Source of the DNA: Modicisalibacter xianhensis
Lineage (GTDB): Bacteria; Pseudomonadota; Gammaproteobacteria; Pseudomonadales; Halomonadaceae
Assembly: GCF_900113605.1 (NCBI RefSeq)
Contig: NZ_FOPY01000001.1
Coordinates: 131,669 to 195,668 of the forward strand
Reading direction: 5' to 3'
Length of the DNA: 64,000 nt
Positions within the stretch are counted from its first letter, which is position 1. Each line of letters begins with the position of its first letter. The translations under genes were made by a program, and so were the position numbers. Below the pieces are notes generated by a model. The model saw only the letters and a list, made by a program, of their open reading frames with translations, did no database searches and was not told the origin of the DNA. Of this stretch, positions 1-64,000 are shown piece after piece.

Positions 1-1956
1 CAGGCAATCGCCGCTGACGGCGGCCAGTCATTGGTCGAGCCGGCCCTGCGCGAGCTGTTTTCACCGACCGGCCAACCCCAGCCGGTCACCGATCCCTTCG
101 GGTTGCTCGACCACTGGCTGACATTTCTGGATGCCGTTCTGGCGGAGAGCACCGTGCGGCCGCGCGATGGGCTACTGACGCTGCAGGACGATGAGCGTAC
201 CTATGCACTGCTGATCGGCCAACTGGCCCGCTCACCCTATGACCTGACGGCCCAGCAGGCACTGACGTCTACCATCGCCGAGTTCGAGCGCGAACATCCC
301 GAGGTTTCGCTGCTGCGCTCGGGGCTGGTCTTTCACGCTGCCACCGGGGCGCGCCAGGCGCGCCAGGAGATCACCACCATCGGCCTGGGGGCGCTGATCG
401 GCCTGGTGGCCGTGCTGTGCTTCGTATTCCGCTCGCCTCGCGTACTTGGCCATATGCTGCTGCCGCTGGTCGGCGGTGTGCTGTTCGCGCTGCCGATCAC
501 GCTGCTGCTGTTCGGCCGGCTACACCTGCTGACACTGGCCTTCGGCGCCAGCCTGATCGGTATTGCCATCGACTATGCCCTGCACGTGCAATGTCATCGC
601 GCCGTGCAGGGTACGGCTTTTCGCTTGCGTCCGCTGTTGCCGGGACTGACGTTGGGGCTGGTGTCCAGCCTACTCGCCTATCTTGCCCAGGCATTGACAC
701 CGATGCCGGGACTGCGTCAGATGGCCGTATTTGCCGCTCTCGGCCTGCTGGGTGCGTGGCTGACCGTGGTGCTCTGGCTGCCACGCCTGACCTCGCCCGC
801 TCACCCATTCACGGATCGCCTGTCCCGGCGCCTGTGGCAGCTCACCATGCCGCGCCGGCGGCTGCCTCCCCGTCTGGCTACGCTCTTCGCCATTCTACTT
901 GTCAGTCTGGTCGCCTGGCAGCTCGAGGCCGACGATAGCCTGCGCCTGCTCAATCCCTCGCCGGCATCGCTGCTCGAGCAGGAGCAGCAAGTGCAACGCC
1001 TGATGGGCAGCAATACCGGCAATCGCTACTATCTAGTCACGGCTCCCAGCGAGGCCGAGGTACTGTCCCGCCTGGTAGCGCTCGGTGCCACCCTGAGTCG
1101 TTGGCAGCAGGACGGGGTCAGCCTGCGCTACACCAACCTGGCCGATAGCGTGCCGCCGCCTGAGGTGCAGCAGGCCAACCTGGCCCGGGTACGCCAGCTC
1201 TACGGCGAGCCGTTGACCACATTGCTCGAACGCGCCGGGCTGCCTACCCGACTGGCCGAGCAGGCCCGCCAGACGCTACACGACGCCCCTGTACTCGACG
1301 TATCATCCTGGCTGGCAACATCGGCTGGCCAAGGCCAGGCCCGCCTGTGGCTCGGCGCTACCGACACACGTGACGCCAGCGAAAAGGAGCCCCGTTTTGC
1401 CGCCATGCTGCCGCTCACCGATGTGGATGCTTCCCTAGTGCCACGTCTCGAACGACTGGCGCAAACCCGCGAGGGCGTGAGCTACGTCGATCGCGTCGAG
1501 CGGCTTTCCGGCCTGCTGGGTCAGCTACGCCAGCACATCGCCTGGTGGGTAGCCGCCGCGGTAGCCGGGCTGGCCCTGCTGCTGGCCTGGCGTTATCGTC
1601 GCTGGACATGGCGAGTGCTGGCACCGCCGCTTGGCGCCATTCTCGGTGTGCTCGGCATCCTTGCCGTGGCCGGCATTCCACTTAACGTCTTCAGCCAATT
1701 GGGGCTGCTGCTGGTGCTCGGGATCGGGCTCGATGCGGGGATCTTCAGTGTCGAACATGCCAGGCGCGCCGAGACCTGGCTGGCCATCAGCCTGTCGACA
1801 CTGACCAGCCTGCTGGCCTTTGGGCTACTGGCCTTCAGCGCCACGCCTGCCCTGCATTACCTGGGGCTATCCTGCCTGATCGGCCTGGCCCTGGTATGGT
1901 TGCTGGTGCCGTGGGTGAGGCCCCCTGATGGGGCCAACGTCAAGGAGCCAAGATGA
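1..1956 (+). CDS. MMPL/RND-superfamily exporter of the aryl-polyene cluster (5' end outside window)
   Basis: The reading frame is open from base 1, so the N-terminus lies outside the window; about 651 residues are visible. The protein has two clusters of hydrophobic helices (about residues 125-265 and 510-640 of the visible part) separated by a soluble domain, the MMPL/RND arrangement. Helix motifs with buried acidic residues such as GIAIDYALH and GIGLDAGIF fit proton-coupled RND-like exporters. In APE clusters this inner-membrane protein is thought to help move the polyene lipid towards the outer membrane. Its stop overlaps the next start as ATGA, so it is translationally coupled to the flavoprotein gene. 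The substrate is inferred from context only. Confidence 0.85.
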   Translation, partial: QAIAADGGQSLVEPALRELFSPTGQPQPVTDPFGLLDHWLTFLDAVLAESTVRPRDGLLTLQDDERTYALLIGQLARSPYDLTAQQALTSTIAEFEREHPEVSLLRSGLVFHAATGARQARQEITTIGLGALIGLVAVLCFVFRSPRVLGHMLLPLVGGVLFALPITLLLFGRLHLLTLAFGASLIGIAIDYALHVQCHRAVQGTAFRLRPLLPGLTLGLVSSLLAYLAQALTPMPGLRQMAVFAALGLLGAWLTVVLWLPRLTSPAHPFTDRLSRRLWQLTMPRRRLPPRLATLFAILLVSLVAWQLEADDSLRLLNPSPASLLEQEQQVQRLMGSNTGNRYYLVTAPSEAEVLSRLVALGATLSRWQQDGVSLRYTNLADSVPPPEVQQANLARVRQLYGEPLTTLLERAGLPTRLAEQARQTLHDAPVLDVSSWLATSAGQGQARLWLGATDTRDASEKEPRFAAMLPLTDVDASLVPRLERLAQTREGVSYVDRVERLSGLLGQLRQHIAWWVAAAVAGLALLLAWRYRRWTWRVLAPPLGAILGVLGILAVAGIPLNVFSQLGLLLVLGIGLDAGIFSVEHARRAETWLAISLSTLTSLLAFGLLAFSATPALHYLGLSCLIGLALVWLLVPWVRPPDGANVKEPR

Positions 1957-3218
1957 CACATGACATTGGTGTCGATACCGACGTGGCGATCATCGGCGCC
2001 GGCCCGGCCGGGGCGGCAGCCGCTGCCCTGCTGGTGCGTAGCGGCCTGAGCGTGCACGTGCTCGAGCGCAGTCGCTTCCCGCGCTTCTCGATCGGTGAAA
2101 GCTTGCTGCCCCAGTGCATGCAAACCCTCGACGAGGCAGGCCTGCTGTCGGCCGTCGAGGCCGGGGGTTTCCAGCCCAAGAACGGCGCTGTATTCACCCA
2201 CCGCGCTCATGAGGCAGTCATCGATTTTCGCGACAAGTTCAGTGACGGGTGGGGAACGACCTATCAGGTCGAGCGCGCCGATTTCGATCAGCGCCTGATC
2301 GAAGCGGCCGCCGCCCAGGGCGCCCGGGTCGACTTCGGCGTCACCGTTACCGGATTTCGCCCCGATGCGCAGCACCCCTGCCTGACATACTTCGACGAGA
2401 GCGGACACGAAGCGACGCTGGCGGCGCGTTTCGTACTCGATGCCAGCGGCTATGGCCGCGTTCTGGCCCGCCTGCTCGGGCTCGGTCGCGATCCACGTCT
2501 CGAGCCGCGCATGGCCTTGTTCACCCATGTCGAGGACCACATTCAAGAACCGAATTTCGACCGCGACAAGATCCTTATCGGCGTTCACCCCGAGGACGCC
2601 TCGCTGTGGTACTGGTTGATCCCTTTTTCACACGGCCGGGCCTCGGTGGGGGTGGTCGGCGATGTCGATACCTTGTCCGCCCAGGGCGGCGACGCCGAAC
2701 AGCGCTGGCAACGGCTGATCGAGGCCGAACCCCGCTTTCGCGAACTGCTTCGTGATGCTCGCCCGCTACGCCCGGTGGCCTCGCTTCAGGGCTATTCTGC
2801 TGACGTGACTCGCCTCCACGGACCAGGCTACGCCCTGCTCGGCAACGCCGGGGAGTTTCTTGATCCGGTATTTTCATCCGGCGTCACCATCGCGCTACGT
2901 TCGGCCCAACAGGCGTCGCCCCTGGTCGTGCGCCAGCTCCGCGGCGATAGCGTCGATTGGCAATGCGAATTCGAGCGTCCGCTGCGCCAAGGGATCGACA
3001 CGTTTCGTGCCTTCGTGGATGCCTGGTACGACGGCCGCCTGCCATCGATCATCTTTCACGACGCCCACCCCGCCACGATCAAGCGCATGATCAGCTCGGT
3101 GCTGGCAGGCTATGCCTGGGACACAAGCAATCCCTTCGTCAGCGCCGCCCGACGGCGCCTGACCACCCTGGCCGAGCTGTGCGGCCACGCTCCCGTAGCG
3201 TCAGGAGACAGCCCATGA
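1953..3218 (+). CDS. FAD-dependent oxidoreductase, tryptophan-halogenase-like fold
   Basis: A 421-residue flavoprotein. The N-terminus carries a dinucleotide-binding motif GAGPAGAAAA (about residues 16-25), followed by GESLLP (about residues 48-53), typical of the flavin-dependent halogenase/geranylgeranyl-reductase superfamily. A further FAD-contact region is near residues 295-315 (GNAGEFLDPVFSSG). Such oxidoreductases occur in some flexirubin and APE clusters, where they could modify the aryl head group or polyene; a halogenase role is not shown, and I do not see the WxWxIP motif of tryptophan halogenases. ATGA overlaps at both ends place it within one operon. Confidence 0.85.
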   Translation: MTHDIGVDTDVAIIGAGPAGAAAAALLVRSGLSVHVLERSRFPRFSIGESLLPQCMQTLDEAGLLSAVEAGGFQPKNGAVFTHRAHEAVIDFRDKFSDGWGTTYQVERADFDQRLIEAAAAQGARVDFGVTVTGFRPDAQHPCLTYFDESGHEATLAARFVLDASGYGRVLARLLGLGRDPRLEPRMALFTHVEDHIQEPNFDRDKILIGVHPEDASLWYWLIPFSHGRASVGVVGDVDTLSAQGGDAEQRWQRLIEAEPRFRELLRDARPLRPVASLQGYSADVTRLHGPGYALLGNAGEFLDPVFSSGVTIALRSAQQASPLVVRQLRGDSVDWQCEFERPLRQGIDTFRAFVDAWYDGRLPSIIFHDAHPATIKRMISSVLAGYAWDTSNPFVSAARRRLTTLAELCGHAPVASGDSP

Positions 3219-3808
3219 GCCGACGGCGAATCGTTTCATTGCTCCTGGGGTCCCTGGGCCTGGCAATGCTGGGCCTGGCCGGTTGTTCGCTCACGCCTCC
3301 GGTAGCGCCAACCCCCTCGTTCGACAGCGTGGCGACGGCCGACACCTTCAAGCGCCGCCTGACCTTCATGCCCGACGACGCAAGCCAACCCTCCCAGACG
3401 TTGATCGGGCTGATCCGCATCGCCGATCATGAGCTGCGCGCCGTGCTGCTGACACCGTACGGCCAGCGCCTGGTCACGCTGGTGAACGACGCCGAGGGCA
3501 GCCGCTATCTTGCCGGCGATGTGCCCCAGGCGACCCTCGAGGAAAGGTTGCCCGTACCTGCCGACTGGCTGGCCTCGCGCCTGCAATGGAGCCTGTGGCC
3601 GGTTGCCGCGCTGCGCGATGCCTTCGCCGGCAGCGCCTGGTCGATTGCCGTCGAGGGTGAGTCCCGGATCATCCGTCATCATGGTAAGGTCATGGCCCGA
3701 ATCACGCCGGCCTCGGCAAGTGCCGACACTCGACAGGACGTCCTGCTCGACGACCGCCAGGGCCGCTATCGTCTACACATCACCCCGCTCGAGGAAGCCA
3801 CGTCATGA
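3215..3808 (+). CDS. DUF3261-family lipoprotein of the aryl-polyene cluster
   Basis: The start at 3215 was chosen because it overlaps the upstream stop (ATGA) and gives a proper lipoprotein signal: basic MSRRR, hydrophobic stretch, then lipobox LAGC with Cys near residue 25. The mature part of about 170 residues has the composition of DUF3261 proteins, small lipoproteins that recur in APE clusters beside the MMPL exporter and are presumed to assist envelope transport of the pigment. No catalytic motif is visible. An in-frame extension to 2957 overlaps the flavoprotein gene and is rejected. Confidence 0.8.
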   Translation: MSRRRIVSLLLGSLGLAMLGLAGCSLTPPVAPTPSFDSVATADTFKRRLTFMPDDASQPSQTLIGLIRIADHELRAVLLTPYGQRLVTLVNDAEGSRYLAGDVPQATLEERLPVPADWLASRLQWSLWPVAALRDAFAGSAWSIAVEGESRIIRHHGKVMARITPASASADTRQDVLLDDRQGRYRLHITPLEEATS

Positions 3809-4989
3809 GCGAGCGCCACGACCGCCAGCCCTGCCACCTGTCGCCTCCCGGCGTGGTCTGCAGCCTGGGCGATACGCATGAGGCCATTGCCGAGGCGCTG
3901 TTCGAAGGCCGCCGTGGACTGAACGTGAGCGATGCCTACACCCCCGGGCGACACCTGCCGTTGGGCAGTGTCATCGGCGATCTGCCCGACGACCGTGACT
4001 GGCCGATCCATCAGCGCAGCCGCAACAATCGTCTGCTGGCAGCGGCCCTGGCGCGCCTGGGCGATACCCTCGACATGACCCTGACGCAGTATCCACGAGC
4101 GCGCATCGGGGTGGTCATCGGCACCAGCACCTCGGGCATCGGCGAGACCGAAGTCGCCCTGGCGCAGGCCGGGCGCGACGCCCCGTTGCCCGGAGCGTTT
4201 CGCTATGCCCATCAGGAACTCGGCGACCCGGCGCGCTTCGTGGCCGAGCGGCTCGGGCTGGAGGGTCCCGCCTATGCGCTTTCCACAGCCTGCAGTTCGA
4301 GTGCCCGTGCGCTAGGCAGTGCGCGCCGCCTGCTGCTGTCCGGCGAATGCGATGCAGTAATTGCCGGTGGCGCCGATACGCTCTGCAGGCTCACGGTCAA
4401 CGGCTTCGCCAGCCTCGAAGCGGTCAGCGACCGGCCCAGCCTTCCGTTCTCGGCCAACCGTGACGGTATCAATCTCGGCGAGGCAGCCGCCCTGTTCGTG
4501 CTGACTCGCGAGGCTGGCGGCATCCAGCTCGAAGGCGTCGGCGAAAGTTCGGATGCTTACCATGTTTCCGCACCGCGCCCCGATGGCAGCGGCGCCTTGG
4601 CTGCAATGCAGGCGGCCTTGCGCCAGGCCGGACGCTCGCCAGACCAGGTGGACTACTTGAACCTGCATGGCACCGGCACACCCCATAACGACAGCATGGA
4701 GGCCAAGGCCGTCCATGCGCTGTTCAGCTCTCCGCCGCCCTGTAGCTCGACCAAGGCATTGACTGGCCATACCCTGGGAGCGGCCGGTGCCTTGGAAGCC
4801 GCCTTCTGCTGGCTGGCCCTGCATCATGGGCGATTGCCCCTGCACGTCTATGACGGCCACTACGATCCCGAATTGCCGCCCCTGCCGCTAGCCGAGCGCA
4901 CCGTCCCCGGCGCCCCGCGCCTGGCCCTGAGCAACTCGTTCGCCTTTGGCGGCAACAATGCCGCGCTGCTGTTGGGACGTGCGCAATGA
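3805..4989 (+). CDS. apeO: Beta-ketoacyl-ACP synthase (ApeO-type ketosynthase)
   Basis: A 394-residue ketosynthase of the thiolase fold. The catalytic Cys lies in STACSSSARAL (about residue 157), the two active-site His in LHGTGTPHND (about residue 290) and TGHTLGAAG (about residue 323), and the C-terminal glycine-rich loop is SFAFGGNNA. All catalytic residues of a Claisen-condensing KS are therefore present. In the APE type II PKS this enzyme elongates the aryl starter on the acyl carrier protein. The ATGA overlaps with the lipoprotein gene and the dehydratase gene indicate one polycistron. The assignment to ApeO rather than another APE ketosynthase rests on gene order (KS-DH-KR). Confidence 0.85.
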   Translation: MSERHDRQPCHLSPPGVVCSLGDTHEAIAEALFEGRRGLNVSDAYTPGRHLPLGSVIGDLPDDRDWPIHQRSRNNRLLAAALARLGDTLDMTLTQYPRARIGVVIGTSTSGIGETEVALAQAGRDAPLPGAFRYAHQELGDPARFVAERLGLEGPAYALSTACSSSARALGSARRLLLSGECDAVIAGGADTLCRLTVNGFASLEAVSDRPSLPFSANRDGINLGEAAALFVLTREAGGIQLEGVGESSDAYHVSAPRPDGSGALAAMQAALRQAGRSPDQVDYLNLHGTGTPHNDSMEAKAVHALFSSPPPCSSTKALTGHTLGAAGALEAAFCWLALHHGRLPLHVYDGHYDPELPPLPLAERTVPGAPRLALSNSFAFGGNNAALLLGRAQ

Positions 4990-5468
4990 ACGGCTCCGCC
5001 CTGCCAACGCTGCCCTGTCCCATCACTCCTTTCGTGCCCCATGCGCAAGGCATGTGCCTGCTCGAGCGTATCGTCGAGGTCGATGAGACGCACCTGGCCG
5101 CCGAGGCGACCCCCGAGGCACAGGACCTGTTCTGTTGGGAGGCTGCCATTCCTGCCTGGGTGGGCCTGGAGTGGATGGCCCAGGCAGTGGCGGCCTGGGC
5201 CGGTTGGCAGGCCGCTGCACAGGGAAAGTCGCCCACTGTAGGATTTCTGGTAGGTACACGACGTTTCGAGACCGTGGCCGACGAGTTTCCGGTGGAAAGA
5301 ACATACCGGGTATCAGTCAGCCTCGACTTTCGAGCCGACAACGGGCTGGGCCAGTTCCGGGGGACCATCGAAGACGGCACGACACTTTTGGCCGAGGGCA
5401 GCCTGACGGTTTACGTGCCGGCCTCCCCGGCGCCTGGCGATCCTGTGATTTCACGAGCGACAACATGA
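4986..5468 (+). CDS. apeP: ApeP-family hotdog dehydratase
   Basis: A 160-residue protein with the size and pattern of ApeP-like 3-hydroxyacyl-ACP dehydratases: N-terminal FVPHAQGMCLLERI (the PH...M-LL motif of hotdog dehydratases) and a hotdog core helix around WVGLEWMAQAVAAWAG with the conserved E-x-x-A-Q. It would dehydrate the 3-hydroxyacyl intermediates to build the conjugated polyene. It sits between the ketosynthase and ketoreductase with ATGA overlaps on both sides, matching the KS-DH-KR order of characterised APE clusters. Confidence 0.85.
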   Translation: MNGSALPTLPCPITPFVPHAQGMCLLERIVEVDETHLAAEATPEAQDLFCWEAAIPAWVGLEWMAQAVAAWAGWQAAAQGKSPTVGFLVGTRRFETVADEFPVERTYRVSVSLDFRADNGLGQFRGTIEDGTTLLAEGSLTVYVPASPAPGDPVISRATT

Positions 5469-6190
5469 CCGACACCATTCTGATTACCGGCTCGAGCCGG
5501 GGCATCGGCCGCGCCATCGCCCTGCGCCTGGCACATGATGGATTCGACATCGTACTGCACTGCCGCCAGCGTCGCGGCGCGGCGGACGACGTAGCCGACG
5601 AGATTCGCCTCATGGGCCGCCAGGCACGCGTGCTATGCTTCGATGTGGCCGACCGCGACGCGGCGCGTGAGACGATCGAGTCGGATATCGAGGCCCATGG
5701 CGCCTACTACGGTGTCGTCTGCAACGCCGGCATCACTGCCGATGGCGCCTTTCCCGCCCTCTCCGACGAGGCCTGGGACAGCGTCATCCACACCAACCTC
5801 GACGGCTTCTACAATGTGGTGAAGCCGCTGGTCATGCCCATGATTCGCCGCCGCGCACCGGGGCGTATCGTGGTGATGTCCTCGGTATCGGGTCTGATGG
5901 GCAACCGCGGCCAGGTCAACTACAGCGCCGCCAAGGCTGGCCTGATCGGCGCCGTCAAGGCGCTCGCGGTGGAGCTGGCCAAGCGCCGCATCACGGTGAA
6001 CTGCGTGGCGCCGGGCATGATCGATACCGATATGAGCGATGAACGGGTCCGTGAGGAAGCGCTCAAGGTCATTCCCATGCAGCGCACCGGCACCAGCGAG
6101 GAGGTCGCCGGCACGGTCGGCTTCCTGTGCTCGCCGGATGCGTCTTACATTACCCGACAGGTGATCGCCGTGAATGGCGGGATGTGCTAA
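5465..6190 (+). CDS. apeQ: 3-oxoacyl-ACP reductase, FabG/ApeQ type (SDR family)
   Basis: A 241-residue short-chain dehydrogenase starting at the ATG that overlaps the dehydratase stop. The NADP-binding motif TGSSRGIGRAIA is at residues 8-19, NAG at about residue 89, and the catalytic Ser-Tyr-Lys triad appears as SSVSGL...YSAAKAGL (Tyr about residue 151, Lys about 155). The C-terminus SPDASYITRQVIAVNGGM is typical of FabG. It reduces beta-ketoacyl-ACP intermediates in aryl-polyene synthesis. No second ketosynthase (ApeR) follows, unlike many APE clusters. Confidence 0.9.
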   Translation: MTDTILITGSSRGIGRAIALRLAHDGFDIVLHCRQRRGAADDVADEIRLMGRQARVLCFDVADRDAARETIESDIEAHGAYYGVVCNAGITADGAFPALSDEAWDSVIHTNLDGFYNVVKPLVMPMIRRRAPGRIVVMSSVSGLMGNRGQVNYSAAKAGLIGAVKALAVELAKRRITVNCVAPGMIDTDMSDERVREEALKVIPMQRTGTSEEVAGTVGFLCSPDASYITRQVIAVNGGMC

Positions 6191-6264
6191 TCGACCAATG
6201 GCGCCTGCGAAGTGCTTATCGCCCCGGTAGAATGCTTCGATCCATGCAAGCTCAGGACTCCCTC

Positions 6265-6975
6265 ATGAACCGACTGACTTGCGGCCTGCTTCTCGCGATG
6301 ATGCCGCTCCTCGCCCAGGCCGCGACACCGGAAGAATGGCAAACCTGGCAGGCGGATACGCCGGCCTTCCAGAGCCGGGTCGAACAGAGCCGCTGGCTGC
6401 CCGAGGCAGAAACCCGCGTCCATGCCGATGGTGAACTGCTCTACACCCCGACACAATCGCTGGCCTGGCAATGGGTCACGCCGCAGCCCCGTATCGTCGC
6501 ACTGGACATGACGGGACAGTTCGTGGAGTTGACCCCCGATGTCCCCGAGCTTTCCGTGGTCCCTCTGAGCGAAACCGACGACGGCCTGCCCGAGGAACGC
6601 CAGGTTATCCGCCTGCTTTTCCAACTCCTGCAGGGCAACCTCTCTGCCCTTCGCGAGCGCTATCACCTGCTGCTGGACGGTGAGCGCGAAGACTGGCAAC
6701 TGATATTGCTGCCCCGGGACCGCAGCGAGGGCGCCCTCAAGAAGGTAGCCGTCGAGGGAGGTCGCTTCATCGAATCGCTGCAGTTCGTGTCGGCACAAGA
6801 CAATGAACTTTCGCTGACCCTGAGCGATCCCCAGCCACCGGTAGAGGCCCGGGGTGCCCAGTTGCTGGCGGAATCGCTGACCACAGACACCATCGACAGT
6901 ACCGACACTACCATGCAAGGTGACGATTCACCCGACCACAGCGCGTCCGCGGGTCCTGCCGCCTCGGATGACTAA
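6265..6975 (+). CDS. LolA-like periplasmic outer-membrane lipoprotein carrier family protein
   Basis: About 236 residues. The start at 6265 gives a clean signal peptide (MNRLTCGLLLAMM, cleavage after AQA); an ATG at 6244 would add seven residues. The mature region has LolA-like features: a tryptophan in a short strand (QWVTPQP), LLFQLLQGNLSALRERY, and a run of strands ending in KKVAVEGGRFIESLQ. LolA-like proteins are regular members of APE clusters, usually placed before the MMPL exporter. Here the gene follows ApeQ after a 74-bp gap and so may have its own promoter. The C-terminal 40 residues are acidic and Ser/Thr-rich, which is unusual for LolA. Confidence 0.6.
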   Translation: MNRLTCGLLLAMMPLLAQAATPEEWQTWQADTPAFQSRVEQSRWLPEAETRVHADGELLYTPTQSLAWQWVTPQPRIVALDMTGQFVELTPDVPELSVVPLSETDDGLPEERQVIRLLFQLLQGNLSALRERYHLLLDGEREDWQLILLPRDRSEGALKKVAVEGGRFIESLQFVSAQDNELSLTLSDPQPPVEARGAQLLAESLTTDTIDSTDTTMQGDDSPDHSASAGPAASDD

Positions 6976-7072
6976 TCGAAACCCGGGCTAAGCTTTCGGC
7001 GCAACGGGCCGATAATCGTTACAGCGCACTTTGTTTTTCCCTCACGTTGCCGTAACGAACCTGGAGAAGTCC

Positions 7073-7681
7073 GTGAGAATTGCGATTGTCATCGTCGTGC
7101 TGGCGACCCTGGCGCTGGGCGCGCTGGGTATTGCCCAAAGCGATCTTTCCTGGCCCCTGGCACCCGAGTCCCTGGTCTCGCTGGGGCTGTTTGGCCTGGC
7201 CCTGATCGCCGGCATGGGTGTACTGCTGTTGCTGGTCACGCTGGTGGCCCATCAGGGGCGCCAACAGCGCTCCCTGCTTGATAGTCTGGATGCTCAGCGC
7301 CGTCAGCAACGCAGCCTGGAAACCGCCCAACTGATGAGGCACTTCGTGCATCAGGCCGAAGCGCTACTCGAGAAGGACAGTCTCGATCCCAACAAGCGCA
7401 GCGTGCAGCGTTGCCTTGCCGTGGATGCCCTGCGCGGCAATACGGGACGCGGCGATCCCAATTATCACCGCCTGGGCCGACTGTTCGAATGGCTGGCGGA
7501 CGAGGCCGACGAGGCCAAGAGCGATGGCGCCCGTACTCGCTTGATAGACCCTGTACTCCGTCAATATGCGGAAATTGCCGAGCAACTGTGTCGCATCGGC
7601 GAAGCCGACGAGGAGCGGCTGGCGGCGTTCATGCGCTTCCAGCCGCAACCCCCCAAGGTCAGTGACACCGTGGCTCAGTAA
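7073..7681 (+). CDS. Hypothetical inner-membrane protein with cytoplasmic coiled coil
   Basis: Not assigned to a family. The GTG at 7073 is preferred over the upstream TTG (7031) because GGAG lies six bases before it and the protein then begins directly with a membrane helix. Two transmembrane segments are predicted (about residues 2-22 and 38-62), followed by a Gln/Arg-rich helical stretch ([16 protein letters not shown]) likely to form a coiled coil, and an alpha-helical soluble tail of about 110 residues. The end overlaps the convergent ridA gene by seven bases. Confidence 0.65.
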
Positions 7682-8034
7682 CCTTCGACCACGGCCGTGA
7701 CGGTGATTTCCACCTTGAGTTCATCCGCCGGCATGGGCGCAGTCACGCAGGTCCGCGCCGGTGCATGCCCCTCGGGCACCCAGGCATCCCACACCTCGTT
7801 CATGGCCGCAAAGTCGCTGCCTTCCTTCAGGTAGATAGTCGCCGTCAGCAGACGATCACGGCCGGACCCGATCTCTTCGAGCAAGGCATCGACCCGTGCC
7901 AACATGCTGCGCGTCTGCTCCTGGATATCGCCATGCCGGGCTTCCGGTCCGGCCACCTGGCCGCACAGGTAGGCGACGCCATTGTGGATGACGGCACGGC
8001 TCATGCGGGCCTTGGTATCGTGACGCTGGATCAT
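7675..8034 (-). CDS. RidA/YjgF/YER057c/UK114 family enamine-imine deaminase
   Basis: A 119-residue protein matching the RidA family in size and in the signature near the C-terminus ([19 protein letters not shown]), including the Arg that binds the substrate carboxylate in active RidA proteins. Members hydrolyse reactive 2-aminoacrylate and related imines. A GAGG ribosome site precedes the ATG. It lies downstream of the universal stress gene on the same strand (24 bp gap), so co-transcription is likely. It may belong to a Rid subgroup rather than archetypal RidA, so no symbol is assigned. Confidence 0.85.
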
Positions 8035-8058
8035 CTCTGGTTCCTCGAATAAGGTGGA

Positions 8059-8913
8059 TTAGCGCAGCAACAGTAACGGAGTCTCTGCGCTGCGCAGCAT
8101 GTCGGTCGTGGTGCTGCCGACCAGCAGGTGGCGAATGCGCGAGTGGCCATAGGCCCCCATCACCAGCAGGTCGATGTCATGTTCGCGCTGATAGTCGTGC
8201 AGGGTAGACTCGACCTCACCGGCACGTATCTCGCCATGCGCATCGACCCCGGCAGTTTCGAGCGTGCGCACCGCCCAGTCCAGTTGCGCCTGGACATCGG
8301 CTATCTCGGCCCCCACCGTTACCACATGACAGGTCAGCCCCTTCAGGAGCGGGCTGGCTGCCAGTGTCTCGATGCCCTTGCAGGTGGTCTTGCTGCCATC
8401 GAAGGCGATCATGACCCGCTCGGGGGTCTTGAAGCCCTCGGGCACCATGAGGATCGGCCGGTGCAGGGCGCGAACCACGCGCTCCAGATTGGATCCCAGG
8501 TGCTCGCTAGCCTTGTGTGCCGCCTCGCCGCGCTTGCCGAGCACCAGCAGACGAATCTCCCCTTCCAGGTCGGCCAAGGTTTCGACCAGTTCACCGTTGC
8601 GCTGGCGCGCCCTGGGCGACTCGGCCCCCTGCGCGATGGCACGGTCGCGCGCGGCCTCGAGCATCAAGCGGCCCTGCTCCTGGGCCAGGCGTGCACGCTT
8701 CTCATCCAGCGAGGCGAGCTCTTCAAGCAGGTGCTCGCGACTGCCCAGGCCGATGCTGCCCGACAGATCGCCCTCGTCGGGTGGTGGATGATTGTCCAAT
8801 ACATGCAGGAATGTCAGCGGCGCCTCGAGTCGCTGGCTCGCCCAGGTCCCATAGTCGCAGACGGCAGAGGCATAACCGGAACCGTCGATGCAGGCCGTTA
8901 CGTGTTCGCTCAT
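8059..8913 (-). CDS. Universal stress protein with tandem Usp domains
   Basis: A 284-residue protein made of two UspA-like domains (about 1-145 and 150-284). The second domain ends in the ATP-binding signature G-x2-G-x9-G-S/T (GAYGHSRIRHLLVGSTT). The first lacks the full signature (LGKRGEAAHKASEHLGSN), suggesting only one nucleotide site. AAGGA precedes the ATG. The gene sits 60 bp downstream of the SulP transporter on the same strand; Usp genes next to SulP transporters are common, and the pair is probably one operon in which Usp may modulate the transporter (inference). Confidence 0.9.
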   Translation of the reverse strand: MSEHVTACIDGSGYASAVCDYGTWASQRLEAPLTFLHVLDNHPPPDEGDLSGSIGLGSREHLLEELASLDEKRARLAQEQGRLMLEAARDRAIAQGAESPRARQRNGELVETLADLEGEIRLLVLGKRGEAAHKASEHLGSNLERVVRALHRPILMVPEGFKTPERVMIAFDGSKTTCKGIETLAASPLLKGLTCHVVTVGAEIADVQAQLDWAVRTLETAGVDAHGEIRAGEVESTLHDYQREHDIDLLVMGAYGHSRIRHLLVGSTTTDMLRSAETPLLLLR

Positions 8914-8973
8914 CGTGCTCGTTCCTTCTTGTCGTCTTGAGTCATTCTAGGATGCCTACGCATGTCGAAGTAC

Positions 8974-10464
8974 CTAGTGGCCACCCATCATCTTCTCGAC
9001 GGCCTCTGGCTTGTCGTGGACGGCAAAGCGGTCGACGATCGTCGCACTGGCTTCGTTCAGGCCCACGATCTCGACCTCGGTACCTTCGCGGCGGAACTTG
9101 ATCACTACCTTGTCCAGCGCACCTACCGCAGTAATGTCCCAGAAATGGGCCCGCGACAGGTCGATGCGCACACGCTCGAGGGTTTCCTTGAAGTCGAAGG
9201 CATCGACGAAGCGATCAGCCGAGGTGAAGAACACCTGACCGATGACCTGATAGTGGCGGGTACGTCCGTCATCGCTCGTTTCGCTACCGACGTAGAGCAC
9301 CTGCCCCACCTTGTTGGCAAAGAACAGCGATGCCAGCAACACACCGACGAACACGCCGATAGCCAGGTTATGGGTGGCGACCACCACGGCCACCGTGGCC
9401 AGCATGACAATATTGGTGCTCATCGGGTGCTTCTTCAGGTCGCGCAGCGATTCCCAACTGAACGTTCCGATGGACACCATGATCATCACCGCCACCAACG
9501 CCGCCATGGGAATCTGCGATACCCAGTCGCTGAGGAACACCACCAGCAGCAACAGACCGACCCCGGCAATCAGCGTGGACAGGCGCGTTCGGCCGCCGGA
9601 TTTCACGTTGATCACCGACTGGCCGATCATCGCGCAACCGGCCATGCCGCCCAATAGCCCGGCACCGATATTGGCCAGCCCCTGCCCCTTGCATTCACGA
9701 TTCTTGTCGCTGGGCGTATCGGTCAGTTCATCGACAATGGTCGCCGTCATCATCGACTCGAGCAGGCCCACCACGCACAGCATGATCGAGTACGGGAAGA
9801 TGATCACCAACGTCTCGAGCGTCAGCGGCACCTCCGGCCACAGGAAGACGGGCAATGCATCGGGCAGTTCCCCCATGTCGCCGACGGTACGGATATCCAT
9901 GCCGCTCATCAGGTAGACGATGGTCAGCACGACGATGCACACCAGCGGTGACGGCACTGCCTTGCCGATCTTCGGTAACAGCGGGAACAGATAGATGATG
10001 CCGAGCCCCGCGGCGGTCATGGCATACACGTGCCAGGTGACGCCCGTCAGCTCGGGCAACTGCGCCATGAAGATCAGGATCGCCAGGGCATTGACGAAGC
10101 CAGTCACCACCGAGCGTGACACGAAACGCATCAGTTCGCCCAGGCGCAGGTAACCGGCGCCAATCTGCAGCACCCCGGTAAGCAGCGTGGCCGCGAGCAG
10201 ATATTCGAGACCATGCTCGCGCACCAGCGTCACCATGAGCAGCGCCATGGCGCCGGTAGCCGCCGAGATCATCGCCGGACGTCCACCGGCGAAGGCGGTG
10301 ATCACGGCGATGCAGAACGAAGCGTAGAGGCCGACCTTGGGGTCGACTCCAGCAATAATGGAGAAGGCGATGGCCTCGGGTATCAGCGCCAGGGCGACGA
10401 CGATACCGGCAAGGGTGTCGTTCTTCAGGTTGGAAAACCAGGTCTGTCGTAGGGAGCGGATCAT
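8974..10464 (-). CDS. SulP family anion transporter with C-terminal STAS domain
   Basis: About 496 residues. The start at 10464 (MIRSLRQTW) is chosen because the SulP N-terminal pattern ([24 protein letters not shown]) follows at once; the longer open frame to 10644 reads through unconserved sequence. Around 10-12 membrane helices are visible, then a STAS domain from about residue 390 ([22 protein letters not shown]). SulP proteins carry sulfate, bicarbonate or dicarboxylates; marine homologues of this length with a Usp partner are often bicarbonate transporters (BicA-like), but the substrate cannot be read from sequence. Confidence 0.9.
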
Positions 10465-10810
10465 TCTCGATTCCGTGATTGTCAGCCGCTCACGCTTCCG
10501 CATTGGGCAGGCGCCCCATGGCAGGAAGAGCATCGCAGCGGAATTTCGTATTACAGGCAGGCCGTATGACACTGCCAACGTGACACAAGGTACGCGCTGG
10601 ACATGAGCGGAGAATGACGAGACGAGCCCATGCCATCGCAGCATGCAGAGGGCATGCGGAGGGAGGTCAGGCGCTAGGGTGGACTACAGCCGGCATTGGA
10701 TGAAGGCATCGGGATGGCGCTTCCGGTCATGGATGTCATCGACGAATGCGACCATGGCCGCAATCGTCCAAGTGGCAAGGCGCGGAGTCTAACAGGTTTG
10801 CCCGATACGT
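10465..10810. other. 346-bp intergenic region upstream of the SulP gene
   Basis: There is no supported gene here. On the minus strand a possible promoter reads GTGAAC - 17 bp - TAGACT (-10 at 10786-10791), preceded by TG at the extended -10 position; it would give a leader of about 315 nt before the SulP start. No riboswitch or terminator was recognised. The short open frames in this stretch lack convincing ribosome sites. Confidence 0.4.
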
Positions 10811-11740
10811 TCACGACCGAGCGGCGGAGTGAGCCGGGGCGGATGGTGCTGAACGAGCCTGGCGCTCCAGTCGTCGCTCGATCAGGCCCTTGGTCAACAG
10901 CGTTCCCAGCACCACCGCACCACCGATGAATGCCAACGATGAGGGCGTTTCATCGAGGACCCACCAGACCCACAGCGTGCCGGCCACGGTTTCGAGCAGC
11001 ATCAACAGGCTGACGTCGGCCGCCGGCAGGTAGAGTGGCCCGCGCTGGATCAGGGTAAAGCCCAGCGGCAACAGCACCAGGCACAACAGTGCCAGCCAGC
11101 CTGCTTGCGACACTGATGGCAGTATTACGCTGCCTTGCAGCGTCGCCAAGGGCAAGGCCGCCAGCACCAGCAACAGGCCCGAGACGACCAGCATTGGGCT
11201 CATGTCGACGTGAGGACGGGTTCGACACAGCGTGAAATTCGCCGCCATCGAGACGGCGGCGAGCAGCGCAAAGGCATTGCCCAGCCAGGAGCCGGGGCCA
11301 GCGTCGTCGAGCACGATCAACGACGTGCCCGCCAGGCACAGCAGAATCGCCAACCAGGTCCGCCACGGCAAGCGCTCGTGCAGGAAGACACGCGACAGCA
11401 AGGCGGCAATCAATGGCGTGCCGGCCAGGATCATCAGCACGTTGCCCCCCTTGGTGTACTGATTTCCCAGCACGAAGCCGACATTGGACAGGCTGAAGAA
11501 TGCCGCCACGCCTAGCCCGGTGAGGCCACAACGCCGAAACATCGCCCCTATGTTTCGGCCACTGCGCAGCAGAAGCACGAGCAACATGCCCAGCGCAAAC
11601 AGCGCCCCTCGCCAGAACAGGACCTGGCTGTCGGGCATGCCGACCAGCTTGATCAACAGGGCATCGGGAGAAATGATCAGCGGGCCCGCTGCCGTCATCA
11701 GCAGGCCTTTCTGGCGCAGGGACAAGGAAGAAAACGACAA
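10811..11740 (-). CDS. DMT superfamily transporter (EamA domains)
   Basis: About 309 residues with ten hydrophobic segments in two EamA repeats. The start is taken at the TTG at 11740 because GAGAGG lies five bases upstream; an ATG at 11791 has no such site. EamA proteins export metabolites or amino acids; the substrate is unknown. The C-terminal tail is basic and cytoplasmic. The gene is separate from the slipin gene (75 bp gap) and from the SulP gene (346 bp gap). Confidence 0.88.
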   Translation of the reverse strand: MSFSSLSLRQKGLLMTAAGPLIISPDALLIKLVGMPDSQVLFWRGALFALGMLLVLLLRSGRNIGAMFRRCGLTGLGVAAFFSLSNVGFVLGNQYTKGGNVLMILAGTPLIAALLSRVFLHERLPWRTWLAILLCLAGTSLIVLDDAGPGSWLGNAFALLAAVSMAANFTLCRTRPHVDMSPMLVVSGLLLVLAALPLATLQGSVILPSVSQAGWLALLCLVLLPLGFTLIQRGPLYLPAADVSLLMLLETVAGTLWVWWVLDETPSSLAFIGGAVVLGTLLTKGLIERRLERQARSAPSAPAHSAARS

Positions 11741-11815
11741 GATAACCTCTCGGTCGGCAACGATCGGCCATTCAGCCTGAGCGTATTCCATGGCTCGGGC
11801 AAGCCGGATCGAGGG

Positions 11816-12646
11816 TCAGCCCAGGTCAGTGCCGTCGCCACCCTGCTCGGTACGCTGCGTGGTGGGCGACGTCCGGTCCGCCGGTGCTGGGCGAGCGCCT
11901 CCCTGCCCCATCGTCTTGAATACGTCCAGGATGTCCATGGGCAGTGGGAACACGATCGTCGAGGCGTTGCGGTTGCTCATGTCGCTCATGGTCTGCAGAT
12001 AGCGCAGCTGCAACGCCGCCGGATTGGCCGACATCACGTTGGCCGCCTCGACCAGTTTCTGCGAGGCCTGCAGTTCGCCCTCGGCATGGATCACCTTGGC
12101 ACGCCGCTCACGCTCGGCCTCGGCCTGGCGAGCAATGGCACGGATCATGCTCTCGTCGAGATCGACGTGCTTGATCTCGACATTGGCGACCTTGATCCCC
12201 CAATCCTCGGTCTGGGTATCGATGATTTCCTGAATATCGTCATTGAGTTTGTCGCGCTCGGACAGCATCTCGTCGAGATCATGCTTGCCGAGCACCGAAC
12301 GCAACGTGGTCTGCGCCAGTTGACTGGTGGCAACGATGAAGTTCTCGACCTGAATGATGGCCTTCTCGGGATCGACGACCCGGAAATACAGCACGGCATT
12401 GACGCGCACGGTGACGTTATCCTGGGAGATCACGTCCTGTTCCGGCACATCCATGGTAATGACTCGCAGGTCGACCACTTCCATCTTCTGGATCAGCGGG
12501 ATGATGATGAACAGCCCCGGCCCCTTGACCGCCTGGTAGCGCCCCAGGAAGAACACCACGCCGCGCTTGTACTCGGGAAGGATGCGGATCGAAGCCGCGA
12601 TCAGCAACACGACCAGCACGATGGGCACGAGATAGGAAATCATCAT
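11816..12646 (-). CDS. Slipin (SPFH/band 7, stomatin-like) membrane protein
   Basis: About 276 residues. GGAGG precedes two adjacent ATGs (12646 and 12643); both are possible. One N-terminal membrane segment ([18 protein letters not shown]) is followed by an SPFH domain with family motifs [21 protein letters not shown] and [19 protein letters not shown], then a helical region ([17 protein letters not shown]) that forms the oligomerising coiled coil. It is encoded directly downstream of the NfeD-type protease; slipin-NfeD pairs are a conserved prokaryotic module for membrane microdomain maintenance. A structured repeat lies between the two genes. Confidence 0.92.
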
Positions 12647-12667
12647 GACGACCTCCGGAAAGGTTAA

Positions 12668-12806
12668 GCTCTGTCTGAAAAATCGGCGAGCGATAGCCAG
12701 ACAAGGCAAAAATTGACGAAAGAGCGGTGTTTACGTGGGTAAATGAGCATCTTGAGTCGGTTTTTAACGCCGTATGGTTGAGTGCAGACATTTTTTCAGA
12801 CAGAGC
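12668..12806 (+). repeat. Structured intergenic repeat, copy A, with 15-bp terminal inverted repeats
   Basis: A 139-bp element between nfeD and the slipin gene. Its ends are a perfect 15-bp inverted repeat, GCTCTGTCTGAAAAA (12668-12682) and its complement (12792-12806). Inside, AAAAATTGAC (12708-12717) pairs with GTCGGTTTTT (12756-12765) with two U-G pairs, AGCCA pairs with TGGTT, and an apical hairpin TTTAC-N4-GTAAA is followed by ATGAGCA. Copies B (32141-32260) and C (27030-27143) share the same layout. The G-U pairs hold only when this strand is read as RNA, hence the + orientation. Confidence 0.75.
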
Positions 12807-12820
12807 GTAGGTGAGACGCA

Positions 12821-14248
12821 TCAGGGAGACTCGCCAGGGGCAAACGTCGCATCGAGTGGCACGACCTCGAGGGTCAACCCATCGACGGCGACGACCTTGA
12901 GATGTTGGCCTTTTTCCACCGGCTGGCGGCTGCGTGCATTCCAGCGCTCGCCACCCAGGCGTACATGGCCACTGGTGGTGAAGTTCTCAAGCGCCACCGC
13001 CTCGGCGCCCAGCAACTCGTCATGCCCGGTACGCGGGCGCTTGCGACGCATCCTCACGAAGCCAATCACCGCCCAGAGCATGAACCCCGAGGCCACCAGG
13101 GCCACTCCCCCGATCAAGGGAACCGATACCGCCATGTTGCGATCGTCCATCAGGATCACCGACCCCACCACGAACGCCACGATGCCGCCGATACCCAGAA
13201 TGCCGAAACTCGGCATTAGGGCTTCGCCAACGATCAACCCCAGGCCCAGCAGCACCAGTGCCAGCCCGGCATAGTTGACCGGCAGCACCTGGAAGGCGAA
13301 CAGCGCCAACAGCAGGCTGATGGTGCCGATGACCCCTGGTACCATGCCGCCGGGATTGATCAGCTCGAACAGCAGGCCGTAGAAGCCGACGATCATCAGC
13401 AGGTAGGCAACGTTGGGGTCGGCGATGATCGCCAGCAATTCAGTGCGCCAGTCGGGCTCGATACGCTCGAGGGCTAGCCCCGCGGTATCCAGGGTCAGCG
13501 TCCCGTCGCGCATGACTACCTCTCGACCATCGATCTGCACCAGCAGGTCCTCGATGTCGGTCGCCACCACGTCGGTCACGTTCTGCTCCAGTGCCTCGCG
13601 GGCGGTGAGATTCACCGCCTCGCGAACGGCGCGCTCGGCCCAATCAGCATTGCGCCCGTGGCGCTCGGCCAGACTGCGGATATAGGCCACGGCGTCCTCG
13701 AGCACCTTGCGCTCCATGGCCGTATCGCCTCGGCGCGGCTCGCTGCTCTCCGGATTTCCGTCACGCCCCTGCTCGGGCGGCTCTTGCCTGTCCGGGCGCT
13801 CGTCGCCACCGCCAGGCAGGCCACTACCACCGATACTGACCGGCGTTGCCGAGCCCAGGTGAGTGGCCGGCGCCATGGCCGCTACATGGCTAGCCATCAA
13901 GAGATAGGTGCCGGCACTTGCGGCACGAGCGCCCTGCGGCGCGACATACACCACCACAGGCACCTCGGACGCCAGCATGGCCCCGATCATGTCGCGCATG
14001 GCCGCATCCAGACCACCCGGGGTATCCAGTTGGAGGATCACGAGCTCGGCTCCCTGGCTCTCGGCCCGTTGCAATCCACGCTGGAAATAATCGCTGGTCG
14101 CCGGGCTGATGCTGCCGTCGATGGTCATGACCAGCGCAGTCTGACGCGACTCCTGCGCGCCAGCCACCCAGGCCAGCAATGCCCCGCAACACAACGAGAC
14201 CATCCAGACGACGCAACGCAAGGCGCTCGAGGCGCGGAGGGAATTCAT
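12821..14248 (-). CDS. NfeD family membrane-bound serine protease (long NfeD, ClpP-class)
   Basis: 475 residues. GGGAGG precedes a GTG (14251) and an ATG (14248). A signal peptide (cleavage near AGAQ) leads to a ClpP/crotonase-like protease domain with TPGG (about residue 78) and a Ser-Lys dyad region (ASAGTYLLMASH, about residues 107-118). An acidic, proline-rich insert of about 45 residues follows, then four membrane helices (about 280-405) and a C-terminal OB-fold NfeD domain (LGAEAVALENF...). Known NfeD proteases cleave the C-terminus of the partner stomatin, encoded immediately downstream here. The insert rich in Gly, Asp, Glu, Arg and Pro within the protease half is longer than usual. 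Confidence 0.92.
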   Translation of the reverse strand: MNSLRASSALRCVVWMVSLCCGALLAWVAGAQESRQTALVMTIDGSISPATSDYFQRGLQRAESQGAELVILQLDTPGGLDAAMRDMIGAMLASEVPVVVYVAPQGARAASAGTYLLMASHVAAMAPATHLGSATPVSIGGSGLPGGGDERPDRQEPPEQGRDGNPESSEPRRGDTAMERKVLEDAVAYIRSLAERHGRNADWAERAVREAVNLTAREALEQNVTDVVATDIEDLLVQIDGREVVMRDGTLTLDTAGLALERIEPDWRTELLAIIADPNVAYLLMIVGFYGLLFELINPGGMVPGVIGTISLLLALFAFQVLPVNYAGLALVLLGLGLIVGEALMPSFGILGIGGIVAFVVGSVILMDDRNMAVSVPLIGGVALVASGFMLWAVIGFVRMRRKRPRTGHDELLGAEAVALENFTTSGHVRLGGERWNARSRQPVEKGQHLKVVAVDGLTLEVVPLDATFAPGESP

Positions 14249-14432
14249 CACGGCGACCTCCCGGCCAGGAAAAGCCCGGTCCTGCTACCACTGTAGCCCA
14301 CTCCAGGGCACCGCCGTGTGGTGTCAGATCAAGTCATCTAAGGCAAGTCCCAGAAAAATCAGCGCCGGGTGGCTTGAGCAATCGTCCAATCTGCGGCGAT
14401 CATCAAAAATCGTCAATTCGTTTAGGCCTCGC

Positions 14433-15131
14433 ATGAGCAAGGAAAGCCAGCCAACACTCAGCATCATCATCCCCACCCTCAACGAGGCGGCGACCATCGA
14501 GTCACAGCTGTCGTCGCTGCTGGGGCTATGGGTGTGTGGCTGTGAAATCATCGTGGTCGACGGCGGCAGCACCGACGATACGCCTCGGCTCGCCGCGCCC
14601 TATGCCAACCAGGTGATCGCCAGCCGGCCCGGGCGAGCCACGCAGATGAATGCCGGCGCCCGCGCCAGCCGCAGTGAGCGGTTGCTATTTCTGCATGCCG
14701 ATACACGTCTGCCCCGGCGTGCCGACAAACTGGTCCTGGCAGCCCTGCGCAATGGCCAGCGCTGGGGACGCTTCGACATTCGTCTGGAGGGCCACTCGTC
14801 CTGGCTACCGGTAGTGTCACTCGCCATGAACCTACGCTCACGATTGACCGGCATCGCCACCGGCGATCAAGCGCTGTTCATGACGCGTGACGCTTTCGAG
14901 GCGGTCGGCGGCTTTCCGGAGCAACCCCTGATGGAAGATATCGAACTCTGTCGACGCCTGAAGCAGCTTTCGCCGCCCGCCTGCCTGCGCGAGCGAGTTT
15001 GCAGTTCGGGGCGGCGTTGGGACTGCCAGGGAGGGTGGCGAACGATCGTTCAGATGTGGCGATTGCGCTATCGCTACTGGCGAGGCACCGACAGCCAAAC
15101 CCTCGCGAAGGAATATCATGACGTCCGCTGA
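14433..15131 (+). CDS. TIGR04283-type glycosyltransferase (rSAM/selenodomain-associated transferase 2)
   Basis: 232 residues, GT2 fold. Motifs visible are SIIIPTLNEA (residues 9-18), the DGGSTDDT nucleotide-sugar motif (about 44), FLHADTRLP (DxD-like, about 88-96) and the acceptor-site region GGFPEQPLMEDIELCRRL (ED about residue 167). This matches the family called transferase 2, rSAM/selenodomain-associated, often labelled an arsenosugar biosynthesis glycosyltransferase. Its stop overlaps the next gene by 14 bases; the partner (transferase 1) almost always occurs with it. ArsS, the usual radical SAM partner, is not seen here. Confidence 0.85.
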   Translation: MSKESQPTLSIIIPTLNEAATIESQLSSLLGLWVCGCEIIVVDGGSTDDTPRLAAPYANQVIASRPGRATQMNAGARASRSERLLFLHADTRLPRRADKLVLAALRNGQRWGRFDIRLEGHSSWLPVVSLAMNLRSRLTGIATGDQALFMTRDAFEAVGGFPEQPLMEDIELCRRLKQLSPPACLRERVCSSGRRWDCQGGWRTIVQMWRLRYRYWRGTDSQTLAKEYHDVR

Positions 15132-15753
15132 TACCACATTTCCCCTGGCGATACTCGCCAAGGCGCCTATCCCCGGCCAGGCCAAGACACGCCTGATACC
15201 GCAACTGGGTGCCGAGGGGGCGGCCGCGCTACACCGCCGGCTGGTCTGGCAAACGCTGGAAACCGCCGTGGTAGCCACCAAGCCGGAAGCCATCACGCTA
15301 TGGACCTCCCTGGCCCACCCCGGCTCACCGGACTACGCCTTTTTCGCGACCTGCCGCGAGCGCTTTGGCATCCAGCTCCGCGAGCAGCCAGTCGGCGATC
15401 TGGGCTGGCGCATGCATACCGCACTCGCCACCATGCCGGGGCCCGGCATGGTGATTGGCTGCGACTGCCCGATGCTGACGCCCGACCTGCTGAAGCGCTG
15501 CTACGCCGCATTGCAGTCGGCGGACTGTGTCTTCCTGCCTGCCGAGGATGGTGGCTATGCCCTGGTCGGCGTGTGCCGTGCCGAGCCTTTTCTGTTCGAC
15601 GACATCGACTGGGGCAGCGACCGGGTCATGCGACAGAGCCAGGAGCGCATCGAGGCCCTCGGCTGGCGCAGTGCCTGCCCTGCCATGGTCTGGGATATCG
15701 ACCGTCCCGAGGACCTGATACGCTGGCAGTCTTGGCAGCAAGTTCCCACCTGA
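15118..15753 (+). CDS. TIGR04282-type transferase (DUF2064; rSAM/selenodomain-associated transferase 1)
   Basis: 211 residues with a nucleotidyltransferase-like fold. The N-terminal PLAILAKAPIPGQAKTRL (residues 8-25) resembles the nucleotide-binding loop of MobA/CofC-type enzymes; IGCDCPMLTPD (about 113) and PAEDGGYALVG (about 141) are the DUF2064 signatures. It starts inside the 3' end of the preceding glycosyltransferase gene and presumably supplies or uses a nucleotide-activated intermediate in the same pathway. The product is unknown; the family is linked by genome context to arsenosugar or selenium genes. Confidence 0.85.
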   Translation: MTSADTTFPLAILAKAPIPGQAKTRLIPQLGAEGAAALHRRLVWQTLETAVVATKPEAITLWTSLAHPGSPDYAFFATCRERFGIQLREQPVGDLGWRMHTALATMPGPGMVIGCDCPMLTPDLLKRCYAALQSADCVFLPAEDGGYALVGVCRAEPFLFDDIDWGSDRVMRQSQERIEALGWRSACPAMVWDIDRPEDLIRWQSWQQVPT

Positions 15754-15757
15754 GCGG

Positions 15758-16246
15758 TCACTTGCCCGCCGCCTCGCGCGCCACCTCACCCAACATGCCG
15801 GCCATCTCGTCGAGCGGCAAGTCACAGTCCCGCAGGCCATGGCGTTCGGCCAGGTAAGCCGGTGAATTCCACTCGATGCGCGTCCCGTCATTGACCTTGC
15901 GAACCACCATCTTCTGGGGCAGATCGAGAGCCACACTTCCCTGGCACTGCATCATCGCCGTGCCGACATTGGGATTGCCGAAGATCACGGTCAACGTAGG
16001 CGGTAGTTCTTGCCCGGCATCGACAGCCCCTTGGGTATGATCGATGACCGTGAACAGCTTCAGATCACGCGCCTCAAGCGCCTTGCGCAGCTTGGCCTCG
16101 ACCTCGTTGACCGACTCCTGACTGGTAACATGCTTGATCCCCGGAAAGGGATCTTCAGCCGTTGCTGACTGGGCAAGGCCCAGCGTGAGGATCAACAGCA
16201 GGATGCTGAACGTTGTGCAGCGACGGGCTGGGATACGTAGTGTCAT
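15758..16246 (-). CDS. DUF302 domain periplasmic protein
   Basis: 162 residues with a cleavable signal peptide (basic MTLRIPARR, hydrophobic core, cleavage after SATAE). The mature part is a DUF302 domain: VEAKLRKALEARDLKLFTVIDH, LTVIFGNPNVGTAMM, and VALDLPQKMVV, which are its characteristic blocks. DUF302 proteins are small, often periplasmic and of unknown role, and some are linked to metal or redox stress. GGGAG precedes the ATG. It ends five bases after the convergent DUF2064 gene and shares strand with the glutamate dehydrogenase gene 32 bp upstream. Confidence 0.88.
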   Translation of the reverse strand: MTLRIPARRCTTFSILLLILTLGLAQSATAEDPFPGIKHVTSQESVNEVEAKLRKALEARDLKLFTVIDHTQGAVDAGQELPPTLTVIFGNPNVGTAMMQCQGSVALDLPQKMVVRKVNDGTRIEWNSPAYLAERHGLRDCDLPLDEMAGMLGEVAREAAGK

Positions 16247-16278
16247 GACAGGCTCTCCCTGCTTGGGCGGTCGCTGTA

Positions 16279-17580
16279 TCAGCCGGCATCGCCATTGAAG
16301 TAACGGTAAGTCCCACGCTGTGCCATTGCCTCGGCAATGCGCCCCAGACCCTGCCGATAGGCGGCAGTACGCAGCGAGACCCGCTTGTCTTCGGCCAGGT
16401 CGAAGCAGCGAGTGGCCTCACGGTCCATCCGCTCGACCAACCTGGCCTCGACCTCATCGGCGGACCAGTAATCGCCGGTACGATTCTGGACCCATTCGAA
16501 GTAACTGACGACCACCCCGCCGGCATTGGCCAGCACATCCGGCAGCACGGTGACGCCGCGCTCCTCGAGACGAGCATCGGCTGCCGACGTCACCGGGCCA
16601 TTGGCGATTTCCAGAAGGCTGTCGGCGCGCACCCGGTCGACATTGTTCTCGTCGATCTGGTTTTCCATCGCTGCCAGCACCAGCACATCGACATCGAGCG
16701 CCAGCAGATCCTCGTTGCTCATATGCTCAACGCCGGATTCCTCGCATAGCGAGGACTCGCAGTACACCATGCCCTTGAGTTCGCGGGTGGCATGCTTGTG
16801 TTCATGGATAGGATCGGGGTCTAGTCCATCACGCGACAGGATGGCGCCTTTCGAGTCCGACAGCGCCACGATACGGTAGCCGTCCTGCCGGGCCAGGCGG
16901 GCAAAATGGTAGGCGGCATTGCCGAAGCCCTGCACGGCGACGGTCATATCCTGGGGTGTCTTGCCCTGACGCTCGGCCCACAGGTTCAGCACTTGCAGCG
17001 CTCCACGCCCGGTCGCCGCCACGCGCCCTTCGGACCCGCCCAGGCCAAGCGGCTTGCCGGTAATCACCGCCGGCACCTGTCGGCGGGCGATCTGGTCGTA
17101 TTCGTCGGTCATCCAGCCCATCACGGTGGGGTTGGTATTCACATCAGGCGCGGGGATGTCGCGGTCAGGGCCGATGATGTCGTGAATGGCGCGAATGTAG
17201 CCACGAGACAACCGTTCCAGCTCGAGGCGCGACAACTGCTTGGGATCGACGCATACACCGCCCTTGGCCCCGCCGAAGGGCAGGCCGAGCACGCTGCACT
17301 TGATCGCCATCCAGAAGCTCAGCGCCGTGACGTCGTCTTCATCGACGTCGGAGTGAAAGCGAATGCCGCCCTTGGTCGGCCCACGGGTATCGTCGTATTG
17401 CACCCGCCAGCCCTGAAAGACGCGTAGCGAGCCGTCATCCATGCGTACGGGGATGCTGACACGAATGCTCAACCGGGGCTGGGCTAGACGCTGGCGCACG
17501 TCCTCGTCAGCATCGAGATCGTCATAGATGGTTTTCAGGCGCGACTGGGCATCGCCCAGGGTGGTTTCCATATCGGTCAT
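16279..17580 (-). CDS. Glu/Leu/Phe/Val-type glutamate dehydrogenase
   Basis: 433 residues, the usual size of hexameric glutamate dehydrogenase. The catalytic Lys lies in PFGGAKGGV (about residue 117); a second active-site Asp is in GPDRDIPAPDVNT; the NAD(P)-binding motif is GFGNAA (about 223). AAGGAG precedes the ATG. The enzyme interconverts glutamate and 2-oxoglutarate plus ammonia; the sequence resembles the catabolic NAD-type (RocG/GudB) family, but cofactor use is not settled by what I can see. It is flanked by DUF302 and radical SAM genes on the same strand. Confidence 0.92.
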   Translation of the reverse strand: MTDMETTLGDAQSRLKTIYDDLDADEDVRQRLAQPRLSIRVSIPVRMDDGSLRVFQGWRVQYDDTRGPTKGGIRFHSDVDEDDVTALSFWMAIKCSVLGLPFGGAKGGVCVDPKQLSRLELERLSRGYIRAIHDIIGPDRDIPAPDVNTNPTVMGWMTDEYDQIARRQVPAVITGKPLGLGGSEGRVAATGRGALQVLNLWAERQGKTPQDMTVAVQGFGNAAYHFARLARQDGYRIVALSDSKGAILSRDGLDPDPIHEHKHATRELKGMVYCESSLCEESGVEHMSNEDLLALDVDVLVLAAMENQIDENNVDRVRADSLLEIANGPVTSAADARLEERGVTVLPDVLANAGGVVVSYFEWVQNRTGDYWSADEVEARLVERMDREATRCFDLAEDKRVSLRTAAYRQGLGRIAEAMAQRGTYRYFNGDAG

Positions 17581-17625
17581 GAACTCGCTCCTTCGAGTCG
17601 ATGGTCGAACGTCCTGTCATGCCGG

Positions 17626-18591
17626 TCAGGGCGCGCTGCAACTGGCTCCGAAACGGTAGCAACTGAAACAGCGGTGATGGCGTAGCATGACACGGGTGTC
17701 GAGACTGTCACGCAGGCTATCCGCCGCATAATCGGGATCGTCATCCACTAACGTACAAGCGTAGACTTTTATGCGCCCCTGCTGCTTGACCAGCATGCGG
17801 CTGTAGCTGCACATGAAGTGCGCCCGGCTCGCCTCGGTCGGATATTTTTCCATGCACTGCTCGGTGATTTCCGGCGAGTCGCCGTCGCTGCCGGGCGTGC
17901 CAAAGTCGGGAAACGCGGTGAAGGCCAGATCCTCGGGCAGGCCTGCTCGCTTGAATATTCGTCGGAATGCCGCTTCGACCGCCTCGGCGTCTTCCTCCGG
18001 AGACTGCTGACGGGCCACCGACACGTCGAAGCCTTGCTCGTGGAGCCAACGAATGCCCTGCAACGCCTTGGCGAAACTGCCTTCTCCCCGGTCCCGGTCG
18101 TGGCGTGAGGGGTCGGGATAATCGAGACTGACCCGAAAGCGAATCGGGAACGGTTGCGAGACCAGAGGCAACAGCTGATGCGCACGCCGTAACAACGGGT
18201 CTGTGGCGTTGGTCAATACGAAGCAGGGACGCCGCTCGCTGGCATAGCGCAGGATGTCGATGAAGCCCTTGATCACGAAGGGTTCGCCACCGGTGAAGGA
18301 GAACTGCTTCACGCCCAGGTCGACGGCTTCGTCCAAAAAGGGCTGGACCTCGGCAAGGTGCAGGGCATTGAGCCGGTCGTCGCCCGGGCGGGAGCCTTCC
18401 AGACAGAAGGGGCAGGAAAGATTGCAGGCCGTGCCGGTATGCAGCCACAACTCGTCGAGGCGCTGAAAATCGATATAGCCACGGGGCGCATCGTTGCGGG
18501 TATGTGTCCATGCGCCACGTAGCGGTCCGGAAGTCGTTGCATCGACAGCAGGTATTCTGCCTTGCTCTGACGCCGAATCTGTTAATGTCAT
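17626..18591 (-). CDS. Radical SAM protein with C-terminal Cys cluster, function unassigned
   Basis: 321 residues. The start at 18591 follows GAGGGAG at six bases; the in-frame extension to 18849 overlaps the divergent gene and is rejected. The CxxxCxxC motif for the [4Fe-4S]-SAM cluster is TACNLSCPFCLEG (about residues 52-59), followed by FSFTGGEPFV (SAM contacts) and SLDYPDPSRHD. The C-terminal third has further cysteines (MCSYSRM, YACTL, CFSCYRFGASC) that could bind a second cluster, as in SPASM/twitch proteins. It is not ArsS by its motifs. It is transcribed divergently from the TVP38-reductase fusion. Confidence 0.85.
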   Translation of the reverse strand: MTLTDSASEQGRIPAVDATTSGPLRGAWTHTRNDAPRGYIDFQRLDELWLHTGTACNLSCPFCLEGSRPGDDRLNALHLAEVQPFLDEAVDLGVKQFSFTGGEPFVIKGFIDILRYASERRPCFVLTNATDPLLRRAHQLLPLVSQPFPIRFRVSLDYPDPSRHDRDRGEGSFAKALQGIRWLHEQGFDVSVARQQSPEEDAEAVEAAFRRIFKRAGLPEDLAFTAFPDFGTPGSDGDSPEITEQCMEKYPTEASRAHFMCSYSRMLVKQQGRIKVYACTLVDDDPDYAADSLRDSLDTRVMLRHHRCFSCYRFGASCSAP

Positions 18592-18726
18592 GAAAGACTC
18601 CCTCGGGTATCGGAAAACGACGATGGCCCGCACGCGGTCGCCAGGAAAGGGCGAACGCGTATAACCACTGACCAACGGCAAGGATGGCCGTTCCATTTTC
18701 ACGGATGATAAAAGGGTGGTTGTTTC

Positions 18727-20877
18727 TTGAAACGTAACAAGCTTTTCCTGCTGCTTCTCGTTGGGCTGGGTCTCGGTGCGTTCTTCGCCCTTGATGGCGA
18801 CGACCTGCTCGAGCTCGAGTTCCTGCGCGCCCAACTCGATAACTTCCACAGCTGGTTCGACGACTCTCCATGGCTGATGGCGGGCGGCTTTTTCCTGATC
18901 TACGTGACCGCTGCAGGCTTATCGCTGCCTGGCGCCGCCCTGCTGACGCTGCTCGCCGGAGCGTTGTTCGGCCTGGGCAAGGGATTGCTGATCGCCTCCT
19001 TTGCCAGCTCGATCGGGGCCACCCTGGCTTTCCTGATGTCACGCACGCTGTTGCGCGACACCATTGAAAAGCGTTTCAAGGGCGCGTTGCGAAGCGTCAA
19101 TCGTGGCCTGGAGCGTGACGGGTCTTTCTACCTGTTCAGCCTGCGCCTGGTGCCGATTTTCCCGTTCTTCGTCGTCAACCTGGCCATGGGCGTAACGCGC
19201 CTGAAGACCCTCACCTTCTATTGGGTCAGCCAACTGGGCATGTTGCCCGGTACTGCGGTGTACGCGAATGCCGGGAAGCAATTGAGTACCCTGGAATCGC
19301 TCGAAGGGATCCTGTCCCCCGAGTTGCTGTTCTCGCTGATTCTGCTGGGCCTGTTTCCGCTGGTAGGAAAAAAAATCGTCGATGGCGTGAATCGACGCCG
19401 TCAGCGTCGCCATTTTTCGCGTCCCCGCCACTTCGACTACGATATCGTGGTGATCGGCGCCGGCTCGGCCGGCCTGGTGGCCAGCTATATCGCCAGTGCA
19501 ATCAAGGCCAGGGTAGCGCTGGTCGAACAGCATCGCATGGGCGGCGATTGCCTGAATACCGGCTGTGTACCTTCCAAGGCGCTGATTCGCGCAGCACGTG
19601 CCGCTCACGAGGTACGCACGGCCTCGCGCTTCGGCGTCCATGCCGGCGAGCCCCGCATCGACTTTGCCGACGTCATGGCTCATGTGCATGATGCCATCGC
19701 CAAGGTCGCCCCGCATGATAGCGCTGAACGCTACACCCAACTCGGCGTCGACGTGATCGAGGCTCAGGCGACCCTCGAGTCACCCTGGGTAGTGAGCGCG
19801 GGCGAGCGCCGGCTGACCGCGCGACATGTGGTCATTGCCACCGGCGCCCGCCCACGGCTTCCCGACTTGCCTGGGCTCGAGAATGTCGAAGTACTGACTT
19901 CGGAGAACCTGTGGGCGCTGGACACCCTGCCCGAACGGCTGGCCATCCTGGGGGGAGGCGCCATCGGCTGTGAACTCGGTCAAAGCTTTGCGCGCCTGGG
20001 CAGTCAGGTCACCCTGGTCGAGGGCGGGCCTCGATTGCTGGCCAAGGAGGATGACGATGTCAGTGACCTCGTCCGGCAACGCCTGTCTGCGGAAGGCGTG
20101 ACCGTGCATACCGACACCCGCCCCGTGATTGTGGAAACCGATGAGAAAGGCCAGCACGCCTTGATCGTTGAGCGCGACGGCACGCATCACGAGATACCCT
20201 TCGATCGGCTACTCGTCTGTGTCGGTCGCCAGGCCAATGTCGAAGGACTCGGCCTCGAGTCACTGGGCGTCCTCACCACCGATCAGGGGACACTGGAGAT
20301 CAACGACTACCTGCAGACCCGCTGGCCCAATGTCTGGGCGTGTGGCGATGTCTGCGGTCCGTTTCAACTGACCCATGCCGGCGCACATCAGGCATGGCAT
20401 GCCACGGTCAATGCGTTGTTCGGGGACCTGAAGCGGTTTGCGGTCGACTATCGCGTCATCCCTGTCGTGACCTACACGCAACCCGAAGTTGCACGCGTCG
20501 GCCTCAACGAGCGACAGGCTCGCAGCGAAGGCATCAAGTACGAGGTGACGCACTACGCCCTGCACGATAACGACCGGGCCATCGCCGAAGGCGCCACGGA
20601 GGGCTTCGTCAAGGTGCTGACCGAGCCCGGCAAGGATCGCATCCTGGGCGCGACACTGGTCGGGGAGAATGCCGGCGAATGGCTGGCCGAAATTACCCTG
20701 GCCATGAAACGACGCACCGGCCTGAACAAGTTGCTGGGCACCGTCCACCCCTACCCAACCCTGTCCGAAGCCAGCAAGTCCGCTGCCGGGCAATGGAAGA
20801 ACGCCCACAAGCCCGAACAACTGTTACGCTGGCTGGAACGTTACTTCGCCTGGCGCCGTCACTCGCGGCGGCAATGA
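18727..20877 (+). CDS. TVP38/TMEM64 membrane domain fused to a pyridine nucleotide-disulfide oxidoreductase
   Basis: 716 residues. Residues 1-225 hold about six membrane helices of the DedA/VTT type (LRLVPIFPFF and GMLPGTAVY motifs). From about residue 238 a class I disulfide oxidoreductase starts: FAD motif VIGAGSAGLVA, redox-active GGDCLNTGCVPSK, NAD-binding GGGAIGCELGQSFARLG, second FAD site VWACGDVCGP, and the dimer-interface HPYPTLSE with catalytic His-Glu. It resembles mercuric reductase/lipoamide dehydrogenase. The start is a TTG with GGGTGG seven bases upstream. Such fusions are often met beside the two transferases upstream; membrane-anchored reduction of a metal or metalloid is plausible but unproven. 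Confidence 0.9.
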   Translation: MKRNKLFLLLLVGLGLGAFFALDGDDLLELEFLRAQLDNFHSWFDDSPWLMAGGFFLIYVTAAGLSLPGAALLTLLAGALFGLGKGLLIASFASSIGATLAFLMSRTLLRDTIEKRFKGALRSVNRGLERDGSFYLFSLRLVPIFPFFVVNLAMGVTRLKTLTFYWVSQLGMLPGTAVYANAGKQLSTLESLEGILSPELLFSLILLGLFPLVGKKIVDGVNRRRQRRHFSRPRHFDYDIVVIGAGSAGLVASYIASAIKARVALVEQHRMGGDCLNTGCVPSKALIRAARAAHEVRTASRFGVHAGEPRIDFADVMAHVHDAIAKVAPHDSAERYTQLGVDVIEAQATLESPWVVSAGERRLTARHVVIATGARPRLPDLPGLENVEVLTSENLWALDTLPERLAILGGGAIGCELGQSFARLGSQVTLVEGGPRLLAKEDDDVSDLVRQRLSAEGVTVHTDTRPVIVETDEKGQHALIVERDGTHHEIPFDRLLVCVGRQANVEGLGLESLGVLTTDQGTLEINDYLQTRWPNVWACGDVCGPFQLTHAGAHQAWHATVNALFGDLKRFAVDYRVIPVVTYTQPEVARVGLNERQARSEGIKYEVTHYALHDNDRAIAEGATEGFVKVLTEPGKDRILGATLVGENAGEWLAEITLAMKRRTGLNKLLGTVHPYPTLSEASKSAAGQWKNAHKPEQLLRWLERYFAWRRHSRRQ

Positions 20878-20897
20878 TAAGCGGAGTAAGCTTCTTG

Positions 20898-20930
20898 TAT
20901 ACTGCGCGACGCGGCCGATTCGGCCGCGTC
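20898..20930 (+). promoter_or_regulatory. Candidate promoter and GC-rich hairpin before the ABC importer operon
   Basis: TGTATACT (extended -10-like, TATACT at 20898-20903) is followed by a perfect 10-bp hairpin GACGCGGCCG-ATT-CGGCCGCGTC (20908-20930). No T-run follows, so it is not a standard terminator; it would sit at the very 5' end of the importer mRNA, or could be an operator or end of the upstream transcript. Confidence 0.4.
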
Positions 20931-20965
20931 CGCTTTCCATCGTTTACCCAAGAAGGAAAATGTCG

Positions 20966-21826
20966 ATGTTCAAGGACACGCTGCGCAAGCTGACGCTCGC
21001 TTTGACCCTGATCGCACCGGTGGCCGCCGCCGAGCCGCTGGTGTTCACTGCCATTCCCGATCAGGACGAGACCAAGCTGCGAGAGCGTTTCCAGAAGGTG
21101 GCCGATTACCTGGCCGAGGAGCTCGATACCGAGGTCCGCTTCGTGCCGGTGAAATCCTATGCGGCAGCCGTGACCGCCTTTCGCAACAATCAGGTCCAAC
21201 TGGCCTGGTTCGGGGGGCTTTCCGGCGTTCAGGCGCGCCAGCTCGTGCCCGGCTCAGAGGCGTTGGCCCAAGGGGTCGAGGATGCCCAGTTCCGCACCTA
21301 TTTCATCGCCCACGAGAGCACCGGGCTCGAACCGTCGGATCATTTGCCGGAAGCCATGAAGGGCATGACCTTCACCTTTGGTTCCAAGGGCTCCACTTCC
21401 GGACGCCTGATGCCGGAGTACTACATTCGCCAGCAGTTCGACGCCGCCCCCGAAGACGTATTCAGCCGGGTCGGCTTCAGCGGCAACCATTCGCGCACCA
21501 TCGACCTGGTGGAATCGGGCACCTATCAGACCGGCGCACTCAACTTCGCCGTGTGGGAGAGCGAAGTCGCGGCAGGCAATGTGGATACCGATGCCGTCCA
21601 GGTGATCTGGGAAACGCCAAGCTACGCCGACTACCAGTGGACTATCCGCGGCGACGTCGACGAGCGTTTCGGTGAAGGCTTCAAGGAGCGGGTCCGCGAG
21701 GCGCTGGTCGGCATGGACGATCCGGAACTGCTCGCCAGTTTCCCCCGTGAAGGCTTCATTCCGGCCAGCAATGACGATTATCAGGGAATCCTTGAGACGG
21801 CACGGGCGCTGGACCTGATCGACTGA
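20966..21826 (+). CDS. PhnD-like periplasmic binding protein, putative selenate/oxyanion ABC importer
   Basis: 286 residues. The ATG at 20966 has AAGGA eight bases upstream; another ATG at 20960 is too close to the site. Signal peptide with cleavage after PVAAA. The mature sequence (FTAIPDQDET, VPVKSYAAAVTAF, LAWFGGLSG, GSKGSTSGRLMPEY) is of the phosphate/phosphite/phosphonate-binding family, and closely follows the subgroup annotated as putative selenate-binding. The ligand is inferred from family context; phosphonate, phosphite or another oxyanion are alternatives. First gene of a three-gene operon with the ATPase and permease. Confidence 0.85.
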   Translation: MFKDTLRKLTLALTLIAPVAAAEPLVFTAIPDQDETKLRERFQKVADYLAEELDTEVRFVPVKSYAAAVTAFRNNQVQLAWFGGLSGVQARQLVPGSEALAQGVEDAQFRTYFIAHESTGLEPSDHLPEAMKGMTFTFGSKGSTSGRLMPEYYIRQQFDAAPEDVFSRVGFSGNHSRTIDLVESGTYQTGALNFAVWESEVAAGNVDTDAVQVIWETPSYADYQWTIRGDVDERFGEGFKERVREALVGMDDPELLASFPREGFIPASNDDYQGILETARALDLID

Positions 21827-22497
21827 TGAGCGCCCTGGCCCTCGAGCGGATCAGCGCCGCGTACGGTGAACGTCGTGTCCTTGGCCCGCTGACGCTGCAC
21901 ATTGCCCGTGGCGAGAAAGTCGCCTTGGTAGGGCATAGCGGTGCCGGCAAGTCCACGCTGCTTGACTTGATGTTCGACAAGCAGCGCCGGGATATCGCCC
22001 TGCTGCCCCAGAACCTAGGCCTGGTGCAGACCCTGAGCGTGTTCCACAATGTCTACATGGGCCGCCTGGCGGCTCATTCCACGTTGTACAACCTGGCCAA
22101 CCTGATCCGCCCGTTGCCCAAGGAAGTCCGCCGCGTACGCCAGGTCCTCGAATCGCTGGACATGGCTGACAAGCTGTGGGCACCGGCCGGTGAGCTGTCG
22201 GGTGGCCAACGCCAGCGTACCGCCATCGCCCGGGCACTCTACCAGCCGGCCAGCGTGCTGCTCGCCGATGAGCCGGTGTCCGCGCTGGATGGGCCGCGCG
22301 CCATATCGGTCATGCAGGCGTTGAACCGGCATTTCGAGACCAGCGTGATCGCGCTGCACGACGTGGAACTCGCCCTGCGCCACAGTACGCGCATTGTCGG
22401 CATTCGTGATGGCGGCATTGCACTGGACAGGCCAAGCGAGCATATCAGTGCCGGCGATCTGCACTTTCTCTACGACGTTGCCGCACCGGCCGCCTGA
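21826..22497 (+). CDS. ABC importer ATP-binding protein (PhnC-like)
   Basis: 223 residues. Walker A is GHSGAGKST (about residues 32-40), the signature is LSGGQRQR (about 125), Walker B VLLADEP (about 146), and the switch His is in VIALHDVELAL (about 179). Between Walker A and signature the protein is shorter than typical PhnC. Its start shares one base with the upstream stop (TGATG), as does its own stop with the permease start, so the three genes are tightly coupled. It energises uptake of the ligand bound by the upstream protein. Confidence 0.92.
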   Translation: MSALALERISAAYGERRVLGPLTLHIARGEKVALVGHSGAGKSTLLDLMFDKQRRDIALLPQNLGLVQTLSVFHNVYMGRLAAHSTLYNLANLIRPLPKEVRRVRQVLESLDMADKLWAPAGELSGGQRQRTAIARALYQPASVLLADEPVSALDGPRAISVMQALNRHFETSVIALHDVELALRHSTRIVGIRDGGIALDRPSEHISAGDLHFLYDVAAPAA

Positions 22498-23999
22498 TGC
22501 TTCGTTCTCCGACAGACAATTCTGCCATGCGCCGATCCGCCACGGTGCGCACCAGCGTCGGCTTCGTGGTCGTGGCACTGCTGTGCCTGGTCATCGCCGA
22601 TATCCAGGTCACTACCGTGGCGCCCTGGCGCGAGCTGGGACGGCTGCTCACCGGCCTGGTCACACCGGACTTCAGCAACCCGGCAGCAATCGGCACGGCC
22701 CTGCTGCGCACGGTTGCCTTTGCCTTCGTTGGGGTCGCCCTGGGCGCATCGGCCGGCTTCCTGCTGGCGCTGATCTTTCACCTCCGGGTGGTACGCACGC
22801 TCTGCGCCTTCGTGCGTGCCATCCATGAGCTGTTCTGGGCGCTGATCTTCCTGCAGTTCTTTGGGCTTCACCCGTTGACCGGCGTGCTGGCGATCGCCCT
22901 GCCCTACGCTGGCGTATTCGCCAAGGTCTATTCGGAGATTCTCGATGAGGCCGACCCGTTGCCCATGCAGGTGCTGCCAGCAGGCACCGGGTTGATCTCC
23001 GGCTTCCTGTTCGCCCGGGTGCCGGACGCCTGGCCGCATCTGGTCAGCTACACCGCCTACCGCCTGGAATGCGGCCTGCGCTCCAGTGCGGTGCTCGGCT
23101 TCGTCGGCATGCCGACGCTGGGCTTTGCGCTGCAATCCTCCTTCGCGCAGGGCTACTACTCCGAGGTCGGCGCCCTGCTGCTGGTGTTCTTCGTGCTGAT
23201 CGCCACGTTGCGCCTGTGGGTACGCCCCTGGCTGGTGCCGCTTTATGTCGCCGTATCGCCGTTCCTGCTCGGCACGGGCCTGCCGATCATGTGGGGCAAC
23301 GTGGCGCGTTTCTTCACTGAAGACATCGTGCCGGCCCCACTACGCCACGGTGAAGGCTGGGCAGCGCTCTGGCAGTGGTTCAGCGACCTGTTGCTTCACG
23401 AGGCCCTGCCTGGCGTGTGGACCACCGTGGTGCTGACCCAGATTGCCCTGGTCGGTACCGGCCTCATAGCGCTGCTGGCCTTTCCACTGATCTCGCGCCA
23501 TTTCACCTCACGCCCCGGCAGCGTGCTTGGTCACGTCGCGCTGGTCGTGGCCCGCTCGACACCGGAATATCTGCTGGCCTATGTCCTGCTGCAACTCTGG
23601 GGACCTTCGATGCTGCCAGCCATTGTCGCGCTGGCATTGCACAATGGCGGGATCATCGGTCACTTGATCGGCCGCCGCAGCAACGAGATCACCCTGCGCC
23701 CCGACGCCGCTCACGGGCTCGACCGCTATGCCTACGAAATGGTGCCGAGACTCTACGGGCCGTTTCTCGCCTTCCTGTTCTACCGCTGGGAAATCATCAT
23801 GCGCGAGACGGCGATCCTCGGCATCCTGGGCATCGCTACCCTGGGCTTCTATGTGGACAGTGCCATTCAGGAGTTGCGCTTCGACCGCGCCCTGGTGCTG
23901 ATCGTGATCACCGCCCTGCTCAACATCGGCGTCGACAGCCTGGCTCGCACCTTGCGCCGCCGCCTGCGGCTACGCCACATGGTCAATTGCGAGCCGTGA
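22497..23999 (+). CDS. ABC importer permease with two fused membrane modules (PhnE-like)
   Basis: 500 residues, twice the length of a single PhnE. Two homologous halves are visible, each with about six membrane helices and an EAA-like loop: GFVGMPTLGFALQSS in the first and ILGIATLGFYVDSA in the second. A fused permease can form the channel as a single chain. It is the last gene of the importer operon; the stop lies 13 bp from the convergent HAD gene. Confidence 0.9.
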   Translation: MLRSPTDNSAMRRSATVRTSVGFVVVALLCLVIADIQVTTVAPWRELGRLLTGLVTPDFSNPAAIGTALLRTVAFAFVGVALGASAGFLLALIFHLRVVRTLCAFVRAIHELFWALIFLQFFGLHPLTGVLAIALPYAGVFAKVYSEILDEADPLPMQVLPAGTGLISGFLFARVPDAWPHLVSYTAYRLECGLRSSAVLGFVGMPTLGFALQSSFAQGYYSEVGALLLVFFVLIATLRLWVRPWLVPLYVAVSPFLLGTGLPIMWGNVARFFTEDIVPAPLRHGEGWAALWQWFSDLLLHEALPGVWTTVVLTQIALVGTGLIALLAFPLISRHFTSRPGSVLGHVALVVARSTPEYLLAYVLLQLWGPSMLPAIVALALHNGGIIGHLIGRRSNEITLRPDAAHGLDRYAYEMVPRLYGPFLAFLFYRWEIIMRETAILGILGIATLGFYVDSAIQELRFDRALVLIVITALLNIGVDSLARTLRRRLRLRHMVNCEP

Positions 24000-24012
24000 C
24001 TGCCCGGCCAGC

Positions 24013-24684
24013 TCAACCGAGCCGGTCGAGCAGTTCGTCTAGATCGCTCACCGTCAGGTCCGGCTCGTCGCCCCACGGGTCGAATGGCGCTTCGGCGCTA
24101 CGCCGCACCCAGGCGGCATGCAGCCCGGCATGCTTGGCGCCGATGATGTCGAACGGATTGCTGGAAACCAGCCAGGTATCGTTGGCTGCCGCTTCGACAC
24201 GGTTGCGTAGATAGGCATAGACCGCCGGGTCCGGCTTGAAGCGCCGCACTTCCTCGACACTGACGATGTCATCGAAGTACTGCAGGATGCCTGCGCCTTC
24301 GAGAAGTTTGGACACGGCCTGTCGGCTGCCATTGGAAAACGCCACACAGCGCACCTGGCGACTTTCGGCGATGCGCGCCAGGGCATCGGCGGCATCGGGA
24401 AAGGCCGGTAGCGAGGTGTAGGTGGCCATCAGGCGATCCTTGGCGTGCTCGGAGAGTCGCGTTCCCATGGCCCGGTCAACGTACTCCAGCGCCTCGCGGG
24501 TGCACTGAGCGAAGTCGACGTAAGCCCCCATCAGGCCACGGCGAAAGGCATACTCGAGTTGCCGGTCGCGCCAGCGTTGGGAAAACGCCATCGCCTGATC
24601 GCCGACATGCTTGCCGAGTTCATCGATCACACCGTGCGTATCGATCAGCGTGCCATAGACGTCGAAGGCCAGCACTTTCTTCAT
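24013..24684 (-). CDS. HAD-family haloacid dehalogenase, type II
   Basis: 223 residues; start at 24684 supported by GGAGAG seven bases upstream (an ATG at 24699 lacks this). Motif I is AFDVYGTLID (nucleophile Asp about residue 7), motif II VAFSNGSR (about 114-120), motif III Lys in RRFKPDPAVY, motif IV SSNPFDIIGAKHAG. This order matches L-2-haloacid dehalogenases (type II), which hydrolyse 2-haloalkanoic acids; many family members act on other substrates. It is convergent to the ABC importer operon and divergent from argC. Confidence 0.9.
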   Translation of the reverse strand: MKKVLAFDVYGTLIDTHGVIDELGKHVGDQAMAFSQRWRDRQLEYAFRRGLMGAYVDFAQCTREALEYVDRAMGTRLSEHAKDRLMATYTSLPAFPDAADALARIAESRQVRCVAFSNGSRQAVSKLLEGAGILQYFDDIVSVEEVRRFKPDPAVYAYLRNRVEAAANDTWLVSSNPFDIIGAKHAGLHAAWVRRSAEAPFDPWGDEPDLTVSDLDELLDRLG

Positions 24685-24846
24685 GTCAGGGCTCTCCATC
24701 GGTAAAATGCACTAACAAACTGGACAGTTTTTCCGGCCCCGGCAAGCTTTCACTGTGACAAACCCAGTCTATCTCCGCACACTACACGTTTGCGTACACT
24801 CATTCTCAGCATGACCCGGCATCGGGGATTGATTCGAGGCACCAAG

Positions 24847-25788
24847 ATGGCATTCAAGATCTACGTGGACGGACAGGAAGGCACGACCGGCCTGCGCCTG
24901 TTCGATTATCTCAATGGCCGCGACGATATCGAGCTGCTGCGCATCGATAGCGACAAGCGCAAGGACACCCGCGAACGCGCCCGGCTGCTCAATGCCGCCG
25001 ATGTCGCTTTTCTCTGCCTGCCCGACGACGCTTCTCGCGAGGCCGTCGCGCTGCTGGAAAATCCCGACACCTGCCTGATCGATGCCAGTACCGCATTTCG
25101 TACCGCAGACGATTGGGTCTACGGTTTGCCGGAGTTGGCTCCCGGCCAGCGCGAACGCATCCAGACCAGCAAGCGCATCGCCAACCCGGGCTGCCATGCC
25201 AGCGCCTTCGTGCTGTTGACCCGCCCCCTGGTGGACGCCGGCCTGCTGCCTGCAGACTATCCGGTCTCGGCCTTTTCACTGACCGGCTACAGCGGTGGCG
25301 GCAAGAAACTGATCGCCGACTATGAAAGCGATGCCGACAACCGTTTGGCGGCACCGCGTCCTTATGCCCTGCCACTGGGCCACAAGCACCTGCCGGAAAT
25401 GCGCCTGCATGGCGGCCTGTCGTCGGCCCCGGTGTTCAATCCCATCGTCGGCCCGTTCCTTAAGGGCTTGGCCGTGACCGTACCGCTGCATGTCTCGCAT
25501 CTCGCCCCGGGTGCCAATGCCGAGGCGATCCGCGAGGCCTACCTCAAGCATTATCAGGGCGAACGCTTCATCCAGGTCATGCCACTGGACGATGCGGCCA
25601 ACCTGGACAATGGCTTCTTCGACGTTCAGGGCGCCAACGACACCAACCGGGTCGACATTTTCGTGTTCGGCGGTGCGGAGCGCCTGGCACTGGTTGCCCG
25701 ACTGGACAACCTGGGCAAGGGCGCAGCCGGTGCCGCCGTGCAGTCCATGAACATTCATCTTGGCGTGGACGAGGATACCGGCCTGTAA
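24847..25788 (+). CDS. argC: N-acetyl-gamma-glutamyl-phosphate reductase (type 2)
   Basis: 313 residues, the length of the short type 2 ArgC. The start follows GAGG at seven bases. The N-terminal binding motif is [11 protein letters not shown], the active-site Cys is in NPGCHASAF (about residue 117), and [10 protein letters not shown] and [10 protein letters not shown] are family blocks. It makes N-acetylglutamate semialdehyde from N-acetylglutamyl phosphate with NADPH in arginine synthesis. No other arg gene is nearby. Confidence 0.93.
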
Positions 25789-25876
25789 GTTGTCCTGAGT
25801 GAGAGCCTTCGTTACTTTGAAGACGAGGGTGCGCCACGGAAGGCGCGTTCAGTGAACAACAAGGCAAGGATTGCCC

Positions 25877-27025
25877 ATGGCCGATTCCAGGGATAAAGAA
25901 CGTCTTCACGTCGTGGACGCCATCAGGGCCTTGGCCCTGTTCGGCGTGCTGGTCATGAACCTGCGGGACATGTCGGGGCTGAACTTCCTGACGGCGGAAG
26001 CGCTGGCTTCACTGCAAGGGCCGGTCGACCAGGCCGTCGACTTTCTATTGCATGTGGTGTTCGACGAGAAGTTCCTGTCCTCGTTTTCGTTTCTCTTTGG
26101 CCTGAGCTTCTACTTGCTGCTCGAACGCAAGTCCGACCAGTCGGGTTTCATGGCGATGTACTTTCGTCGCCTGCTGGTCCTGGCCGGCTTCGGCCTGATC
26201 AACATCGCTTTTCTGTACTGGGCCGATATTCTGCTGGTCTATGCCGTGTTCGGCACCACGCTGGTGCTGATGGTACGCCTGCCACAATGGGTGTTGCTGG
26301 CCATTTCGACGCTATTTTTGTTCAGTGCGCCGGTGGCACTGGCCCTGGCTGGTGCCGTACGCGGCGACACACTGCAGACGCCGGAAGAGCTGGAGGCATT
26401 GCGAACATTTGGCAGCTCTGCCTACTGGCCCAACGTCGTCGAGAGCCTGAGCCTGTATTTCGGGCTCGGCAGCTCCGGCCGCCTGGTCGAGCTATGGGAC
26501 CATACCAACGTTTACGGCATGTTGCTGTTGGGATTATGGGCCGGACGCGCGCGGATTCCTCACCGTGTCGATGAGCACCGGTTGCTGTTACGCAGCGTAG
26601 CCTCCCTCTGCCTCCCGGTAGGCCTGCTGCTGACGCTGCTGTGGGAAGTGATGCCCGACACCGACCCGCTCACTACCGTCATGCGTATCGGCGCGCCGAT
26701 CCTGGCGATCGGTTACATGTCGCTGGGCGCCCTGCTGCTCAGCCGCCCCGGCGCAAAGCGCATTCGGGCCTGGCTGGCGTTTCCGGGCCGGCTGGCATTG
26801 ACCAACTACCTGGCGTACGGCCTGATCGGACAGGTGCTGCTGTATGGCTGGGGACTTGGCTGGATCGGCACTCTCGGCTCTGCCGAGATTCTGTTGCTGG
26901 CCGTCGGGATTTATGCCGTGGCGCTCGTGCTGAGCCGGCTGTGGCTGATACCGTTCAGGATGGGGCCGATGGAGTGGATGTGGCGGTGTTTGACTTACCT
27001 CCGCCCCTCTCCTTTGCGCCGTTAG
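25877..27025 (+). CDS. DUF418 (YeiB-like) membrane protein
   Basis: 382 residues; the ATG at 25877 has AAGGA upstream. About ten membrane helices; N-terminal VVDAIRALALFGVLVMNL and the C-terminal DUF418 region (NVYGMLLLGLWAGR, FPGRLALTNYL, GPMEWMWRCLTY) are diagnostic. The YeiB/DUF418 family is related to acyltransferase-3-like membrane proteins; the function is unknown. It ends just before structured repeat copy C. Confidence 0.88.
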   Translation: MADSRDKERLHVVDAIRALALFGVLVMNLRDMSGLNFLTAEALASLQGPVDQAVDFLLHVVFDEKFLSSFSFLFGLSFYLLLERKSDQSGFMAMYFRRLLVLAGFGLINIAFLYWADILLVYAVFGTTLVLMVRLPQWVLLAISTLFLFSAPVALALAGAVRGDTLQTPEELEALRTFGSSAYWPNVVESLSLYFGLGSSGRLVELWDHTNVYGMLLLGLWAGRARIPHRVDEHRLLLRSVASLCLPVGLLLTLLWEVMPDTDPLTTVMRIGAPILAIGYMSLGALLLSRPGAKRIRAWLAFPGRLALTNYLAYGLIGQVLLYGWGLGWIGTLGSAEILLLAVGIYAVALVLSRLWLIPFRMGPMEWMWRCLTYLRPSPLRR

Positions 27026-27029
27026 GCCC

Positions 27030-27143
27030 GATCTGCTGCGCGTCGGCCATACGTCGTTGAAATCCGTCTCGCCGTGCTCATTTACTCCAGTAAACTGCGC
27101 AGGCTCGACAGATTTCTCCTTGTCTGACCTAGCTCGCTAGATC
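27030..27143 (-). repeat. Structured intergenic repeat, copy C
   Basis: A 114-bp element between convergent genes. Read on the minus strand it has GATCT/AGATC ends, a stem GAAATCTGTC / GACGGATTTC (minus-strand copies of 27107-27116 and 27059-27068) with one U-G pair, a stem GGTCA/TGGCC with one U-G pair, and the apical hairpin TTTAC-N4-GTAAA followed by ATGAGCA. It shares its layout with copies A (12668) and B (32141). Confidence 0.72.
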
Positions 27144-27170
27144 GTAGGTGTAAGTGCCAAGACCACTCTT

Positions 27171-28487
27171 TCATGCTCTCGGCAGCGGTGCTGGCGAGCA
27201 GATCTCCTCGACGGCCTGTTCGCTGCCGCCCGGTAGCACGCGAGCGAAGAAGCGGCACACGTTGAGACCAGCGATGTTGCGGATGGTACGTTCGTCGAAG
27301 GGGTGGGCACGCTGACGCATCACCGCGGTCAGGATGTCGAGGTCGCTGACATCGAAGAACGGTGTGACCGAGCCGTCGTAATCCGAGCCGAAGGCGACAT
27401 GGCGACCCGGTTCCAGCCCCATTCGCTCGGCGATCTGCATGACGTGCTGCATGGCATCGGCGATATTCCAGACGCTGGGCCCTACGGCGTAGGGCCAGTA
27501 GCCGATGCCGATCACCCCGCGATGCTCGAGTACGGACTCGACCTGCTGATCGCTGAGGTTGCGTGCCGGCCGGCACGGGTCCTCGCAGCTGCCCTTGACG
27601 CCAGTATGCGAGACCATGAACGGCTCGCTGAGGATCCGTGCGGCATCGTCCATGCCCTGTTGCGAAATGTGCGCGACATCCACGGCAATACCGAGACGCT
27701 CTGCCGTCTTGAGAGCCCGTTCGCCCATCGGGGTCAGGCCATAACGCTCACAGCCCTCACCCGAGCCGGCGAGTGCGTTGTCAAACCGATGGTTGGGCGC
27801 AAATTGGCGCACCCCAAGGTCGAAAAGTTGCTGCATGTCCTCGTCGACCGCCTGCAGGTCGTCGGGGGTATTCCCGACCCAGTGGCCGCCCTCGATGCCC
27901 AGCACGGCCCCCACGACTTGCTGGCCGGCGCGGCGATCGGCCATCAGTTGTCGCAGGTCATCGACATGGCGGATCAGGCGAAGCTCGGGTCCTTCGCGCT
28001 GCCTGGAGCGCTTGATGGCAGCCTTGAGACGCTCGATCTGGTAGATGGCCCGCTCGCGGGTACTGAAGGCCGGGCGACCCTGCGATGCTGCCAGCAGGGC
28101 AGCCATGTCGACACTACCGCCGCTGACGCATTCCTCACCGTTGCGGTAGCGATCGCTGCTGCCATACGGCAACGGACTTTGGGTGACGATAGTAAAGGAC
28201 TGTAGTGCAACGTTCCCTTCCACCAGTCGTGGCAGATCGACATGCCCCCACTCGCTGCGTACCAGCAGGTCGCGATCCCACTTGAGCGTATCGACATGCA
28301 GGTCGGCGATGAACAGCGACTCGTGCAGTGACTTGTCCTCGGCTGTGGGAACAGGCGCGTCGGGATCGGCCGCAATCCGGTTCATCAAACGGTCGTAGGT
28401 TTCCGCGCCGAAGAGGCGCACGCCGCCCAGCAGTACCAGCAGGAACACCACAATGATGCCGCAGCTGATCAATATCCCTCTCAGCAT
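27171..28487 (-). CDS. Membrane dipeptidase (peptidase M19, renal dipeptidase family)
   Basis: 438 residues. One N-terminal hydrophobic segment (GILISCGIIVVFLLVLLGG) anchors or exports the protein. Zinc ligands of the M19 family appear as ADLHVDTLKWD (His-x-Asp, about residue 62), GIEGGHW (Glu, about residue 200), VAHIS and VSHTG (His). FGSDYDG is also conserved. M19 enzymes hydrolyse dipeptides, including D-residue ones. AAGGA precedes the ATG. It is the next gene downstream of eutC (82 bp), but a link to ectoine catabolism is only positional. Confidence 0.92.
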   Translation of the reverse strand: MLRGILISCGIIVVFLLVLLGGVRLFGAETYDRLMNRIAADPDAPVPTAEDKSLHESLFIADLHVDTLKWDRDLLVRSEWGHVDLPRLVEGNVALQSFTIVTQSPLPYGSSDRYRNGEECVSGGSVDMAALLAASQGRPAFSTRERAIYQIERLKAAIKRSRQREGPELRLIRHVDDLRQLMADRRAGQQVVGAVLGIEGGHWVGNTPDDLQAVDEDMQQLFDLGVRQFAPNHRFDNALAGSGEGCERYGLTPMGERALKTAERLGIAVDVAHISQQGMDDAARILSEPFMVSHTGVKGSCEDPCRPARNLSDQQVESVLEHRGVIGIGYWPYAVGPSVWNIADAMQHVMQIAERMGLEPGRHVAFGSDYDGSVTPFFDVSDLDILTAVMRQRAHPFDERTIRNIAGLNVCRFFARVLPGGSEQAVEEICSPAPLPRA

Positions 28488-28569
28488 GTCTCATCCTTGA
28501 GCACGTGTGACGGTTCATTGGGAATACACCTGAACGGCTTCAGGAGCAATCGCTATCAACAGCGCAGGG

Positions 28570-29514
28570 CTATAGTCCCAGACGACTCAGTGCATAGTTG
28601 GCAATGGCCGTATCCTGCACACCGGTCCCGGTGAGATCGCAGACGGTGATGCTGGACGGCGAGACACGCAGGCGCTGCTCATCGGCAATCACGCGGCCCA
28701 GTTCGTAGACCTTGAACGGCGGCTCGCCACCGGCATAGGCCTTGAGTTCCCCGTTGTGTTCGCTCTGGGCCCGGGTATCGCAGACGAAAGCATCGGCGCG
28801 GGTCATTACCGACTCGTCGAGCTCACGCTTCTCGGGGCTGTCCGAGCCCATCGCCGTGACATGCACCCCCTCCGGTAGATCCTGCGCGGTCAGGATCGGC
28901 TGACGGGCCGGAGTGGTAGTCACCACGATATCCGCCTCGGCGCAGGCTGCCTTGACGCTGTCATGGACACGGACCGTGAAGCCCTGGTCCTGCATGCGCT
29001 CGGCATACGCTTCGGCCTGCTCACGGCGACGCGCCCAAACGTCGAGCGTATCGACGTCCCGAATGAGTTGCAGCGCTCGCACCTGCAGTTCGGCCTGTTC
29101 ACCGGCACCGAGTACCGCCACGCGGCGGCTGTCTTCGCGAGACAGGTGCTTGGCAGCAATGGCACCGGCCAGGGCGGTACGCACCGCCGTCAGGTAGCCT
29201 TCGTCAAACAATACCGCGTCGACCAGCCCGGTCTTGGCCGAGAACACCATCATCAGACCATTGAGGCTCGGCAAGCCAAGCTTGGGGTTGTCGAAGAAGC
29301 CGGGGCTGACCTTGATCGCGAAGCGCTCGAAGCCACGGATGTGCGCCGTCTTGACGTCGACCTCGCCGTTGGACTCCTCGATGGCCATCGACAGAATGGG
29401 CGGCTGCACCACCTCGCCACGCCCCAATGCCGCAAAGCCGGCTTCGACGGTGGTCAGGGCATCGCGGTCGAGCTTGACCGCCGCTTCGATGGCATCGCGC
29501 TGATATAGCTGCAT
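28570..29514 (-). CDS. eutC: EutC-type ornithine cyclodeaminase family enzyme of hydroxyectoine use
   Basis: 314 residues, start at 29514 with GGAGAG just upstream. The NAD-binding motif is LGAGEQAELQ (about residue 133); FDEGYLTAVRTALAGAIAA and TGTGVQDTAI are ornithine cyclodeaminase/mu-crystallin blocks. Directly downstream of eutB (42 bp gap), it belongs to the EutBC pair that funnels hydroxyectoine into ectoine breakdown. Alternative reading: a generic ornithine cyclodeaminase, but the eutB-doe context makes EutC the better call. Confidence 0.88.
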   Translation of the reverse strand: MQLYQRDAIEAAVKLDRDALTTVEAGFAALGRGEVVQPPILSMAIEESNGEVDVKTAHIRGFERFAIKVSPGFFDNPKLGLPSLNGLMMVFSAKTGLVDAVLFDEGYLTAVRTALAGAIAAKHLSREDSRRVAVLGAGEQAELQVRALQLIRDVDTLDVWARRREQAEAYAERMQDQGFTVRVHDSVKAACAEADIVVTTTPARQPILTAQDLPEGVHVTAMGSDSPEKRELDESVMTRADAFVCDTRAQSEHNGELKAYAGGEPPFKVYELGRVIADEQRLRVSPSSITVCDLTGTGVQDTAIANYALSRLGL

Positions 29515-29556
29515 GACACTCTCCAATTCCGATTTGCGTGTTGAGCGAACGGCTGC

Positions 29557-30555
29557 CTACCGTCCTGCGAGCGAGCGCGCCCTGTCAAACGTAGCCAGGT
29601 CGATGCCATTGCCCGAAACGACCAATGCCACCTTCTGGCCGCGGATGTCCAGTCCGTGCTCATCGAGGGCCGCCAGGCCGACAGCGGCCGCGCCTTCGAC
29701 CAGCATTTTCTCATGTGCCAGCAGGTCGACCATGGCCCGTGCAATGGCGGGCTCCGAGACCTGGACGTGATCGTCCATGACCTCGCGCACCAGCGCAAAC
29801 GTGCAGGCATTGTCGAGTCCGATGCCGCCTCCCAGCGAATCGCCCAGGCTTTCGACTTCCTCGACATCCACCGGCTGGCCGGCCTGCAGGCTTTCCCACA
29901 TCGCCGCGCCGCGGGACAGGCTCACCCCGGTAACCTGCACCGCCGGCCGGATGGCCTTGACGGCGGCACCGATGCCACCGAGCAAACCACCACCTGACAA
30001 CCCGACGATGACCCGGTCGAGGCTCGGCTGATCCTCGAGCAGTTCAACGCCGATCGTACCCTGCCCGCTGGCGATCAGTGGATGATCGAACGGCGGAATC
30101 AGGGTCATGCCCTGCTCGTCGACCAGCCGTGCCACCTCCCCGAAGGCCTCGTCCTGGCTGCGCCCCACCCGACGTACCTCGGCACCCAGCGCCTCGATGG
30201 CCCGCACCTTGTTGGCCGGCACCAGTTCCGACAGGCAGACGATTGCCGGGACGCCCAGGCGCGCCGCCGCAAAGGCCACCGCCCGGCCATGATTGCCGGT
30301 GGACGCCGTGGTCACGCCGCGTTGCAGCGACTCGGCACCCTGCCGCTCCATCAGTGCCGCGATCATGTTGGTGGCGCCACGCAATTTGAACGCCCCGCTG
30401 GGCTGCTGATTCTCGAGCTTGAGGTAGACCTCGGCGTCGAAGCGCTCGGAGAGTGCCAGCGAACGCACCAGCGGCGTGCGCGCCACTTGTCCCTGGATTC
30501 GCGCTCGTGCCTCGTAGATCGATGCCAGCGTCACGCCGTGGGTGGGTTGGACCAT
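29557..30555 (-). CDS. eutB: Hydroxyectoine utilization dehydratase EutB (threonine dehydratase-like)
   Basis: 332 residues, fold-type II PLP enzyme. The PLP Lys is in SGAFKLRGATN (about residue 57), the substrate loop in TASTGNHGRAVA (about 86), and the phosphate-binding glycine loop GLSGGGLLGG (about 185). GGAGG precedes the ATG. EutB converts a hydroxylated intermediate of hydroxyectoine catabolism with loss of water; EutC is encoded next. A catabolic threonine dehydratase would look similar, so context decides. Confidence 0.9.
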   Translation of the reverse strand: MVQPTHGVTLASIYEARARIQGQVARTPLVRSLALSERFDAEVYLKLENQQPSGAFKLRGATNMIAALMERQGAESLQRGVTTASTGNHGRAVAFAAARLGVPAIVCLSELVPANKVRAIEALGAEVRRVGRSQDEAFGEVARLVDEQGMTLIPPFDHPLIASGQGTIGVELLEDQPSLDRVIVGLSGGGLLGGIGAAVKAIRPAVQVTGVSLSRGAAMWESLQAGQPVDVEEVESLGDSLGGGIGLDNACTFALVREVMDDHVQVSEPAIARAMVDLLAHEKMLVEGAAAVGLAALDEHGLDIRGQKVALVVSGNGIDLATFDRARSLAGR

Positions 30556-30672
30556 GGAGCCTCCAAGGCAAATAAACCTGACTCACATAAACAGTAGCGC
30601 TGCGAAAGCAGAACTTCCGCAGCGTTGTATTGCCAGTGATTTAGGGGTTGAACGCAAGCGAGCGCAGTCAGT

Positions 30673-32079
30673 TCAAGCCTTGAAGTCACCCGAGCGGACC
30701 AACTCATCGGTCACCCTATCCACTGCCCGCTTGGCACGCGCCACGATATCGTCCACCTCATCGCGGCTAACCACCAGCGGCGGCGCGAAGCCGAGGATGT
30801 CGCCGTGCGGCATGGCCCGGGCGATCAGGTTCTCTTCCAGCGCTGCGGCACTGATGCGCGGGCCGACCTTGAGTGCCGGATCGAAATGCTCGCGCCGGCG
30901 CTTGTCGGCCGAGAATTCCAGCGAGGCCAGCAAGCCGACGCCACGTACATCGCCGACTAGCGGATGCTCGGCAAAGGTAGCCTGCATCTGCTGCTGGAGG
31001 TAGGCGCCGGTTTCCGCGGCATTCTGGGTCAGGCCCTCGCGCTCGATGATGGCCAGGTTGGCCAGCGCAGCCGCAGCCCCCAGCGGATGGCCGGAGTAGG
31101 TCCAGCCATGGCCGATCGGGCCGTATTCACCGGTACCCTGCTCCAGGACACGCCATACCTTGTCACCGACAATCACGCCGGACAGTGGCTGATAAGCGCT
31201 GGTCAACCCCTTGGCCACGGTGATCAGGTCAGGCTTCATGCCGTAGAAGTGTGAGCCAAAATCGGTACCAATACGTCCGAAGCCGCAGACCACTTCATCG
31301 GCGATAAGCAGCACATCGTACTTGGCCAGTACTTGCTGGATCGCTTCCCAGTAGCCCTCCGGCGGCGGCACGATGCCGCCGGTGCCGAGCACCGGCTCGC
31401 CGATGAAGGCAGCCACGGTGTCCGGCCCTTCGGCGAGGATCATTTCCTCGAGCTTGCGTGCACAGTCCTGGGCGAACTCACGCTCGCTCATGTTGGCCTG
31501 ATCGTCACTGCGACGGTAATAGTACGGTGCCTCGGTATGGCGGATCGTCTCGATCGGCAGATCGAAATGGTCATGGAATGCCGCCAGGCCGGTCAGCGAG
31601 CCGGATGCGATGCCAGAGCCGTGATAGCCGCGGTTGCGCGAGATGACCTTCTTCTTCTGCGGCCGCCCGAGCACGTTGTTGTAATAGCGCACGATCTTGA
31701 GCTGGGTCTCGTTGGCATCGGACCCGGACATGCCGTAGTAGACCTTGGACATGCCCATGCCGGCGAGTTTGATGATCTTCTCGGAGAGTTCAACCAGCGG
31801 CTCGTTGGTGGTACCGACATAGGTATGGTAGTAGGACAGCTCCAGCGCCTGCTTGTAGATCGCCTCGGCCATCTCGGTGCGCCCGTAGCCGATATTCACG
31901 CAATACAGCCCGGCGAAGCCATCGATGAACTCGCGGCCTTCCTTGTCGACGATACGAATGCCCTGGCCGCCGCTGATTACCCGGCCCGGCGCATCGCCAT
32001 GGGCGAAGTCACGCAGGTGAGTAGACGCATGAAACGTGACCTTGCGGTCGCGATCGATCAAATCCTGATGGGCGCTCAC
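30673..32079 (-). CDS. doeD: L-2,4-diaminobutyrate transaminase DoeD (class III aminotransferase)
   Basis: 468 residues, class III PLP transaminase. The PLP Lys is in VAKGLTSAYQPLSG; GMSGSDANETQLK and RGYHGSGIASGSLTG are cofactor-binding blocks; IADEVVCGFGR precedes the Lys. The start is a GTG with AAGGAGG five bases upstream. In ectoine catabolism the enzyme transfers the 4-amino group of diaminobutyrate to pyruvate, yielding aspartate semialdehyde for DoeC, encoded upstream. Structured repeat copy B separates doeC and doeD. Confidence 0.92.
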   Translation of the reverse strand: MSAHQDLIDRDRKVTFHASTHLRDFAHGDAPGRVISGGQGIRIVDKEGREFIDGFAGLYCVNIGYGRTEMAEAIYKQALELSYYHTYVGTTNEPLVELSEKIIKLAGMGMSKVYYGMSGSDANETQLKIVRYYNNVLGRPQKKKVISRNRGYHGSGIASGSLTGLAAFHDHFDLPIETIRHTEAPYYYRRSDDQANMSEREFAQDCARKLEEMILAEGPDTVAAFIGEPVLGTGGIVPPPEGYWEAIQQVLAKYDVLLIADEVVCGFGRIGTDFGSHFYGMKPDLITVAKGLTSAYQPLSGVIVGDKVWRVLEQGTGEYGPIGHGWTYSGHPLGAAAALANLAIIEREGLTQNAAETGAYLQQQMQATFAEHPLVGDVRGVGLLASLEFSADKRRREHFDPALKVGPRISAAALEENLIARAMPHGDILGFAPPLVVSRDEVDDIVARAKRAVDRVTDELVRSGDFKA

Positions 32080-32140
32080 AGCAGCCTCCTTGATGTTTTA
32101 TTGCGATATAGCTTTTGATTTTTGAGTACAGATCACTGCA

Positions 32141-32260
32141 GGAGCTCTGCGAGCGAAGGCCAGGCAAGGCGGACTTCGACGAAAACAGCGGAGTTTACTG
32201 TTGTAAATGAGCATGTTTAAGTCGAAGTCCAACACAGCATGGCCGAGCGCAGCTAGCTCC
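32141..32260 (+). repeat. Structured intergenic repeat, copy B
   Basis: A 120-bp element in the gap between doeC and doeD. Ends are GGAGCT (32141-32146) and AGCTCC (32255-32260). A perfect 10-bp stem GGACTTCGAC (32171-32180) / GTCGAAGTCC (32221-32230) replaces the A-U-rich stem of copy A; GGCCA (32158) pairs with TGGCC (32240); the apical hairpin TTTAC-N4-GTAAA (32194-32207) is followed by ATGAGCA as in the other copies. Confidence 0.75.
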
Positions 32261-32266
32261 AAGCGA

Positions 32267-33736
32267 TCAACTTCCAGAGACGGAGCCAAGCCCACCAAGG
32301 CAGTAGTACTTCGTATCCAGATACTCCTCGATCCCTGCCGTGCCGCCTTCGCGCCCCAGCCCGGACTGCTTCACACCCCCGAACGGAATGGGTGGACCGG
32401 TCATCTTGACGGTGTTGATCGACACCATGCCGTTCTGCAGCGCACGCAGCATCATCCAGATACGCCGGATGTCATGCGTGAAGACATAGGCCGCCAGGCC
32501 GTACTCGGTATCGTTGGCCATCTCGATGGCTTCTTCATCGGTCGAGTACTGGGTGATGCCCGCCACCGGTGCGAAGTTTTCCTCACGCCAGATCTTCATG
32601 TCGCGTGTCACGTCGGTGACCAGGGTGGGCATGAAGAAATTGGAGCCTGGCGCCATGGACTGGTCGCCGTGCACCAGGGTGGCCCCGCGCGACAGGGCGT
32701 CGTCGACGATGCTCGAGGCCTTGTCCACGGCGCGGCGATGGATCAGCGGGCCGATATCGATCTCGCTGACCAGGCCGTTGCCGACCTTGAGTGCCTTCAT
32801 GCGCTCGGCGAAGTGCTCGACGAACTCGTCGTGAACGTCTTCGTGTACCAAGATCCGGTTAGCCGCCAGGCAGTCCTGCCCTGCGGTCTGGAACTTGGCA
32901 GCCACGGCAGCGTAGGCAGCCTCCTTGGGATTGACGTCGGGGCCAACGATGAACGGCGCATTGCCACCGAGTTCCAGCGACACCCGCTTGACGGTGCTGG
33001 CGGACTGCTCGAGCAGCAGGCGGCCGATCGGCGTGGAGCCGGTGAACGACAAGGCCTTGACGCGCTCCTCGTGGCACAGCACGTCGGAAACCTGCGCGGC
33101 ATCGCCCAGCACCACGTTGAACACGCCAGCCGGGATTCCCGCCCGCTCGGCCAGTTCGGCCAGGGCCAGCGCGGAGAACGGCGTCTCGCTGGCCGGCTTG
33201 ACCACCACGGTACAACCGGCAGCCATCGCCGCGGCGGCCTTGCGGGTGATCATCGCCAGCGGAAAGTTCCATGGCGTGATCAGCGCAGCCACACCTACCG
33301 GCTCCTTGATGGTGCCTAGCGCCGCGTTGGGAATGTGGCTGGGAATGGTCTGGCCGAAGGTGCGCTTGCCTTCCTCGGCGAACCAGCGCACGAAGCTGGC
33401 ACCGTACTCGACCTCGCCACGCGCATCGGGCAACGGCTTGCCCTGCTCCAGTGTCATGATGGTCGCCAGGTCTTCGCGATTGGCCTGCAACAGGTCATAC
33501 CAAGCCAGGAGCCGCTCGCAGCGCTCGTCGGCCCGCAGCGAACGCCAATGCACGAATGCCTGGTCGGCGGCCTCCACGGCCTCGCGGATCTGGTTCGGCT
33601 CGAGCAGCGGGATGTGCCCCAGCGTTTCCTCGGTCGCCGGATCGATCACGGCCTCTTCGCGGCCGCCATCACCATGGGTCCACTTGCCGCCGATGTAGGC
33701 GTACTGGCGAAATAGACGCGGATCGTTGAGCTTCAT
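32267..33736 (-). CDS. doeC: Aspartate-semialdehyde dehydrogenase DoeC (aldehyde dehydrogenase family)
   Basis: 489 residues; ATG at 33736 with AGGAGG seven bases upstream (longer frame to 33787 rejected). Catalytic Cys is in GQDCLAANR (about residue 290), the general-base Glu in LELGGNAP (about 256), and the NAD motif FTGSTPIGRLL (about 233). Close to succinate-semialdehyde dehydrogenases; in the doe locus it oxidises aspartate semialdehyde to aspartate, the last step of ectoine breakdown. The name rests on the neighbours doeD, doeB and doeA. Confidence 0.9.
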   Translation of the reverse strand: MKLNDPRLFRQYAYIGGKWTHGDGGREEAVIDPATEETLGHIPLLEPNQIREAVEAADQAFVHWRSLRADERCERLLAWYDLLQANREDLATIMTLEQGKPLPDARGEVEYGASFVRWFAEEGKRTFGQTIPSHIPNAALGTIKEPVGVAALITPWNFPLAMITRKAAAAMAAGCTVVVKPASETPFSALALAELAERAGIPAGVFNVVLGDAAQVSDVLCHEERVKALSFTGSTPIGRLLLEQSASTVKRVSLELGGNAPFIVGPDVNPKEAAYAAVAAKFQTAGQDCLAANRILVHEDVHDEFVEHFAERMKALKVGNGLVSEIDIGPLIHRRAVDKASSIVDDALSRGATLVHGDQSMAPGSNFFMPTLVTDVTRDMKIWREENFAPVAGITQYSTDEEAIEMANDTEYGLAAYVFTHDIRRIWMMLRALQNGMVSINTVKMTGPPIPFGGVKQSGLGREGGTAGIEEYLDTKYYCLGGLGSVSGS

Positions 33737-33900
33737 GCTGCACCTCCTGAAACGAAAAGACGCCGGTAACGGCTTGTCTTGACGCACAGGTTAGCGGCTC
33801 AACGCGGTCGGGTGTTTTTGTCCCGGCGCAGCACGGATACGGTTTTTTTCGGAGTTTTGCGTTTCGGGCAGGATTTTTTCTGCGGACCGGCCAGGCCCGC

Positions 33901-34743
33901 TCAGGCAGGAGACGACAGGGCGCCACTCAGCAGTTCGAGACGCCTGCCGCGATGACAACAGATTAGGTTGAGGTCACAGGCGCGGGCGACTTCCACTGCC
34001 ATGGCCGAGGGGAGCGACAAGGTGGCCAACGTAGTGATGCCGGCACGCACGGTCTTCTGTACCAGTTCCAGGCTACAGCGACTAGAGATCAGCACAGCTT
34101 GCGGCCAATGCCCGCTGCGCAGGCTGTCGCCGATGACACGGTCGAGGGCATTATGGCGGCCGATATCCATGCCGGCCGTGATGACCTGACCGGTGGCATC
34201 CAGCCCCAGAGCGCAATGCTGCCCGCGCCGGGAGTGAGCCTGAAGAGCCGTCAGGCCCTGCTGCAAGGCTTCAGCGGCCAGGGGCGGCGTGGCACCCAGA
34301 CGAACCAGCCCGGCCATTACCTGCGCCTCCTCGACGGCGCCGCAGGCGCCACAACTGGATACCGAGGCTTCACGCGGTGCCGTCTCGAGCGCTCTGGCCG
34401 CCAATCGCTCCGGTACGTTCAGGCGCACGGCCAGGCCATGACGTAGACGCGAGCGCTGGATGGATTCCACCTGGTCGATACGTTCGATCCAACCCGCGGT
34501 ATAGGCGTGGCCAATGGCCAGCGCCTCCAGCGACTCCGGCGTGGCCAGCAGGGTGGCCATGGCAATGTCGTTGAGCGCCAGGGTGATAGGCAGTTCACTG
34601 GGGCCATCGAACTCGCGCAGCGGGCGATGGCGCTGGTCCTCGTAGCCAGCAGAAGCCGGGGGGGCGTCCTGCACAGCAGGGTGACGCGCCTCCGGCGGGA
34701 TGACCACGCTCGGGATCGGGGAATCGGGCATGTGACGGCTCAT
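33901..34743 (-). CDS. fdhD: Formate dehydrogenase accessory sulfurtransferase FdhD
   Basis: About 280 residues from the ATG at 34743; the start is uncertain because no candidate (34803, 34743, 34731) has a good ribosome site. The signature SVSSCGACGAVEE carries the CxxC sulfur-transfer cysteines; GMDIGRHNALDRVIG and SSRCSLELVQKTVRAGI are further FdhD blocks. FdhD passes sulfur from IscS to the molybdenum cofactor of formate dehydrogenase. No formate dehydrogenase gene is in the window; its place inside the ectoine locus, between doeX and doeC, is odd. Confidence 0.9.
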   Translation of the reverse strand: MSRHMPDSPIPSVVIPPEARHPAVQDAPPASAGYEDQRHRPLREFDGPSELPITLALNDIAMATLLATPESLEALAIGHAYTAGWIERIDQVESIQRSRLRHGLAVRLNVPERLAARALETAPREASVSSCGACGAVEEAQVMAGLVRLGATPPLAAEALQQGLTALQAHSRRGQHCALGLDATGQVITAGMDIGRHNALDRVIGDSLRSGHWPQAVLISSRCSLELVQKTVRAGITTLATLSLPSAMAVEVARACDLNLICCHRGRRLELLSGALSSPA

Positions 34744-34799
34744 GGAAAAACGATCATGAACACAGCTTAAGCCCCGGCAGGCAGTGTCGCCAACCGGGT

Positions 34800-35270
34800 T
34801 CATGCCTCATCGAGGGAGAGCGGCGGATCCTGGCGTTTCACCTGCTTGGTGACGATGTAGGTAAAATAGCGTTCGATACCCACGTCGGACACCAACCACT
34901 CGTCGATCAAGCGCTGATAGGCGTCGATGGAACTCGCCTCGACCTTGACCAGGTAATCGACCCCGCCGCCCACCGCCACGCATTCGGTGACTTCGGGCGT
35001 GTCGCGCACGAATTGCTCGAACCGCGAGAAGCTCTCGACATTGTGCTGCTTGAGTTCGATCTGCATCCAGACCGGCGTCCGTTGGACGATTGCCCGGGGA
35101 TTGATGCGCGCCGAGTAGCCCTCTATGATGCCGGCCTTTTCCAGGCGCCGCACGCGTTCCCAGCACGGGCTGACCGACAAGTTGATCGCCTCGGCCAAAC
35201 GCGATTTGGTGATCCGGCCATCCTTGGCCAGAATCTCCAGAATCCTGAAATCGTAGCGATCGAGCTTCAT
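34800..35270 (-). CDS. doeX: DoeX, Lrp/AsnC-family regulator of ectoine degradation
   Basis: 156 residues: N-terminal winged helix-turn-helix (DFRILEILAKDGRITKSRL, recognition helix about residues 32-43) and a C-terminal RAM ligand-binding domain (VWMQIELK to YIVTKQVK). Its place directly after doeB (13 bp gap) is that of DoeX in Halomonas elongata, where it binds upstream of doeA. A second, MocR-type regulator is encoded divergently from doeA, so this locus may have two-layer control. Confidence 0.92.
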   Translation of the reverse strand: MKLDRYDFRILEILAKDGRITKSRLAEAINLSVSPCWERVRRLEKAGIIEGYSARINPRAIVQRTPVWMQIELKQHNVESFSRFEQFVRDTPEVTECVAVGGGVDYLVKVEASSIDAYQRLIDEWLVSDVGIERYFTYIVTKQVKRQDPPLSLDEA

Positions 35271-35283
35271 TGATTCGTTATCG

Positions 35284-36297
35284 TTAGTCTAGCGAGTCGA
35301 CGACTTCGGCGATCACCGCAATGGTATCGCCCATGTTGACCAGCGACGGGAAGCGCCGTGCCACCAGCACCCCGCTACGCTGGGCATGGTATTCCACGGG
35401 CATCGCGCCGGTGCGGGTCATGTCGTAGACACGGGCAAGCACCTCGCCCTTCTCGACCATCTCGCCAAGCGTCACGGTCAGTTCAAGCAGCCCGGTATGT
35501 TCGCTCTGCACATAGCAGGAGGCATCGGGCATGTCGACATAGACTTGCGGCTGGCTGGGGCCTGCCAGTTCACCATCGACCAACCCATAGTGGATCAGGA
35601 AATTGCGCACGCCACGCTCGGCAATTTCCATGCGCTCGGGCGTGGTGGTCCCGCCGCCGCCCAATTCGGTAGCCACGAAAATCTTGCCCTGGCTTTCCAC
35701 GGCAGTGTCGAATAGCCGCGCGGCATCTAGTTCGAACATCATCATTGCCGTCGGCGCACCGAACGCCTTGGCGCCTTCCAGCGCCTGGCGCTGCTGATCC
35801 TTGTTGTCGAGCAGGTGTGAGGCGGCGAACGGAATGATGTCCAGTGTTCGCCCACCGGAATGCAGATCGAGCACCACGTCGACCAACGGCACCATATAGC
35901 GCGTGAAATAGTCGGCAATCTGCTCGGTAACGGTGCCGTCGGGATTGCCGGGAAAGCTGCGATTGAGGTTGCCGCCGTCCATCGGCGAGGTGCGCCGCCC
36001 CACTTTGGCGGCCGGCACGTTCATCATCGGCACGATGATCACCCGGCCATGCACGTCCTCGGCCTTGAGGGTATTGGCCAGCTTGAGCAGTGCCGTGATG
36101 CCCTCGTACTCGTCGCCATGATTGCCCCCGGTCAGCAGGGCACTGGGGCCGTCGCCATTCTTGACCACGGTGACCGGGATCATCACCGCGCCCCAGGCAG
36201 ACTCATCGTTGGAGATCGGCAGCTTGAGGAAGCCATGCTGCACGCCGTCGGCATCGAAATCGACGGTAGCGGAAATCGGGCTGGGTCGCTTGCTCAT
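35284..36297 (-). CDS. doeB: N-alpha-acetyl-L-2,4-diaminobutyrate deacetylase DoeB
   Basis: 337 residues; ATG at 36297 with AGGAG seven bases upstream. Belongs to the zinc-dependent succinylglutamate desuccinylase/aspartoacylase (M14-like) family: zinc-binding GGNHGDEYEG (His, Glu) at about residue 62 and VVLDLHSGG (His) at about 150, catalytic Glu in ELGGGGTTT. It removes acetate from N-alpha-acetyl-diaminobutyrate made by DoeA, giving diaminobutyrate for DoeD. Also called EutE in other bacteria. 33 bp downstream of doeA. Confidence 0.94.
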   Translation of the reverse strand: MSKRPSPISATVDFDADGVQHGFLKLPISNDESAWGAVMIPVTVVKNGDGPSALLTGGNHGDEYEGITALLKLANTLKAEDVHGRVIIVPMMNVPAAKVGRRTSPMDGGNLNRSFPGNPDGTVTEQIADYFTRYMVPLVDVVLDLHSGGRTLDIIPFAASHLLDNKDQQRQALEGAKAFGAPTAMMMFELDAARLFDTAVESQGKIFVATELGGGGTTTPERMEIAERGVRNFLIHYGLVDGELAGPSQPQVYVDMPDASCYVQSEHTGLLELTVTLGEMVEKGEVLARVYDMTRTGAMPVEYHAQRSGVLVARRFPSLVNMGDTIAVIAEVVDSLD

Positions 36298-36330
36298 GGT
36301 GCGGCTCCTATCGTTCGGCAAACAGCCGGC

Positions 36331-37530
36331 TCATTTGACGAATAACTGACGCGGAAAGTTGGTCAATGTCTCGACACCGGTCTCGGTGATCAAAATGCTC
36401 TCGGTGATCTCGAGCCCCCAATCGTCCATCCACATGCCTGGCATGAAATGGAATGTCATGCCAGGCTCGAGAATCGTCTCGTCGGAGGGGCGCAGGCTCA
36501 TGGTGCGCTCGCCCCAGTCCGGCGGGTAACTGATGCCGATGGGGTAGCCGCAGCGCGCCCCGCCACGGTCGAAGCCGTACTTGTCCATCGCTGCGCCCAG
36601 CGCCATGGCGATATCCGCACAGCGGTTGCCGGGCTTGGCCACGGCCAGGCCGTTCTCGATCCCTTCGAGCAGTGCCGACTCGCCACGCACGAACTCCTTG
36701 GGCGGGCGCCCCAGGAACACGGTACGCGACAATGGCGCATGGTAGCGCTTGAAGCAGCCGGCGATCTCGAAGAAGGTGCCCTCGCCTTCGCGAAACGGCG
36801 TGTCGTCCCAGGTCAGGTGCGGTGCGGCGGCGTCGGAGCCAGTCGGCAGCAGCGGCACGATGGCGGGGTAGTCGCCGCCCAGGGCAACGCCGGCCTCGTC
36901 GATACATCCCTCGATGCCCACACGGTAGATTTCCGACACCAGCCGGCTCTTGGGCAGGCCGGGTTCGATCATTTCGAGAATGCGCGAATGCATGCCCTCG
37001 ACAATGCGGGCAGCGACCCGCATGTAGGCGATTTCCTGGGGAGACTTGATCGCGCGGCACCAGTTGACCAAGGAGTTGGCATCCTGAAAGCGGGCATGCG
37101 GCAACTCCTTTACCAGGCTCTGGTAGGCCTTGGCGGAGAAGTAATAGTTGTCCATCTCCAGACCCACGACCCCGGTATGCCAGCCACGATCGGGCATGAT
37201 CGACTGGGCCAGATACTCCATGGGGTGCATGTCGGGATTCTGAACGTAATAGTCCGGGTAATAGGTGATGTTGTCCGGATCGATCCAGCAGGTACGCAAG
37301 GCACCGTTGCTGTCCTGTCGGCGCCCATACCACACCGGCTCGCCTTCCAGCCCCAGCAGCACGCATTGATGAACATAGAACGACCAGCCATCGTAGCCGG
37401 TCAGCCACGCCATGTTGGAGGGGTCACTGACGACCAGTACGTCGATGCCGCGACTGGCCATTGCCGTGCGCACCTTCATCAGACGTTGGGCATACTCTTC
37501 ACGCGTGAACGGCAGGGAAACCTGGATCAT
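36331..37530 (-). CDS. doeA: Ectoine hydrolase DoeA
   Basis: 399 residues from the ATG at 37530 (MIQVSLPFTREEY), the length known for DoeA; an open frame continues to 37719 but crosses the promoter. Pita-bread (M24 peptidase-like) fold with creatinase-type N-terminal domain (SDPSNMAWLTGYDGWSF) and C-terminal blocks RGGARCGYPIG, MTFHFMPGMW, and ITESILIT. It opens the ectoine ring to N-acetyl-diaminobutyrate, first step of the pathway. Synonym EutD. First gene of the minus-strand doe operon. Confidence 0.95.
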   Translation of the reverse strand: MIQVSLPFTREEYAQRLMKVRTAMASRGIDVLVVSDPSNMAWLTGYDGWSFYVHQCVLLGLEGEPVWYGRRQDSNGALRTCWIDPDNITYYPDYYVQNPDMHPMEYLAQSIMPDRGWHTGVVGLEMDNYYFSAKAYQSLVKELPHARFQDANSLVNWCRAIKSPQEIAYMRVAARIVEGMHSRILEMIEPGLPKSRLVSEIYRVGIEGCIDEAGVALGGDYPAIVPLLPTGSDAAAPHLTWDDTPFREGEGTFFEIAGCFKRYHAPLSRTVFLGRPPKEFVRGESALLEGIENGLAVAKPGNRCADIAMALGAAMDKYGFDRGGARCGYPIGISYPPDWGERTMSLRPSDETILEPGMTFHFMPGMWMDDWGLEITESILITETGVETLTNFPRQLFVK

Positions 37531-37657
37531 TCGGCCTCGCCCCAGAACGAAATCGCAAAAACCGACCTCCTGCACGCCTGCAGGGGAGTCGACCGCCATG
37601 TTGGGAACCTGATGGTTAATGGACACCAGCTTTGTCATGATGCAAAAACATTGAAAC

Positions 37658-37744
37658 CATGACAATTGGCTGCCAATGTCCTGAGTTGATACTAGCACCA
37701 ACGCAGAGCCAGCCGTCAAAGGCTTTATTGGATCATGACAATTG
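37658..37744. promoter_or_regulatory. Candidate operator: 11-bp direct repeat in the doeA/MocR divergent region
   Basis: CATGACAATTG occurs at 37658-37668 and again at 37734-37744, 76 bp apart (about seven helical turns). The second copy covers the ATG start codon of the regulator gene. MocR-type regulators commonly bind direct repeats in the divergent promoter, so these are candidate EnuR-like sites for control of doeA and autoregulation. The first copy is also part of an imperfect palindrome with CCAATGTC (37673-37680). Confidence 0.5.
37689..37719 (-). promoter_or_regulatory. Candidate sigma-70 promoter of doeA
   Basis: Read on the minus strand, TTGACG (complement of 37714-37719) and TAGTAT (complement of 37689-37694) are separated by 19 bp, slightly long for sigma-70, which would suit an activator-dependent promoter. 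It would give a leader of about 150 nt before the doeA ATG at 37530 and lies between the two CATGACAATTG repeats. Confidence 0.4.
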
Positions 37745-39141
37745 ACCTAACGCCCTACCTTCCTGCACAGGGTCCCAAGTATCTCGCTATTGCGCGCGCC
37801 CTGTCCGAGGCAGTCCGTCAAGGCGAACTGACACCGGGGACACGCTTGCCGACGCACCGGCAACTGGCCGAATCACTGGGCGTCAGCGTACAGACGGTAT
37901 CCCGAGCCTATGCCCAGGCAGAAAAGATGGGGCTCGTGCAGGCCAGGGTGGGCAGCGGTACGTGGATCAACACGCTCGACGACGCTCGCGAATCCGAATA
38001 CCTGCGCGGCGGCGAGCCACGTCCGGAGGCACCACTGATCGATCTCTCCATCGCCCATCCCGTCTGCCTGCCCACCCATCACCTGCGCTTTCGCGAGGCC
38101 TTGGCCGATCTCGCCGAGCAAGCCTCACCGGCCGTGATCGATGCCTGCCGGCCCATTGCCGGCCTCCCCTACCAGCGCGAATGCGCCAACGGGTGGCTGC
38201 AGGACACGCTGGGTGTACCCGGCGACGTCGAGAACCGTATCCTGGTCAATGGGGCCGCCCATGGCCTGATGGTAGCCATTGCCACAGTGGTCCAGCACGG
38301 CGACGTGGTGTTGACCGAGGCATTGACCGACCATGGGCTGATTGCCCTGTCGCGTACCCTGGGCTTCCAGCTCCGAGGCGTGACCATCGATGCCGAGGGT
38401 ATCGTGCCGGAAGCACTGGATGCCGCCTGCCGACGCTTCCAGCCGCGCGCCGTGTGCCTGACCCCGACGCACCTGAATCCAACTGGGGCGACCATGAGCC
38501 AGGCGCGTCGCGACGCCGTGGCCGAGGTCATCGCCCGCCATGGTGTATGGTTGATCGAGGATGACGTACAGGCCTTGCTCGAGCCCCCCGGCCTGACACC
38601 CCTGACCGCCCGCCTGCCTCGCCAGAGCTTTCATGTCACCAGTCTGACCAAGATCACGGTTCCCGGCCTGCGCGCCGGTTACCTGAGTGTGCCGCACAGT
38701 CAGTTGCACCACACTCTGCCGCGCCTGCGCGCCACCAGTTGGATGGCAACACCGCTGATCTTCGAGCTTGCCAATATATGGTTGAATGACGGCACCGTCA
38801 TCGCCATGGCCAGCGAGCAGCGCGGCCTGCTCGCCGAGCGCCAGCGGCTCGCGGCACATTGCCTTCAGGGGCATGACTTGAGCGCCCGGGAGACCGGCTT
38901 GCATGTCTGGCTGTCGCTGCCCTCGGCCTGGCGCGCCGAGGAACTTCAGCAACAGGCCGAACGCGAGGGCCTGTCGATCACCACTGCCCAGCCATTCATG
39001 GTCGACCAATCGCCCCCGCCACGCCGGGTCCGCCTCAGCCTGGGCGCTGAGACCGACATGGCCCGGCTCAAGTGTGGCCTGGAGACGCTGGCGCGCTTGC
39101 TCAACGAAGCACCGCCCCCCATGCTGCAGATCGTTTACTGA
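37735..39141 (+). CDS. enuR: MocR/GntR-family PLP-dependent regulator, EnuR-like
   Basis: 468 residues. A GntR winged helix-turn-helix (residues 1-80; GTRLPTHRQLAESLGVSVQ) is joined to a class I aminotransferase-like domain, with the PLP Lys in SLTKITVPGLRAGYL (about residue 305). EnuR proteins repress ectoine catabolic genes and sense a pathway intermediate such as N-acetyl-diaminobutyrate through PLP. Divergent placement from doeA supports that role. The start codon is embedded in an operator-like repeat and has only a weak ribosome site (GGAT). Confidence 0.85.
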   Translation: MTIDLTPYLPAQGPKYLAIARALSEAVRQGELTPGTRLPTHRQLAESLGVSVQTVSRAYAQAEKMGLVQARVGSGTWINTLDDARESEYLRGGEPRPEAPLIDLSIAHPVCLPTHHLRFREALADLAEQASPAVIDACRPIAGLPYQRECANGWLQDTLGVPGDVENRILVNGAAHGLMVAIATVVQHGDVVLTEALTDHGLIALSRTLGFQLRGVTIDAEGIVPEALDAACRRFQPRAVCLTPTHLNPTGATMSQARRDAVAEVIARHGVWLIEDDVQALLEPPGLTPLTARLPRQSFHVTSLTKITVPGLRAGYLSVPHSQLHHTLPRLRATSWMATPLIFELANIWLNDGTVIAMASEQRGLLAERQRLAAHCLQGHDLSARETGLHVWLSLPSAWRAEELQQQAEREGLSITTAQPFMVDQSPPPRRVRLSLGAETDMARLKCGLETLARLLNEAPPPMLQIVY

Positions 39142-39171
39142 TCCGATCCCACGGATACCTCAGGAGGAAAA

Positions 39172-40101
39172 ATGCGCGTACTGGTCCATATCGACGAGGC
39201 CGATACCTGGCGAGAGGCCTTGGCGCAACGCCTGCCCGGCGCAGAGATCGTCACCAGCGACGACGACAGCGACACGCCGGCGGATTACCTGGCGGTCTGG
39301 AAACCGCCCGAAACCCTGCTCAGGAACCAGCCCCGAGTGAAGGGCATCGTCAATCTAGGTGCCGGTGTCGATGCGCTGCTCAACAATCCCGGCCTGCCCC
39401 GCGACGTTCCGATCGTCAAGCTGCGAGACGCGGGCATGGGACCGCTGATGGCCGACTATGTGCGCTATGGCGTGCTGCATTTCCAGCGCGATTTCGACCG
39501 CTATCGGGCTCAGCAGAACGGCAAGCAATGGCGCGAACAGCCATTGACCGACAAGGCCGATTGGCCCGTCGGCATCCTGGGCCTGGGCGCAATCGGTGCG
39601 CATGTCGCCAGCACGCTGGCTGACGATGGCTTTCCCGTCCACGGCTGGAGTCGCTCGCCCAAGACACTGGACGGTGTGACCTGCCATCATGGCAACGAAG
39701 GGCTGACAACCCTGATGGGCAAGGTGAAAACCCTTGTTACCCTGTTGCCGGATACATCCAGCACCCGCCATATCATCAACACCGATACCTTGGCGCAATT
39801 GCCGGCCGGAGCCAGCCTGGTCAACCCCGGCCGCGGTACGCTGATCGACGAAGCGGCCCTGCTCGCCGCGCTGGGCGACGGCGCCGAGGAAGGCCGGCTG
39901 CGTGGCGCCCTGCTCGATGCTTTCCCCGAGGAGCCCCTGCCGGCCGATAACCCCCTGTGGACGCACCCGCGCGTGCTGATCACGCCGCATATGGCCGCAC
40001 CCACGCCCGTGCGCGACGCCGCCGACCAGGTCGCCGCACTGATCCGTGCCATGGAAAACGGCGAGTCTGTCGAGACCATCGACCCACAGGCAGGATACTG
40101 A
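39172..40101 (+). CDS. ghrA: Glyoxylate/hydroxypyruvate reductase A-type 2-hydroxyacid dehydrogenase
   Basis: 309 residues, the size of GhrA. The NAD(P) motif is [13 protein letters not shown] (about residue 138); catalytic Arg/Glu/His blocks are [13 protein letters not shown] and [21 protein letters not shown] lies five bases before the ATG. It reduces glyoxylate and hydroxypyruvate in the cytoplasm. It follows the MocR gene by 30 bp on the same strand, so read-through from that promoter is possible. Confidence 0.9.
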
Positions 40102-40108
40102 GCGCGTC

Positions 40109-41113
40109 ATGCCGATACTGCACAGCATCGTCCATCTCATCGACAAGCAGCCCGACGGTCAGCCCGCGACCCTGCACGGCAGGGACAGCGAGCTGGCCAT
40201 CACGCCGGCACTGGAAGACCTGTTGGAATCCCTGAACGACAGCTACAACGGCAAGCCCAAGAGCTGGGGCTTCTTCAATGCCGATTCGGCGACCTACCCC
40301 TTCAGCACGTGGCTGGCCCGCTATCTCGATGGCGAGATGGATTTCGTCGCTTTCAGCCATCAGGCCGCGGAGCACCTGAAAACGCTGATGGAAGGCAATA
40401 ATCTCTCTGTGGGCGGACATGTGTTGTTCGTGCATTACCGTCACGCCGAAAGCGACTATCTGGCCATTGCCCTGCTCCATCACAGCGAAGGGGTCAGCGT
40501 CACCGAGTCGCTGGACGTCGCCCCGGCGCGCCAGTTGGACATGGGCCAGTTGCACCTGGCTGCGCGCATCGACCTGTCGGACTGGCAGGGTGACGAGCCT
40601 TCACGGCAATACATTTCGTTCATCAAGGGCAAGGGCGGCAAGCGCATCGCCGATTATTTCCGGGATTTCATCGGGCACGAAGAGGGTATCGATGCCTCCG
40701 GCGAGACCCGGACCCTGCTCAAGGCATTCAGCGATTATGTCGAGAGCGAGGACTTCGCCGAGGAGCAGGCCCGTGAGAAGACCGAGACTCTGATCGACTA
40801 TGCCAGCAACCAGGCACGCAGCGGCCAGCCGATTACCCTGGATGAGCTTTCGGAGCTGGTCGATGAGTCTCAGCCCAAGGCGTTCCATGACTACATTCGC
40901 AACAAGGATTATGGCCTGTCGCCGGAAATCCCCCCCGACAAGCGCACCCTGCACCAGTTTCGTCGCTTTGCCGGGCGTGCCGGCGGTTTGTCGGTGAGCT
41001 TCGACACACATCTGCTGGGCTCGCAGGTCGAATACGACGAAGCCAGCGACAAGCTGATCATCCACACGGTGCCGGCATCGCTGCGCGACCAGATCAAGCG
41101 CCGCAGGGAATGA
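40109..41113 (+). CDS. yejK: Nucleoid-associated protein YejK (NdpA)
   Basis: 334 residues against 335 in E. coli. The start at 40109 ([14 protein letters not shown]) matches the family N-terminus. Typical blocks are [41 protein letters not shown], and the C-terminal [15 protein letters not shown]. YejK binds DNA and is linked to the nucleoid. It begins eight bases after the ghrA stop. Confidence 0.93.
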
Positions 41114-41421
41114 CGGGTAGAAAGCCTGGCAGAAGGATATTTCAGCCATTTGCCAGCGACCGATACATCTACGCTGGCACCATCAGGCACTGGAGTGTCG
41201 CTACAGGAAACCCACCCACACCAGAGTGTCTCCTCCTGCATACACAGCAAGTTATTGATTTTAAAGCATTACAAAAGAAACAGCGTTCTAATGTCGCAAA
41301 TCAGGAACATGACGAGGGGCCTGGCACTACCCTCTGTACCTCCAATCCCAGACATGCCAAGTTTTATTTTTTATAACTTACTGAAAAATATATATTTTTA
41401 AAAAATTGGCATTGGATTCGC
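41114..41421. other. Non-coding stretch with A/T-rich UP-like element
   Basis: No convincing gene. It holds a perfect 8-bp inverted repeat TGCCAGCG (41151-41158) / CGCTGGCA (41172-41179) with a 13-nt loop soon after yejK, possibly part of a transcript end. From about 41360 to 41407 the DNA is strongly A/T-rich (A-tracts and TATATAT), unlike the rest of the window, as in UP elements before strong promoters. The 88-codon open frame here has no ribosome site. Confidence 0.5.
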
Positions 41422-41427
41422 TATAAC
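41422..41427 (+). promoter_or_regulatory. -10 element of the small RNA promoter
   Basis: TATAAC(T) lies about seven bases before the start of a structured, terminator-ended RNA and directly downstream of the A/T-rich tract. A -35 match is poor (AAAAAA/TTGGCA region), which the UP-like tract could compensate. Transcription start is estimated near 41434. Confidence 0.55.
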
Positions 41428-41433
41428 TAGATC

Positions 41434-41532
41434 AGACAGGCAACAACGTTCCCTTTCGTTGCCTGGGGCTTCGGCCCAGCAGTACCCTTCAGTTCCCTGC
41501 GTACCTTGGGCCGCTCTGCGGTCCAATTTTTT
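41434..41532 (+). ncRNA. Predicted ~99-nt trans-acting small RNA
   Basis: Between yejK and a convergent DJ-1 gene. The RNA has hairpin 1, CAGGCAAC/GTTGCCTG (41437-41444 and 41458-41465); hairpin 2, GGGC-TTCG-GCCC (41466-41477) with a very stable C(UUCG)G loop; an unpaired pyrimidine-rich stretch (41478-41505) with CCCTTC and TTCCCT; and a 9-bp intrinsic terminator ending in six T. Loop and linker C/U-rich motifs (CCCTTTC, CCCTTC, TTCCCT) could pair with Shine-Dalgarno sequences, as in Hfq-type regulatory RNAs. No GGA repeats as in CsrB/RsmZ. Family not recognised. Confidence 0.75.
41506..41532 (+). terminator. Intrinsic terminator of the small RNA
   Basis: TTGGGCCGC (41506-41514), 3-base loop, GCGGTCCAA (41518-41526), with one G-U pair, then TTTTTT (41527-41532). 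A strong rho-independent terminator. Confidence 0.85.
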
Positions 41533-41633
41533 ATGCGCGCTATTCAGCGCAACGCTGTCCGATCCTCCCAGACTCCCTTATATGGCCCGAGCCTGACGGC
41601 CCGGACCATTCGATACCCTGAGCTAGCCAGGCC

Positions 41634-42194
41634 TTATGTCAGCAAGGCGTGAAACTGTCGGAGCCACTCAGGATGTGCCGGCCAGGCAGGTGCGGTAACC
41701 AGCTTGCCGCAGGTCACCGCTTGGGTCACCTCGAGGTCGACGAAGTTGGCGCCAGCCAGACGCACCTCGGGAGCGCAAGCGGGGTAGGCCGAGACACGCC
41801 GCCCTTCGAGCGACACCGCGGCGGCAAGCAGTTGAGCGCCATGGCAGATTGCCGCGACTGGCTTGTCGGCGGTCATGAAATGGCGAACGATATCCAGCAC
41901 GCGTTCATCGAGGCGGAGATACTCCGGAGCCCGACCACCGGGCACGACCAGCGCATCGTACGCGGCAGGGTCGGTATCGGCGAAGGTGGCATTGAGCGCG
42001 AAGTTGTGTCCCGGTTTCTCGCTGTAGGTCTGATCACCCTCGAAGTCATGAATGGCCGTCTTGACGCTGTCCCCCTCGCGCTTGTCGGGACAGATGGCAT
42101 GCACGTCATGCCCCATGGCCTGCAGGGCCTGGAACGGCACCATGATCTCGTAATCTTCGACGAAATCGCCGGCTATCAGCAGTATCTTGGCCAT
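41634..42194 (-). CDS. DJ-1/PfpI family protein
   Basis: 186 residues from the ATG at 42194 ([11 protein letters not shown]); the longer frame to 42278 is not supported. The nucleophile elbow is [13 protein letters not shown] with Cys near residue 105; the conserved Glu is in [13 protein letters not shown]. Family members include glyoxalase III-type deglycases, chaperones and PfpI peptidases; here the role is likely stress protection against glycation but is not proven. Confidence 0.9.
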
Positions 42195-42345
42195 GACACG
42201 TATCTCCGTAATAGGAAGGGAAAGGACAAGCGCAACGGCTCGCTCATGCAGCGTAGAGTGTTGTCGACAGGCGCGCACGGAACGTTGTCAACGTACCGGC
42301 GTCCTAGCCAGGGTACCGTGATTCACTTGTCAGGAGTGCCTGGCC

Positions 42346-43059
42346 ATGGCCCCCTTACCCCGCGTTCTTTCCTTGCAGCCAGTGTGCCGTCCCGTTGTCG
42401 CATGGCTGCTGCTGACGTGCCTGGCCTTGCTACCCAGCCTGTCCCATGCCAGCGCAACACCTTTCCAGGCCAATTATGCGCTGAGTATCGACGGCTGGCC
42501 GGATGCCAGCATCCAGCACACGCTTTCTCGTCACGGTTCGACTTGGGAAAGTGAGATGCGAGCGGCCATTGCCATTGCCGAAGGCAACGAGCGCAGCCGC
42601 TTTCGCCTTTACAACGAAAAGGTGGAGTCGTTGCAGTTCGTCAGTGGGTATCGCCTGCTTGGACTTGGCAAACGCTACAGTTTATCGGCAGAAGACCTGC
42701 GCGCCCTGCCCGATCGCCAGACGGCGCTATTCGCCCTGTCCCGTCAGGTACGCACGGCGCGCTGCACACATCCTCAGGTGTCGCCATGCACGATTCGCTA
42801 TCTCGACCACAAGGGCGATGAGGAGATCCTGGACTATCGGATCGTTGCCCACCCCGACGTCACGCTGCCCATCGGCACCCTACCCGGCATACGCATCGAT
42901 GCCTGGGATCCCGGTAAACGGGATCGCCACCTGATCATGACGTTTCATGCCGACATTCCCGGCCTGCTGCTGAGCATGGAGTACCGGCGCGAAGGTGAAA
43001 TCGCCAGCCGTCTCACCCTGACGGACCTATCCCTGCCCACGACCGATCAGTTCCCGTGA
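42346..43059 (+). CDS. DUF3108 domain envelope protein
   Basis: 237 residues with a signal peptide (hydrophobic WLLLTCLALLPSL, cleavage after SHAS). The mature domain starts FQANYALSIDGWPDASIQHTL, followed by an alternating beta pattern (YRLLGLGKRYSL..., ...RHLIMTFHADIPGLLLSMEY), as in DUF3108 proteins, thought to be periplasmic or outer-membrane-linked. Function unknown. The four-residue spacing of two Cys (ARCTHPQVSPCTI) may form a disulfide. Confidence 0.75.
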   Translation: MAPLPRVLSLQPVCRPVVAWLLLTCLALLPSLSHASATPFQANYALSIDGWPDASIQHTLSRHGSTWESEMRAAIAIAEGNERSRFRLYNEKVESLQFVSGYRLLGLGKRYSLSAEDLRALPDRQTALFALSRQVRTARCTHPQVSPCTIRYLDHKGDEEILDYRIVAHPDVTLPIGTLPGIRIDAWDPGKRDRHLIMTFHADIPGLLLSMEYRREGEIASRLTLTDLSLPTTDQFP

Positions 43060-43137
43060 TGGGCTATCAGCAGAACTTTCTGACATCCGTACCCGGCAAG
43101 CGCTAGAGTAACGCTCTTTTGCGCCCAAGGAGTGCGG

Positions 43138-44064
43138 ATGTTCTCCGGCCTGCTACTGATTCTGCTGCCCCTGATACTCGGCTACCTGGTGCCGGTACGC
43201 CAGCCGCGCCTGCAGGAAACCATCAATCGCGGCGTCAACGCCTCGGTCTATGCCATCCTTGGTCTGATGGGCATCAGCCTGACAGGCCTGGACAACCTCA
43301 GCGAGGAGCTGGCGCGCATGGGCGGCCAGGCGGCGCTGCTGTTTCTGATCATCACCCCGGTCAACCTGCTCGCCCTGTGGTGGCTTTCTCAGCGCAGCCG
43401 CTTGCATGCCGGCCAGTCGAAGGCGGTCGCCAACGCCCCGACCAGCAAGCTGGCCGCCCTGCAGGGCTCGCTGCAATTGGCCGGCGTGGTCGTACTGGGC
43501 GTATTGCTCGGCGTCGTCGTTTCCAGGCTCGGCTGGGAGGCAGCGCCCGCCCACGCCGAACGACTCGCCGAATGGGTGCTGTATGCCCTGCTCGCGCTGA
43601 TTGGCTGCCAACTGCGCAATTCGGGAATGCCGCTCCGGCAGATTCTGCTCAATCGTCATGGCCTGGCCATCGCCTCGACGGTGGCGGCCAGCTCGTTGGC
43701 GGCCGGACTGCTGGCTGCCCCATTGCTCGACCTGCGCTGGAACGAAGGGCTGGCCATGGCCGCCGGCTTCGGCTGGTATTCGCTGTCAGGTATCCTGATC
43801 GGCGATCAGCTCGGCCCAGTGCTGGGCGGCGTCGCCTTCTTCAATGACCTGGCGCGCGAACTGCTGGCCTTCCTGCTGATCCCACTGGTCATCCATCGCG
43901 CCACGCCGCTGGCCATCGGTTATGGCGGTGCGACATCGATGGACTTCACGTTGCCGGTCATCCAGCAACATGGCGGCGTTGCCTGCGTGCCTATCGCCGT
44001 GGTCAGCGGCTTCATTCTCTCGCTGCTGTCGCCGCCACTGATCCTGTTGCTGCTTTCGGTCTAG
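43138..44064 (+). CDS. lysO: LysO-family lysine exporter
   Basis: 308 residues; ATG at 43138 with AAGGAG five bases upstream. About eight to ten membrane helices with family motifs NASVYAILGLMGISLTGL, GFGWYSLSGILIGDQLGP and GGATSMDFTLPVIQQ (conserved acidic residue in the latter). LysO (YbjE) exports L-lysine and its toxic analogue thialysine. Confidence 0.9.
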   Translation: MFSGLLLILLPLILGYLVPVRQPRLQETINRGVNASVYAILGLMGISLTGLDNLSEELARMGGQAALLFLIITPVNLLALWWLSQRSRLHAGQSKAVANAPTSKLAALQGSLQLAGVVVLGVLLGVVVSRLGWEAAPAHAERLAEWVLYALLALIGCQLRNSGMPLRQILLNRHGLAIASTVAASSLAAGLLAAPLLDLRWNEGLAMAAGFGWYSLSGILIGDQLGPVLGGVAFFNDLARELLAFLLIPLVIHRATPLAIGYGGATSMDFTLPVIQQHGGVACVPIAVVSGFILSLLSPPLILLLLSV

Positions 44065-44093
44065 GGCAGCGCAGGACTGAGTTTCGAGAATTA

Positions 44094-44115
44094 CACGTTT
44101 CTTGCACGTTTCGTG
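44094..44115 (+). promoter_or_regulatory. Tandem 11-bp direct repeat, candidate response-regulator (BaeR-type) box
   Basis: CACGTTTCTTG (44094-44104) is followed at once by CACGTTTCGTG (44105-44115), ten of eleven bases identical. Tandem 11-bp repeats are the usual site for OmpR-family dimers. A related sequence (13 of 15 bases) is upstream of spy at 50781-50795. It lies 61 bp before the adaptor start; GATAGT at 44140-44145 could be a -10. Confidence 0.5.
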
Positions 44116-44176
44116 AGCAATCCCTGCATGGCGATGTCCGATAGTGGCCTGACTCATCGGAACAACGAGCCCATGC

Positions 44177-45484
44177 ATGCCTTCACGTCTCTCTTATCGC
44201 TCTCCTGTCTCGGTGCACCGACAGGCAGGCCGTAGCCATTGGGGCACATTGGCCGCACTGCTGGCCATCGCCTTGGGTCTCAGCATCGGTTATTGGCTGC
44301 TCAGCCAGCCGCCTCGTGTCGAACGTCGTGCCGCGCCGCCATCCCCGGCCCCGCGTGTCGAGGTCGTCCGCCCCGACACCGGTGCCGTTGCGCCTGTCAT
44401 CCAAGGTTATGGCCGTGTCGTGGCAGCTCGCCAGACTGACGTTGCCGCACGCGTGGGGGGACGCCTCATGACCTTCAGCGAGATAGCCGAGCCGGGGCGT
44501 GTGGTCGAGGACGACGCAGCACTGGCGACCCTGGACGCCAGCGACTACCGGCTGGCAGTGCGCAGCGCCGAGGCCGCGCTAGCCCAGGCCGAAGCCGAGC
44601 TGGCCGTCGAGCGTGGCGAACAGATCCGGGCCCGTAGCGATTACGAGTCCTTCGGTCGCCAGCTTTCCGCTGAGCGGCGAGCACTGGTGTTGCGCGAGCC
44701 CCAGCTGAAATCCGCTCAGGCCGCCGTGACCAGTGCCGAAGTCGCCCTCGAAACGGCCCAGCTTGACCTGGCCCGTACCGAGATCAAGGCGCCCTACCGG
44801 GCCATGATCCAGGAGCGCCTGGTTGGACCGGGCAGTGAGATTTCCGCCAACACCGCCGTACTCAGCCTGGTCGACGTGGGACACTTCTGGATCCGCGTCT
44901 CGCTGCCCAGCGAGGAACTGACCTGGCTGAACACCGGCGAAGGCAGCACCCCGGGAGCCAGCGTTCGCCTGACCAGCCGTGGCTGGCCCGCTGGCGTCTA
45001 CCGTGAGGGCCGGGTGTTCTCCGTGCTGCCCGATCTCGAAGAGAGTGGCCTGCTGGCTCAGGTACTGGTGCGTGTCGATGATCCCCTGGCCCTGGAGAAT
45101 GACGCCCCGGCGCTGCGACTGGGCGATCTGGTCAACGCCACCTTCGAGGCCACGCCCCGCGATGGCTTGATTGCACTGCCCACCCTGGCCCTGCGCGACG
45201 GCAATCGGGTATGGGTCGCCAGCGAGGATGACCAGTTGCAGATACGCAAGGTCAACGTGGTCTACCGTGGCGAGGAGCGCGTCTTGCTCGATGCCGACGA
45301 CTCGGCGTTGAATGCCGACCAGCGTGTCATCGTCAGCAACCTCGGCCAGGCACGTGAAGGGATGGCTCTGCGTATCGCCGGCGACACCCAGGATAGCGAT
45401 GCCATAGCGGCCGACACTCGCGAGCCCAGGCAAGGTGCCGCAAGCGACGATACAGCGCCGCGCGCCGAGGAGGCTAGCTCATGA
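44177..45484 (+). CDS. RND efflux periplasmic adaptor (membrane fusion protein)
   Basis: 435 residues with an N-terminal signal-anchor helix (LAALLAIALGLSIGYWLL). It has the lipoyl half-motifs (VIQGYGRVVAARQTDVAARVGGRL and TEIKAPYRAMIQERLVGPG), a central helical hairpin of about 70 residues, then a beta-barrel domain. It joins the inner-membrane pump to an outer-membrane channel not encoded here. The stop overlaps the pump start (ATGA). The last 30 residues are acidic and Ala/Ser-rich, beyond the usual end of the family. Confidence 0.9.
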   Translation: MPSRLSYRSPVSVHRQAGRSHWGTLAALLAIALGLSIGYWLLSQPPRVERRAAPPSPAPRVEVVRPDTGAVAPVIQGYGRVVAARQTDVAARVGGRLMTFSEIAEPGRVVEDDAALATLDASDYRLAVRSAEAALAQAEAELAVERGEQIRARSDYESFGRQLSAERRALVLREPQLKSAQAAVTSAEVALETAQLDLARTEIKAPYRAMIQERLVGPGSEISANTAVLSLVDVGHFWIRVSLPSEELTWLNTGEGSTPGASVRLTSRGWPAGVYREGRVFSVLPDLEESGLLAQVLVRVDDPLALENDAPALRLGDLVNATFEATPRDGLIALPTLALRDGNRVWVASEDDQLQIRKVNVVYRGEERVLLDADDSALNADQRVIVSNLGQAREGMALRIAGDTQDSDAIAADTREPRQGAASDDTAPRAEEASS

Positions 45485-48400
45485 TGCGCCAGGGCCCGAT
45501 CGCCTGGATGACCCGCCATGGCGTGGCACCCAACCTGTTGATGCTGGCGCTGCTGATCGGTGGGCTACTGGCCAGCCTGCACATCAAGAAGGAAGTGTTT
45601 CCCGATTTCACGCTGGAATCGATAGCGATCAGTGTCAGTTATTCCGGCGCAACACCGGAAGAGGTCGAGCAGAGCCTACTGCTGGCCATCGAGGCCGAGC
45701 TGGCCGACATCGAAGGGATCGACGAGATCACCTCCACCGCCAGCGAAGGCAGTGGCAGCGTGGAAGTCGACCTGCTGGACGGTGTCGACACCATGCGCGT
45801 CTATCAGGAAATCCAGCAGGCCGTGGATTCCATCACCACGTTCCCGGATGCCGCCGATCCACCTCGCTTCAGCCTGGCAGGGCGTTCGCGCGGCGTTCTC
45901 GAACTGCAGTTGCACGGCGACGTGGATGCCCTGACGCTCAGCGAACTGGGCGAACAGGTACGTACCGAACTGATGTCGGGTACCGACATCACCAAGGTGG
46001 AGTTATCCGGCAACCGCGAGCGCGAAATCCAGGTGCTGCTCGATGAAGAAGCCATTCGCCGCTATGGTCTCAGCCACTTCGCCCTGGCCTCGTTGATTGC
46101 CGACGAAGCCCTGGATCTTGCTGGCGGCAGCCTCGACACCCGAGACAGCGAATGGTTGATTCGCTACCAGGGACGCCGGGAGAGCGCCCAGGCGTTTGCC
46201 GACCTGCCGGTGCGCACCACCACCAATGGCGGCGTGATTCGGCTCGGCGACATCGCCGAGGTACGGGAAGGCCTGGCGGAAAGCGACCGCGAGGTGCTGT
46301 TCAACGGCGAGCCCGGCCTGACGCTGGACGTCTATCAGGTCGGTAACCAGACGCCGCTGGGCATATCGGAGACCGTACGCGGCGAGCTCGATCGCTTGCG
46401 TGCCGATTTGCCCCAAGACGTGTCATTGACGCTGGGCTGGGATAGCTCGGAGATCTACCGGGAACGTCTCGACCTGCTGCTCAAGAATGCCTGGATGGGC
46501 CTGGCTCTGGTACTGGTGCTGATGGCGCTATTCCTCGAGGCGCGCCTGGCCTTCTGGGTCACGCTGGGTATTCCCACCGCGTTTCTCGGCGCCCTGCTGT
46601 TCCTGCCGTGGATGGGCGTGTCGATCAACATGATGTCGATGTTCGCGTTCATCATCGCCCTGGGCATCGTGGTCGACGACGCCATCATGGTCGGCGAGAA
46701 CATCTATGCCTACCGCGAGCAGGGCCACTCGGTACGCGAGGCTGCGGTCCGCGGTGCCCGCGAGATCGCCGTGCCGATCAGCTTTGCCGTGCTCTCGAAC
46801 ATCGTCGCCTTCCTGCCACTGCTCTACCTGCCGGGATTTCTGGGCATGATCATGGGCGTCGTGCCGCTGGTGGTGGTGACGGTGTTCCTGGTGTCCTGGC
46901 TGGAAGCGCTGTTCATCCTGCCTGCCCACCTGGCGCATAGCCGCAAACACGATACCCTGCCGGCATGGCAACAGCCGCTGGAGCGCCTGCGCCTGTTCAT
47001 GCAGGGCGGCCTGCACCGTTTCACGCACCACTTCTTTGCCCCATTCCTGCAACGGACGCTGGATCAGCGTGCACTCACCGTAGCCATTGGCGTGGCGATT
47101 CTTTGCGTGGCACTGGCCTATGCCATGAGTGGTCGACTGGGCTTTTCGCTGATGCCACGCGCAGAGTCCGATCGTGTTCAGGCCAGCGTGACCCTGCCGG
47201 CAGGTAGCCCGATCGCCGCGGACCAGGCAGTCCGCGATGCCTTGCTGGCCAGTGCCTTGCGCCTGGCTGAACGTGATGGTGGGCCAATTATCGAAAGCAC
47301 TCGCACGCACCTGAGCGGTGACAGCCTGGAGGTGCGCCTCGACCTGGCGACGGAGAGCCTGCACGACTGGCCACCTTCGCGGGTGGCACGCGAATGGCGA
47401 CAGCTCGCCGGTGAACTCTCCGGCGTCCAGTCGGTGCGCTTCGAGGCCGATGTCGGCGGACCGGGCAGCGGTGCTGCCCTTACCGTGCGCCTGTCGCATT
47501 CGCAAAGTGCCATGCTTGAGCAAGCCGCAACTGCGCTGGCAGACGCTCTCAATGGCTTCGACGGGGTTACCGAGATCAACAGCGGTATCGCCAATGGCAA
47601 GCCGCAGCTGTCGATCCAACTGTCGCCCGAAGGGCGCGCCCTGGGCCTGACCGGCGCCGACCTGGCCGCCCAACTGCGCGGGCCGTTGCAGGGCGCCACC
47701 GCCCTTGAGCAGCAACGTGGCTCGACGACAGTCAGTGTCGAAGTGCGTCTGCCCCCCGAGGACCGGGACAGTCTCAGCGAACTGGGCCGCCTGCCAATCG
47801 TAACGCCGGACGGTGTCGAAGTGCCGCTGTCGCGGGTCGCGAAAATCAGTACCGGGCGCGCATCCGCCGAGCTGACACGCGTCGATGGCCGCCGGGTGAT
47901 CAGTGTCACGGCCGACGTTACCGACGGGCCGCAGATCAACCGCATACTCAATACCTTGCAAGCGGAGGTCTATCCCGACCTGCGCCAGCGCTATCCCGGC
48001 CTGGCAATCGGCGCCGGCGGCCGCCAGGAGGAAACCGCGGATAATCTCGCCGCATTGAAAACCGCCATGTGGCTGACCCTGGCAGCGCTGTATGCGCTGC
48101 TGGCTATCCCCTTCCGCAGCTATCTTCAACCACTGCTGGTGATGTCGGCGATCCCGTTCGGCATCATCGGGGCGGTGGTCGGCCACATGCTGATGGGCTT
48201 CGGGCTGTCGGTCATCAGCCTGCTGGGCATGCTGGCGCTGTCTGGCGTGGTCATCAACGATGCGCTGGTGCTGATCGACTATGCCAACCGTCGACGTCGC
48301 GAGGGCATGGGACCCCGGGAAGCCATCGTCGCCGCCGCGACCCGCCGCCTGCGGCCGATCATGATGACGACCCTGACCACGTTCCTGGGGCTGGCGCCGA

Positions 48401-48579
48401 TGATCTTCGAAACCTCGCGCCAGGCGCGCTTCATCATTCCCATGGCGATCTCGCTTGGCTTCGGTATCCTGTTCGCCACGGTGATTCTGCTGATTCTGGT
48501 GCCTTGCCTGTACCTGATGCTCGAGAACCTGAGGGCTCGCCTCGGGCTGTCGTCCGCTACCGTCACGGAGGCCTCATGA
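45481..48579 (+). CDS. RND-family efflux pump, inner-membrane permease (AcrB/MdtBC-like)
   Basis: 1032 residues, full length for the HAE-RND family, with twelve membrane helices and two large periplasmic loops. The proton-relay acidic residues are in helix 4 (GIVVDDAIMVGENIY, DD about residues 399-400), and the second-half block GVVINDALVLIDYANRRRR is present. It exports drugs or other amphiphiles by proton antiport. Its 3' end overlaps the histidine kinase start as ATGA, so pump and sensor are made from one message. Substrate unknown; an envelope-stress link follows from the BaeSR/Spy neighbours. Confidence 0.93.
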   Translation: MMRQGPIAWMTRHGVAPNLLMLALLIGGLLASLHIKKEVFPDFTLESIAISVSYSGATPEEVEQSLLLAIEAELADIEGIDEITSTASEGSGSVEVDLLDGVDTMRVYQEIQQAVDSITTFPDAADPPRFSLAGRSRGVLELQLHGDVDALTLSELGEQVRTELMSGTDITKVELSGNREREIQVLLDEEAIRRYGLSHFALASLIADEALDLAGGSLDTRDSEWLIRYQGRRESAQAFADLPVRTTTNGGVIRLGDIAEVREGLAESDREVLFNGEPGLTLDVYQVGNQTPLGISETVRGELDRLRADLPQDVSLTLGWDSSEIYRERLDLLLKNAWMGLALVLVLMALFLEARLAFWVTLGIPTAFLGALLFLPWMGVSINMMSMFAFIIALGIVVDDAIMVGENIYAYREQGHSVREAAVRGAREIAVPISFAVLSNIVAFLPLLYLPGFLGMIMGVVPLVVVTVFLVSWLEALFILPAHLAHSRKHDTLPAWQQPLERLRLFMQGGLHRFTHHFFAPFLQRTLDQRALTVAIGVAILCVALAYAMSGRLGFSLMPRAESDRVQASVTLPAGSPIAADQAVRDALLASALRLAERDGGPIIESTRTHLSGDSLEVRLDLATESLHDWPPSRVAREWRQLAGELSGVQSVRFEADVGGPGSGAALTVRLSHSQSAMLEQAATALADALNGFDGVTEINSGIANGKPQLSIQLSPEGRALGLTGADLAAQLRGPLQGATALEQQRGSTTVSVEVRLPPEDRDSLSELGRLPIVTPDGVEVPLSRVAKISTGRASAELTRVDGRRVISVTADVTDGPQINRILNTLQAEVYPDLRQRYPGLAIGAGGRQEETADNLAALKTAMWLTLAALYALLAIPFRSYLQPLLVMSAIPFGIIGAVVGHMLMGFGLSVISLLGMLALSGVVINDALVLIDYANRRRREGMGPREAIVAAATRRLRPIMMTTLTTFLGLAPMIFETSRQARFIIPMAISLGFGILFATVILLILVPCLYLMLENLRARLGLSSATVTEAS

Positions 48580-50009
48580 GGCGCTTTCCCAAACTGGCCG
48601 TGTCGCGCCTTGGCCTCAAGCTGTTCGCGACGATCCTGATTGTCAACGTCCTGACCAGCGCGCTTATCTTCCTGTTCGTGTCGCGCAGTCTGGACCAAGG
48701 CTTCATCGACTACCTGGAGCGCGTCCAGACCCAGCGCGCCGAAACCTTGGCCACCGCGCTGGGAGAAGAATGGACGGTACGTGGCGATTGGCAGTGGCTG
48801 CAGGACAATGAACGCGCCTGGTTCCGACTGGTCCACCGGCAACTCTGGCCAGACCGCGAGCGTCCACCCCCGGGGATCCAGGGACAGCTGAGCGACCCGC
48901 GAGAATTTCAAGTCCGTGATGCCCAAGGCAACGTGGTCATTGGTCCACCGCCGCCTCGCGACGGCGACGACGAGCGACGCAAGCACAGGCGCCATGAAGC
49001 TCCCCGGGTTCTGCCGATTGTCAGCCAGGGTCAACGAGTCGGCGAGCTGGTCTATCGTCCTCCGCGCGAACTCATGGCACGCATGGACCGTATCTTCATC
49101 GACCGCCAGCAACGCAATCTATTGATTATCGTCGGCTCACTGGCGTTGGCGTCACTACTTCTGGCCGGGGTATTGAGCTGGTGGCTGGGACGCCGCACGC
49201 GAGGCATGGCGCTGGCGACACGCCGCCTGACCGAAGGCGACTACAGCGTGCGCCTTGCTGAGCGCGGACACGACGAACTGTCGCGCCTGGCCCAAGACTT
49301 CAACGTGCTGGCGGAAACACTGGAAGCCAATCGCCGGGCACGCCAGCGTTGGGTCGCCGATATTGCCCATGAGCTTCGCACGCCGCTTGCCGTGCTGCAT
49401 GGCGAGATCGAGGCGATGCAGGATGGGATACGCCCGTTGGACGCCGACAGCCTGGGTTCGCTGTCTCAGGAAGTCGCTCAACTCGAGCGACTGGTTCAGG
49501 ACCTGCGCCTGCTCGCGCAGAGCGATGCCGGCGCACTGGACGTGCATCTGGAAACCCTGGATATTGCCAAGGCGCTCAATGAACGACTCGAGGATGCACG
49601 CGGCTGGCTGGAAAGCGTCGGCATCACACTCGACCTGGCCATTCATGGCCCAGCCCCGATTCGTGGCGACCTGCAGCGTCTGCACCAGTTGTGGAACAAT
49701 CTGCTCAGCAACACGCGCGCCTATACCGATGCACCGGGTCAGCTACGCGTCAGCCTGGACGTGTTGGACAATCAGGTGCGTATTCGCTGGGAGGATAGTG
49801 CACCGGGCGTCAGTGACGAGGAACTTCCCCGCCTGACCGAGCGTCTTTACCGGGTCGAGGCCTCACGCAATCGCCGCCTGGGGGGAAGCGGACTGGGTCT
49901 GTCCATCGCGATGGCCCTGGCCCAGGCACATGGAGGCGACATGCAGGTATCGCATTCGACGCTGGGCGGCCTATGCTGGACGCTGAGATTCCCCTTGGCG
50001 GGGGAATAG
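48576..50009 (+). CDS. baeS: Sensor histidine kinase, BaeS-like
   Basis: 477 residues from the ATG overlapping the pump stop. Membrane helix 1 (LFATILIVNVLTSALIFLFV), a periplasmic sensor of about 130 residues with a charged stretch (PPPRDGDDERRKHRRHEAP), helix 2 (LLIIVGSLALASLLLAGVL), HAMP, HisKA with the phospho-His in IAHELRTPLAV (about residue 266), and an HATPase domain (WNNLLSNT, GGSGLGLSIAMALAQAHGG). The next gene is the cognate regulator. BaeS senses envelope damage by toxic compounds. Confidence 0.88.
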   Translation: MRRFPKLAVSRLGLKLFATILIVNVLTSALIFLFVSRSLDQGFIDYLERVQTQRAETLATALGEEWTVRGDWQWLQDNERAWFRLVHRQLWPDRERPPPGIQGQLSDPREFQVRDAQGNVVIGPPPPRDGDDERRKHRRHEAPRVLPIVSQGQRVGELVYRPPRELMARMDRIFIDRQQRNLLIIVGSLALASLLLAGVLSWWLGRRTRGMALATRRLTEGDYSVRLAERGHDELSRLAQDFNVLAETLEANRRARQRWVADIAHELRTPLAVLHGEIEAMQDGIRPLDADSLGSLSQEVAQLERLVQDLRLLAQSDAGALDVHLETLDIAKALNERLEDARGWLESVGITLDLAIHGPAPIRGDLQRLHQLWNNLLSNTRAYTDAPGQLRVSLDVLDNQVRIRWEDSAPGVSDEELPRLTERLYRVEASRNRRLGGSGLGLSIAMALAQAHGGDMQVSHSTLGGLCWTLRFPLAGE

Positions 50010-50019
50010 GAGAACCGAA

Positions 50020-50724
50020 GTGAGTGAGCATATCCTGATCGTCGAGGATGAGCCCAAGATCGCTCGACTGATCGCCGACTACCTGTCAGGCAGTGGTTAT
50101 ACACCACATCATCTTTCCCATGGCGACGATGTCCTGCCATGGCTGCTGGACCGGCCCGAGAGCGGCCAGCCGGTACTGGTCCTGCTGGACTTGATGCTGC
50201 CTGGGACCGATGGGTTGACCCTATGTCGGCAAATTCGTCAGCAATGGCCCGGTCTGCCAGTGATCATGTTGACCGCCCGCGTCGAGGAGGTCGATCGCTT
50301 GCTCGGCCTGGAACTGGGCGCCGACGACTACATCTGCAAGCCATTCAGCCCGCGCGAGGTGGTCGCCAGGGTCAAAGCCGTGTTGCGCCGGACCCGAGGC
50401 CCCGAGCCGGAAGATCCGCCAAGTCTTTCCCACAATCAGTTGGTCCTCGACCACGATGGCTGGCGTGCACTGGCCGACGGACGCGACATCGAACTGACTG
50501 CCGTCGAATTCCAGTTGCTCAAGGTGATGATGGCCTCACCGGGACGCATCTTTTCCCGCGACCAACTGATGGATCACATGTATCGCGACCATCGGATCGT
50601 CTCCGAGCGAACCGTGGACAGCCATATCAAGAAATTGCGGCGCAAGATTGCTGATGTCTGGCCCGACCGGGAAGTGATTCGTTCGGTCTATGGCGTGGGC
50701 TACAAGTACCAACCTGAAGAGTAG
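50020..50724 (+). CDS. baeR: OmpR-family response regulator, BaeR-like
   Basis: 234 residues, GTG start with TAGGAGA six bases upstream. Receiver domain with EDEP (about 9-12), phospho-Asp in LLDLMLPGTDG (about residue 56), and Lys in DDYICKPFSPREVV; C-terminal winged helix ending SHIKKLRRKI and VYGVGYKYQ. The block RLLGLELGADDYICKP is close to E. coli BaeR. It follows baeS by 10 bp. Likely targets are its own operon and the adjacent spy gene, through the shared box noted at 44094 and 50781. Confidence 0.9.
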   Translation: MSEHILIVEDEPKIARLIADYLSGSGYTPHHLSHGDDVLPWLLDRPESGQPVLVLLDLMLPGTDGLTLCRQIRQQWPGLPVIMLTARVEEVDRLLGLELGADDYICKPFSPREVVARVKAVLRRTRGPEPEDPPSLSHNQLVLDHDGWRALADGRDIELTAVEFQLLKVMMASPGRIFSRDQLMDHMYRDHRIVSERTVDSHIKKLRRKIADVWPDREVIRSVYGVGYKYQPEE

Positions 50725-50730
50725 CGCCAC

Positions 50731-50755
50731 CAGCGTGCACGGAATGTGCACGCTG
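50731..50755. other. Perfect 10-bp inverted repeat after baeR
   Basis: CAGCGTGCAC-GGAAT-GTGCACGCTG. It makes a strong hairpin a few bases after the baeR stop, but has no T-run; it may attenuate read-through into spy or protect the baeR 3' end. Confidence 0.45.
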
Positions 50756-50780
50756 ATACGCAAAGTCTGTCGATTCGCTT

Positions 50781-50819
50781 CACCTTTCCTGCACGAGCTC
50801 CGCTGACACTGGCAGTGTC
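50781..50819 (+). promoter_or_regulatory. spy upstream region: BaeR-like box and 15-bp palindrome
   Basis: CACCTTTCCTGCACG (50781-50795) matches the efflux operon box CACGTTTCTTGCACG at 13 of 15 bases. Just after it, GACACTG-G-CAGTGTC (50805-50819) is a perfect palindrome 20 bp before the spy start. The box suggests control by the upstream BaeSR-like pair; the palindrome could be a second operator. Confidence 0.45.
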
Positions 50820-50839
50820 CACTTCAAGGAGACACCGTC

Positions 50840-51517
50840 ATGAAACGATCGACTTCTTCTGCCCTGCTGCTGGCTGCCCTGCTCTCCGTCGGTGGCATCA
50901 ATCTGGCCAGTGCTGCGCCTGGCGAAGCCCCGCCTGCCCCAGAGGTAGAACCCCATATGGCCCAGCCCTTCGGGCCGCATGACCGTGTGGAAGCACTGTT
51001 CGATAGCTGGAATCTGGATGACAACCAGAGAGCCGCTTTCGAACAGGCTCAGCAGGCGTATCGCGATCAGCGCCAGGCGCTGCGCGAACAGCATGAGCAA
51101 CGCCTGGCCGACATTTTCGAGGAGGATCAGTTGAAGGCCCTGCGTGCCGTGCAGCGTCCCGGTCCCGGCTTCGATCACGGCCCAGGCTTTGGCCATGGCA
51201 AGCCAAAGCATCACAACCACGGTCCCGTAAAGCAACACAAGCGCATCGGCAATCTCATCGACGCGCTATATACGAGCTGGAGCCTGAGCGACGAACAGCG
51301 CGCCGAGCTGAACGACGCCCGCGAGCAATTCATGAGCGAGGCCAAGGCGCTGCGTGATCAATCCTTCGACAGCCGAGAGGCCAAGCGCGATGCCTTCCAG
51401 GCCCTGCGCAAGAAACATCATCAGGCCATGAGTGATGTCTTGAACGACGAGCAGATGGCGGTTCTCGAACAATTGAAGCCGGCCCCCCGCCACCAGAATG
51501 GGCCAGGCGACGCCTAA
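50840..51517 (+). CDS. spy: Spy/CpxP-like periplasmic chaperone with internal duplication
   Basis: 225 residues, longer than E. coli Spy (about 160). Signal peptide (MKRSTSSALLLAALL, cleavage after ASA). Two copies of a helical Spy repeat: LFDSWNLDDNQRAAFEQA (about residues 51-68) and LYTSWSLSDEQRAELNDA (about 140-157), each with an LTxxQ-type signature. They are joined by a Gly/His-rich linker (GPGFGHGKPKHHNHGP) that may bind metal. AAGGAGA lies before the ATG. Spy is a BaeR target in enterobacteria and protects periplasmic proteins; the gene is directly after baeR here. Confidence 0.85.
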   Translation: MKRSTSSALLLAALLSVGGINLASAAPGEAPPAPEVEPHMAQPFGPHDRVEALFDSWNLDDNQRAAFEQAQQAYRDQRQALREQHEQRLADIFEEDQLKALRAVQRPGPGFDHGPGFGHGKPKHHNHGPVKQHKRIGNLIDALYTSWSLSDEQRAELNDAREQFMSEAKALRDQSFDSREAKRDAFQALRKKHHQAMSDVLNDEQMAVLEQLKPAPRHQNGPGDA

Positions 51518-51547
51518 TGACTTGCCCAGACATGCCGACACCCTTTT

Positions 51548-51572
51548 GCCCATCTCTGGATGGGCTTTTTTT
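51548..51572 (+). terminator. Intrinsic terminator after spy
   Basis: GCCCATC-TCTG-GATGGGC (51548-51565) followed by seven T (51566-51572). Strong rho-independent terminator ending the spy transcript. Confidence 0.88.
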
Positions 51573-51898
51573 CGTCCACAGGATAGGGGAATGCCCTTCC
51601 TTGCAGCTCGCCGGGTCCGTTGGGAAAGTCCGCCAGTTGAATCTGCACCCTGGATGGCGTATTTTTATTAAACGTTCAATCAAAAATAAATTGACGTTTC
51701 GCTCAGCCGTTACCGCCAGGCTCCACACCGAGTGCAGGATGCCGCTCGGCTCTCACTCAGCCAGTTTTTTCTCATGACCGTCCTACGATTCCCAATGGGG
51801 CGGTCGTCAGCAAAAGCTGCTAGAGGGTGAGGAGTTGACAGGACGTCACACCGTAACGCTGATGACACCGCCGTGTTCACCAACAAACGGGGACTTCT
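51573..51898. other. Intergenic region upstream of betT
   Basis: About 330 bp without a supported gene. It contains an A/T-rich patch around 51660-51695 with the BetI-like dyad described separately and a possible -35 TTGACG at 51691-51696; no good -10 was found at the right distance. The rest shows nothing I can name. Confidence 0.4.
51667..51680. promoter_or_regulatory. BetI-like operator upstream of betT
   Basis: ATTAAACGTTCAAT differs at one position from the symmetric ATTGAACGTTCAAT core bound by the TetR-type repressor BetI in choline/betaine loci. It lies about 220 bp before betT. betI itself is not in the window. Confidence 0.45.
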
Positions 51899-53953
51899 AT
51901 GAACTCACAACCCAATGAGGAGGCCCATAACGATCGCCTCAATCCCACCGTGTTCTACGGATCCGTGATCGGGATTGTGGTCTTCGCCTTATGGACCATG
52001 TTCTTTACCGAGTCGGCCAGCAACGTAATCTATACCGTGCTCGGCTGGATCTCGAATACTTTCGGCTGGTACTACTTCGTGGCTGTCCTTGCCTATCTGA
52101 TTTTCGTGATCGGCATCGGGCTGTCACGTTTCGGCAAGATCAAGCTGGGGCCGGAGCACTCCAAGCCTGACTTCAATATGATTTCCTGGGCCGCGATGCT
52201 GTTCTCCGCCGGTATCGGAATCGACCTGCTGTTCTTCTGTATCGCCGAGCCGGTGGCCCAGTTCCTGGCGCCACCCGACGGCGATCCGAACACGGTGGCA
52301 GCGGCCCGCCATGCCATGGAGCTGACTTTTCTGCACTGGGGCCTGTCGGGCTGGGGAATCTACACCCTGATCGGCATGTCGCTGGCTTTCTTCAGCTATC
52401 GGCACAACCTGCCGTTGACCATCCGCTCGGCGCTCTACCCGATCTTCGGCAAGCGTATCGAGGGACCCATCGGGCATACCGTGGATATCGCCGCCGTACT
52501 GGGCACCGTGTTCGGTATTGCCACCAGCTTGGGGATTGGGGTCATCCAGCTGAACTTTGGCCTCAACTACATGTTCGATGTTCCCGAGAACACCATGATC
52601 CAGGCGGTACTGGTCATCATGATCGTGTTCTTCGCCACCGTCTCGGCGGTGACCGGTGTCGAGAAAGGCATCCGTCGTCTTTCGGAATTCAACATGCTGC
52701 TGGCCCTGGTGCTGCTGCTGTTCGTGCTGTTCACCGGCAAGACGCTGTTCCTGCTCAATGCGCTGGTAATGAATATCGGCGACTATTTCTCGAACTTCAT
52801 CGACCTGTCGATGAATACCTACGCCTTCGATCCGCCTACCGACTGGCTCAACGCCTGGACGATCTTCTTCTGGGCCTGGTGGGTTGCCTGGGGTCCGTTC
52901 GTCGGCCTGTTCCTGGCGCGCATCTCGCGCGGCCGCACCATCCGTGAATTCGTCGCCGGCACGCTGATGCTGCCGCTGGCCTTCATGATGGCCTGGATGT
53001 CGATCATGGGTAACAGTGCCATCGACATGGTGATGCAGGGGGCCACCGAATTCGGCAACATGGCCATGAATACGCCCGAATCCTCCATCTATCTGTTCCT
53101 GGAGAACCTGCCGTGGACCGGCGTGACCACACTGGTGGTGACCATACTGGCGATCGTGTTCTTCGTGACCTCGGGTGACTCAGGCGCGCTGGTCCTGTCG
53201 AACTTCACCTCGATCCTCAAGGACGTCAATCGCGACGCCCCGATCTGGATGCGTATCCTGTGGGCTAGCGTTATCGGCGTGCTGACCCTGGCCCTGCTGA
53301 TGGCGGGAGGGCTGTCTGCCCTGCAGAGTGCCGTAGTCATTACCGGCCTGCCCTTCTCCATTGTGCTGTTCTTCGTCATGGCAGGTTTGATCAAGGCGCT
53401 GAAAGTCGAGGGCATCAAGGAAGACAGCCACCGTGCCAGCCTGGCTGCCAGCCTGTCGAGCCGCTCCACCAATGTCGAGCGTGGCCACAGAAGCTGGACC
53501 CAGCGCCTGTCGCGGGCGATGAGCTTCCCCAGTCATCGCCAGACGCGCCGGTTCATGAACGAGGTGGCCAAGCCAGCCATGGAGGAAGTTTGCCAGGCCC
53601 TCTCGCAGCAAGGCGTGGAGGCCAGTATCCATGAAGGCGAAGGCGACAACGAGCACCTGTCACTCAGCGTGCCACTCGCCGACGAGCAGGACTTTACCTA
53701 CCAGCTCTGGCCGCGCCGGTTCTCGACACCCTCGTTCGCAATCCGCGCACAACAGTCGAACGCCGATTACTACCGCTTGGAGGTTTACCTGCAGGAAGGT
53801 AGCCAGGGTTACGATCTGATGGGTTATAGCAAGGAGCAGGTGATCGAGGACATCCTCGACCAGTACGAGCGTCACCTGAACTTCCTGCACATGAACCGGG
53901 AGTCGCCGGGCAATACACAGATGCCGGACGATACCTACCAACCCCCGGCCTGA
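51899..53953 (+). CDS. betT: BCCT-family choline/betaine transporter, BetT-like
   Basis: 684 residues (E. coli BetT has 677). Twelve membrane helices; the BCCT signature region in helix 8 is WTIFFWAWWVAWGPFVGLFLARISRGR (aromatic ligand box), and FVTSGDSGALVL is also conserved. A C-terminal cytoplasmic domain of about 180 residues (osmosensing region in BetT) is present. It takes up choline for glycine betaine synthesis under salt stress, using the ion gradient. No betA, betB or betI nearby. A BetI-like operator lies upstream. Confidence 0.88.
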   Translation: MNSQPNEEAHNDRLNPTVFYGSVIGIVVFALWTMFFTESASNVIYTVLGWISNTFGWYYFVAVLAYLIFVIGIGLSRFGKIKLGPEHSKPDFNMISWAAMLFSAGIGIDLLFFCIAEPVAQFLAPPDGDPNTVAAARHAMELTFLHWGLSGWGIYTLIGMSLAFFSYRHNLPLTIRSALYPIFGKRIEGPIGHTVDIAAVLGTVFGIATSLGIGVIQLNFGLNYMFDVPENTMIQAVLVIMIVFFATVSAVTGVEKGIRRLSEFNMLLALVLLLFVLFTGKTLFLLNALVMNIGDYFSNFIDLSMNTYAFDPPTDWLNAWTIFFWAWWVAWGPFVGLFLARISRGRTIREFVAGTLMLPLAFMMAWMSIMGNSAIDMVMQGATEFGNMAMNTPESSIYLFLENLPWTGVTTLVVTILAIVFFVTSGDSGALVLSNFTSILKDVNRDAPIWMRILWASVIGVLTLALLMAGGLSALQSAVVITGLPFSIVLFFVMAGLIKALKVEGIKEDSHRASLAASLSSRSTNVERGHRSWTQRLSRAMSFPSHRQTRRFMNEVAKPAMEEVCQALSQQGVEASIHEGEGDNEHLSLSVPLADEQDFTYQLWPRRFSTPSFAIRAQQSNADYYRLEVYLQEGSQGYDLMGYSKEQVIEDILDQYERHLNFLHMNRESPGNTQMPDDTYQPPA

Positions 53954-53957
53954 CGCC

Positions 53958-53983
53958 AATGCCCACCATATACGGTGGGCATT
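53958..53983. terminator. Hairpin after betT, possible bidirectional terminator
   Basis: A perfect 10-bp stem AATGCCCACC-ATATAC-GGTGGGCATT five bases after the betT stop, between convergent genes. Only short T tracts flank it, so termination strength is uncertain. Confidence 0.55.
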
Positions 53984-54023
53984 CACGTACACCTCTGACC
54001 GGCCGCCCAGAGCCGTCGGCTGG

Positions 54024-54572
54024 TCAGTCTTTAGCCTGGAACTCCGAGCGCAACAGACCGTACACGGCAGGCGAGTGAAGTCTCTGCCCGACCCGCTCTA
54101 CGCTGCGCAGCGTGCCCTCAAACTGAAAACCAAGCCGCTCAGGGATGGCCCGGCTTCGCCGGTTTTCCGTAGCACACCGGATTTCCACACGTTGAAGCTG
54201 GAGTTCCTGAAACCCCAAGTGGAGCAGATCCGCTACGGCTGCCGTCATCAGGCCACGACGGGTATATGCTTCCCCCAGCCAATAACCTACCCGACCGATA
54301 CCATTCGTCTTGTCGATCGTGTTGAAGCCAAGCACACCCACGATTTCACCCTGATAAAGCAGTACCTCATGCAACGCAGTGCCTTTAGCGAAGTTATCCA
54401 GCGTCAAATCGATGAATCGCCTTGTGGCATCCACCGTCGTCACCGCGCCGAGCCAAGGCAGCCATTCCTTCAGATAAGCTCGGTTCTCATCAGTCAAGGC
54501 GAACAGCGCTTCGGCATGTTGTGGCAAGGTCAGGGCAACCTGCAGATCATCACCAATGCGTCGATAGAACAT
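54024..54572 (-). CDS. GNAT N-acetyltransferase, RimL/RimJ-like
   Basis: 182 residues from the ATG at 54572 (an in-frame TTG at 54590 adds six). RimL-type pattern: TLPQHAEALFALTDENRAYLKEWLPWL at the start, GVLGFNTID, acetyl-CoA loop GEAYTRRGLMTAAV (R-R-G-x-M), and NRRSRAIPERLGFQFEGTLR. RimL-type enzymes acetylate N-termini of ribosomal proteins or small amines; target unknown. It stands alone, convergent with betT. Confidence 0.85.
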   Translation of the reverse strand: MFYRRIGDDLQVALTLPQHAEALFALTDENRAYLKEWLPWLGAVTTVDATRRFIDLTLDNFAKGTALHEVLLYQGEIVGVLGFNTIDKTNGIGRVGYWLGEAYTRRGLMTAAVADLLHLGFQELQLQRVEIRCATENRRSRAIPERLGFQFEGTLRSVERVGQRLHSPAVYGLLRSEFQAKD

Positions 54573-54685
54573 GTCATTTTCCGCTAGCAATTGGCTACTG
54601 GGCCCGCTCCCGTTGGGTTTGGTATCCCCGAAGGTGAGAAAGCGAATGGTCTAGTCCACGGCAATACGCCCATACCAAAGTAAGC

Positions 54686-55111
54686 CTACAGCCTCGCTTC
54701 CATAAAAAGTAACGCCCCCTCCTGCTTGACAGTTTGGAAACCTTTGCGAAGATAGAGTTGCACCGCCTCGCTATCGGCAAACACTTTCAGTCGAAGCGCC
54801 ACACAATTCGCCTCTCTTGCCTTGTATCGTACTTCATCCAATACCTTTGATCCGACACCTTGGCCTCGCCAAGACTCCATGACCTGCAAGTCGATCAGAT
54901 AAAAAAGTTCTGCCTGGATTTTCACCCTCACCAAGCCTATGGTCTGTTTGCCATTCTTGAGGGCATAGTTAGTGGTTTCTAACCAGCTCTTCGCAAACTG
55001 GTTTGAATCCCATTTCATGTCATGGCGCATGTAGTCCGCTTGCATATTGCCAAGTATCAATCGTTCGGCAAACCGGACATCGTCCATTTTCTGAAGGGCG
55101 AGTCGCTCCAT
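54686..55111 (-). CDS. GNAT family N-acetyltransferase
   Basis: 141 residues. Acetyl-CoA binding motif A is WRGQGVGSKVLDE (Q/R-x-x-G-x-G, about residues 81-93), preceded by the beta-4 strand FYLIDLQVME and followed by LRLKVFADSEAVQLYLRKGFQ. A single-domain acetyltransferase with unknown substrate. Its lower GC content and codon use differ from the flanking core genes, suggesting acquisition by transfer. Confidence 0.85.
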   Translation of the reverse strand: MERLALQKMDDVRFAERLILGNMQADYMRHDMKWDSNQFAKSWLETTNYALKNGKQTIGLVRVKIQAELFYLIDLQVMESWRGQGVGSKVLDEVRYKAREANCVALRLKVFADSEAVQLYLRKGFQTVKQEGALLFMEARL

Positions 55112-55145
55112 TCTCTTTCCCTGCTACTCATACACAGTACTGTGA

Positions 55146-55478
55146 TTAGGACGCGTCCAGCCCAGCAATCAGCTTGCCCAGCAGGCGGTCCAGCGTCTCC
55201 TGCTCCTCCCGGGAGAGCCCCGCCAGCGCCTGTGTCTCGTTCTCGACATGCAAGGGGACGATCCGGTCGATGGTGTCGAGCCCTTCCTCGGTCAGCGAAA
55301 CGTGCGTGCCGCGCCTGTCCTCGGGATTGGGAGCACGTTTGATCAGCCCGGCCTTTTCTAGCCGGTCGAGTCGATGGTCATTCCTCCAGAAGTGATCATG
55401 AGGGCCTCGTACATGCCGGAGGTGAATTGGCCTAAACAACTCCCCCTGCTTACCGCTTGGCATACGCGAACGAGCCAA
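55146..55478 (-). pseudogene. MarR-family regulator remnant with two compensating frameshifts
   Basis: The frame that stays open gives 110 residues whose C-terminal two thirds (LDRLEKAGLIKRAPNPEDRRGTHVSLTEEGL split in the usual way) is the wing and dimer helices of MarR. The expected recognition-helix block MYEALMITSGGMT is present, but in another frame (minus strand, 55414-55376). A one-base change before it and another after it (AACCGA reduced to ATCGA) replace it with VRGPHDHFWRND. The N-terminal half of a normal MarR is missing. DNA binding should be lost. Confidence 0.75.
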
Positions 55479-55583
55479 AATGAAATATTTCAGTAGACCC
55501 AGTTAAAAAATTAAAGAAGCGTGTCATATCGGTAAGCACATGATCATGGCACTATCAAACAAAGCGCAACCAAGATAAATATC

Positions 55584-56462
55584 ATGAACGATTACAAATA
55601 TTTCTTGCTGGATATTTTCACGGATCGTGCCTTTGCCGGCAATCCGCTCGCGGTATTTCCTCAGGCCGAAGGGATGGATGCCGACACAATGCAGGCCATC
55701 GCCAACGAGCTGAACCTCTCAGAGACCGTGTTTGTCGGTCAGACTAGCGATGCCGAGCGTTATCCGATCCGGATCTTTACGCCAACCATGGAACTGCCTT
55801 TCGCTGGCCACCCAACAGTAGGCACAGCACATTTGTTGGCGAAGCTGGGCATGGCCAGGCGAGACCATCCCCTCGTACTGGAAGCCGATGTTGGACCACT
55901 GGTAGTGAACTTCGAGAAGGATCGTGCCCGCTTCACCGCCGCGCAGCCGGTCGACTTCCGAGCCAGTACCCTGAATCCGCACACCGCCGCTCGGTTATTG
56001 GGCCTGGATGATCATCAGATCATCAGCCAACCGGTACTGGCCTCCTGTGGGCTACCTTACCATCTGATCGAGCTTGATTCTCTGGAAGCGCTCGGACGAG
56101 CCCGCCCCTCACCGAGTGTCTGGGCAGACTGGGTTACACCCAGTGGCTATGAGCAGATCTACCTCCATGCGGCCGACAAGGCTGCCGGCCCCGAGCGTAC
56201 GTTGCGCAGCCGAATGTTCTCGACGGAAGGTGGGATACGTGAAGATCCAGCGACCGGCAGTGCAGCTGCGGCGCTAGCAGGTCATCTCGCGACGGAAATG
56301 CCAAACCCCGGCCAGTCGCACTGGTTGATTCATCAGGGCGTCGAGATGGGCCGGCCCAGTCAAATTTTTGCCGAGGCGGAACACGACGGTCATGGCATAA
56401 CGATCCGAATAGCCGGACAGGCTGTGGTCATCGGTAGCGGCATGATCAGTCTGCCCGGATAG
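55584..56462 (+). CDS. PhzF-family isomerase
   Basis: 292 residues, the usual PhzF size. N-terminal FTDRAFAGNPLAVFP (first diaminopimelate-epimerase-like half), catalytic Glu in NELNLSETVFV (about residue 47), ELPFAGHPTVGTAH, and the second-half block REDPATGSAAAALAGHL. PhzF proteins isomerise small substrates by proton transfer; outside phenazine operons their roles are mostly unknown, and there is no phenazine operon here. Confidence 0.9.
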   Translation: MNDYKYFLLDIFTDRAFAGNPLAVFPQAEGMDADTMQAIANELNLSETVFVGQTSDAERYPIRIFTPTMELPFAGHPTVGTAHLLAKLGMARRDHPLVLEADVGPLVVNFEKDRARFTAAQPVDFRASTLNPHTAARLLGLDDHQIISQPVLASCGLPYHLIELDSLEALGRARPSPSVWADWVTPSGYEQIYLHAADKAAGPERTLRSRMFSTEGGIREDPATGSAAAALAGHLATEMPNPGQSHWLIHQGVEMGRPSQIFAEAEHDGHGITIRIAGQAVVIGSGMISLPG

Positions 56463-56616
56463 TATCTGGGTTCTAACGGGCAATGATCGAGCCGAGCGCT
56501 TCTACAAGAAGGCTGGCTTCAGACCGGAGCCTGGCTCTTCGAAGCCGCAGGCTCGGCAGGGACAGCATGGCTATGAAACTCGTTTTACCCTTTATCTATC
56601 GTCGGGTGGGCCGTGA
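56461..56616 (+). pseudogene. C-terminal fragment of a GNAT acetyltransferase
   Basis: Directly after the PhzF stop a frame reads VLTGNDRAERFYKKAGFRP and continues to a stop at 56614-56616 (about 51 codons). The N-x-R-A-x-x-F-Y-x-K-x-G-F pattern is the C-terminal motif B of GNATs. No N-terminal or acetyl-CoA binding region precedes it, so this is a gene remnant. Confidence 0.7.
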
Positions 56617-56924
56617 TGCCCCGTTTCAGAACCGGACGGAGAAGAACGGTGGATTCACTTGAGGCCTCGAAGGCCGAACTGGAGCAGTTCGGTACTTCCA
56701 TCGATCTGCTCTTTCTCGACTCGGAACGCTCTGAATACCCAGCCTGGTGGAACCAGATACGCCGGGTGCTTCGTCCAGGCGGGCTACTCATCGTGGATAA
56801 CGTCATTTCCCATCAAGAAGAGGTGGCACCCTTCTCTGCTCTAATCGATTCGGAAAAGGGTTATACCCTCAGCCTCGTTCCGGTCGGCAAAGGCGAGCTT
56901 CTCGCCGTAAAGGCTCAAATATAG
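56613..56924 (+). pseudogene. C-terminal fragment of an O-methyltransferase
   Basis: 103 codons, of which about 90 (from 56652) resemble the C-terminal half of caffeoyl-CoA-type O-methyltransferases: IDLLFLDSERSEYPAWW, RVLRPGGLLIVDNVIS, and LVPVGKGELLAVK. The N-terminal SAM-binding half (motif I, E/DxGxGxG) is missing. It starts with a GTG/ATG inside the end of the GNAT fragment. It could be expressed but is unlikely to be an active methyltransferase. Confidence 0.7.
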
Positions 56925-57206
56925 TGGTAAAGGCCCTACGCAATGGCTATGCCTGTTGCAGGCCAGACCTGCATAGGTAATTGATGTATTCATGGTTTCC
57001 CGGGGTCGCAGCAGCGTCCCGTCCTTCAAAGACTGATCCAGAATATTCTCCCACTCAAGCGCACGAAACGTTTAAAATCTGGCGAGAAGGTCAATCGGTA
57101 GATAAGTGAGTTGTCAATTCTTTGCAAAGCCGATGAGTTGCTTTTATTACTTTAGCCAGAAAACAGGCTCCGCCGTATTACAAACCCAAAACAAGGGAGT
57201 AGAGAT
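56925..57206. other. Non-coding stretch in the accessory region
   Basis: About 280 bp with no supported gene; GC content is lower than average. A small imperfect inverted repeat (GCAGG-CCAGA-CCTGC near 56965) is present. A GGGAG ribosome-site-like sequence at 57195-57199 belongs to the following gene. Confidence 0.4.
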
Positions 57207-57233
57207 ATCGCACCACTGGGCTTCGTCCTTTTC

Positions 57234-57770
57234 ATGCTTGGAACATCAATCGCGCTGGGGTCAGCTCTTTTGCTCACGGTGTACTCGGCCTTTCGCCATG
57301 GCCGCCTTCTCTGGCAGTGGGCAATCTGCCACGCGGGGCCAACAGTTCATCCGGCACTTTGGCGGTTCATGCATGGCGCCTTCCCGCTTGCCCTGCTGGC
57401 CTTGGGAATCGGTATCTGGCTTGGCCTAGCCGCCACGCCAGGCATGGCCAAGCTGGCACCGGGCCCCGTCGAGGATGTGAATCGCCTGGCAGAGTGGCTC
57501 ACCTTGATCGGTGTGACCGGTTGTGTCATGCGAGCACTCAATTTCGCGGCTTGTCGAACGCTCGAGCATGAGGCGACGGCTCCCCAGCCGAGAAAAACCT
57601 CCACACCCAAAAAGAAAACGAACGTGAAAAAGCCGGCCCACACTGCTACCAAGGCCACAGCGCCCTCCAGGGCGAGCCGCAAGACCACGGCAAAAAGCAC
57701 GCAACGACGCAGGTCGACTTCGCGTGAATCGGGACGAGCCGTAAAAGCGCGCCGAACCTCGCAAGCCTGA
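57234..57770 (+). CDS. Hypothetical membrane protein with histone H1-like basic tail
   Basis: 178 residues from the first ATG. Two to three membrane helices (about residues 1-18, 45-66, and 85-102), then a tail of about 70 residues made almost only of Lys, Arg, Ala, Ser, Thr and Pro (PRKTSTPKKKTNVKK...), like bacterial histone H1-type DNA-binding tails. The best ribosome site (GGGAG, 57195-57199) points to an ATC at 57207, which would add nine residues (IAPLGFVLF). A start there would need a rare ATC codon or implies a mutated ATG. No family recognised. Confidence 0.6.
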   Translation: MLGTSIALGSALLLTVYSAFRHGRLLWQWAICHAGPTVHPALWRFMHGAFPLALLALGIGIWLGLAATPGMAKLAPGPVEDVNRLAEWLTLIGVTGCVMRALNFAACRTLEHEATAPQPRKTSTPKKKTNVKKPAHTATKATAPSRASRKTTAKSTQRRRSTSRESGRAVKARRTSQA

Positions 57771-57896
57771 AACGCAGCGATATTTGCTTCGTTATGCTAG
57801 TTTGGCTGTTCGCTTTGCAGCTGTAATGCACTTTCATTGCAGCGCAAGCTCACCACCACGCTGCGGAACCATAGCAAGAACGAAAAGGAGCTTCGC

Positions 57897-58526
57897 TTGG
57901 ATAGCTTGACCTGGCTGGCCTACGTTGGCGTTATCTTTACGCTGATCATCTTCCCGGGGCCGGTAGCCCTGCTCTGTACCAGTCACGGACTCAAGTATGG
58001 CCGTTACCGGGCAACCGCGACGGTGCTTGGCGGTGTGCTGGCATCCTTGGTGCTGATGACCGTATCCTCGCTGGGGCTCGGCGCCATTCTTGCCGCCTCG
58101 GAATCGGCATTTTATGTCCTGAAAATGCTGGGTGGCGCTTATCTTATTTATCTTGGCGTGAAAGCCTGGAAGGAAGCGTCCGTGGTTTCCCCCCTGGCCA
58201 ACGAACATGCGAGCCAGGGCGACATGCCGATTGCCAAGCTCTTTCGGCGCGGTTTTACCGTCGGCATCAGCAACCCCAAGGACCTGCTGTTCTTCGCTGC
58301 GCTCTTTCCCAATTTCATTGATGTCAATGCGCCGCAGCTGGTCCAGTTCGTCATTCTGGCGCTGACCTGGTTGGTGATCGATGTCGCCCTCATGTCGACC
58401 TACGCCCGGATCGGGTCGGGCATCAGTCGTTGGTTCCGAAGCCCACAGAGAGCCAGGCTGTTTCATCGCACGACAGGCGGATTGTTCATGGCTGCCGGTG
58501 GCTCCCTGATGGCCTCGCAGCGCTAG
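57897..58526 (+). CDS. LysE/RhtB-family amino acid exporter
   Basis: 209 residues from the TTG at 57897, chosen for AAGGAG six bases upstream and for the family length; the frame to 57837 is longer than usual. Six membrane helices; N-terminal block FPGPVALLCTSHGLKYGRYRA matches the LysE/RhtB PGP motif, and ISNPKDLLFFAALFPNF is the second signature. Exports amino acids or homoserine lactones; substrate unknown. The stop overlaps the convergent DUF523 gene by two bases. Confidence 0.9.
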   Translation: MDSLTWLAYVGVIFTLIIFPGPVALLCTSHGLKYGRYRATATVLGGVLASLVLMTVSSLGLGAILAASESAFYVLKMLGGAYLIYLGVKAWKEASVVSPLANEHASQGDMPIAKLFRRGFTVGISNPKDLLFFAALFPNFIDVNAPQLVQFVILALTWLVIDVALMSTYARIGSGISRWFRSPQRARLFHRTTGGLFMAAGGSLMASQR

Positions 58527-58987
58527 CGCCGCAGAAGCAGGTCGGCAAGTTGTCGTTCGGCAATGACCTCGATGCCGTGCCGTCTCAGCAGCGCCGCGGT
58601 GACGCCACTGCCAGCTAGCGTCTTGCCACTGAAACAGCCATCGTAGATCTAGGTGCTGCCGCACGATGGGCTGTGTTCCTTGAGTACGACTGCGGTCGCG
58701 TTCATGGCCCGCGCCTTTTCCAAGGTGCGGTATGCGCCCTCGATAAATGACGCTGTTACGTCCACGCCGGAGACCGTCACGACCCTGGCCGCCCCATCGA
58801 GCACGTCATCACCATTGCCACCGAGGATCTCGGCAGGCTCTCGCGGCGTCGCCAGCCCACCCAGCATTTCCGGGCACACCGTGGCTGCCTGGCCCTCCTC
58901 CACCAGCGTGCGGATCGTCTCGTCAAGCTTGTGCGATGCATCATACCTGACACGCAACCCGGCAAGACAGGCGCTGACCAGTAGCAT
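58523..58987 (-). pseudogene. DUF523 protein gene interrupted by an in-frame amber stop
   Basis: The frame from the ATG at 58987 encodes DUF523 blocks MLLVSACLAGLRVRYDA, VCPEMLGGLATPREPAEI and LKEHSPSCGST (about 112 residues), then a TAG at 58649-58651. Past the TAG the same frame continues as IYDGCFSGKTLAGSGVTAALL to a second stop at 58523-58525, which is the normal C-terminus of the family. A single codon change (Arg expected after GST) thus truncates the protein by about 42 residues. Could be a recent pseudogene, a read-through gene or a sequencing error. GGGGGAG precedes the ATG. Confidence 0.8.
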
Positions 58988-59009
58988 GACTCCCCCTGAA
59001 TCAGTGTGG

Positions 59010-59879
59010 TTACAGCAGCATAGCCAGTGCGAATAACGACAGCAGCCCCAACGAAACCAGCGTCCCGCTGGCAATGGTCTGTGCTGACTGGCCAGTCCCG
59101 CGATAGTAGGTTTCAAGGACCACGGTATTCGCCGCCGGAGGCAACAGCGGCAAGATGAACAGTACCGCCGCATTGGCGGCAACCAGCTCGATCTCCAGCA
59201 CCTGACAGAGCCAGACGAACAGGCCGACGATCCCGCCTCCCAATCCCGCCCTCATTAGCGAGATCGGTACGGCAGCTCGCAAACTGGCCGATGTCATCTT
59301 CGAGCAATACAACCAGATGCCGAGTGTGCACATTCCGGCAATCGTCATGAGTTGCTTGGCCAATTCATAGACCATTGCCAGCAGGCTGGACTCGGCTAGA
59401 CCAAATGGCAGCACATGCAGCGACAGGCCTGCGAAGACGGCAAGCACCGGCGGCGAGAACAGGGTGTTGCGAACCATGTCTCGCCCGCTGGCCTTGTCCT
59501 GCATGGCCAGTACACAGACGATATTGCCGAAAACCGAGCCGCCGATATAGGCCGCAATGATGATCCGGCTGGCGGCGTCACCGAAGATGGCGATAGCCAG
59601 CGGCAACCCCAGCCAGCCAATATTGAGATAGCTGAACGTCAGTGAACGCAGCTTGTCACGCCAGAAGAGCTGTGCGGAGAGAAACAGCACGGCGCAGAAC
59701 ACGAAACAGAAGATGGCAAGCAACGCCGTTCCCGCCTGATACGTCAGCAGGTTGTAGGCAATGACAAAAGGAATGAGCCCCCGGGTGAGGATGGCCGAGA
59801 GTCCTTTCCTGGCGCTGGGCAGGTAGCGGCCGACAACTAGACCGCCCAGCATATATAGCAAGGGATAGATAACCGTCAT
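59010..59879 (-). CDS. AEC-family (auxin efflux carrier-like) transporter
   Basis: 289 residues with about ten membrane helices in two halves. Family blocks are NIGWLGLPLAIAIFG in the middle of the first half and LPPAANTVVLETYYRG in the second. Bacterial AEC proteins carry dicarboxylates or other organic anions; the substrate is unknown. 23 bp upstream of the DUF523 gene on the same strand. Confidence 0.9.
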   Translation of the reverse strand: MTVIYPLLYMLGGLVVGRYLPSARKGLSAILTRGLIPFVIAYNLLTYQAGTALLAIFCFVFCAVLFLSAQLFWRDKLRSLTFSYLNIGWLGLPLAIAIFGDAASRIIIAAYIGGSVFGNIVCVLAMQDKASGRDMVRNTLFSPPVLAVFAGLSLHVLPFGLAESSLLAMVYELAKQLMTIAGMCTLGIWLYCSKMTSASLRAAVPISLMRAGLGGGIVGLFVWLCQVLEIELVAANAAVLFILPLLPPAANTVVLETYYRGTGQSAQTIASGTLVSLGLLSLFALAMLL

Positions 59880-60016
59880 GGCATGTTCTTCTTTAATTCT
59901 GTACCAGCTATACCACGTGGGTTACGTCTTGTGTCGGTTGTCAGCGCCAAAACCACCATCGCCCCGCATGAGCGAGGCGATGACGATCAAGCAAGGAAAT
60001 GGTCGACCAGAAAACT

Positions 60017-61324
60017 TCAACCACCCACACCGGCGCGCAACACCACGCAGTCCATGCCTTGGCGCGCCAGTTGCTGGCAAGAACGACGTGCCTGACTCTC
60101 CCCCAGGTCGATCAGGCGGGCCCGGTACATCTGACGCTCACCGCCGGCCGGCACGACAGATACCCTAGTGTGCCTGAACTCACCCGACAGTGCCGTGGCT
60201 GCCTGATGGGCGCGGGCCTGGGCCCCATCACGGTTGCTGAAGGCACCGACCTGAACCATCCAGCCGGCGGTACCCGCTCCCTGATCCATATCGGTCAACA
60301 GCAGGCGAATAGGATCTTCCTGAGCGTCGCCTTGGGCAATGACCTCCGCTCTAGCAGGTGCTGATGTCTCCGATGCCTGGGCCGCGGCCACTGTCATGCT
60401 TGCCGTGGCTGTCTTTTGCGTCGAGGCCAAGGTCATCGACTCGGCAGTACCGAAGATGTCTGTCTTGGCTATCCAATCACCGCGGGTCAGCAAGGATGCC
60501 CTGACAAAGCCGCGGTCGAGAAGATCTGCCATATGGGCATCACGCGATTGAGCGGTAAAGCCTCCCATAACGACCGAGACGATGCGACGCCCATCCTTGA
60601 TTGCCGAGGTCGCCACGTTGAAGCCTGACGCACGAATATAACCGGTCTTCAAGCCATCGGCACCGGCATAGCTGTTCAACAACCGGTTGTGTCCCTTGTA
60701 GGTCTTGCCCAGATAGACAAATTGGGTGCTTGAGAAAAAACCGTAGTATTTCGGAAAGTCATGCATCAGTCGCATGGATAGCGTGGCCATATCACGTGCC
60801 GTGGTCACCTGTGCATCATCAGGCAATCCCGAGGCATTGCGAAAGGCGGTCGAGTTCATGCCAAGCGCACGGGCCTTGGCAGTCATGCGTGTGGCAAATG
60901 CCGTCTCGGAGCCGGCAAGCCCCTCGGCAACCACCGCAGCGACATCATTCGCCGACTTGACGATCAAGGCCAGGATCGCTTCCTCGACGGCGATCGTCTG
61001 CCCGGGACGCACCCACAGCTTGGAGGGCGGCTGCGCAGCGGCATGTGCCGATACCGGCAGACGTGACTCCATCGTCAGACGCCCTTCCTCGATGGCCTCG
61101 AACAGCAGATACAGCGTCATCATCTTGGTCAACGACGCTGGATAACGTGCCGCATCGGCATGGTCGGACGACAGCACCTCGCCACTCTGGGCATCGATGA
61201 CGATGGAGGCATAGCGAGGATTGGCCTGGGCTTGTGTAGCAAAAAGCGATAGACCTGCAACACACATGCAGAAGAGAAACACCACGTGGATACGCGACGT
61301 GGCGATAGATTGAGTAGGCGCCAT
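60017..61324 (-). CDS. D-alanyl-D-alanine carboxypeptidase (S11) with C-terminal SPOR domain
   Basis: 435 residues; ATG at 61324 with AGGGA six bases upstream. Signal peptide ends at QAQA. Penicillin-binding motifs are SLTK (nucleophile Ser about residue 63), SAN (about 123) and KTG (about 225). A linker rich in Ala/Thr (about 290-350) leads to a SPOR domain (GWMVQVGAFSNRDGAQARA...) that binds denuded glycan at division sites. It trims D-Ala from peptidoglycan pentapeptides; SPOR targeting to the septum is inferred. Lacks the usual C-terminal amphipathic anchor of PBP5. Confidence 0.92.
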   Translation of the reverse strand: MAPTQSIATSRIHVVFLFCMCVAGLSLFATQAQANPRYASIVIDAQSGEVLSSDHADAARYPASLTKMMTLYLLFEAIEEGRLTMESRLPVSAHAAAQPPSKLWVRPGQTIAVEEAILALIVKSANDVAAVVAEGLAGSETAFATRMTAKARALGMNSTAFRNASGLPDDAQVTTARDMATLSMRLMHDFPKYYGFFSSTQFVYLGKTYKGHNRLLNSYAGADGLKTGYIRASGFNVATSAIKDGRRIVSVVMGGFTAQSRDAHMADLLDRGFVRASLLTRGDWIAKTDIFGTAESMTLASTQKTATASMTVAAAQASETSAPARAEVIAQGDAQEDPIRLLLTDMDQGAGTAGWMVQVGAFSNRDGAQARAHQAATALSGEFRHTRVSVVPAGGERQMYRARLIDLGESQARRSCQQLARQGMDCVVLRAGVGG

Positions 61325-61404
61325 GATCGTTCCCTGCGAATGTCTATTGTATTGGTGATGGAGCAAATTGACCCGGATAAGCCTATCCCAGACCTCCCCC
61401 GGTC

Positions 61405-61428
61405 AAAGGGCCGTTTAAGGCCTCTTTT
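61405..61428. terminator. Weak hairpin between PAP2 and carboxypeptidase genes
   Basis: AAAGGGCC-GTTTAA-GGCCTCTTTT. The stem has a G-U pair and a bulge and is followed by a short T-run on the plus strand only. Both flanking genes run on the minus strand, where the T-run is weak, so its role in termination is doubtful. Confidence 0.3.
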
Positions 61429-61454
61429 AGGGTCATTATCGGTAGGCAAGGCAC

Positions 61455-62216
61455 CTACTGTACAGGGTTATCGTCATCAACGCTCTGTTCCACGGCACCC
61501 CGCTGCTGCAACCAGCGTGCAACGACCCAGCACAGCGAAGCCCATGCCGCGCCGGCGGTCCATCCGGCAAGCACATCGGTCGGCCAGTGAACGCCCAGAT
61601 AGACACGACTGATCCCCACCAGCACCGTGATCAAGATGGCCACCAACAGGAGATAGGCCTTCAGCCGCCTCTTGGGCTGCATACGGATCAAGAGCGCCGC
61701 CAGGGTCAGGTAGGTGACGGCCGCCATCATCGAGTGCCCACTGGGAAAGCTGGCGGTATAGACGATCGAACCGTGCGAGACCAGGTCGGGTCGTGGACGA
61801 TCGAAGCCCATCTTCAACAGGGTACTTATCAGCCATCCTCCGCTGATCGACACCAGCATGAACAGTGCAGCATGGTAGTAACGCGAGATCAGCAGGTACC
61901 CCAGGGTAAACGTGGAAATGATGACCAGGACGGCCACGCCACCAAGCGCGGTGAAATCACGCCCCATTTCCTCGACCCACCCAGGACCAATGGGATCCGA
62001 CAGGTCGGCGGCGGCACGAAACGCCAGCAGTAGCTTCTCATCCAGATTCTGCGTCTCGCCCTCCATGACGGTATCGGCCAGTTCGACGAATCCCCATACC
62101 CCGCCGGAAATGATCAGAACACAAAGCAATACCGGCAATTCATGCCGGCCCAGCCATGTCAAGAAGTCAAATGGCTTTTGTATGAATTTTCGCTGCCTTT
62201 CCCTAGCGTTACCCAT
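61455..62216 (-). CDS. PAP2-family membrane phosphatase
   Basis: 253 residues with about six membrane helices. The three phosphatase motifs are KMGFDRPRP (K-x6-RP, about residue 135), FPSGHSM (PSGH, about 153) and SRVYLGVHWPTDVLAG (SR-x5-H-x3-D, about 203-213). Members include undecaprenyl-pyrophosphate phosphatases and lipid phosphatases. AAGGA precedes the ATG. It is 130 bp upstream of the D,D-carboxypeptidase on the same strand, which would suit a role in cell-envelope lipid recycling. Confidence 0.92.
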   Translation of the reverse strand: MGNARERQRKFIQKPFDFLTWLGRHELPVLLCVLIISGGVWGFVELADTVMEGETQNLDEKLLLAFRAAADLSDPIGPGWVEEMGRDFTALGGVAVLVIISTFTLGYLLISRYYHAALFMLVSISGGWLISTLLKMGFDRPRPDLVSHGSIVYTASFPSGHSMMAAVTYLTLAALLIRMQPKRRLKAYLLLVAILITVLVGISRVYLGVHWPTDVLAGWTAGAAWASLCWVVARWLQQRGAVEQSVDDDNPVQ

Positions 62217-62457
62217 GCATGATTTTCCTTACTGCCTGATGCAAGACCGATTAGATAAGAGTTACTGAAGCATAACGTGTTACGAGACTCACTGCTTTAG
62301 CGCCTCGACCATGACCGCTAAAACTTTAATAGAGTTTTTCTATGCCCAAGCCGGCCCGAAATAATTATACAAAACTTTATAATGATTTTAAATTGTACAA
62401 GTTTTGATTATTCGCCTGGCAATCCGATACATAACGACTAAACGCAAGGGACACACA
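62217..62457. other. A/T-rich divergent intergenic region
   Basis: 241 bp between PAP2 (minus) and the chemoreceptor (plus). A/T-rich from about 62320 to 62415. TCCGATAC at 62423-62430 resembles a flagellar sigma-28 -10 (GCCGATAA), but no matching -35 (TAAA) is at the expected spacing. Nothing else recognised. Confidence 0.4.
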
Positions 62458-64000
62458 ATGCACTGGAAACCTGCACAGCGAATCAGCTTGAGAGCGCGCC
62501 TCATGAGTGGCTTCCTGATCATCATTGCCTTGATGATCCTGTTGACAGCTATCGGCATCGTCAAGGTCAACGACATTGATGACAGCCTGACAATCATCAA
62601 TGATGTGAACAGCGTCAAGCAGCGCCATGCCATTGATTTTCGTGGCAGCGTTCATGACCGGGCCATAGCCCTGCGCGATGTGACCCTGGTTCGGGATGAC
62701 ACTAAGCTTGAGGCGCTTTTGGCTGACATCGACCGGCTTGCCGCCAATTACCGCTCGGCTGCTACAGACATGCAGACCATTTTTCGGGATCGTGAGGACA
62801 TTACCGACCAGGAGCGTCGTGCCCTGGAAGAAATCGAGAGCATCGAAAGTCGTACCCTTCCCCTGATCGAAGAAGTGAGTGCGCGTCGTCAGGCTGGAGA
62901 TTTCGAGGCCGCCCAAGGGGTGCTGCTGACCGAAGCCGCCCCTGCCTTCACGGAGTGGCTTAATGACATCAACGCTTTTATCGATCTTCAAGAGCGCATG
63001 AACGAGGCTGAAACAGCCACGGCACGCAACGTGGCAGGTAGCTTCGAAATATTCATGATTACGCTGTGCGGCACTGCAGTCATCATTGGTCTCGCCGTTG
63101 CCACTCTACTGACCCGCTGGCTACGCCGCGAGTTGGGTGCCGAGCCGCACGAGGTCAAGGCATTCGCCGAAGCGATCGGCAGCGGCAAACTGACACAACG
63201 CGCCAGGCTGCGCAATGGCGATGGCCACAGCATCATGGCAAGCCTTTCTGCTATGGCCCGGCAATTGCAAACGACCGTGTGGCAAGTACGCACCTCAGCG
63301 GAGACCGTTGCAGGAAACAGCGAGCAGATTGCCGAAGGCAATAACGAGCTGGCGTCTCGGACGGAACAGCAAGCCAGTGCCCTTACCGAAACAGCATCTT
63401 CCATGGAAGAGCTAGGCAGTACCGTCACGCAGAATGCCGACAACGCTCGTCAGGCCAATACAGAAGCGGCCAACGCCTCGCATATTGCCGTCAAGGGTGG
63501 TGAGGCCGTCAATCAGGTCGTCGACACCATGCAGGAGCTAAACAAACGATCAGCAGAGATCGCCGAGATCATCTCGATGATCGACGGGATCGCCTTCCAG
63601 ACCAATATCCTGGCGCTCAATGCGTCCGTGGAGGCGGCACGTGCCGGCGAACATGGTCGAGGCTTTGCGGTGGTGGCAAGCGAGGTACGTCAGTTGGCTC
63701 AACGCAGTGCTGATGCCGCTAGCCAGATCAATACATTGATTACCGGCAACCTGAAGCGTGTCGAACAAGGGACACTTTTGGCTACCGACGCGGGTAGAAC
63801 CATGGAGGAAGTCGTTGCAGCAATTCAGCGCGTTACCGACATCATGGCCGAAATCAGCACCGCAAGCGTGGAACAGAGCGAAGGAGTACAGCAAATCGGT
63901 GTCGCCGTGCTGCAGATGGATCAGGTAACCCAGCGTAACGCAGCCCTCGTCGAGGAAAATGCAACCGCTGCCAACAATCTGCGACTTGGCGCTCAGCAAT
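62458..64000 (+). CDS. Methyl-accepting chemotaxis protein (3' end outside window)
   Basis: 514 codons visible, open to the right edge. ATG with AAGGGA seven bases upstream. Cytoplasmic start, helix 1 ([20 protein letters not shown]), a periplasmic four-helix-bundle sensor of about 150 residues, helix 2 ([19 protein letters not shown], about residues 198-216), HAMP, then the signalling domain with the hairpin tip [33 protein letters not shown]. Methylation helices flank it ([21 protein letters not shown]). It belongs to the Tar/Tsr-like 36-heptad type by tip sequence. Ligand unknown. Confidence 0.95.

What the first reader, a model, noticed from the sequence alone, without database searches (positions are those of the whole stretch)
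12668..32260. Three-copy family of intergenic elements whose stems co-vary: a repeated structured RNA
Elements at 12668-12806 (+), 27030-27143 (-) and 32141-32260 (+) share CAGRCAAGG, TTTAC-N4-GTAAA, ATGAGCA and TATGG/CATGG blocks in the same order and spacing. The 10-bp middle stem is AAAAATTGAC/GTCGGTTTTT, GAAATCTGTC/GACGGATTTC and GGACTTCGAC/GTCGAAGTCC: almost all positions differ between copies yet all pair, including G-U pairs that make sense only on one strand. A second stem (AGCCA/TGGTT, GGTCA/TGGCC, GGCCA/TGGCC) also co-varies. This is the mark of selection on RNA structure or a mobile hairpin family.
Basis: partly seen in the sequence, partly recalled or inferred. Interest (0 to 1): 0.82.

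Follow-up and report, generated by a model that had tools for sequence, protein, structure and literature searches.

The report
Mobile DNA hairpin with interchangeable ends
The three look-alike stretches belong to a large, apparently undescribed family of about 145-letter jumping hairpins found in many bacteria, whose folded core is kept while its ends match different transposons, which makes it a good test case for whether a piece of mobile DNA can be selected for its folded shape.

Summary
The three elements belong to a family with 26 places in the window's genome, present in 30 of 38 genomes searched, its own included, and in at least 113 of 274 genomes of the class. It also occurs in ruminant Alistipes MAGs of another phylum. 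Rfam has no match. Covariation is strong, internal-loop bases are more conserved than stems, and the fold favours one strand. The elements move: five clean empty sites, and site 1 unoccupied in 13 of 13 congeners. The outer stem is a terminal inverted repeat of several types. B ends give 4-bp and C ends 3-bp target duplications; C ends match a decayed IS5-family insertion sequence in the genus. Type A (window copy 1) shows no detectable duplication, and no partner was found. Best reading: a MITE-like family with a conserved single-strand core on different transposon ends. Against a purely RNA reading: at one orthologous site 27 cells changed on both arms and 1 on one arm, so arm-to-arm copying may make part of the covariation. 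Core function is inferred; no transcripts were examined.

The parts
12668..12806 (+). copy 1, type A ends: whole element between left TTAA (12664-12667) and right GTAG (12807-12810)
   Evidence: R1 match 12671-12805, 133.9 bits; no R1 match at this place in 13 of 13 congeneric genomes
12668..12683 (+). copy 1 left arm of outer stem / terminal inverted repeat (GCTCTGTCTGAAAAAT)
   Evidence: pairs with 12790-12806
12790..12806 (+). copy 1 right arm of outer stem / terminal inverted repeat
12695..12699 (+). copy 1 stem 1, 5' side (AGCCA), partner TGGTT at 12775-12779
12708..12717 (+). copy 1 stem 2, 5' side (AAAAATTGAC), partner GTCGGTTTTT at 12756-12765
12730..12743 (+). copy 1 apical hairpin TTTAC-N4-GTAAA, followed by TGAGCA
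27030..27143 (-). copy 2 (core; R1 match 27019-27152), outer stem of no assigned type; between the M19 dipeptidase gene (27171-28487, -) and the DUF418 gene (25871-27025, +)
   Evidence: 102.6 bits; R1 matches at the orthologous place in G001 and G005, with different stems; neighbours
32141..32260 (+). copy 3 (core; R1 match 32134-32269), outer stem of no assigned type; between the aldehyde dehydrogenase gene (32267-33787, -) and the class III aminotransferase gene (30673-32079, -)
   Evidence: 122.2 bits; R1 match at the orthologous place in 10 of 14 genomes of the genus (own included), core-deleted remnant in G001, none in G002, G009, G011; neighbours

Best explanation
The three elements are members of a large family of non-autonomous mobile hairpin elements of about 140-150 bp. 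SHOWN: they insert and multiply, with recent near-identical copies and clean empty sites. Each has an outer inverted repeat, and these repeats fall into several sequence types (A-F here; some old copies, such as window copies 2 and 3, fit none). Two types leave different target duplications: B 4 bp YTAR, C 3 bp, mostly TNA. C ends are those of a decayed IS5-family insertion sequence in the same genus (one mismatch at one end). Inside is a core of about 95 nt whose stems co-vary and whose internal-loop bases (GA/GA, GGAG/UGA, the AA of the TTTTTAAC side) are kept over the representatives from the class. INFERRED: transposases of resident insertion sequences move the element in trans through its ends (IS5-type for C, probably for B; unknown for A, the type of window copy 1, whose YTA|...|TAR flanks might fit an IS630/Tc1-like TA insertion). 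INFERRED: the core acts as a folded single strand of the + sense, slightly more likely RNA than DNA, recognised by something common to many hosts. Replication-associated copying between arms probably helps keep the stems perfect, while selection keeps the loops.
For: Copies. Covariation: (89 rows: 2532 Watson-Crick cells of 2961, 1789 expected). Loops more conserved than stems: 0.84 v 0.75, p=0.007, apical loop (0.43) left out. Strand: G-U/A-C asymmetry; + strand folds more stably in 14 of the 15 copies folded, flanks included. Mobility: empty sites in G002 for L056, L210, L211, L214, L217; site 1 without a match in 13 of 13 congeners. Outer arms pair better with their own partner than with arms of other copies, mean 10.8 v 6.0. 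Duplications: type C 19 of 33 v 6.5 shuffled, type B 21 of 42 v 7.2, 0 of 5000 shuffles each. Partner of C: in G001 GAGGGTGTTTACAAA(A/T) ends enclose 1.18 kb; of two open pieces one matches DDE_Tnp_1 at 1.2e-15 and the NCBI IS5 model at 8.7e-22 (77.9 bits, model cut-off 110). Five contig ends on four G012 contigs (C1 twice, C8, C9, C18) run into a repeated sequence starting with the same 16 bases. Second phylum.
Against: No transcription or protein-binding data. The G-U/A-C asymmetry is not corrected for relatedness. Alistipes loci were found with an exact core pattern, so identity of the apical stretch there is partly by construction; members of the class were found with R1, which favours its consensus. 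At site 3 only 1 of 28 departures that still pair is one-sided and the number of pair types is not raised (15 v 18.3 shuffled), which looks like arm-to-arm copying or block exchange rather than slow compensation. Type A shows no duplication at any offset tested, 3 of its 5 empty sites do not read TA, and no autonomous relative was found. The core is lost at or near GAGCG repeats in 13 remnants seen, so it is not needed for persistence at a site. One of the two IS pieces also weakly matches a Tc3-type HTH. An antisense bias beside genes (48 of 66; 41 of 58) and a replication-fork bias (69 of 187 co-directional) are unexplained; the antisense bias is absent in type C and named loci.
Confidence: 0.64

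Rival explanations
1. Ordinary MITEs without core function: pairing is kept by template switching between the two arms during replication and by gene conversion among copies; loops are conserved only because subfamilies are young.
For: At site 3, 27 cells changed on both arms and 1 on one arm, including a U-A to A-U swap in one genome; recurrent deletions at the hairpin base suggest replication slippage there.
Against: Mismatched internal loops and the G-U pair should be corrected away or drift, yet many are among the most conserved positions and the apical ones occur in Alistipes too (found with an exact pattern, so partly by construction). Strand asymmetry of wobble pairs.
Confidence: 0.29
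2. A host regulatory RNA, domesticated at conserved places such as the aminotransferase/aldehyde dehydrogenase gap.
For: Site 3 carries a member in 10 of 14 congeneric genomes, with pairing kept among the six that share its outer stem.
Against: At sites 1 and 3 the element is antisense to both flanking genes, so read-through would make the other strand; G001 has lost the core at site 3 and another outer-stem type occupies it in G003, G005, G007 and G012. Site 1 is unoccupied in 13 of 13 congeners, and 5 of 13 G003 copies tested have clean empty sites in G002.
Confidence: 0.12
3. A single-stranded-DNA hairpin element of the REPIN or IS200/IS605 kind, moved by a Y1 transposase.
For: Long hairpin, one favoured strand, fork-orientation bias 118:69, no duplication seen for type A.
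Against: 11 of the 30 element-bearing genomes lack a Y1_Tnp match at E<=0.001; types B and C have target duplications.
Confidence: 0.07

Closest known systems
MITEPsy1 of Pseudomonas syringae pv. phaseolicola (PMC3189936; passages read)
   Same: Short non-autonomous element; ends with TCTGAAAA next to target CTAG or YTAA, as in type A here; the paper reports mobilisation in vivo and suspects an IS5-type helper.
   Different: 100 nt; its interior has no R1 match; the paper reports a 4-nt duplication, which type A does not show.
IS5-family MITEs / ISPsy19-type ends (PMC3189936 Table 3, passage read)
   Same: Type C ends GAGGGTGTTTACAAAA resemble ISPsy19 GAGGGTGTAGACAAAAT and match a decayed IS5-family IS in this genus; 3-bp duplication.
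   Different: The core does not appear in the roughly 60-75 nt next to the ends of the IS-like sequences that were printed, R1 has no match in L465, which holds the G001 IS, and the core is shared with elements having other ends.
Bacillus cereus group repeats bcr1-bcr18 (PMC3446304, passages read)
   Same: Interspersed intergenic repeats, some MITE-like, some with conserved secondary structure and transcribed in UTRs.
   Different: Different hosts; no sequence comparison made here.
REP/REPIN with RAYT
   Same: High-copy extragenic hairpins.
   Different: Size, no consistent Y1 transposase, target duplications in types B and C.
P. fluorescens repeat R178 (PMC2718517 Table 3, passage read)
   Same: About 101 bp with an 11-bp internal inverted repeat, intergenic, in Pseudomonas; could be the Pseudomonas branch of this family.
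   Different: Sequence not available to me, so not tested.

Membership tests
MITE (non-autonomous DNA transposon derivative) | short, multi-copy, insertion polymorphism | tested here: met
   139-150 bp for most; 26 places; five empty sites
MITE (non-autonomous DNA transposon derivative) | terminal inverted repeats | tested here: met
MITE (non-autonomous DNA transposon derivative) | target-site duplication | tested here: inconclusive
   met for types B and C; type A 19 of 91 v 19.3 shuffled, although a constant TA duplication could not be seen by this test
MITE (non-autonomous DNA transposon derivative) | autonomous relative with the same ends | tested here: inconclusive
   a decayed one found for type C; none for type A in the loci examined, which are part of the 98 pattern hits; B not searched in genomes
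MITE (non-autonomous DNA transposon derivative) | no coding capacity | not tested
   no conserved reading frame was sought beyond the ORF list
REP/REPIN-RAYT or IS200/IS605 | Y1 (HUH) transposase in element-bearing genomes | tested here: not met
   no PF01797 match at E<=0.001 in 11 of 30 element-bearing genomes
MITEPsy1 | same interior sequence/structure | tested here: not met
   no R1 match in the plasmid stretch L399 that holds it
Rfam families (release 15) | match at gathering score | tested here: not met
   0 matches in window; 0 at E<=10 for copy 1; one Alistipes copy only a 6.8-bit chance match
structured functional RNA | covariation beyond phylogeny | tested here: inconclusive
   strong against shuffles and slid partners; no phylogenetic null run
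structured functional RNA | transcript with this fold | not testable with these tools
   no expression data

The most novel reading that the evidence does not exclude
The core is an independent structured parasite: a folded RNA (or single strand) that has repeatedly acquired the end sequences of different transposons, is thus carried by several different transposases in at least two phyla, and recruits a conserved host or transposon factor through its GA-rich internal loops.
Probability: 0.25. Interest if true: 0.86.

Novelty: new variant of a known kind. Interest (0 to 1): 0.64.

Why it matters
Short mobile repeats are usually thought to be selected only for their ends. Here a core with conserved internal loops is kept while stems and ends change, across a class and into a second phylum. 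That makes a direct test possible of whether the fold of a mobile repeat is selected, and of how much of the covariation in hairpin repeats comes from selection rather than arm-to-arm copying, which bears on covariation-based RNA discovery in general. The family is also common enough to confuse annotation and assembly.

Tried and rejected
Y1 transposase as partner: rejected, since it does not track the element. A shared protein gene beside the elements: 25 largest ORF clusters printed; most with many loci have an example frame that begins in or at the element, others are orthologous neighbours; judged from coordinates, none annotated. Inverted copies of the end sequences 0.6-3.5 kb apart in the loci then held, about 2 Mb: some pairs listed, none followed up. 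A different target duplication for type A: offsets 2-11 and lengths 2-6, 8 and 9 tried on 89 copies, nothing. Antisense orientation as a general rule: seen in the type A-rich set (48 of 66, 41 of 58), not in type C (6 of 14), named non-Alistipes loci (17 of 32) or Alistipes (6 of 10). Solo type A ends as hidden insertion sequences: of 11 regions fetched, 3 held a full element, 1 (L498) an element cut off after its left part, and 7 were core-deleted remnants; one further solo end (L418) is an element interrupted by an IS5-like transposase frame identified by eye. Two-phylum spread as contamination: unlikely, because the 19 of 23 Alistipes/Rikenellaceae/Bacteroidales loci that I looked at have their own AT-rich context and mostly their own end type, but not excluded.

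Literature: eight searches, including one for five motif strings (92 papers hold at least one; only 25 were listed, and none of those looks related by its title). Passages were read in PMC2718517, PMC3189936, PMC2267715, PMC3446304 and PMC10969869, abstract and passages in PMC4666352; otherwise listings only. No description of this family was seen; many subscription papers are not held and supplements could not be read. IS5-group and IS630 target preferences (YTAR, TNA, CTAG/TA) and the template-switch idea are recalled, not from a call, apart from the MITEPsy1/ISPsy19 lines of PMC3189936.

Rows dropped before counts: L053 (opposite strand of L038) and L054; loci shorter than 3000 bases; cores longer than 170 nt, and copies 85% or more alike, when choosing the 88 representatives; the apical loop in the loop/stem comparison; 13 loci without two called neighbours and 11, 6 and 2 likewise in the CM, named and Alistipes sets; pairs of ends without a recognisable core; in the fork count the 4 G003 matches on contig C2 and the one G007 match that one search did not list. 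Genes for the orientation counts were called by a home-made script, not a validated caller.
Full report
What is there. Copy 1 runs 12668-12806 (+), copy 2 about 27030-27143 (-), copy 3 about 32141-32260 (+); with R1 they score 133.9, 102.6 and 122.2 bits. BLAST with copy 1 finds 19 places in the genome. An alignment of 15 copies gave a covariance model, R1, that finds 27 matches at E<=0.001 in the genome, one of them the reverse strand of another, hence 26 places.

Spread. R1 matches in 30 of 38 genomes, the window's own included (19-63 matches per genome in the genus, with at most 88 candidates scored per genome, so lower bounds). G017, G019 and G020 of the same family and five genomes of other families of the order have none. 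It matches in 113 of 274 genomes drawn over the class and 94 of 222 genera (stricter filters, 12 candidates scored, again lower bounds). All 23 match R1 at E<=0.001. With one type A copy as query, 15 plasmid records match, 13 of Pseudomonas, and no phage record. Eight viral-contig stretches from seven contigs hold the core pattern.

The fold. The element is one long interrupted hairpin: outer stem, stem 1, stem 2, stem 3 and an apical TTTAC/GTAAA stem. On the structure-blind alignment of 15 copies, 94.7% of cells pair (82.8% shuffled), 20 of 34 pairs have changes on both sides, and the covariation score is 0.423 (0.191 shuffled; at most 0.101 when partners are slid). On 89 rows (88 representatives chosen below 85% identity plus copy 1), 2532 of 2961 cells are Watson-Crick, against 1789 expected from column composition. 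Even the apical stem, nearly invariant in the first alignment, becomes TGGAC/GTCC(A/C) in G003, G005, G007 and G012 at site 3. Unpaired internal-loop positions, with the apical loop (0.43) left out, are more conserved than stem positions, 0.84 v 0.75, p=0.007. The GA of UGA (0.99), the AA after TTTTT (0.98-0.99) and the GC before stem 2 (0.97) stand out; the 5' GA of the tandem is 0.84-0.86. The rows were found with R1, which favours its consensus.

Which strand. One apical pair is G-U in 83 of 87 rows and G-C in 4. Without it, 132 cells are G-U and 60 A-C, where column composition predicts 309 and 249; the share of G-U among them is higher than predicted (p=2e-4, not corrected for relatedness). 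In 14 of the 15 copies folded, the + strand with its flanks is more stable than its complement. A folded + strand therefore seems to matter. RNA and single-stranded DNA cannot be told apart this way.

It moves. Joined flanks of 13 copies of G003 were searched in the close species G002. L056, L210, L211, L214 and L217 have clean empty sites. L209 and L216 are messy. L208 and L222 have core-deleted remnants in G002. L215 is occupied there, and at L218 and L220 a different member sits at the place. L221 gave only weak short matches elsewhere. Window site 1 has no R1 match in any of the 13 congeneric genomes. Near-identical copies at unrelated places in one genome, such as L137, L138 and L140, show recent multiplication.

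Ends are of several kinds. Outer arms of one copy pair better with each other than with arms of other copies (mean score 10.8 v 6.0; 44 of 89 reach the 95th percentile of mixed pairs), but their sequences fall into types. Type A has NNNNTGTCTGAAAA-like ends beside YYAR on the left and CTAR/GTAR on the right; left and right 4-mers agree in 19 of 91 copies, as in shuffles (19.3), and no other offset or length tried shows a duplication. A constant TA duplication (YTA|element|TAR) would escape this test; 3 of the 5 empty sites do not read TA, which speaks against it. Type B (CAGGCTGTTGAAAAA) has a 4-bp YTAR duplication in 21 of 42 copies against 7.2 in shuffles, and type C (GAGGGTGTTTACAAAA) a 3-bp duplication, mostly TNA, in 19 of 33 against 6.5, both 0 of 5000 shuffles. 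Type E (7 copies) has 4-bp repeats in 3 of 7 (0.4 shuffled, 17 of 3000 shuffles); type D (8 copies) shows 4-bp repeats only by eye with a shifted boundary. Alistipes copies have their own ends (F), without a significant duplication (21 and 14 pairs, partly overlapping).

A partner for type C. The exact type C end pattern occurs in 14 of 38 genomes. In G001 two such ends, one with a mismatch, enclose about 1.18 kb with a decayed transposase. One stop-free piece matches DDE_Tnp_1 at 1.2e-15 and the NCBI IS5 model at 8.7e-22, 77.9 bits, below that model's cut-off of 110. The other piece weakly matches DUF4096, the IS5 model and a Tc3-type HTH, all below their cut-offs. R1 has no match in that locus. 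In G012 five contig ends on four contigs (C1 twice, C8, C9, C18) run into repeated sequence beginning with the same 16 bases, three with one interior and two with another that has an ATG nearby; a transposase was not read there. So at least type C elements have the ends of an IS5-family insertion sequence of the same genus. No such partner was found for type A.

Site 3 through time. In the gap between an aldehyde dehydrogenase and a class III aminotransferase gene, 10 of 14 genomes of the genus, own included, have an R1 match. G001 has a remnant in which the core is lost between GAGCG repeats; G002, G009 and G011 have no match there. Six of the ten share the outer-stem type. On these six, 97.0% of cells pair and 14 of 40 pairs have changes on both sides (27 cells), while only 1 cell is changed on one side and still paired; 7 are unpaired, 5 of them at the outermost pair; the number of pair types is not raised (15 v 18.3 shuffled). 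The structure is kept at one place through speciation, but the lack of intermediates suggests that one arm is copied onto the other (template switching in a hairpin, recalled mechanism) or that inner parts are exchanged between copies. Stem 2 alone does fall into two blocks among the six genomes; the swaps at alignment columns 13-124 and 16-122 lie in or next to the outer stem, where exchange with other copies is less likely.

How I think it works. Transposases of resident insertion sequences move the element through its ends (supported by duplications and shared ends for type C; likely for B; open for A). The core is kept in the same form while ends differ, so it probably does something of its own. 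The conserved mismatched loops should be lost under neutral drift or arm-to-arm correction, so I take them as the binding surface of a folded + strand. Whether that is an RNA made from the element or the single strand seen in replication is open; I lean to RNA at roughly 55:45. The apical stretch occurs unchanged in Alistipes, but those loci were found with an exact pattern for it, so this shows presence in a second phylum rather than an independent measure of conservation.

Unexplained. Elements lie against the fork direction in 118 of 187 cases over five genomes (p=4e-4; G003 24 of 37, G007 19 of 27, G029 25 of 37, G311 44 of 74, G159 6 of 12). The terminus was taken as half-way from dnaA, G003 is not closed, and one of 28 G007 matches was not listed. 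In the type A-rich set they are antisense to both neighbours in 48 of 66 tandem contexts (41 of 58 when counted again with a motif filter), not in type C or the named loci. Several type A copies abut stop codons, so target asymmetry may explain the antisense bias. Core-deleted remnants recur: 13 seen without a systematic search (L114, L243, L416, L417, L464, L466, L495, L499, L500, L501, L502, L503, L505), with L244 a further one joined elsewhere.

Known or new. Rfam release 15 has no match. MITEPsy1 has similar ends and target but another interior. Literature searches found no description of this core, but coverage is limited, and the P. fluorescens repeat R178 (101 bp, internal 11-bp repeat) may be a partial earlier sighting that I could not test. 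I file it as a new variant of a known kind: MITE-like elements with a conserved structured core and several end types.

Noticed in passing
L114, L243, L416, L417, L464, L466, L495, L499-L503, L505: About 50-bp remnants: the two outer arms joined after loss of the core at or near GAGCG direct repeats; seen in several genomes and with both A and C ends.
   Followed up: partly
L418 (G003:C1 near 1011779): A type A element is interrupted by an insertion with an IS5-like transposase reading frame (identified by eye only).
   Followed up: no
L267:2899-4147: In a Pseudomonas amygdali plasmid an annotated IS630-family transposase gene ends about 30 bases before a complete element whose left flank is CTAG.
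   Followed up: no
L012, L014, L017, L022, L404, L270: Variants carry an extra short hairpin-like insert (GGACYGGGCTCGCRC-like) at the GA loops on the 5' or 3' side of the core.
   Followed up: no
Alistipes loci such as L316, L343, L345, L305: Many of the elements viewed sit about 10 bases after a terminator-like hairpin (GGGGATGACTAAAAAGT...CATCCCC) that resembles the element's own ends.
   Followed up: no
G003, G007, G029, G159, G311: Elements lie against the replication-fork direction in 118 of 187 cases.
   Followed up: partly
L029, L031, L152, L056: Element ends can coincide with the stop codon of the neighbouring gene, so that the gene product seems unchanged.
   Followed up: partly
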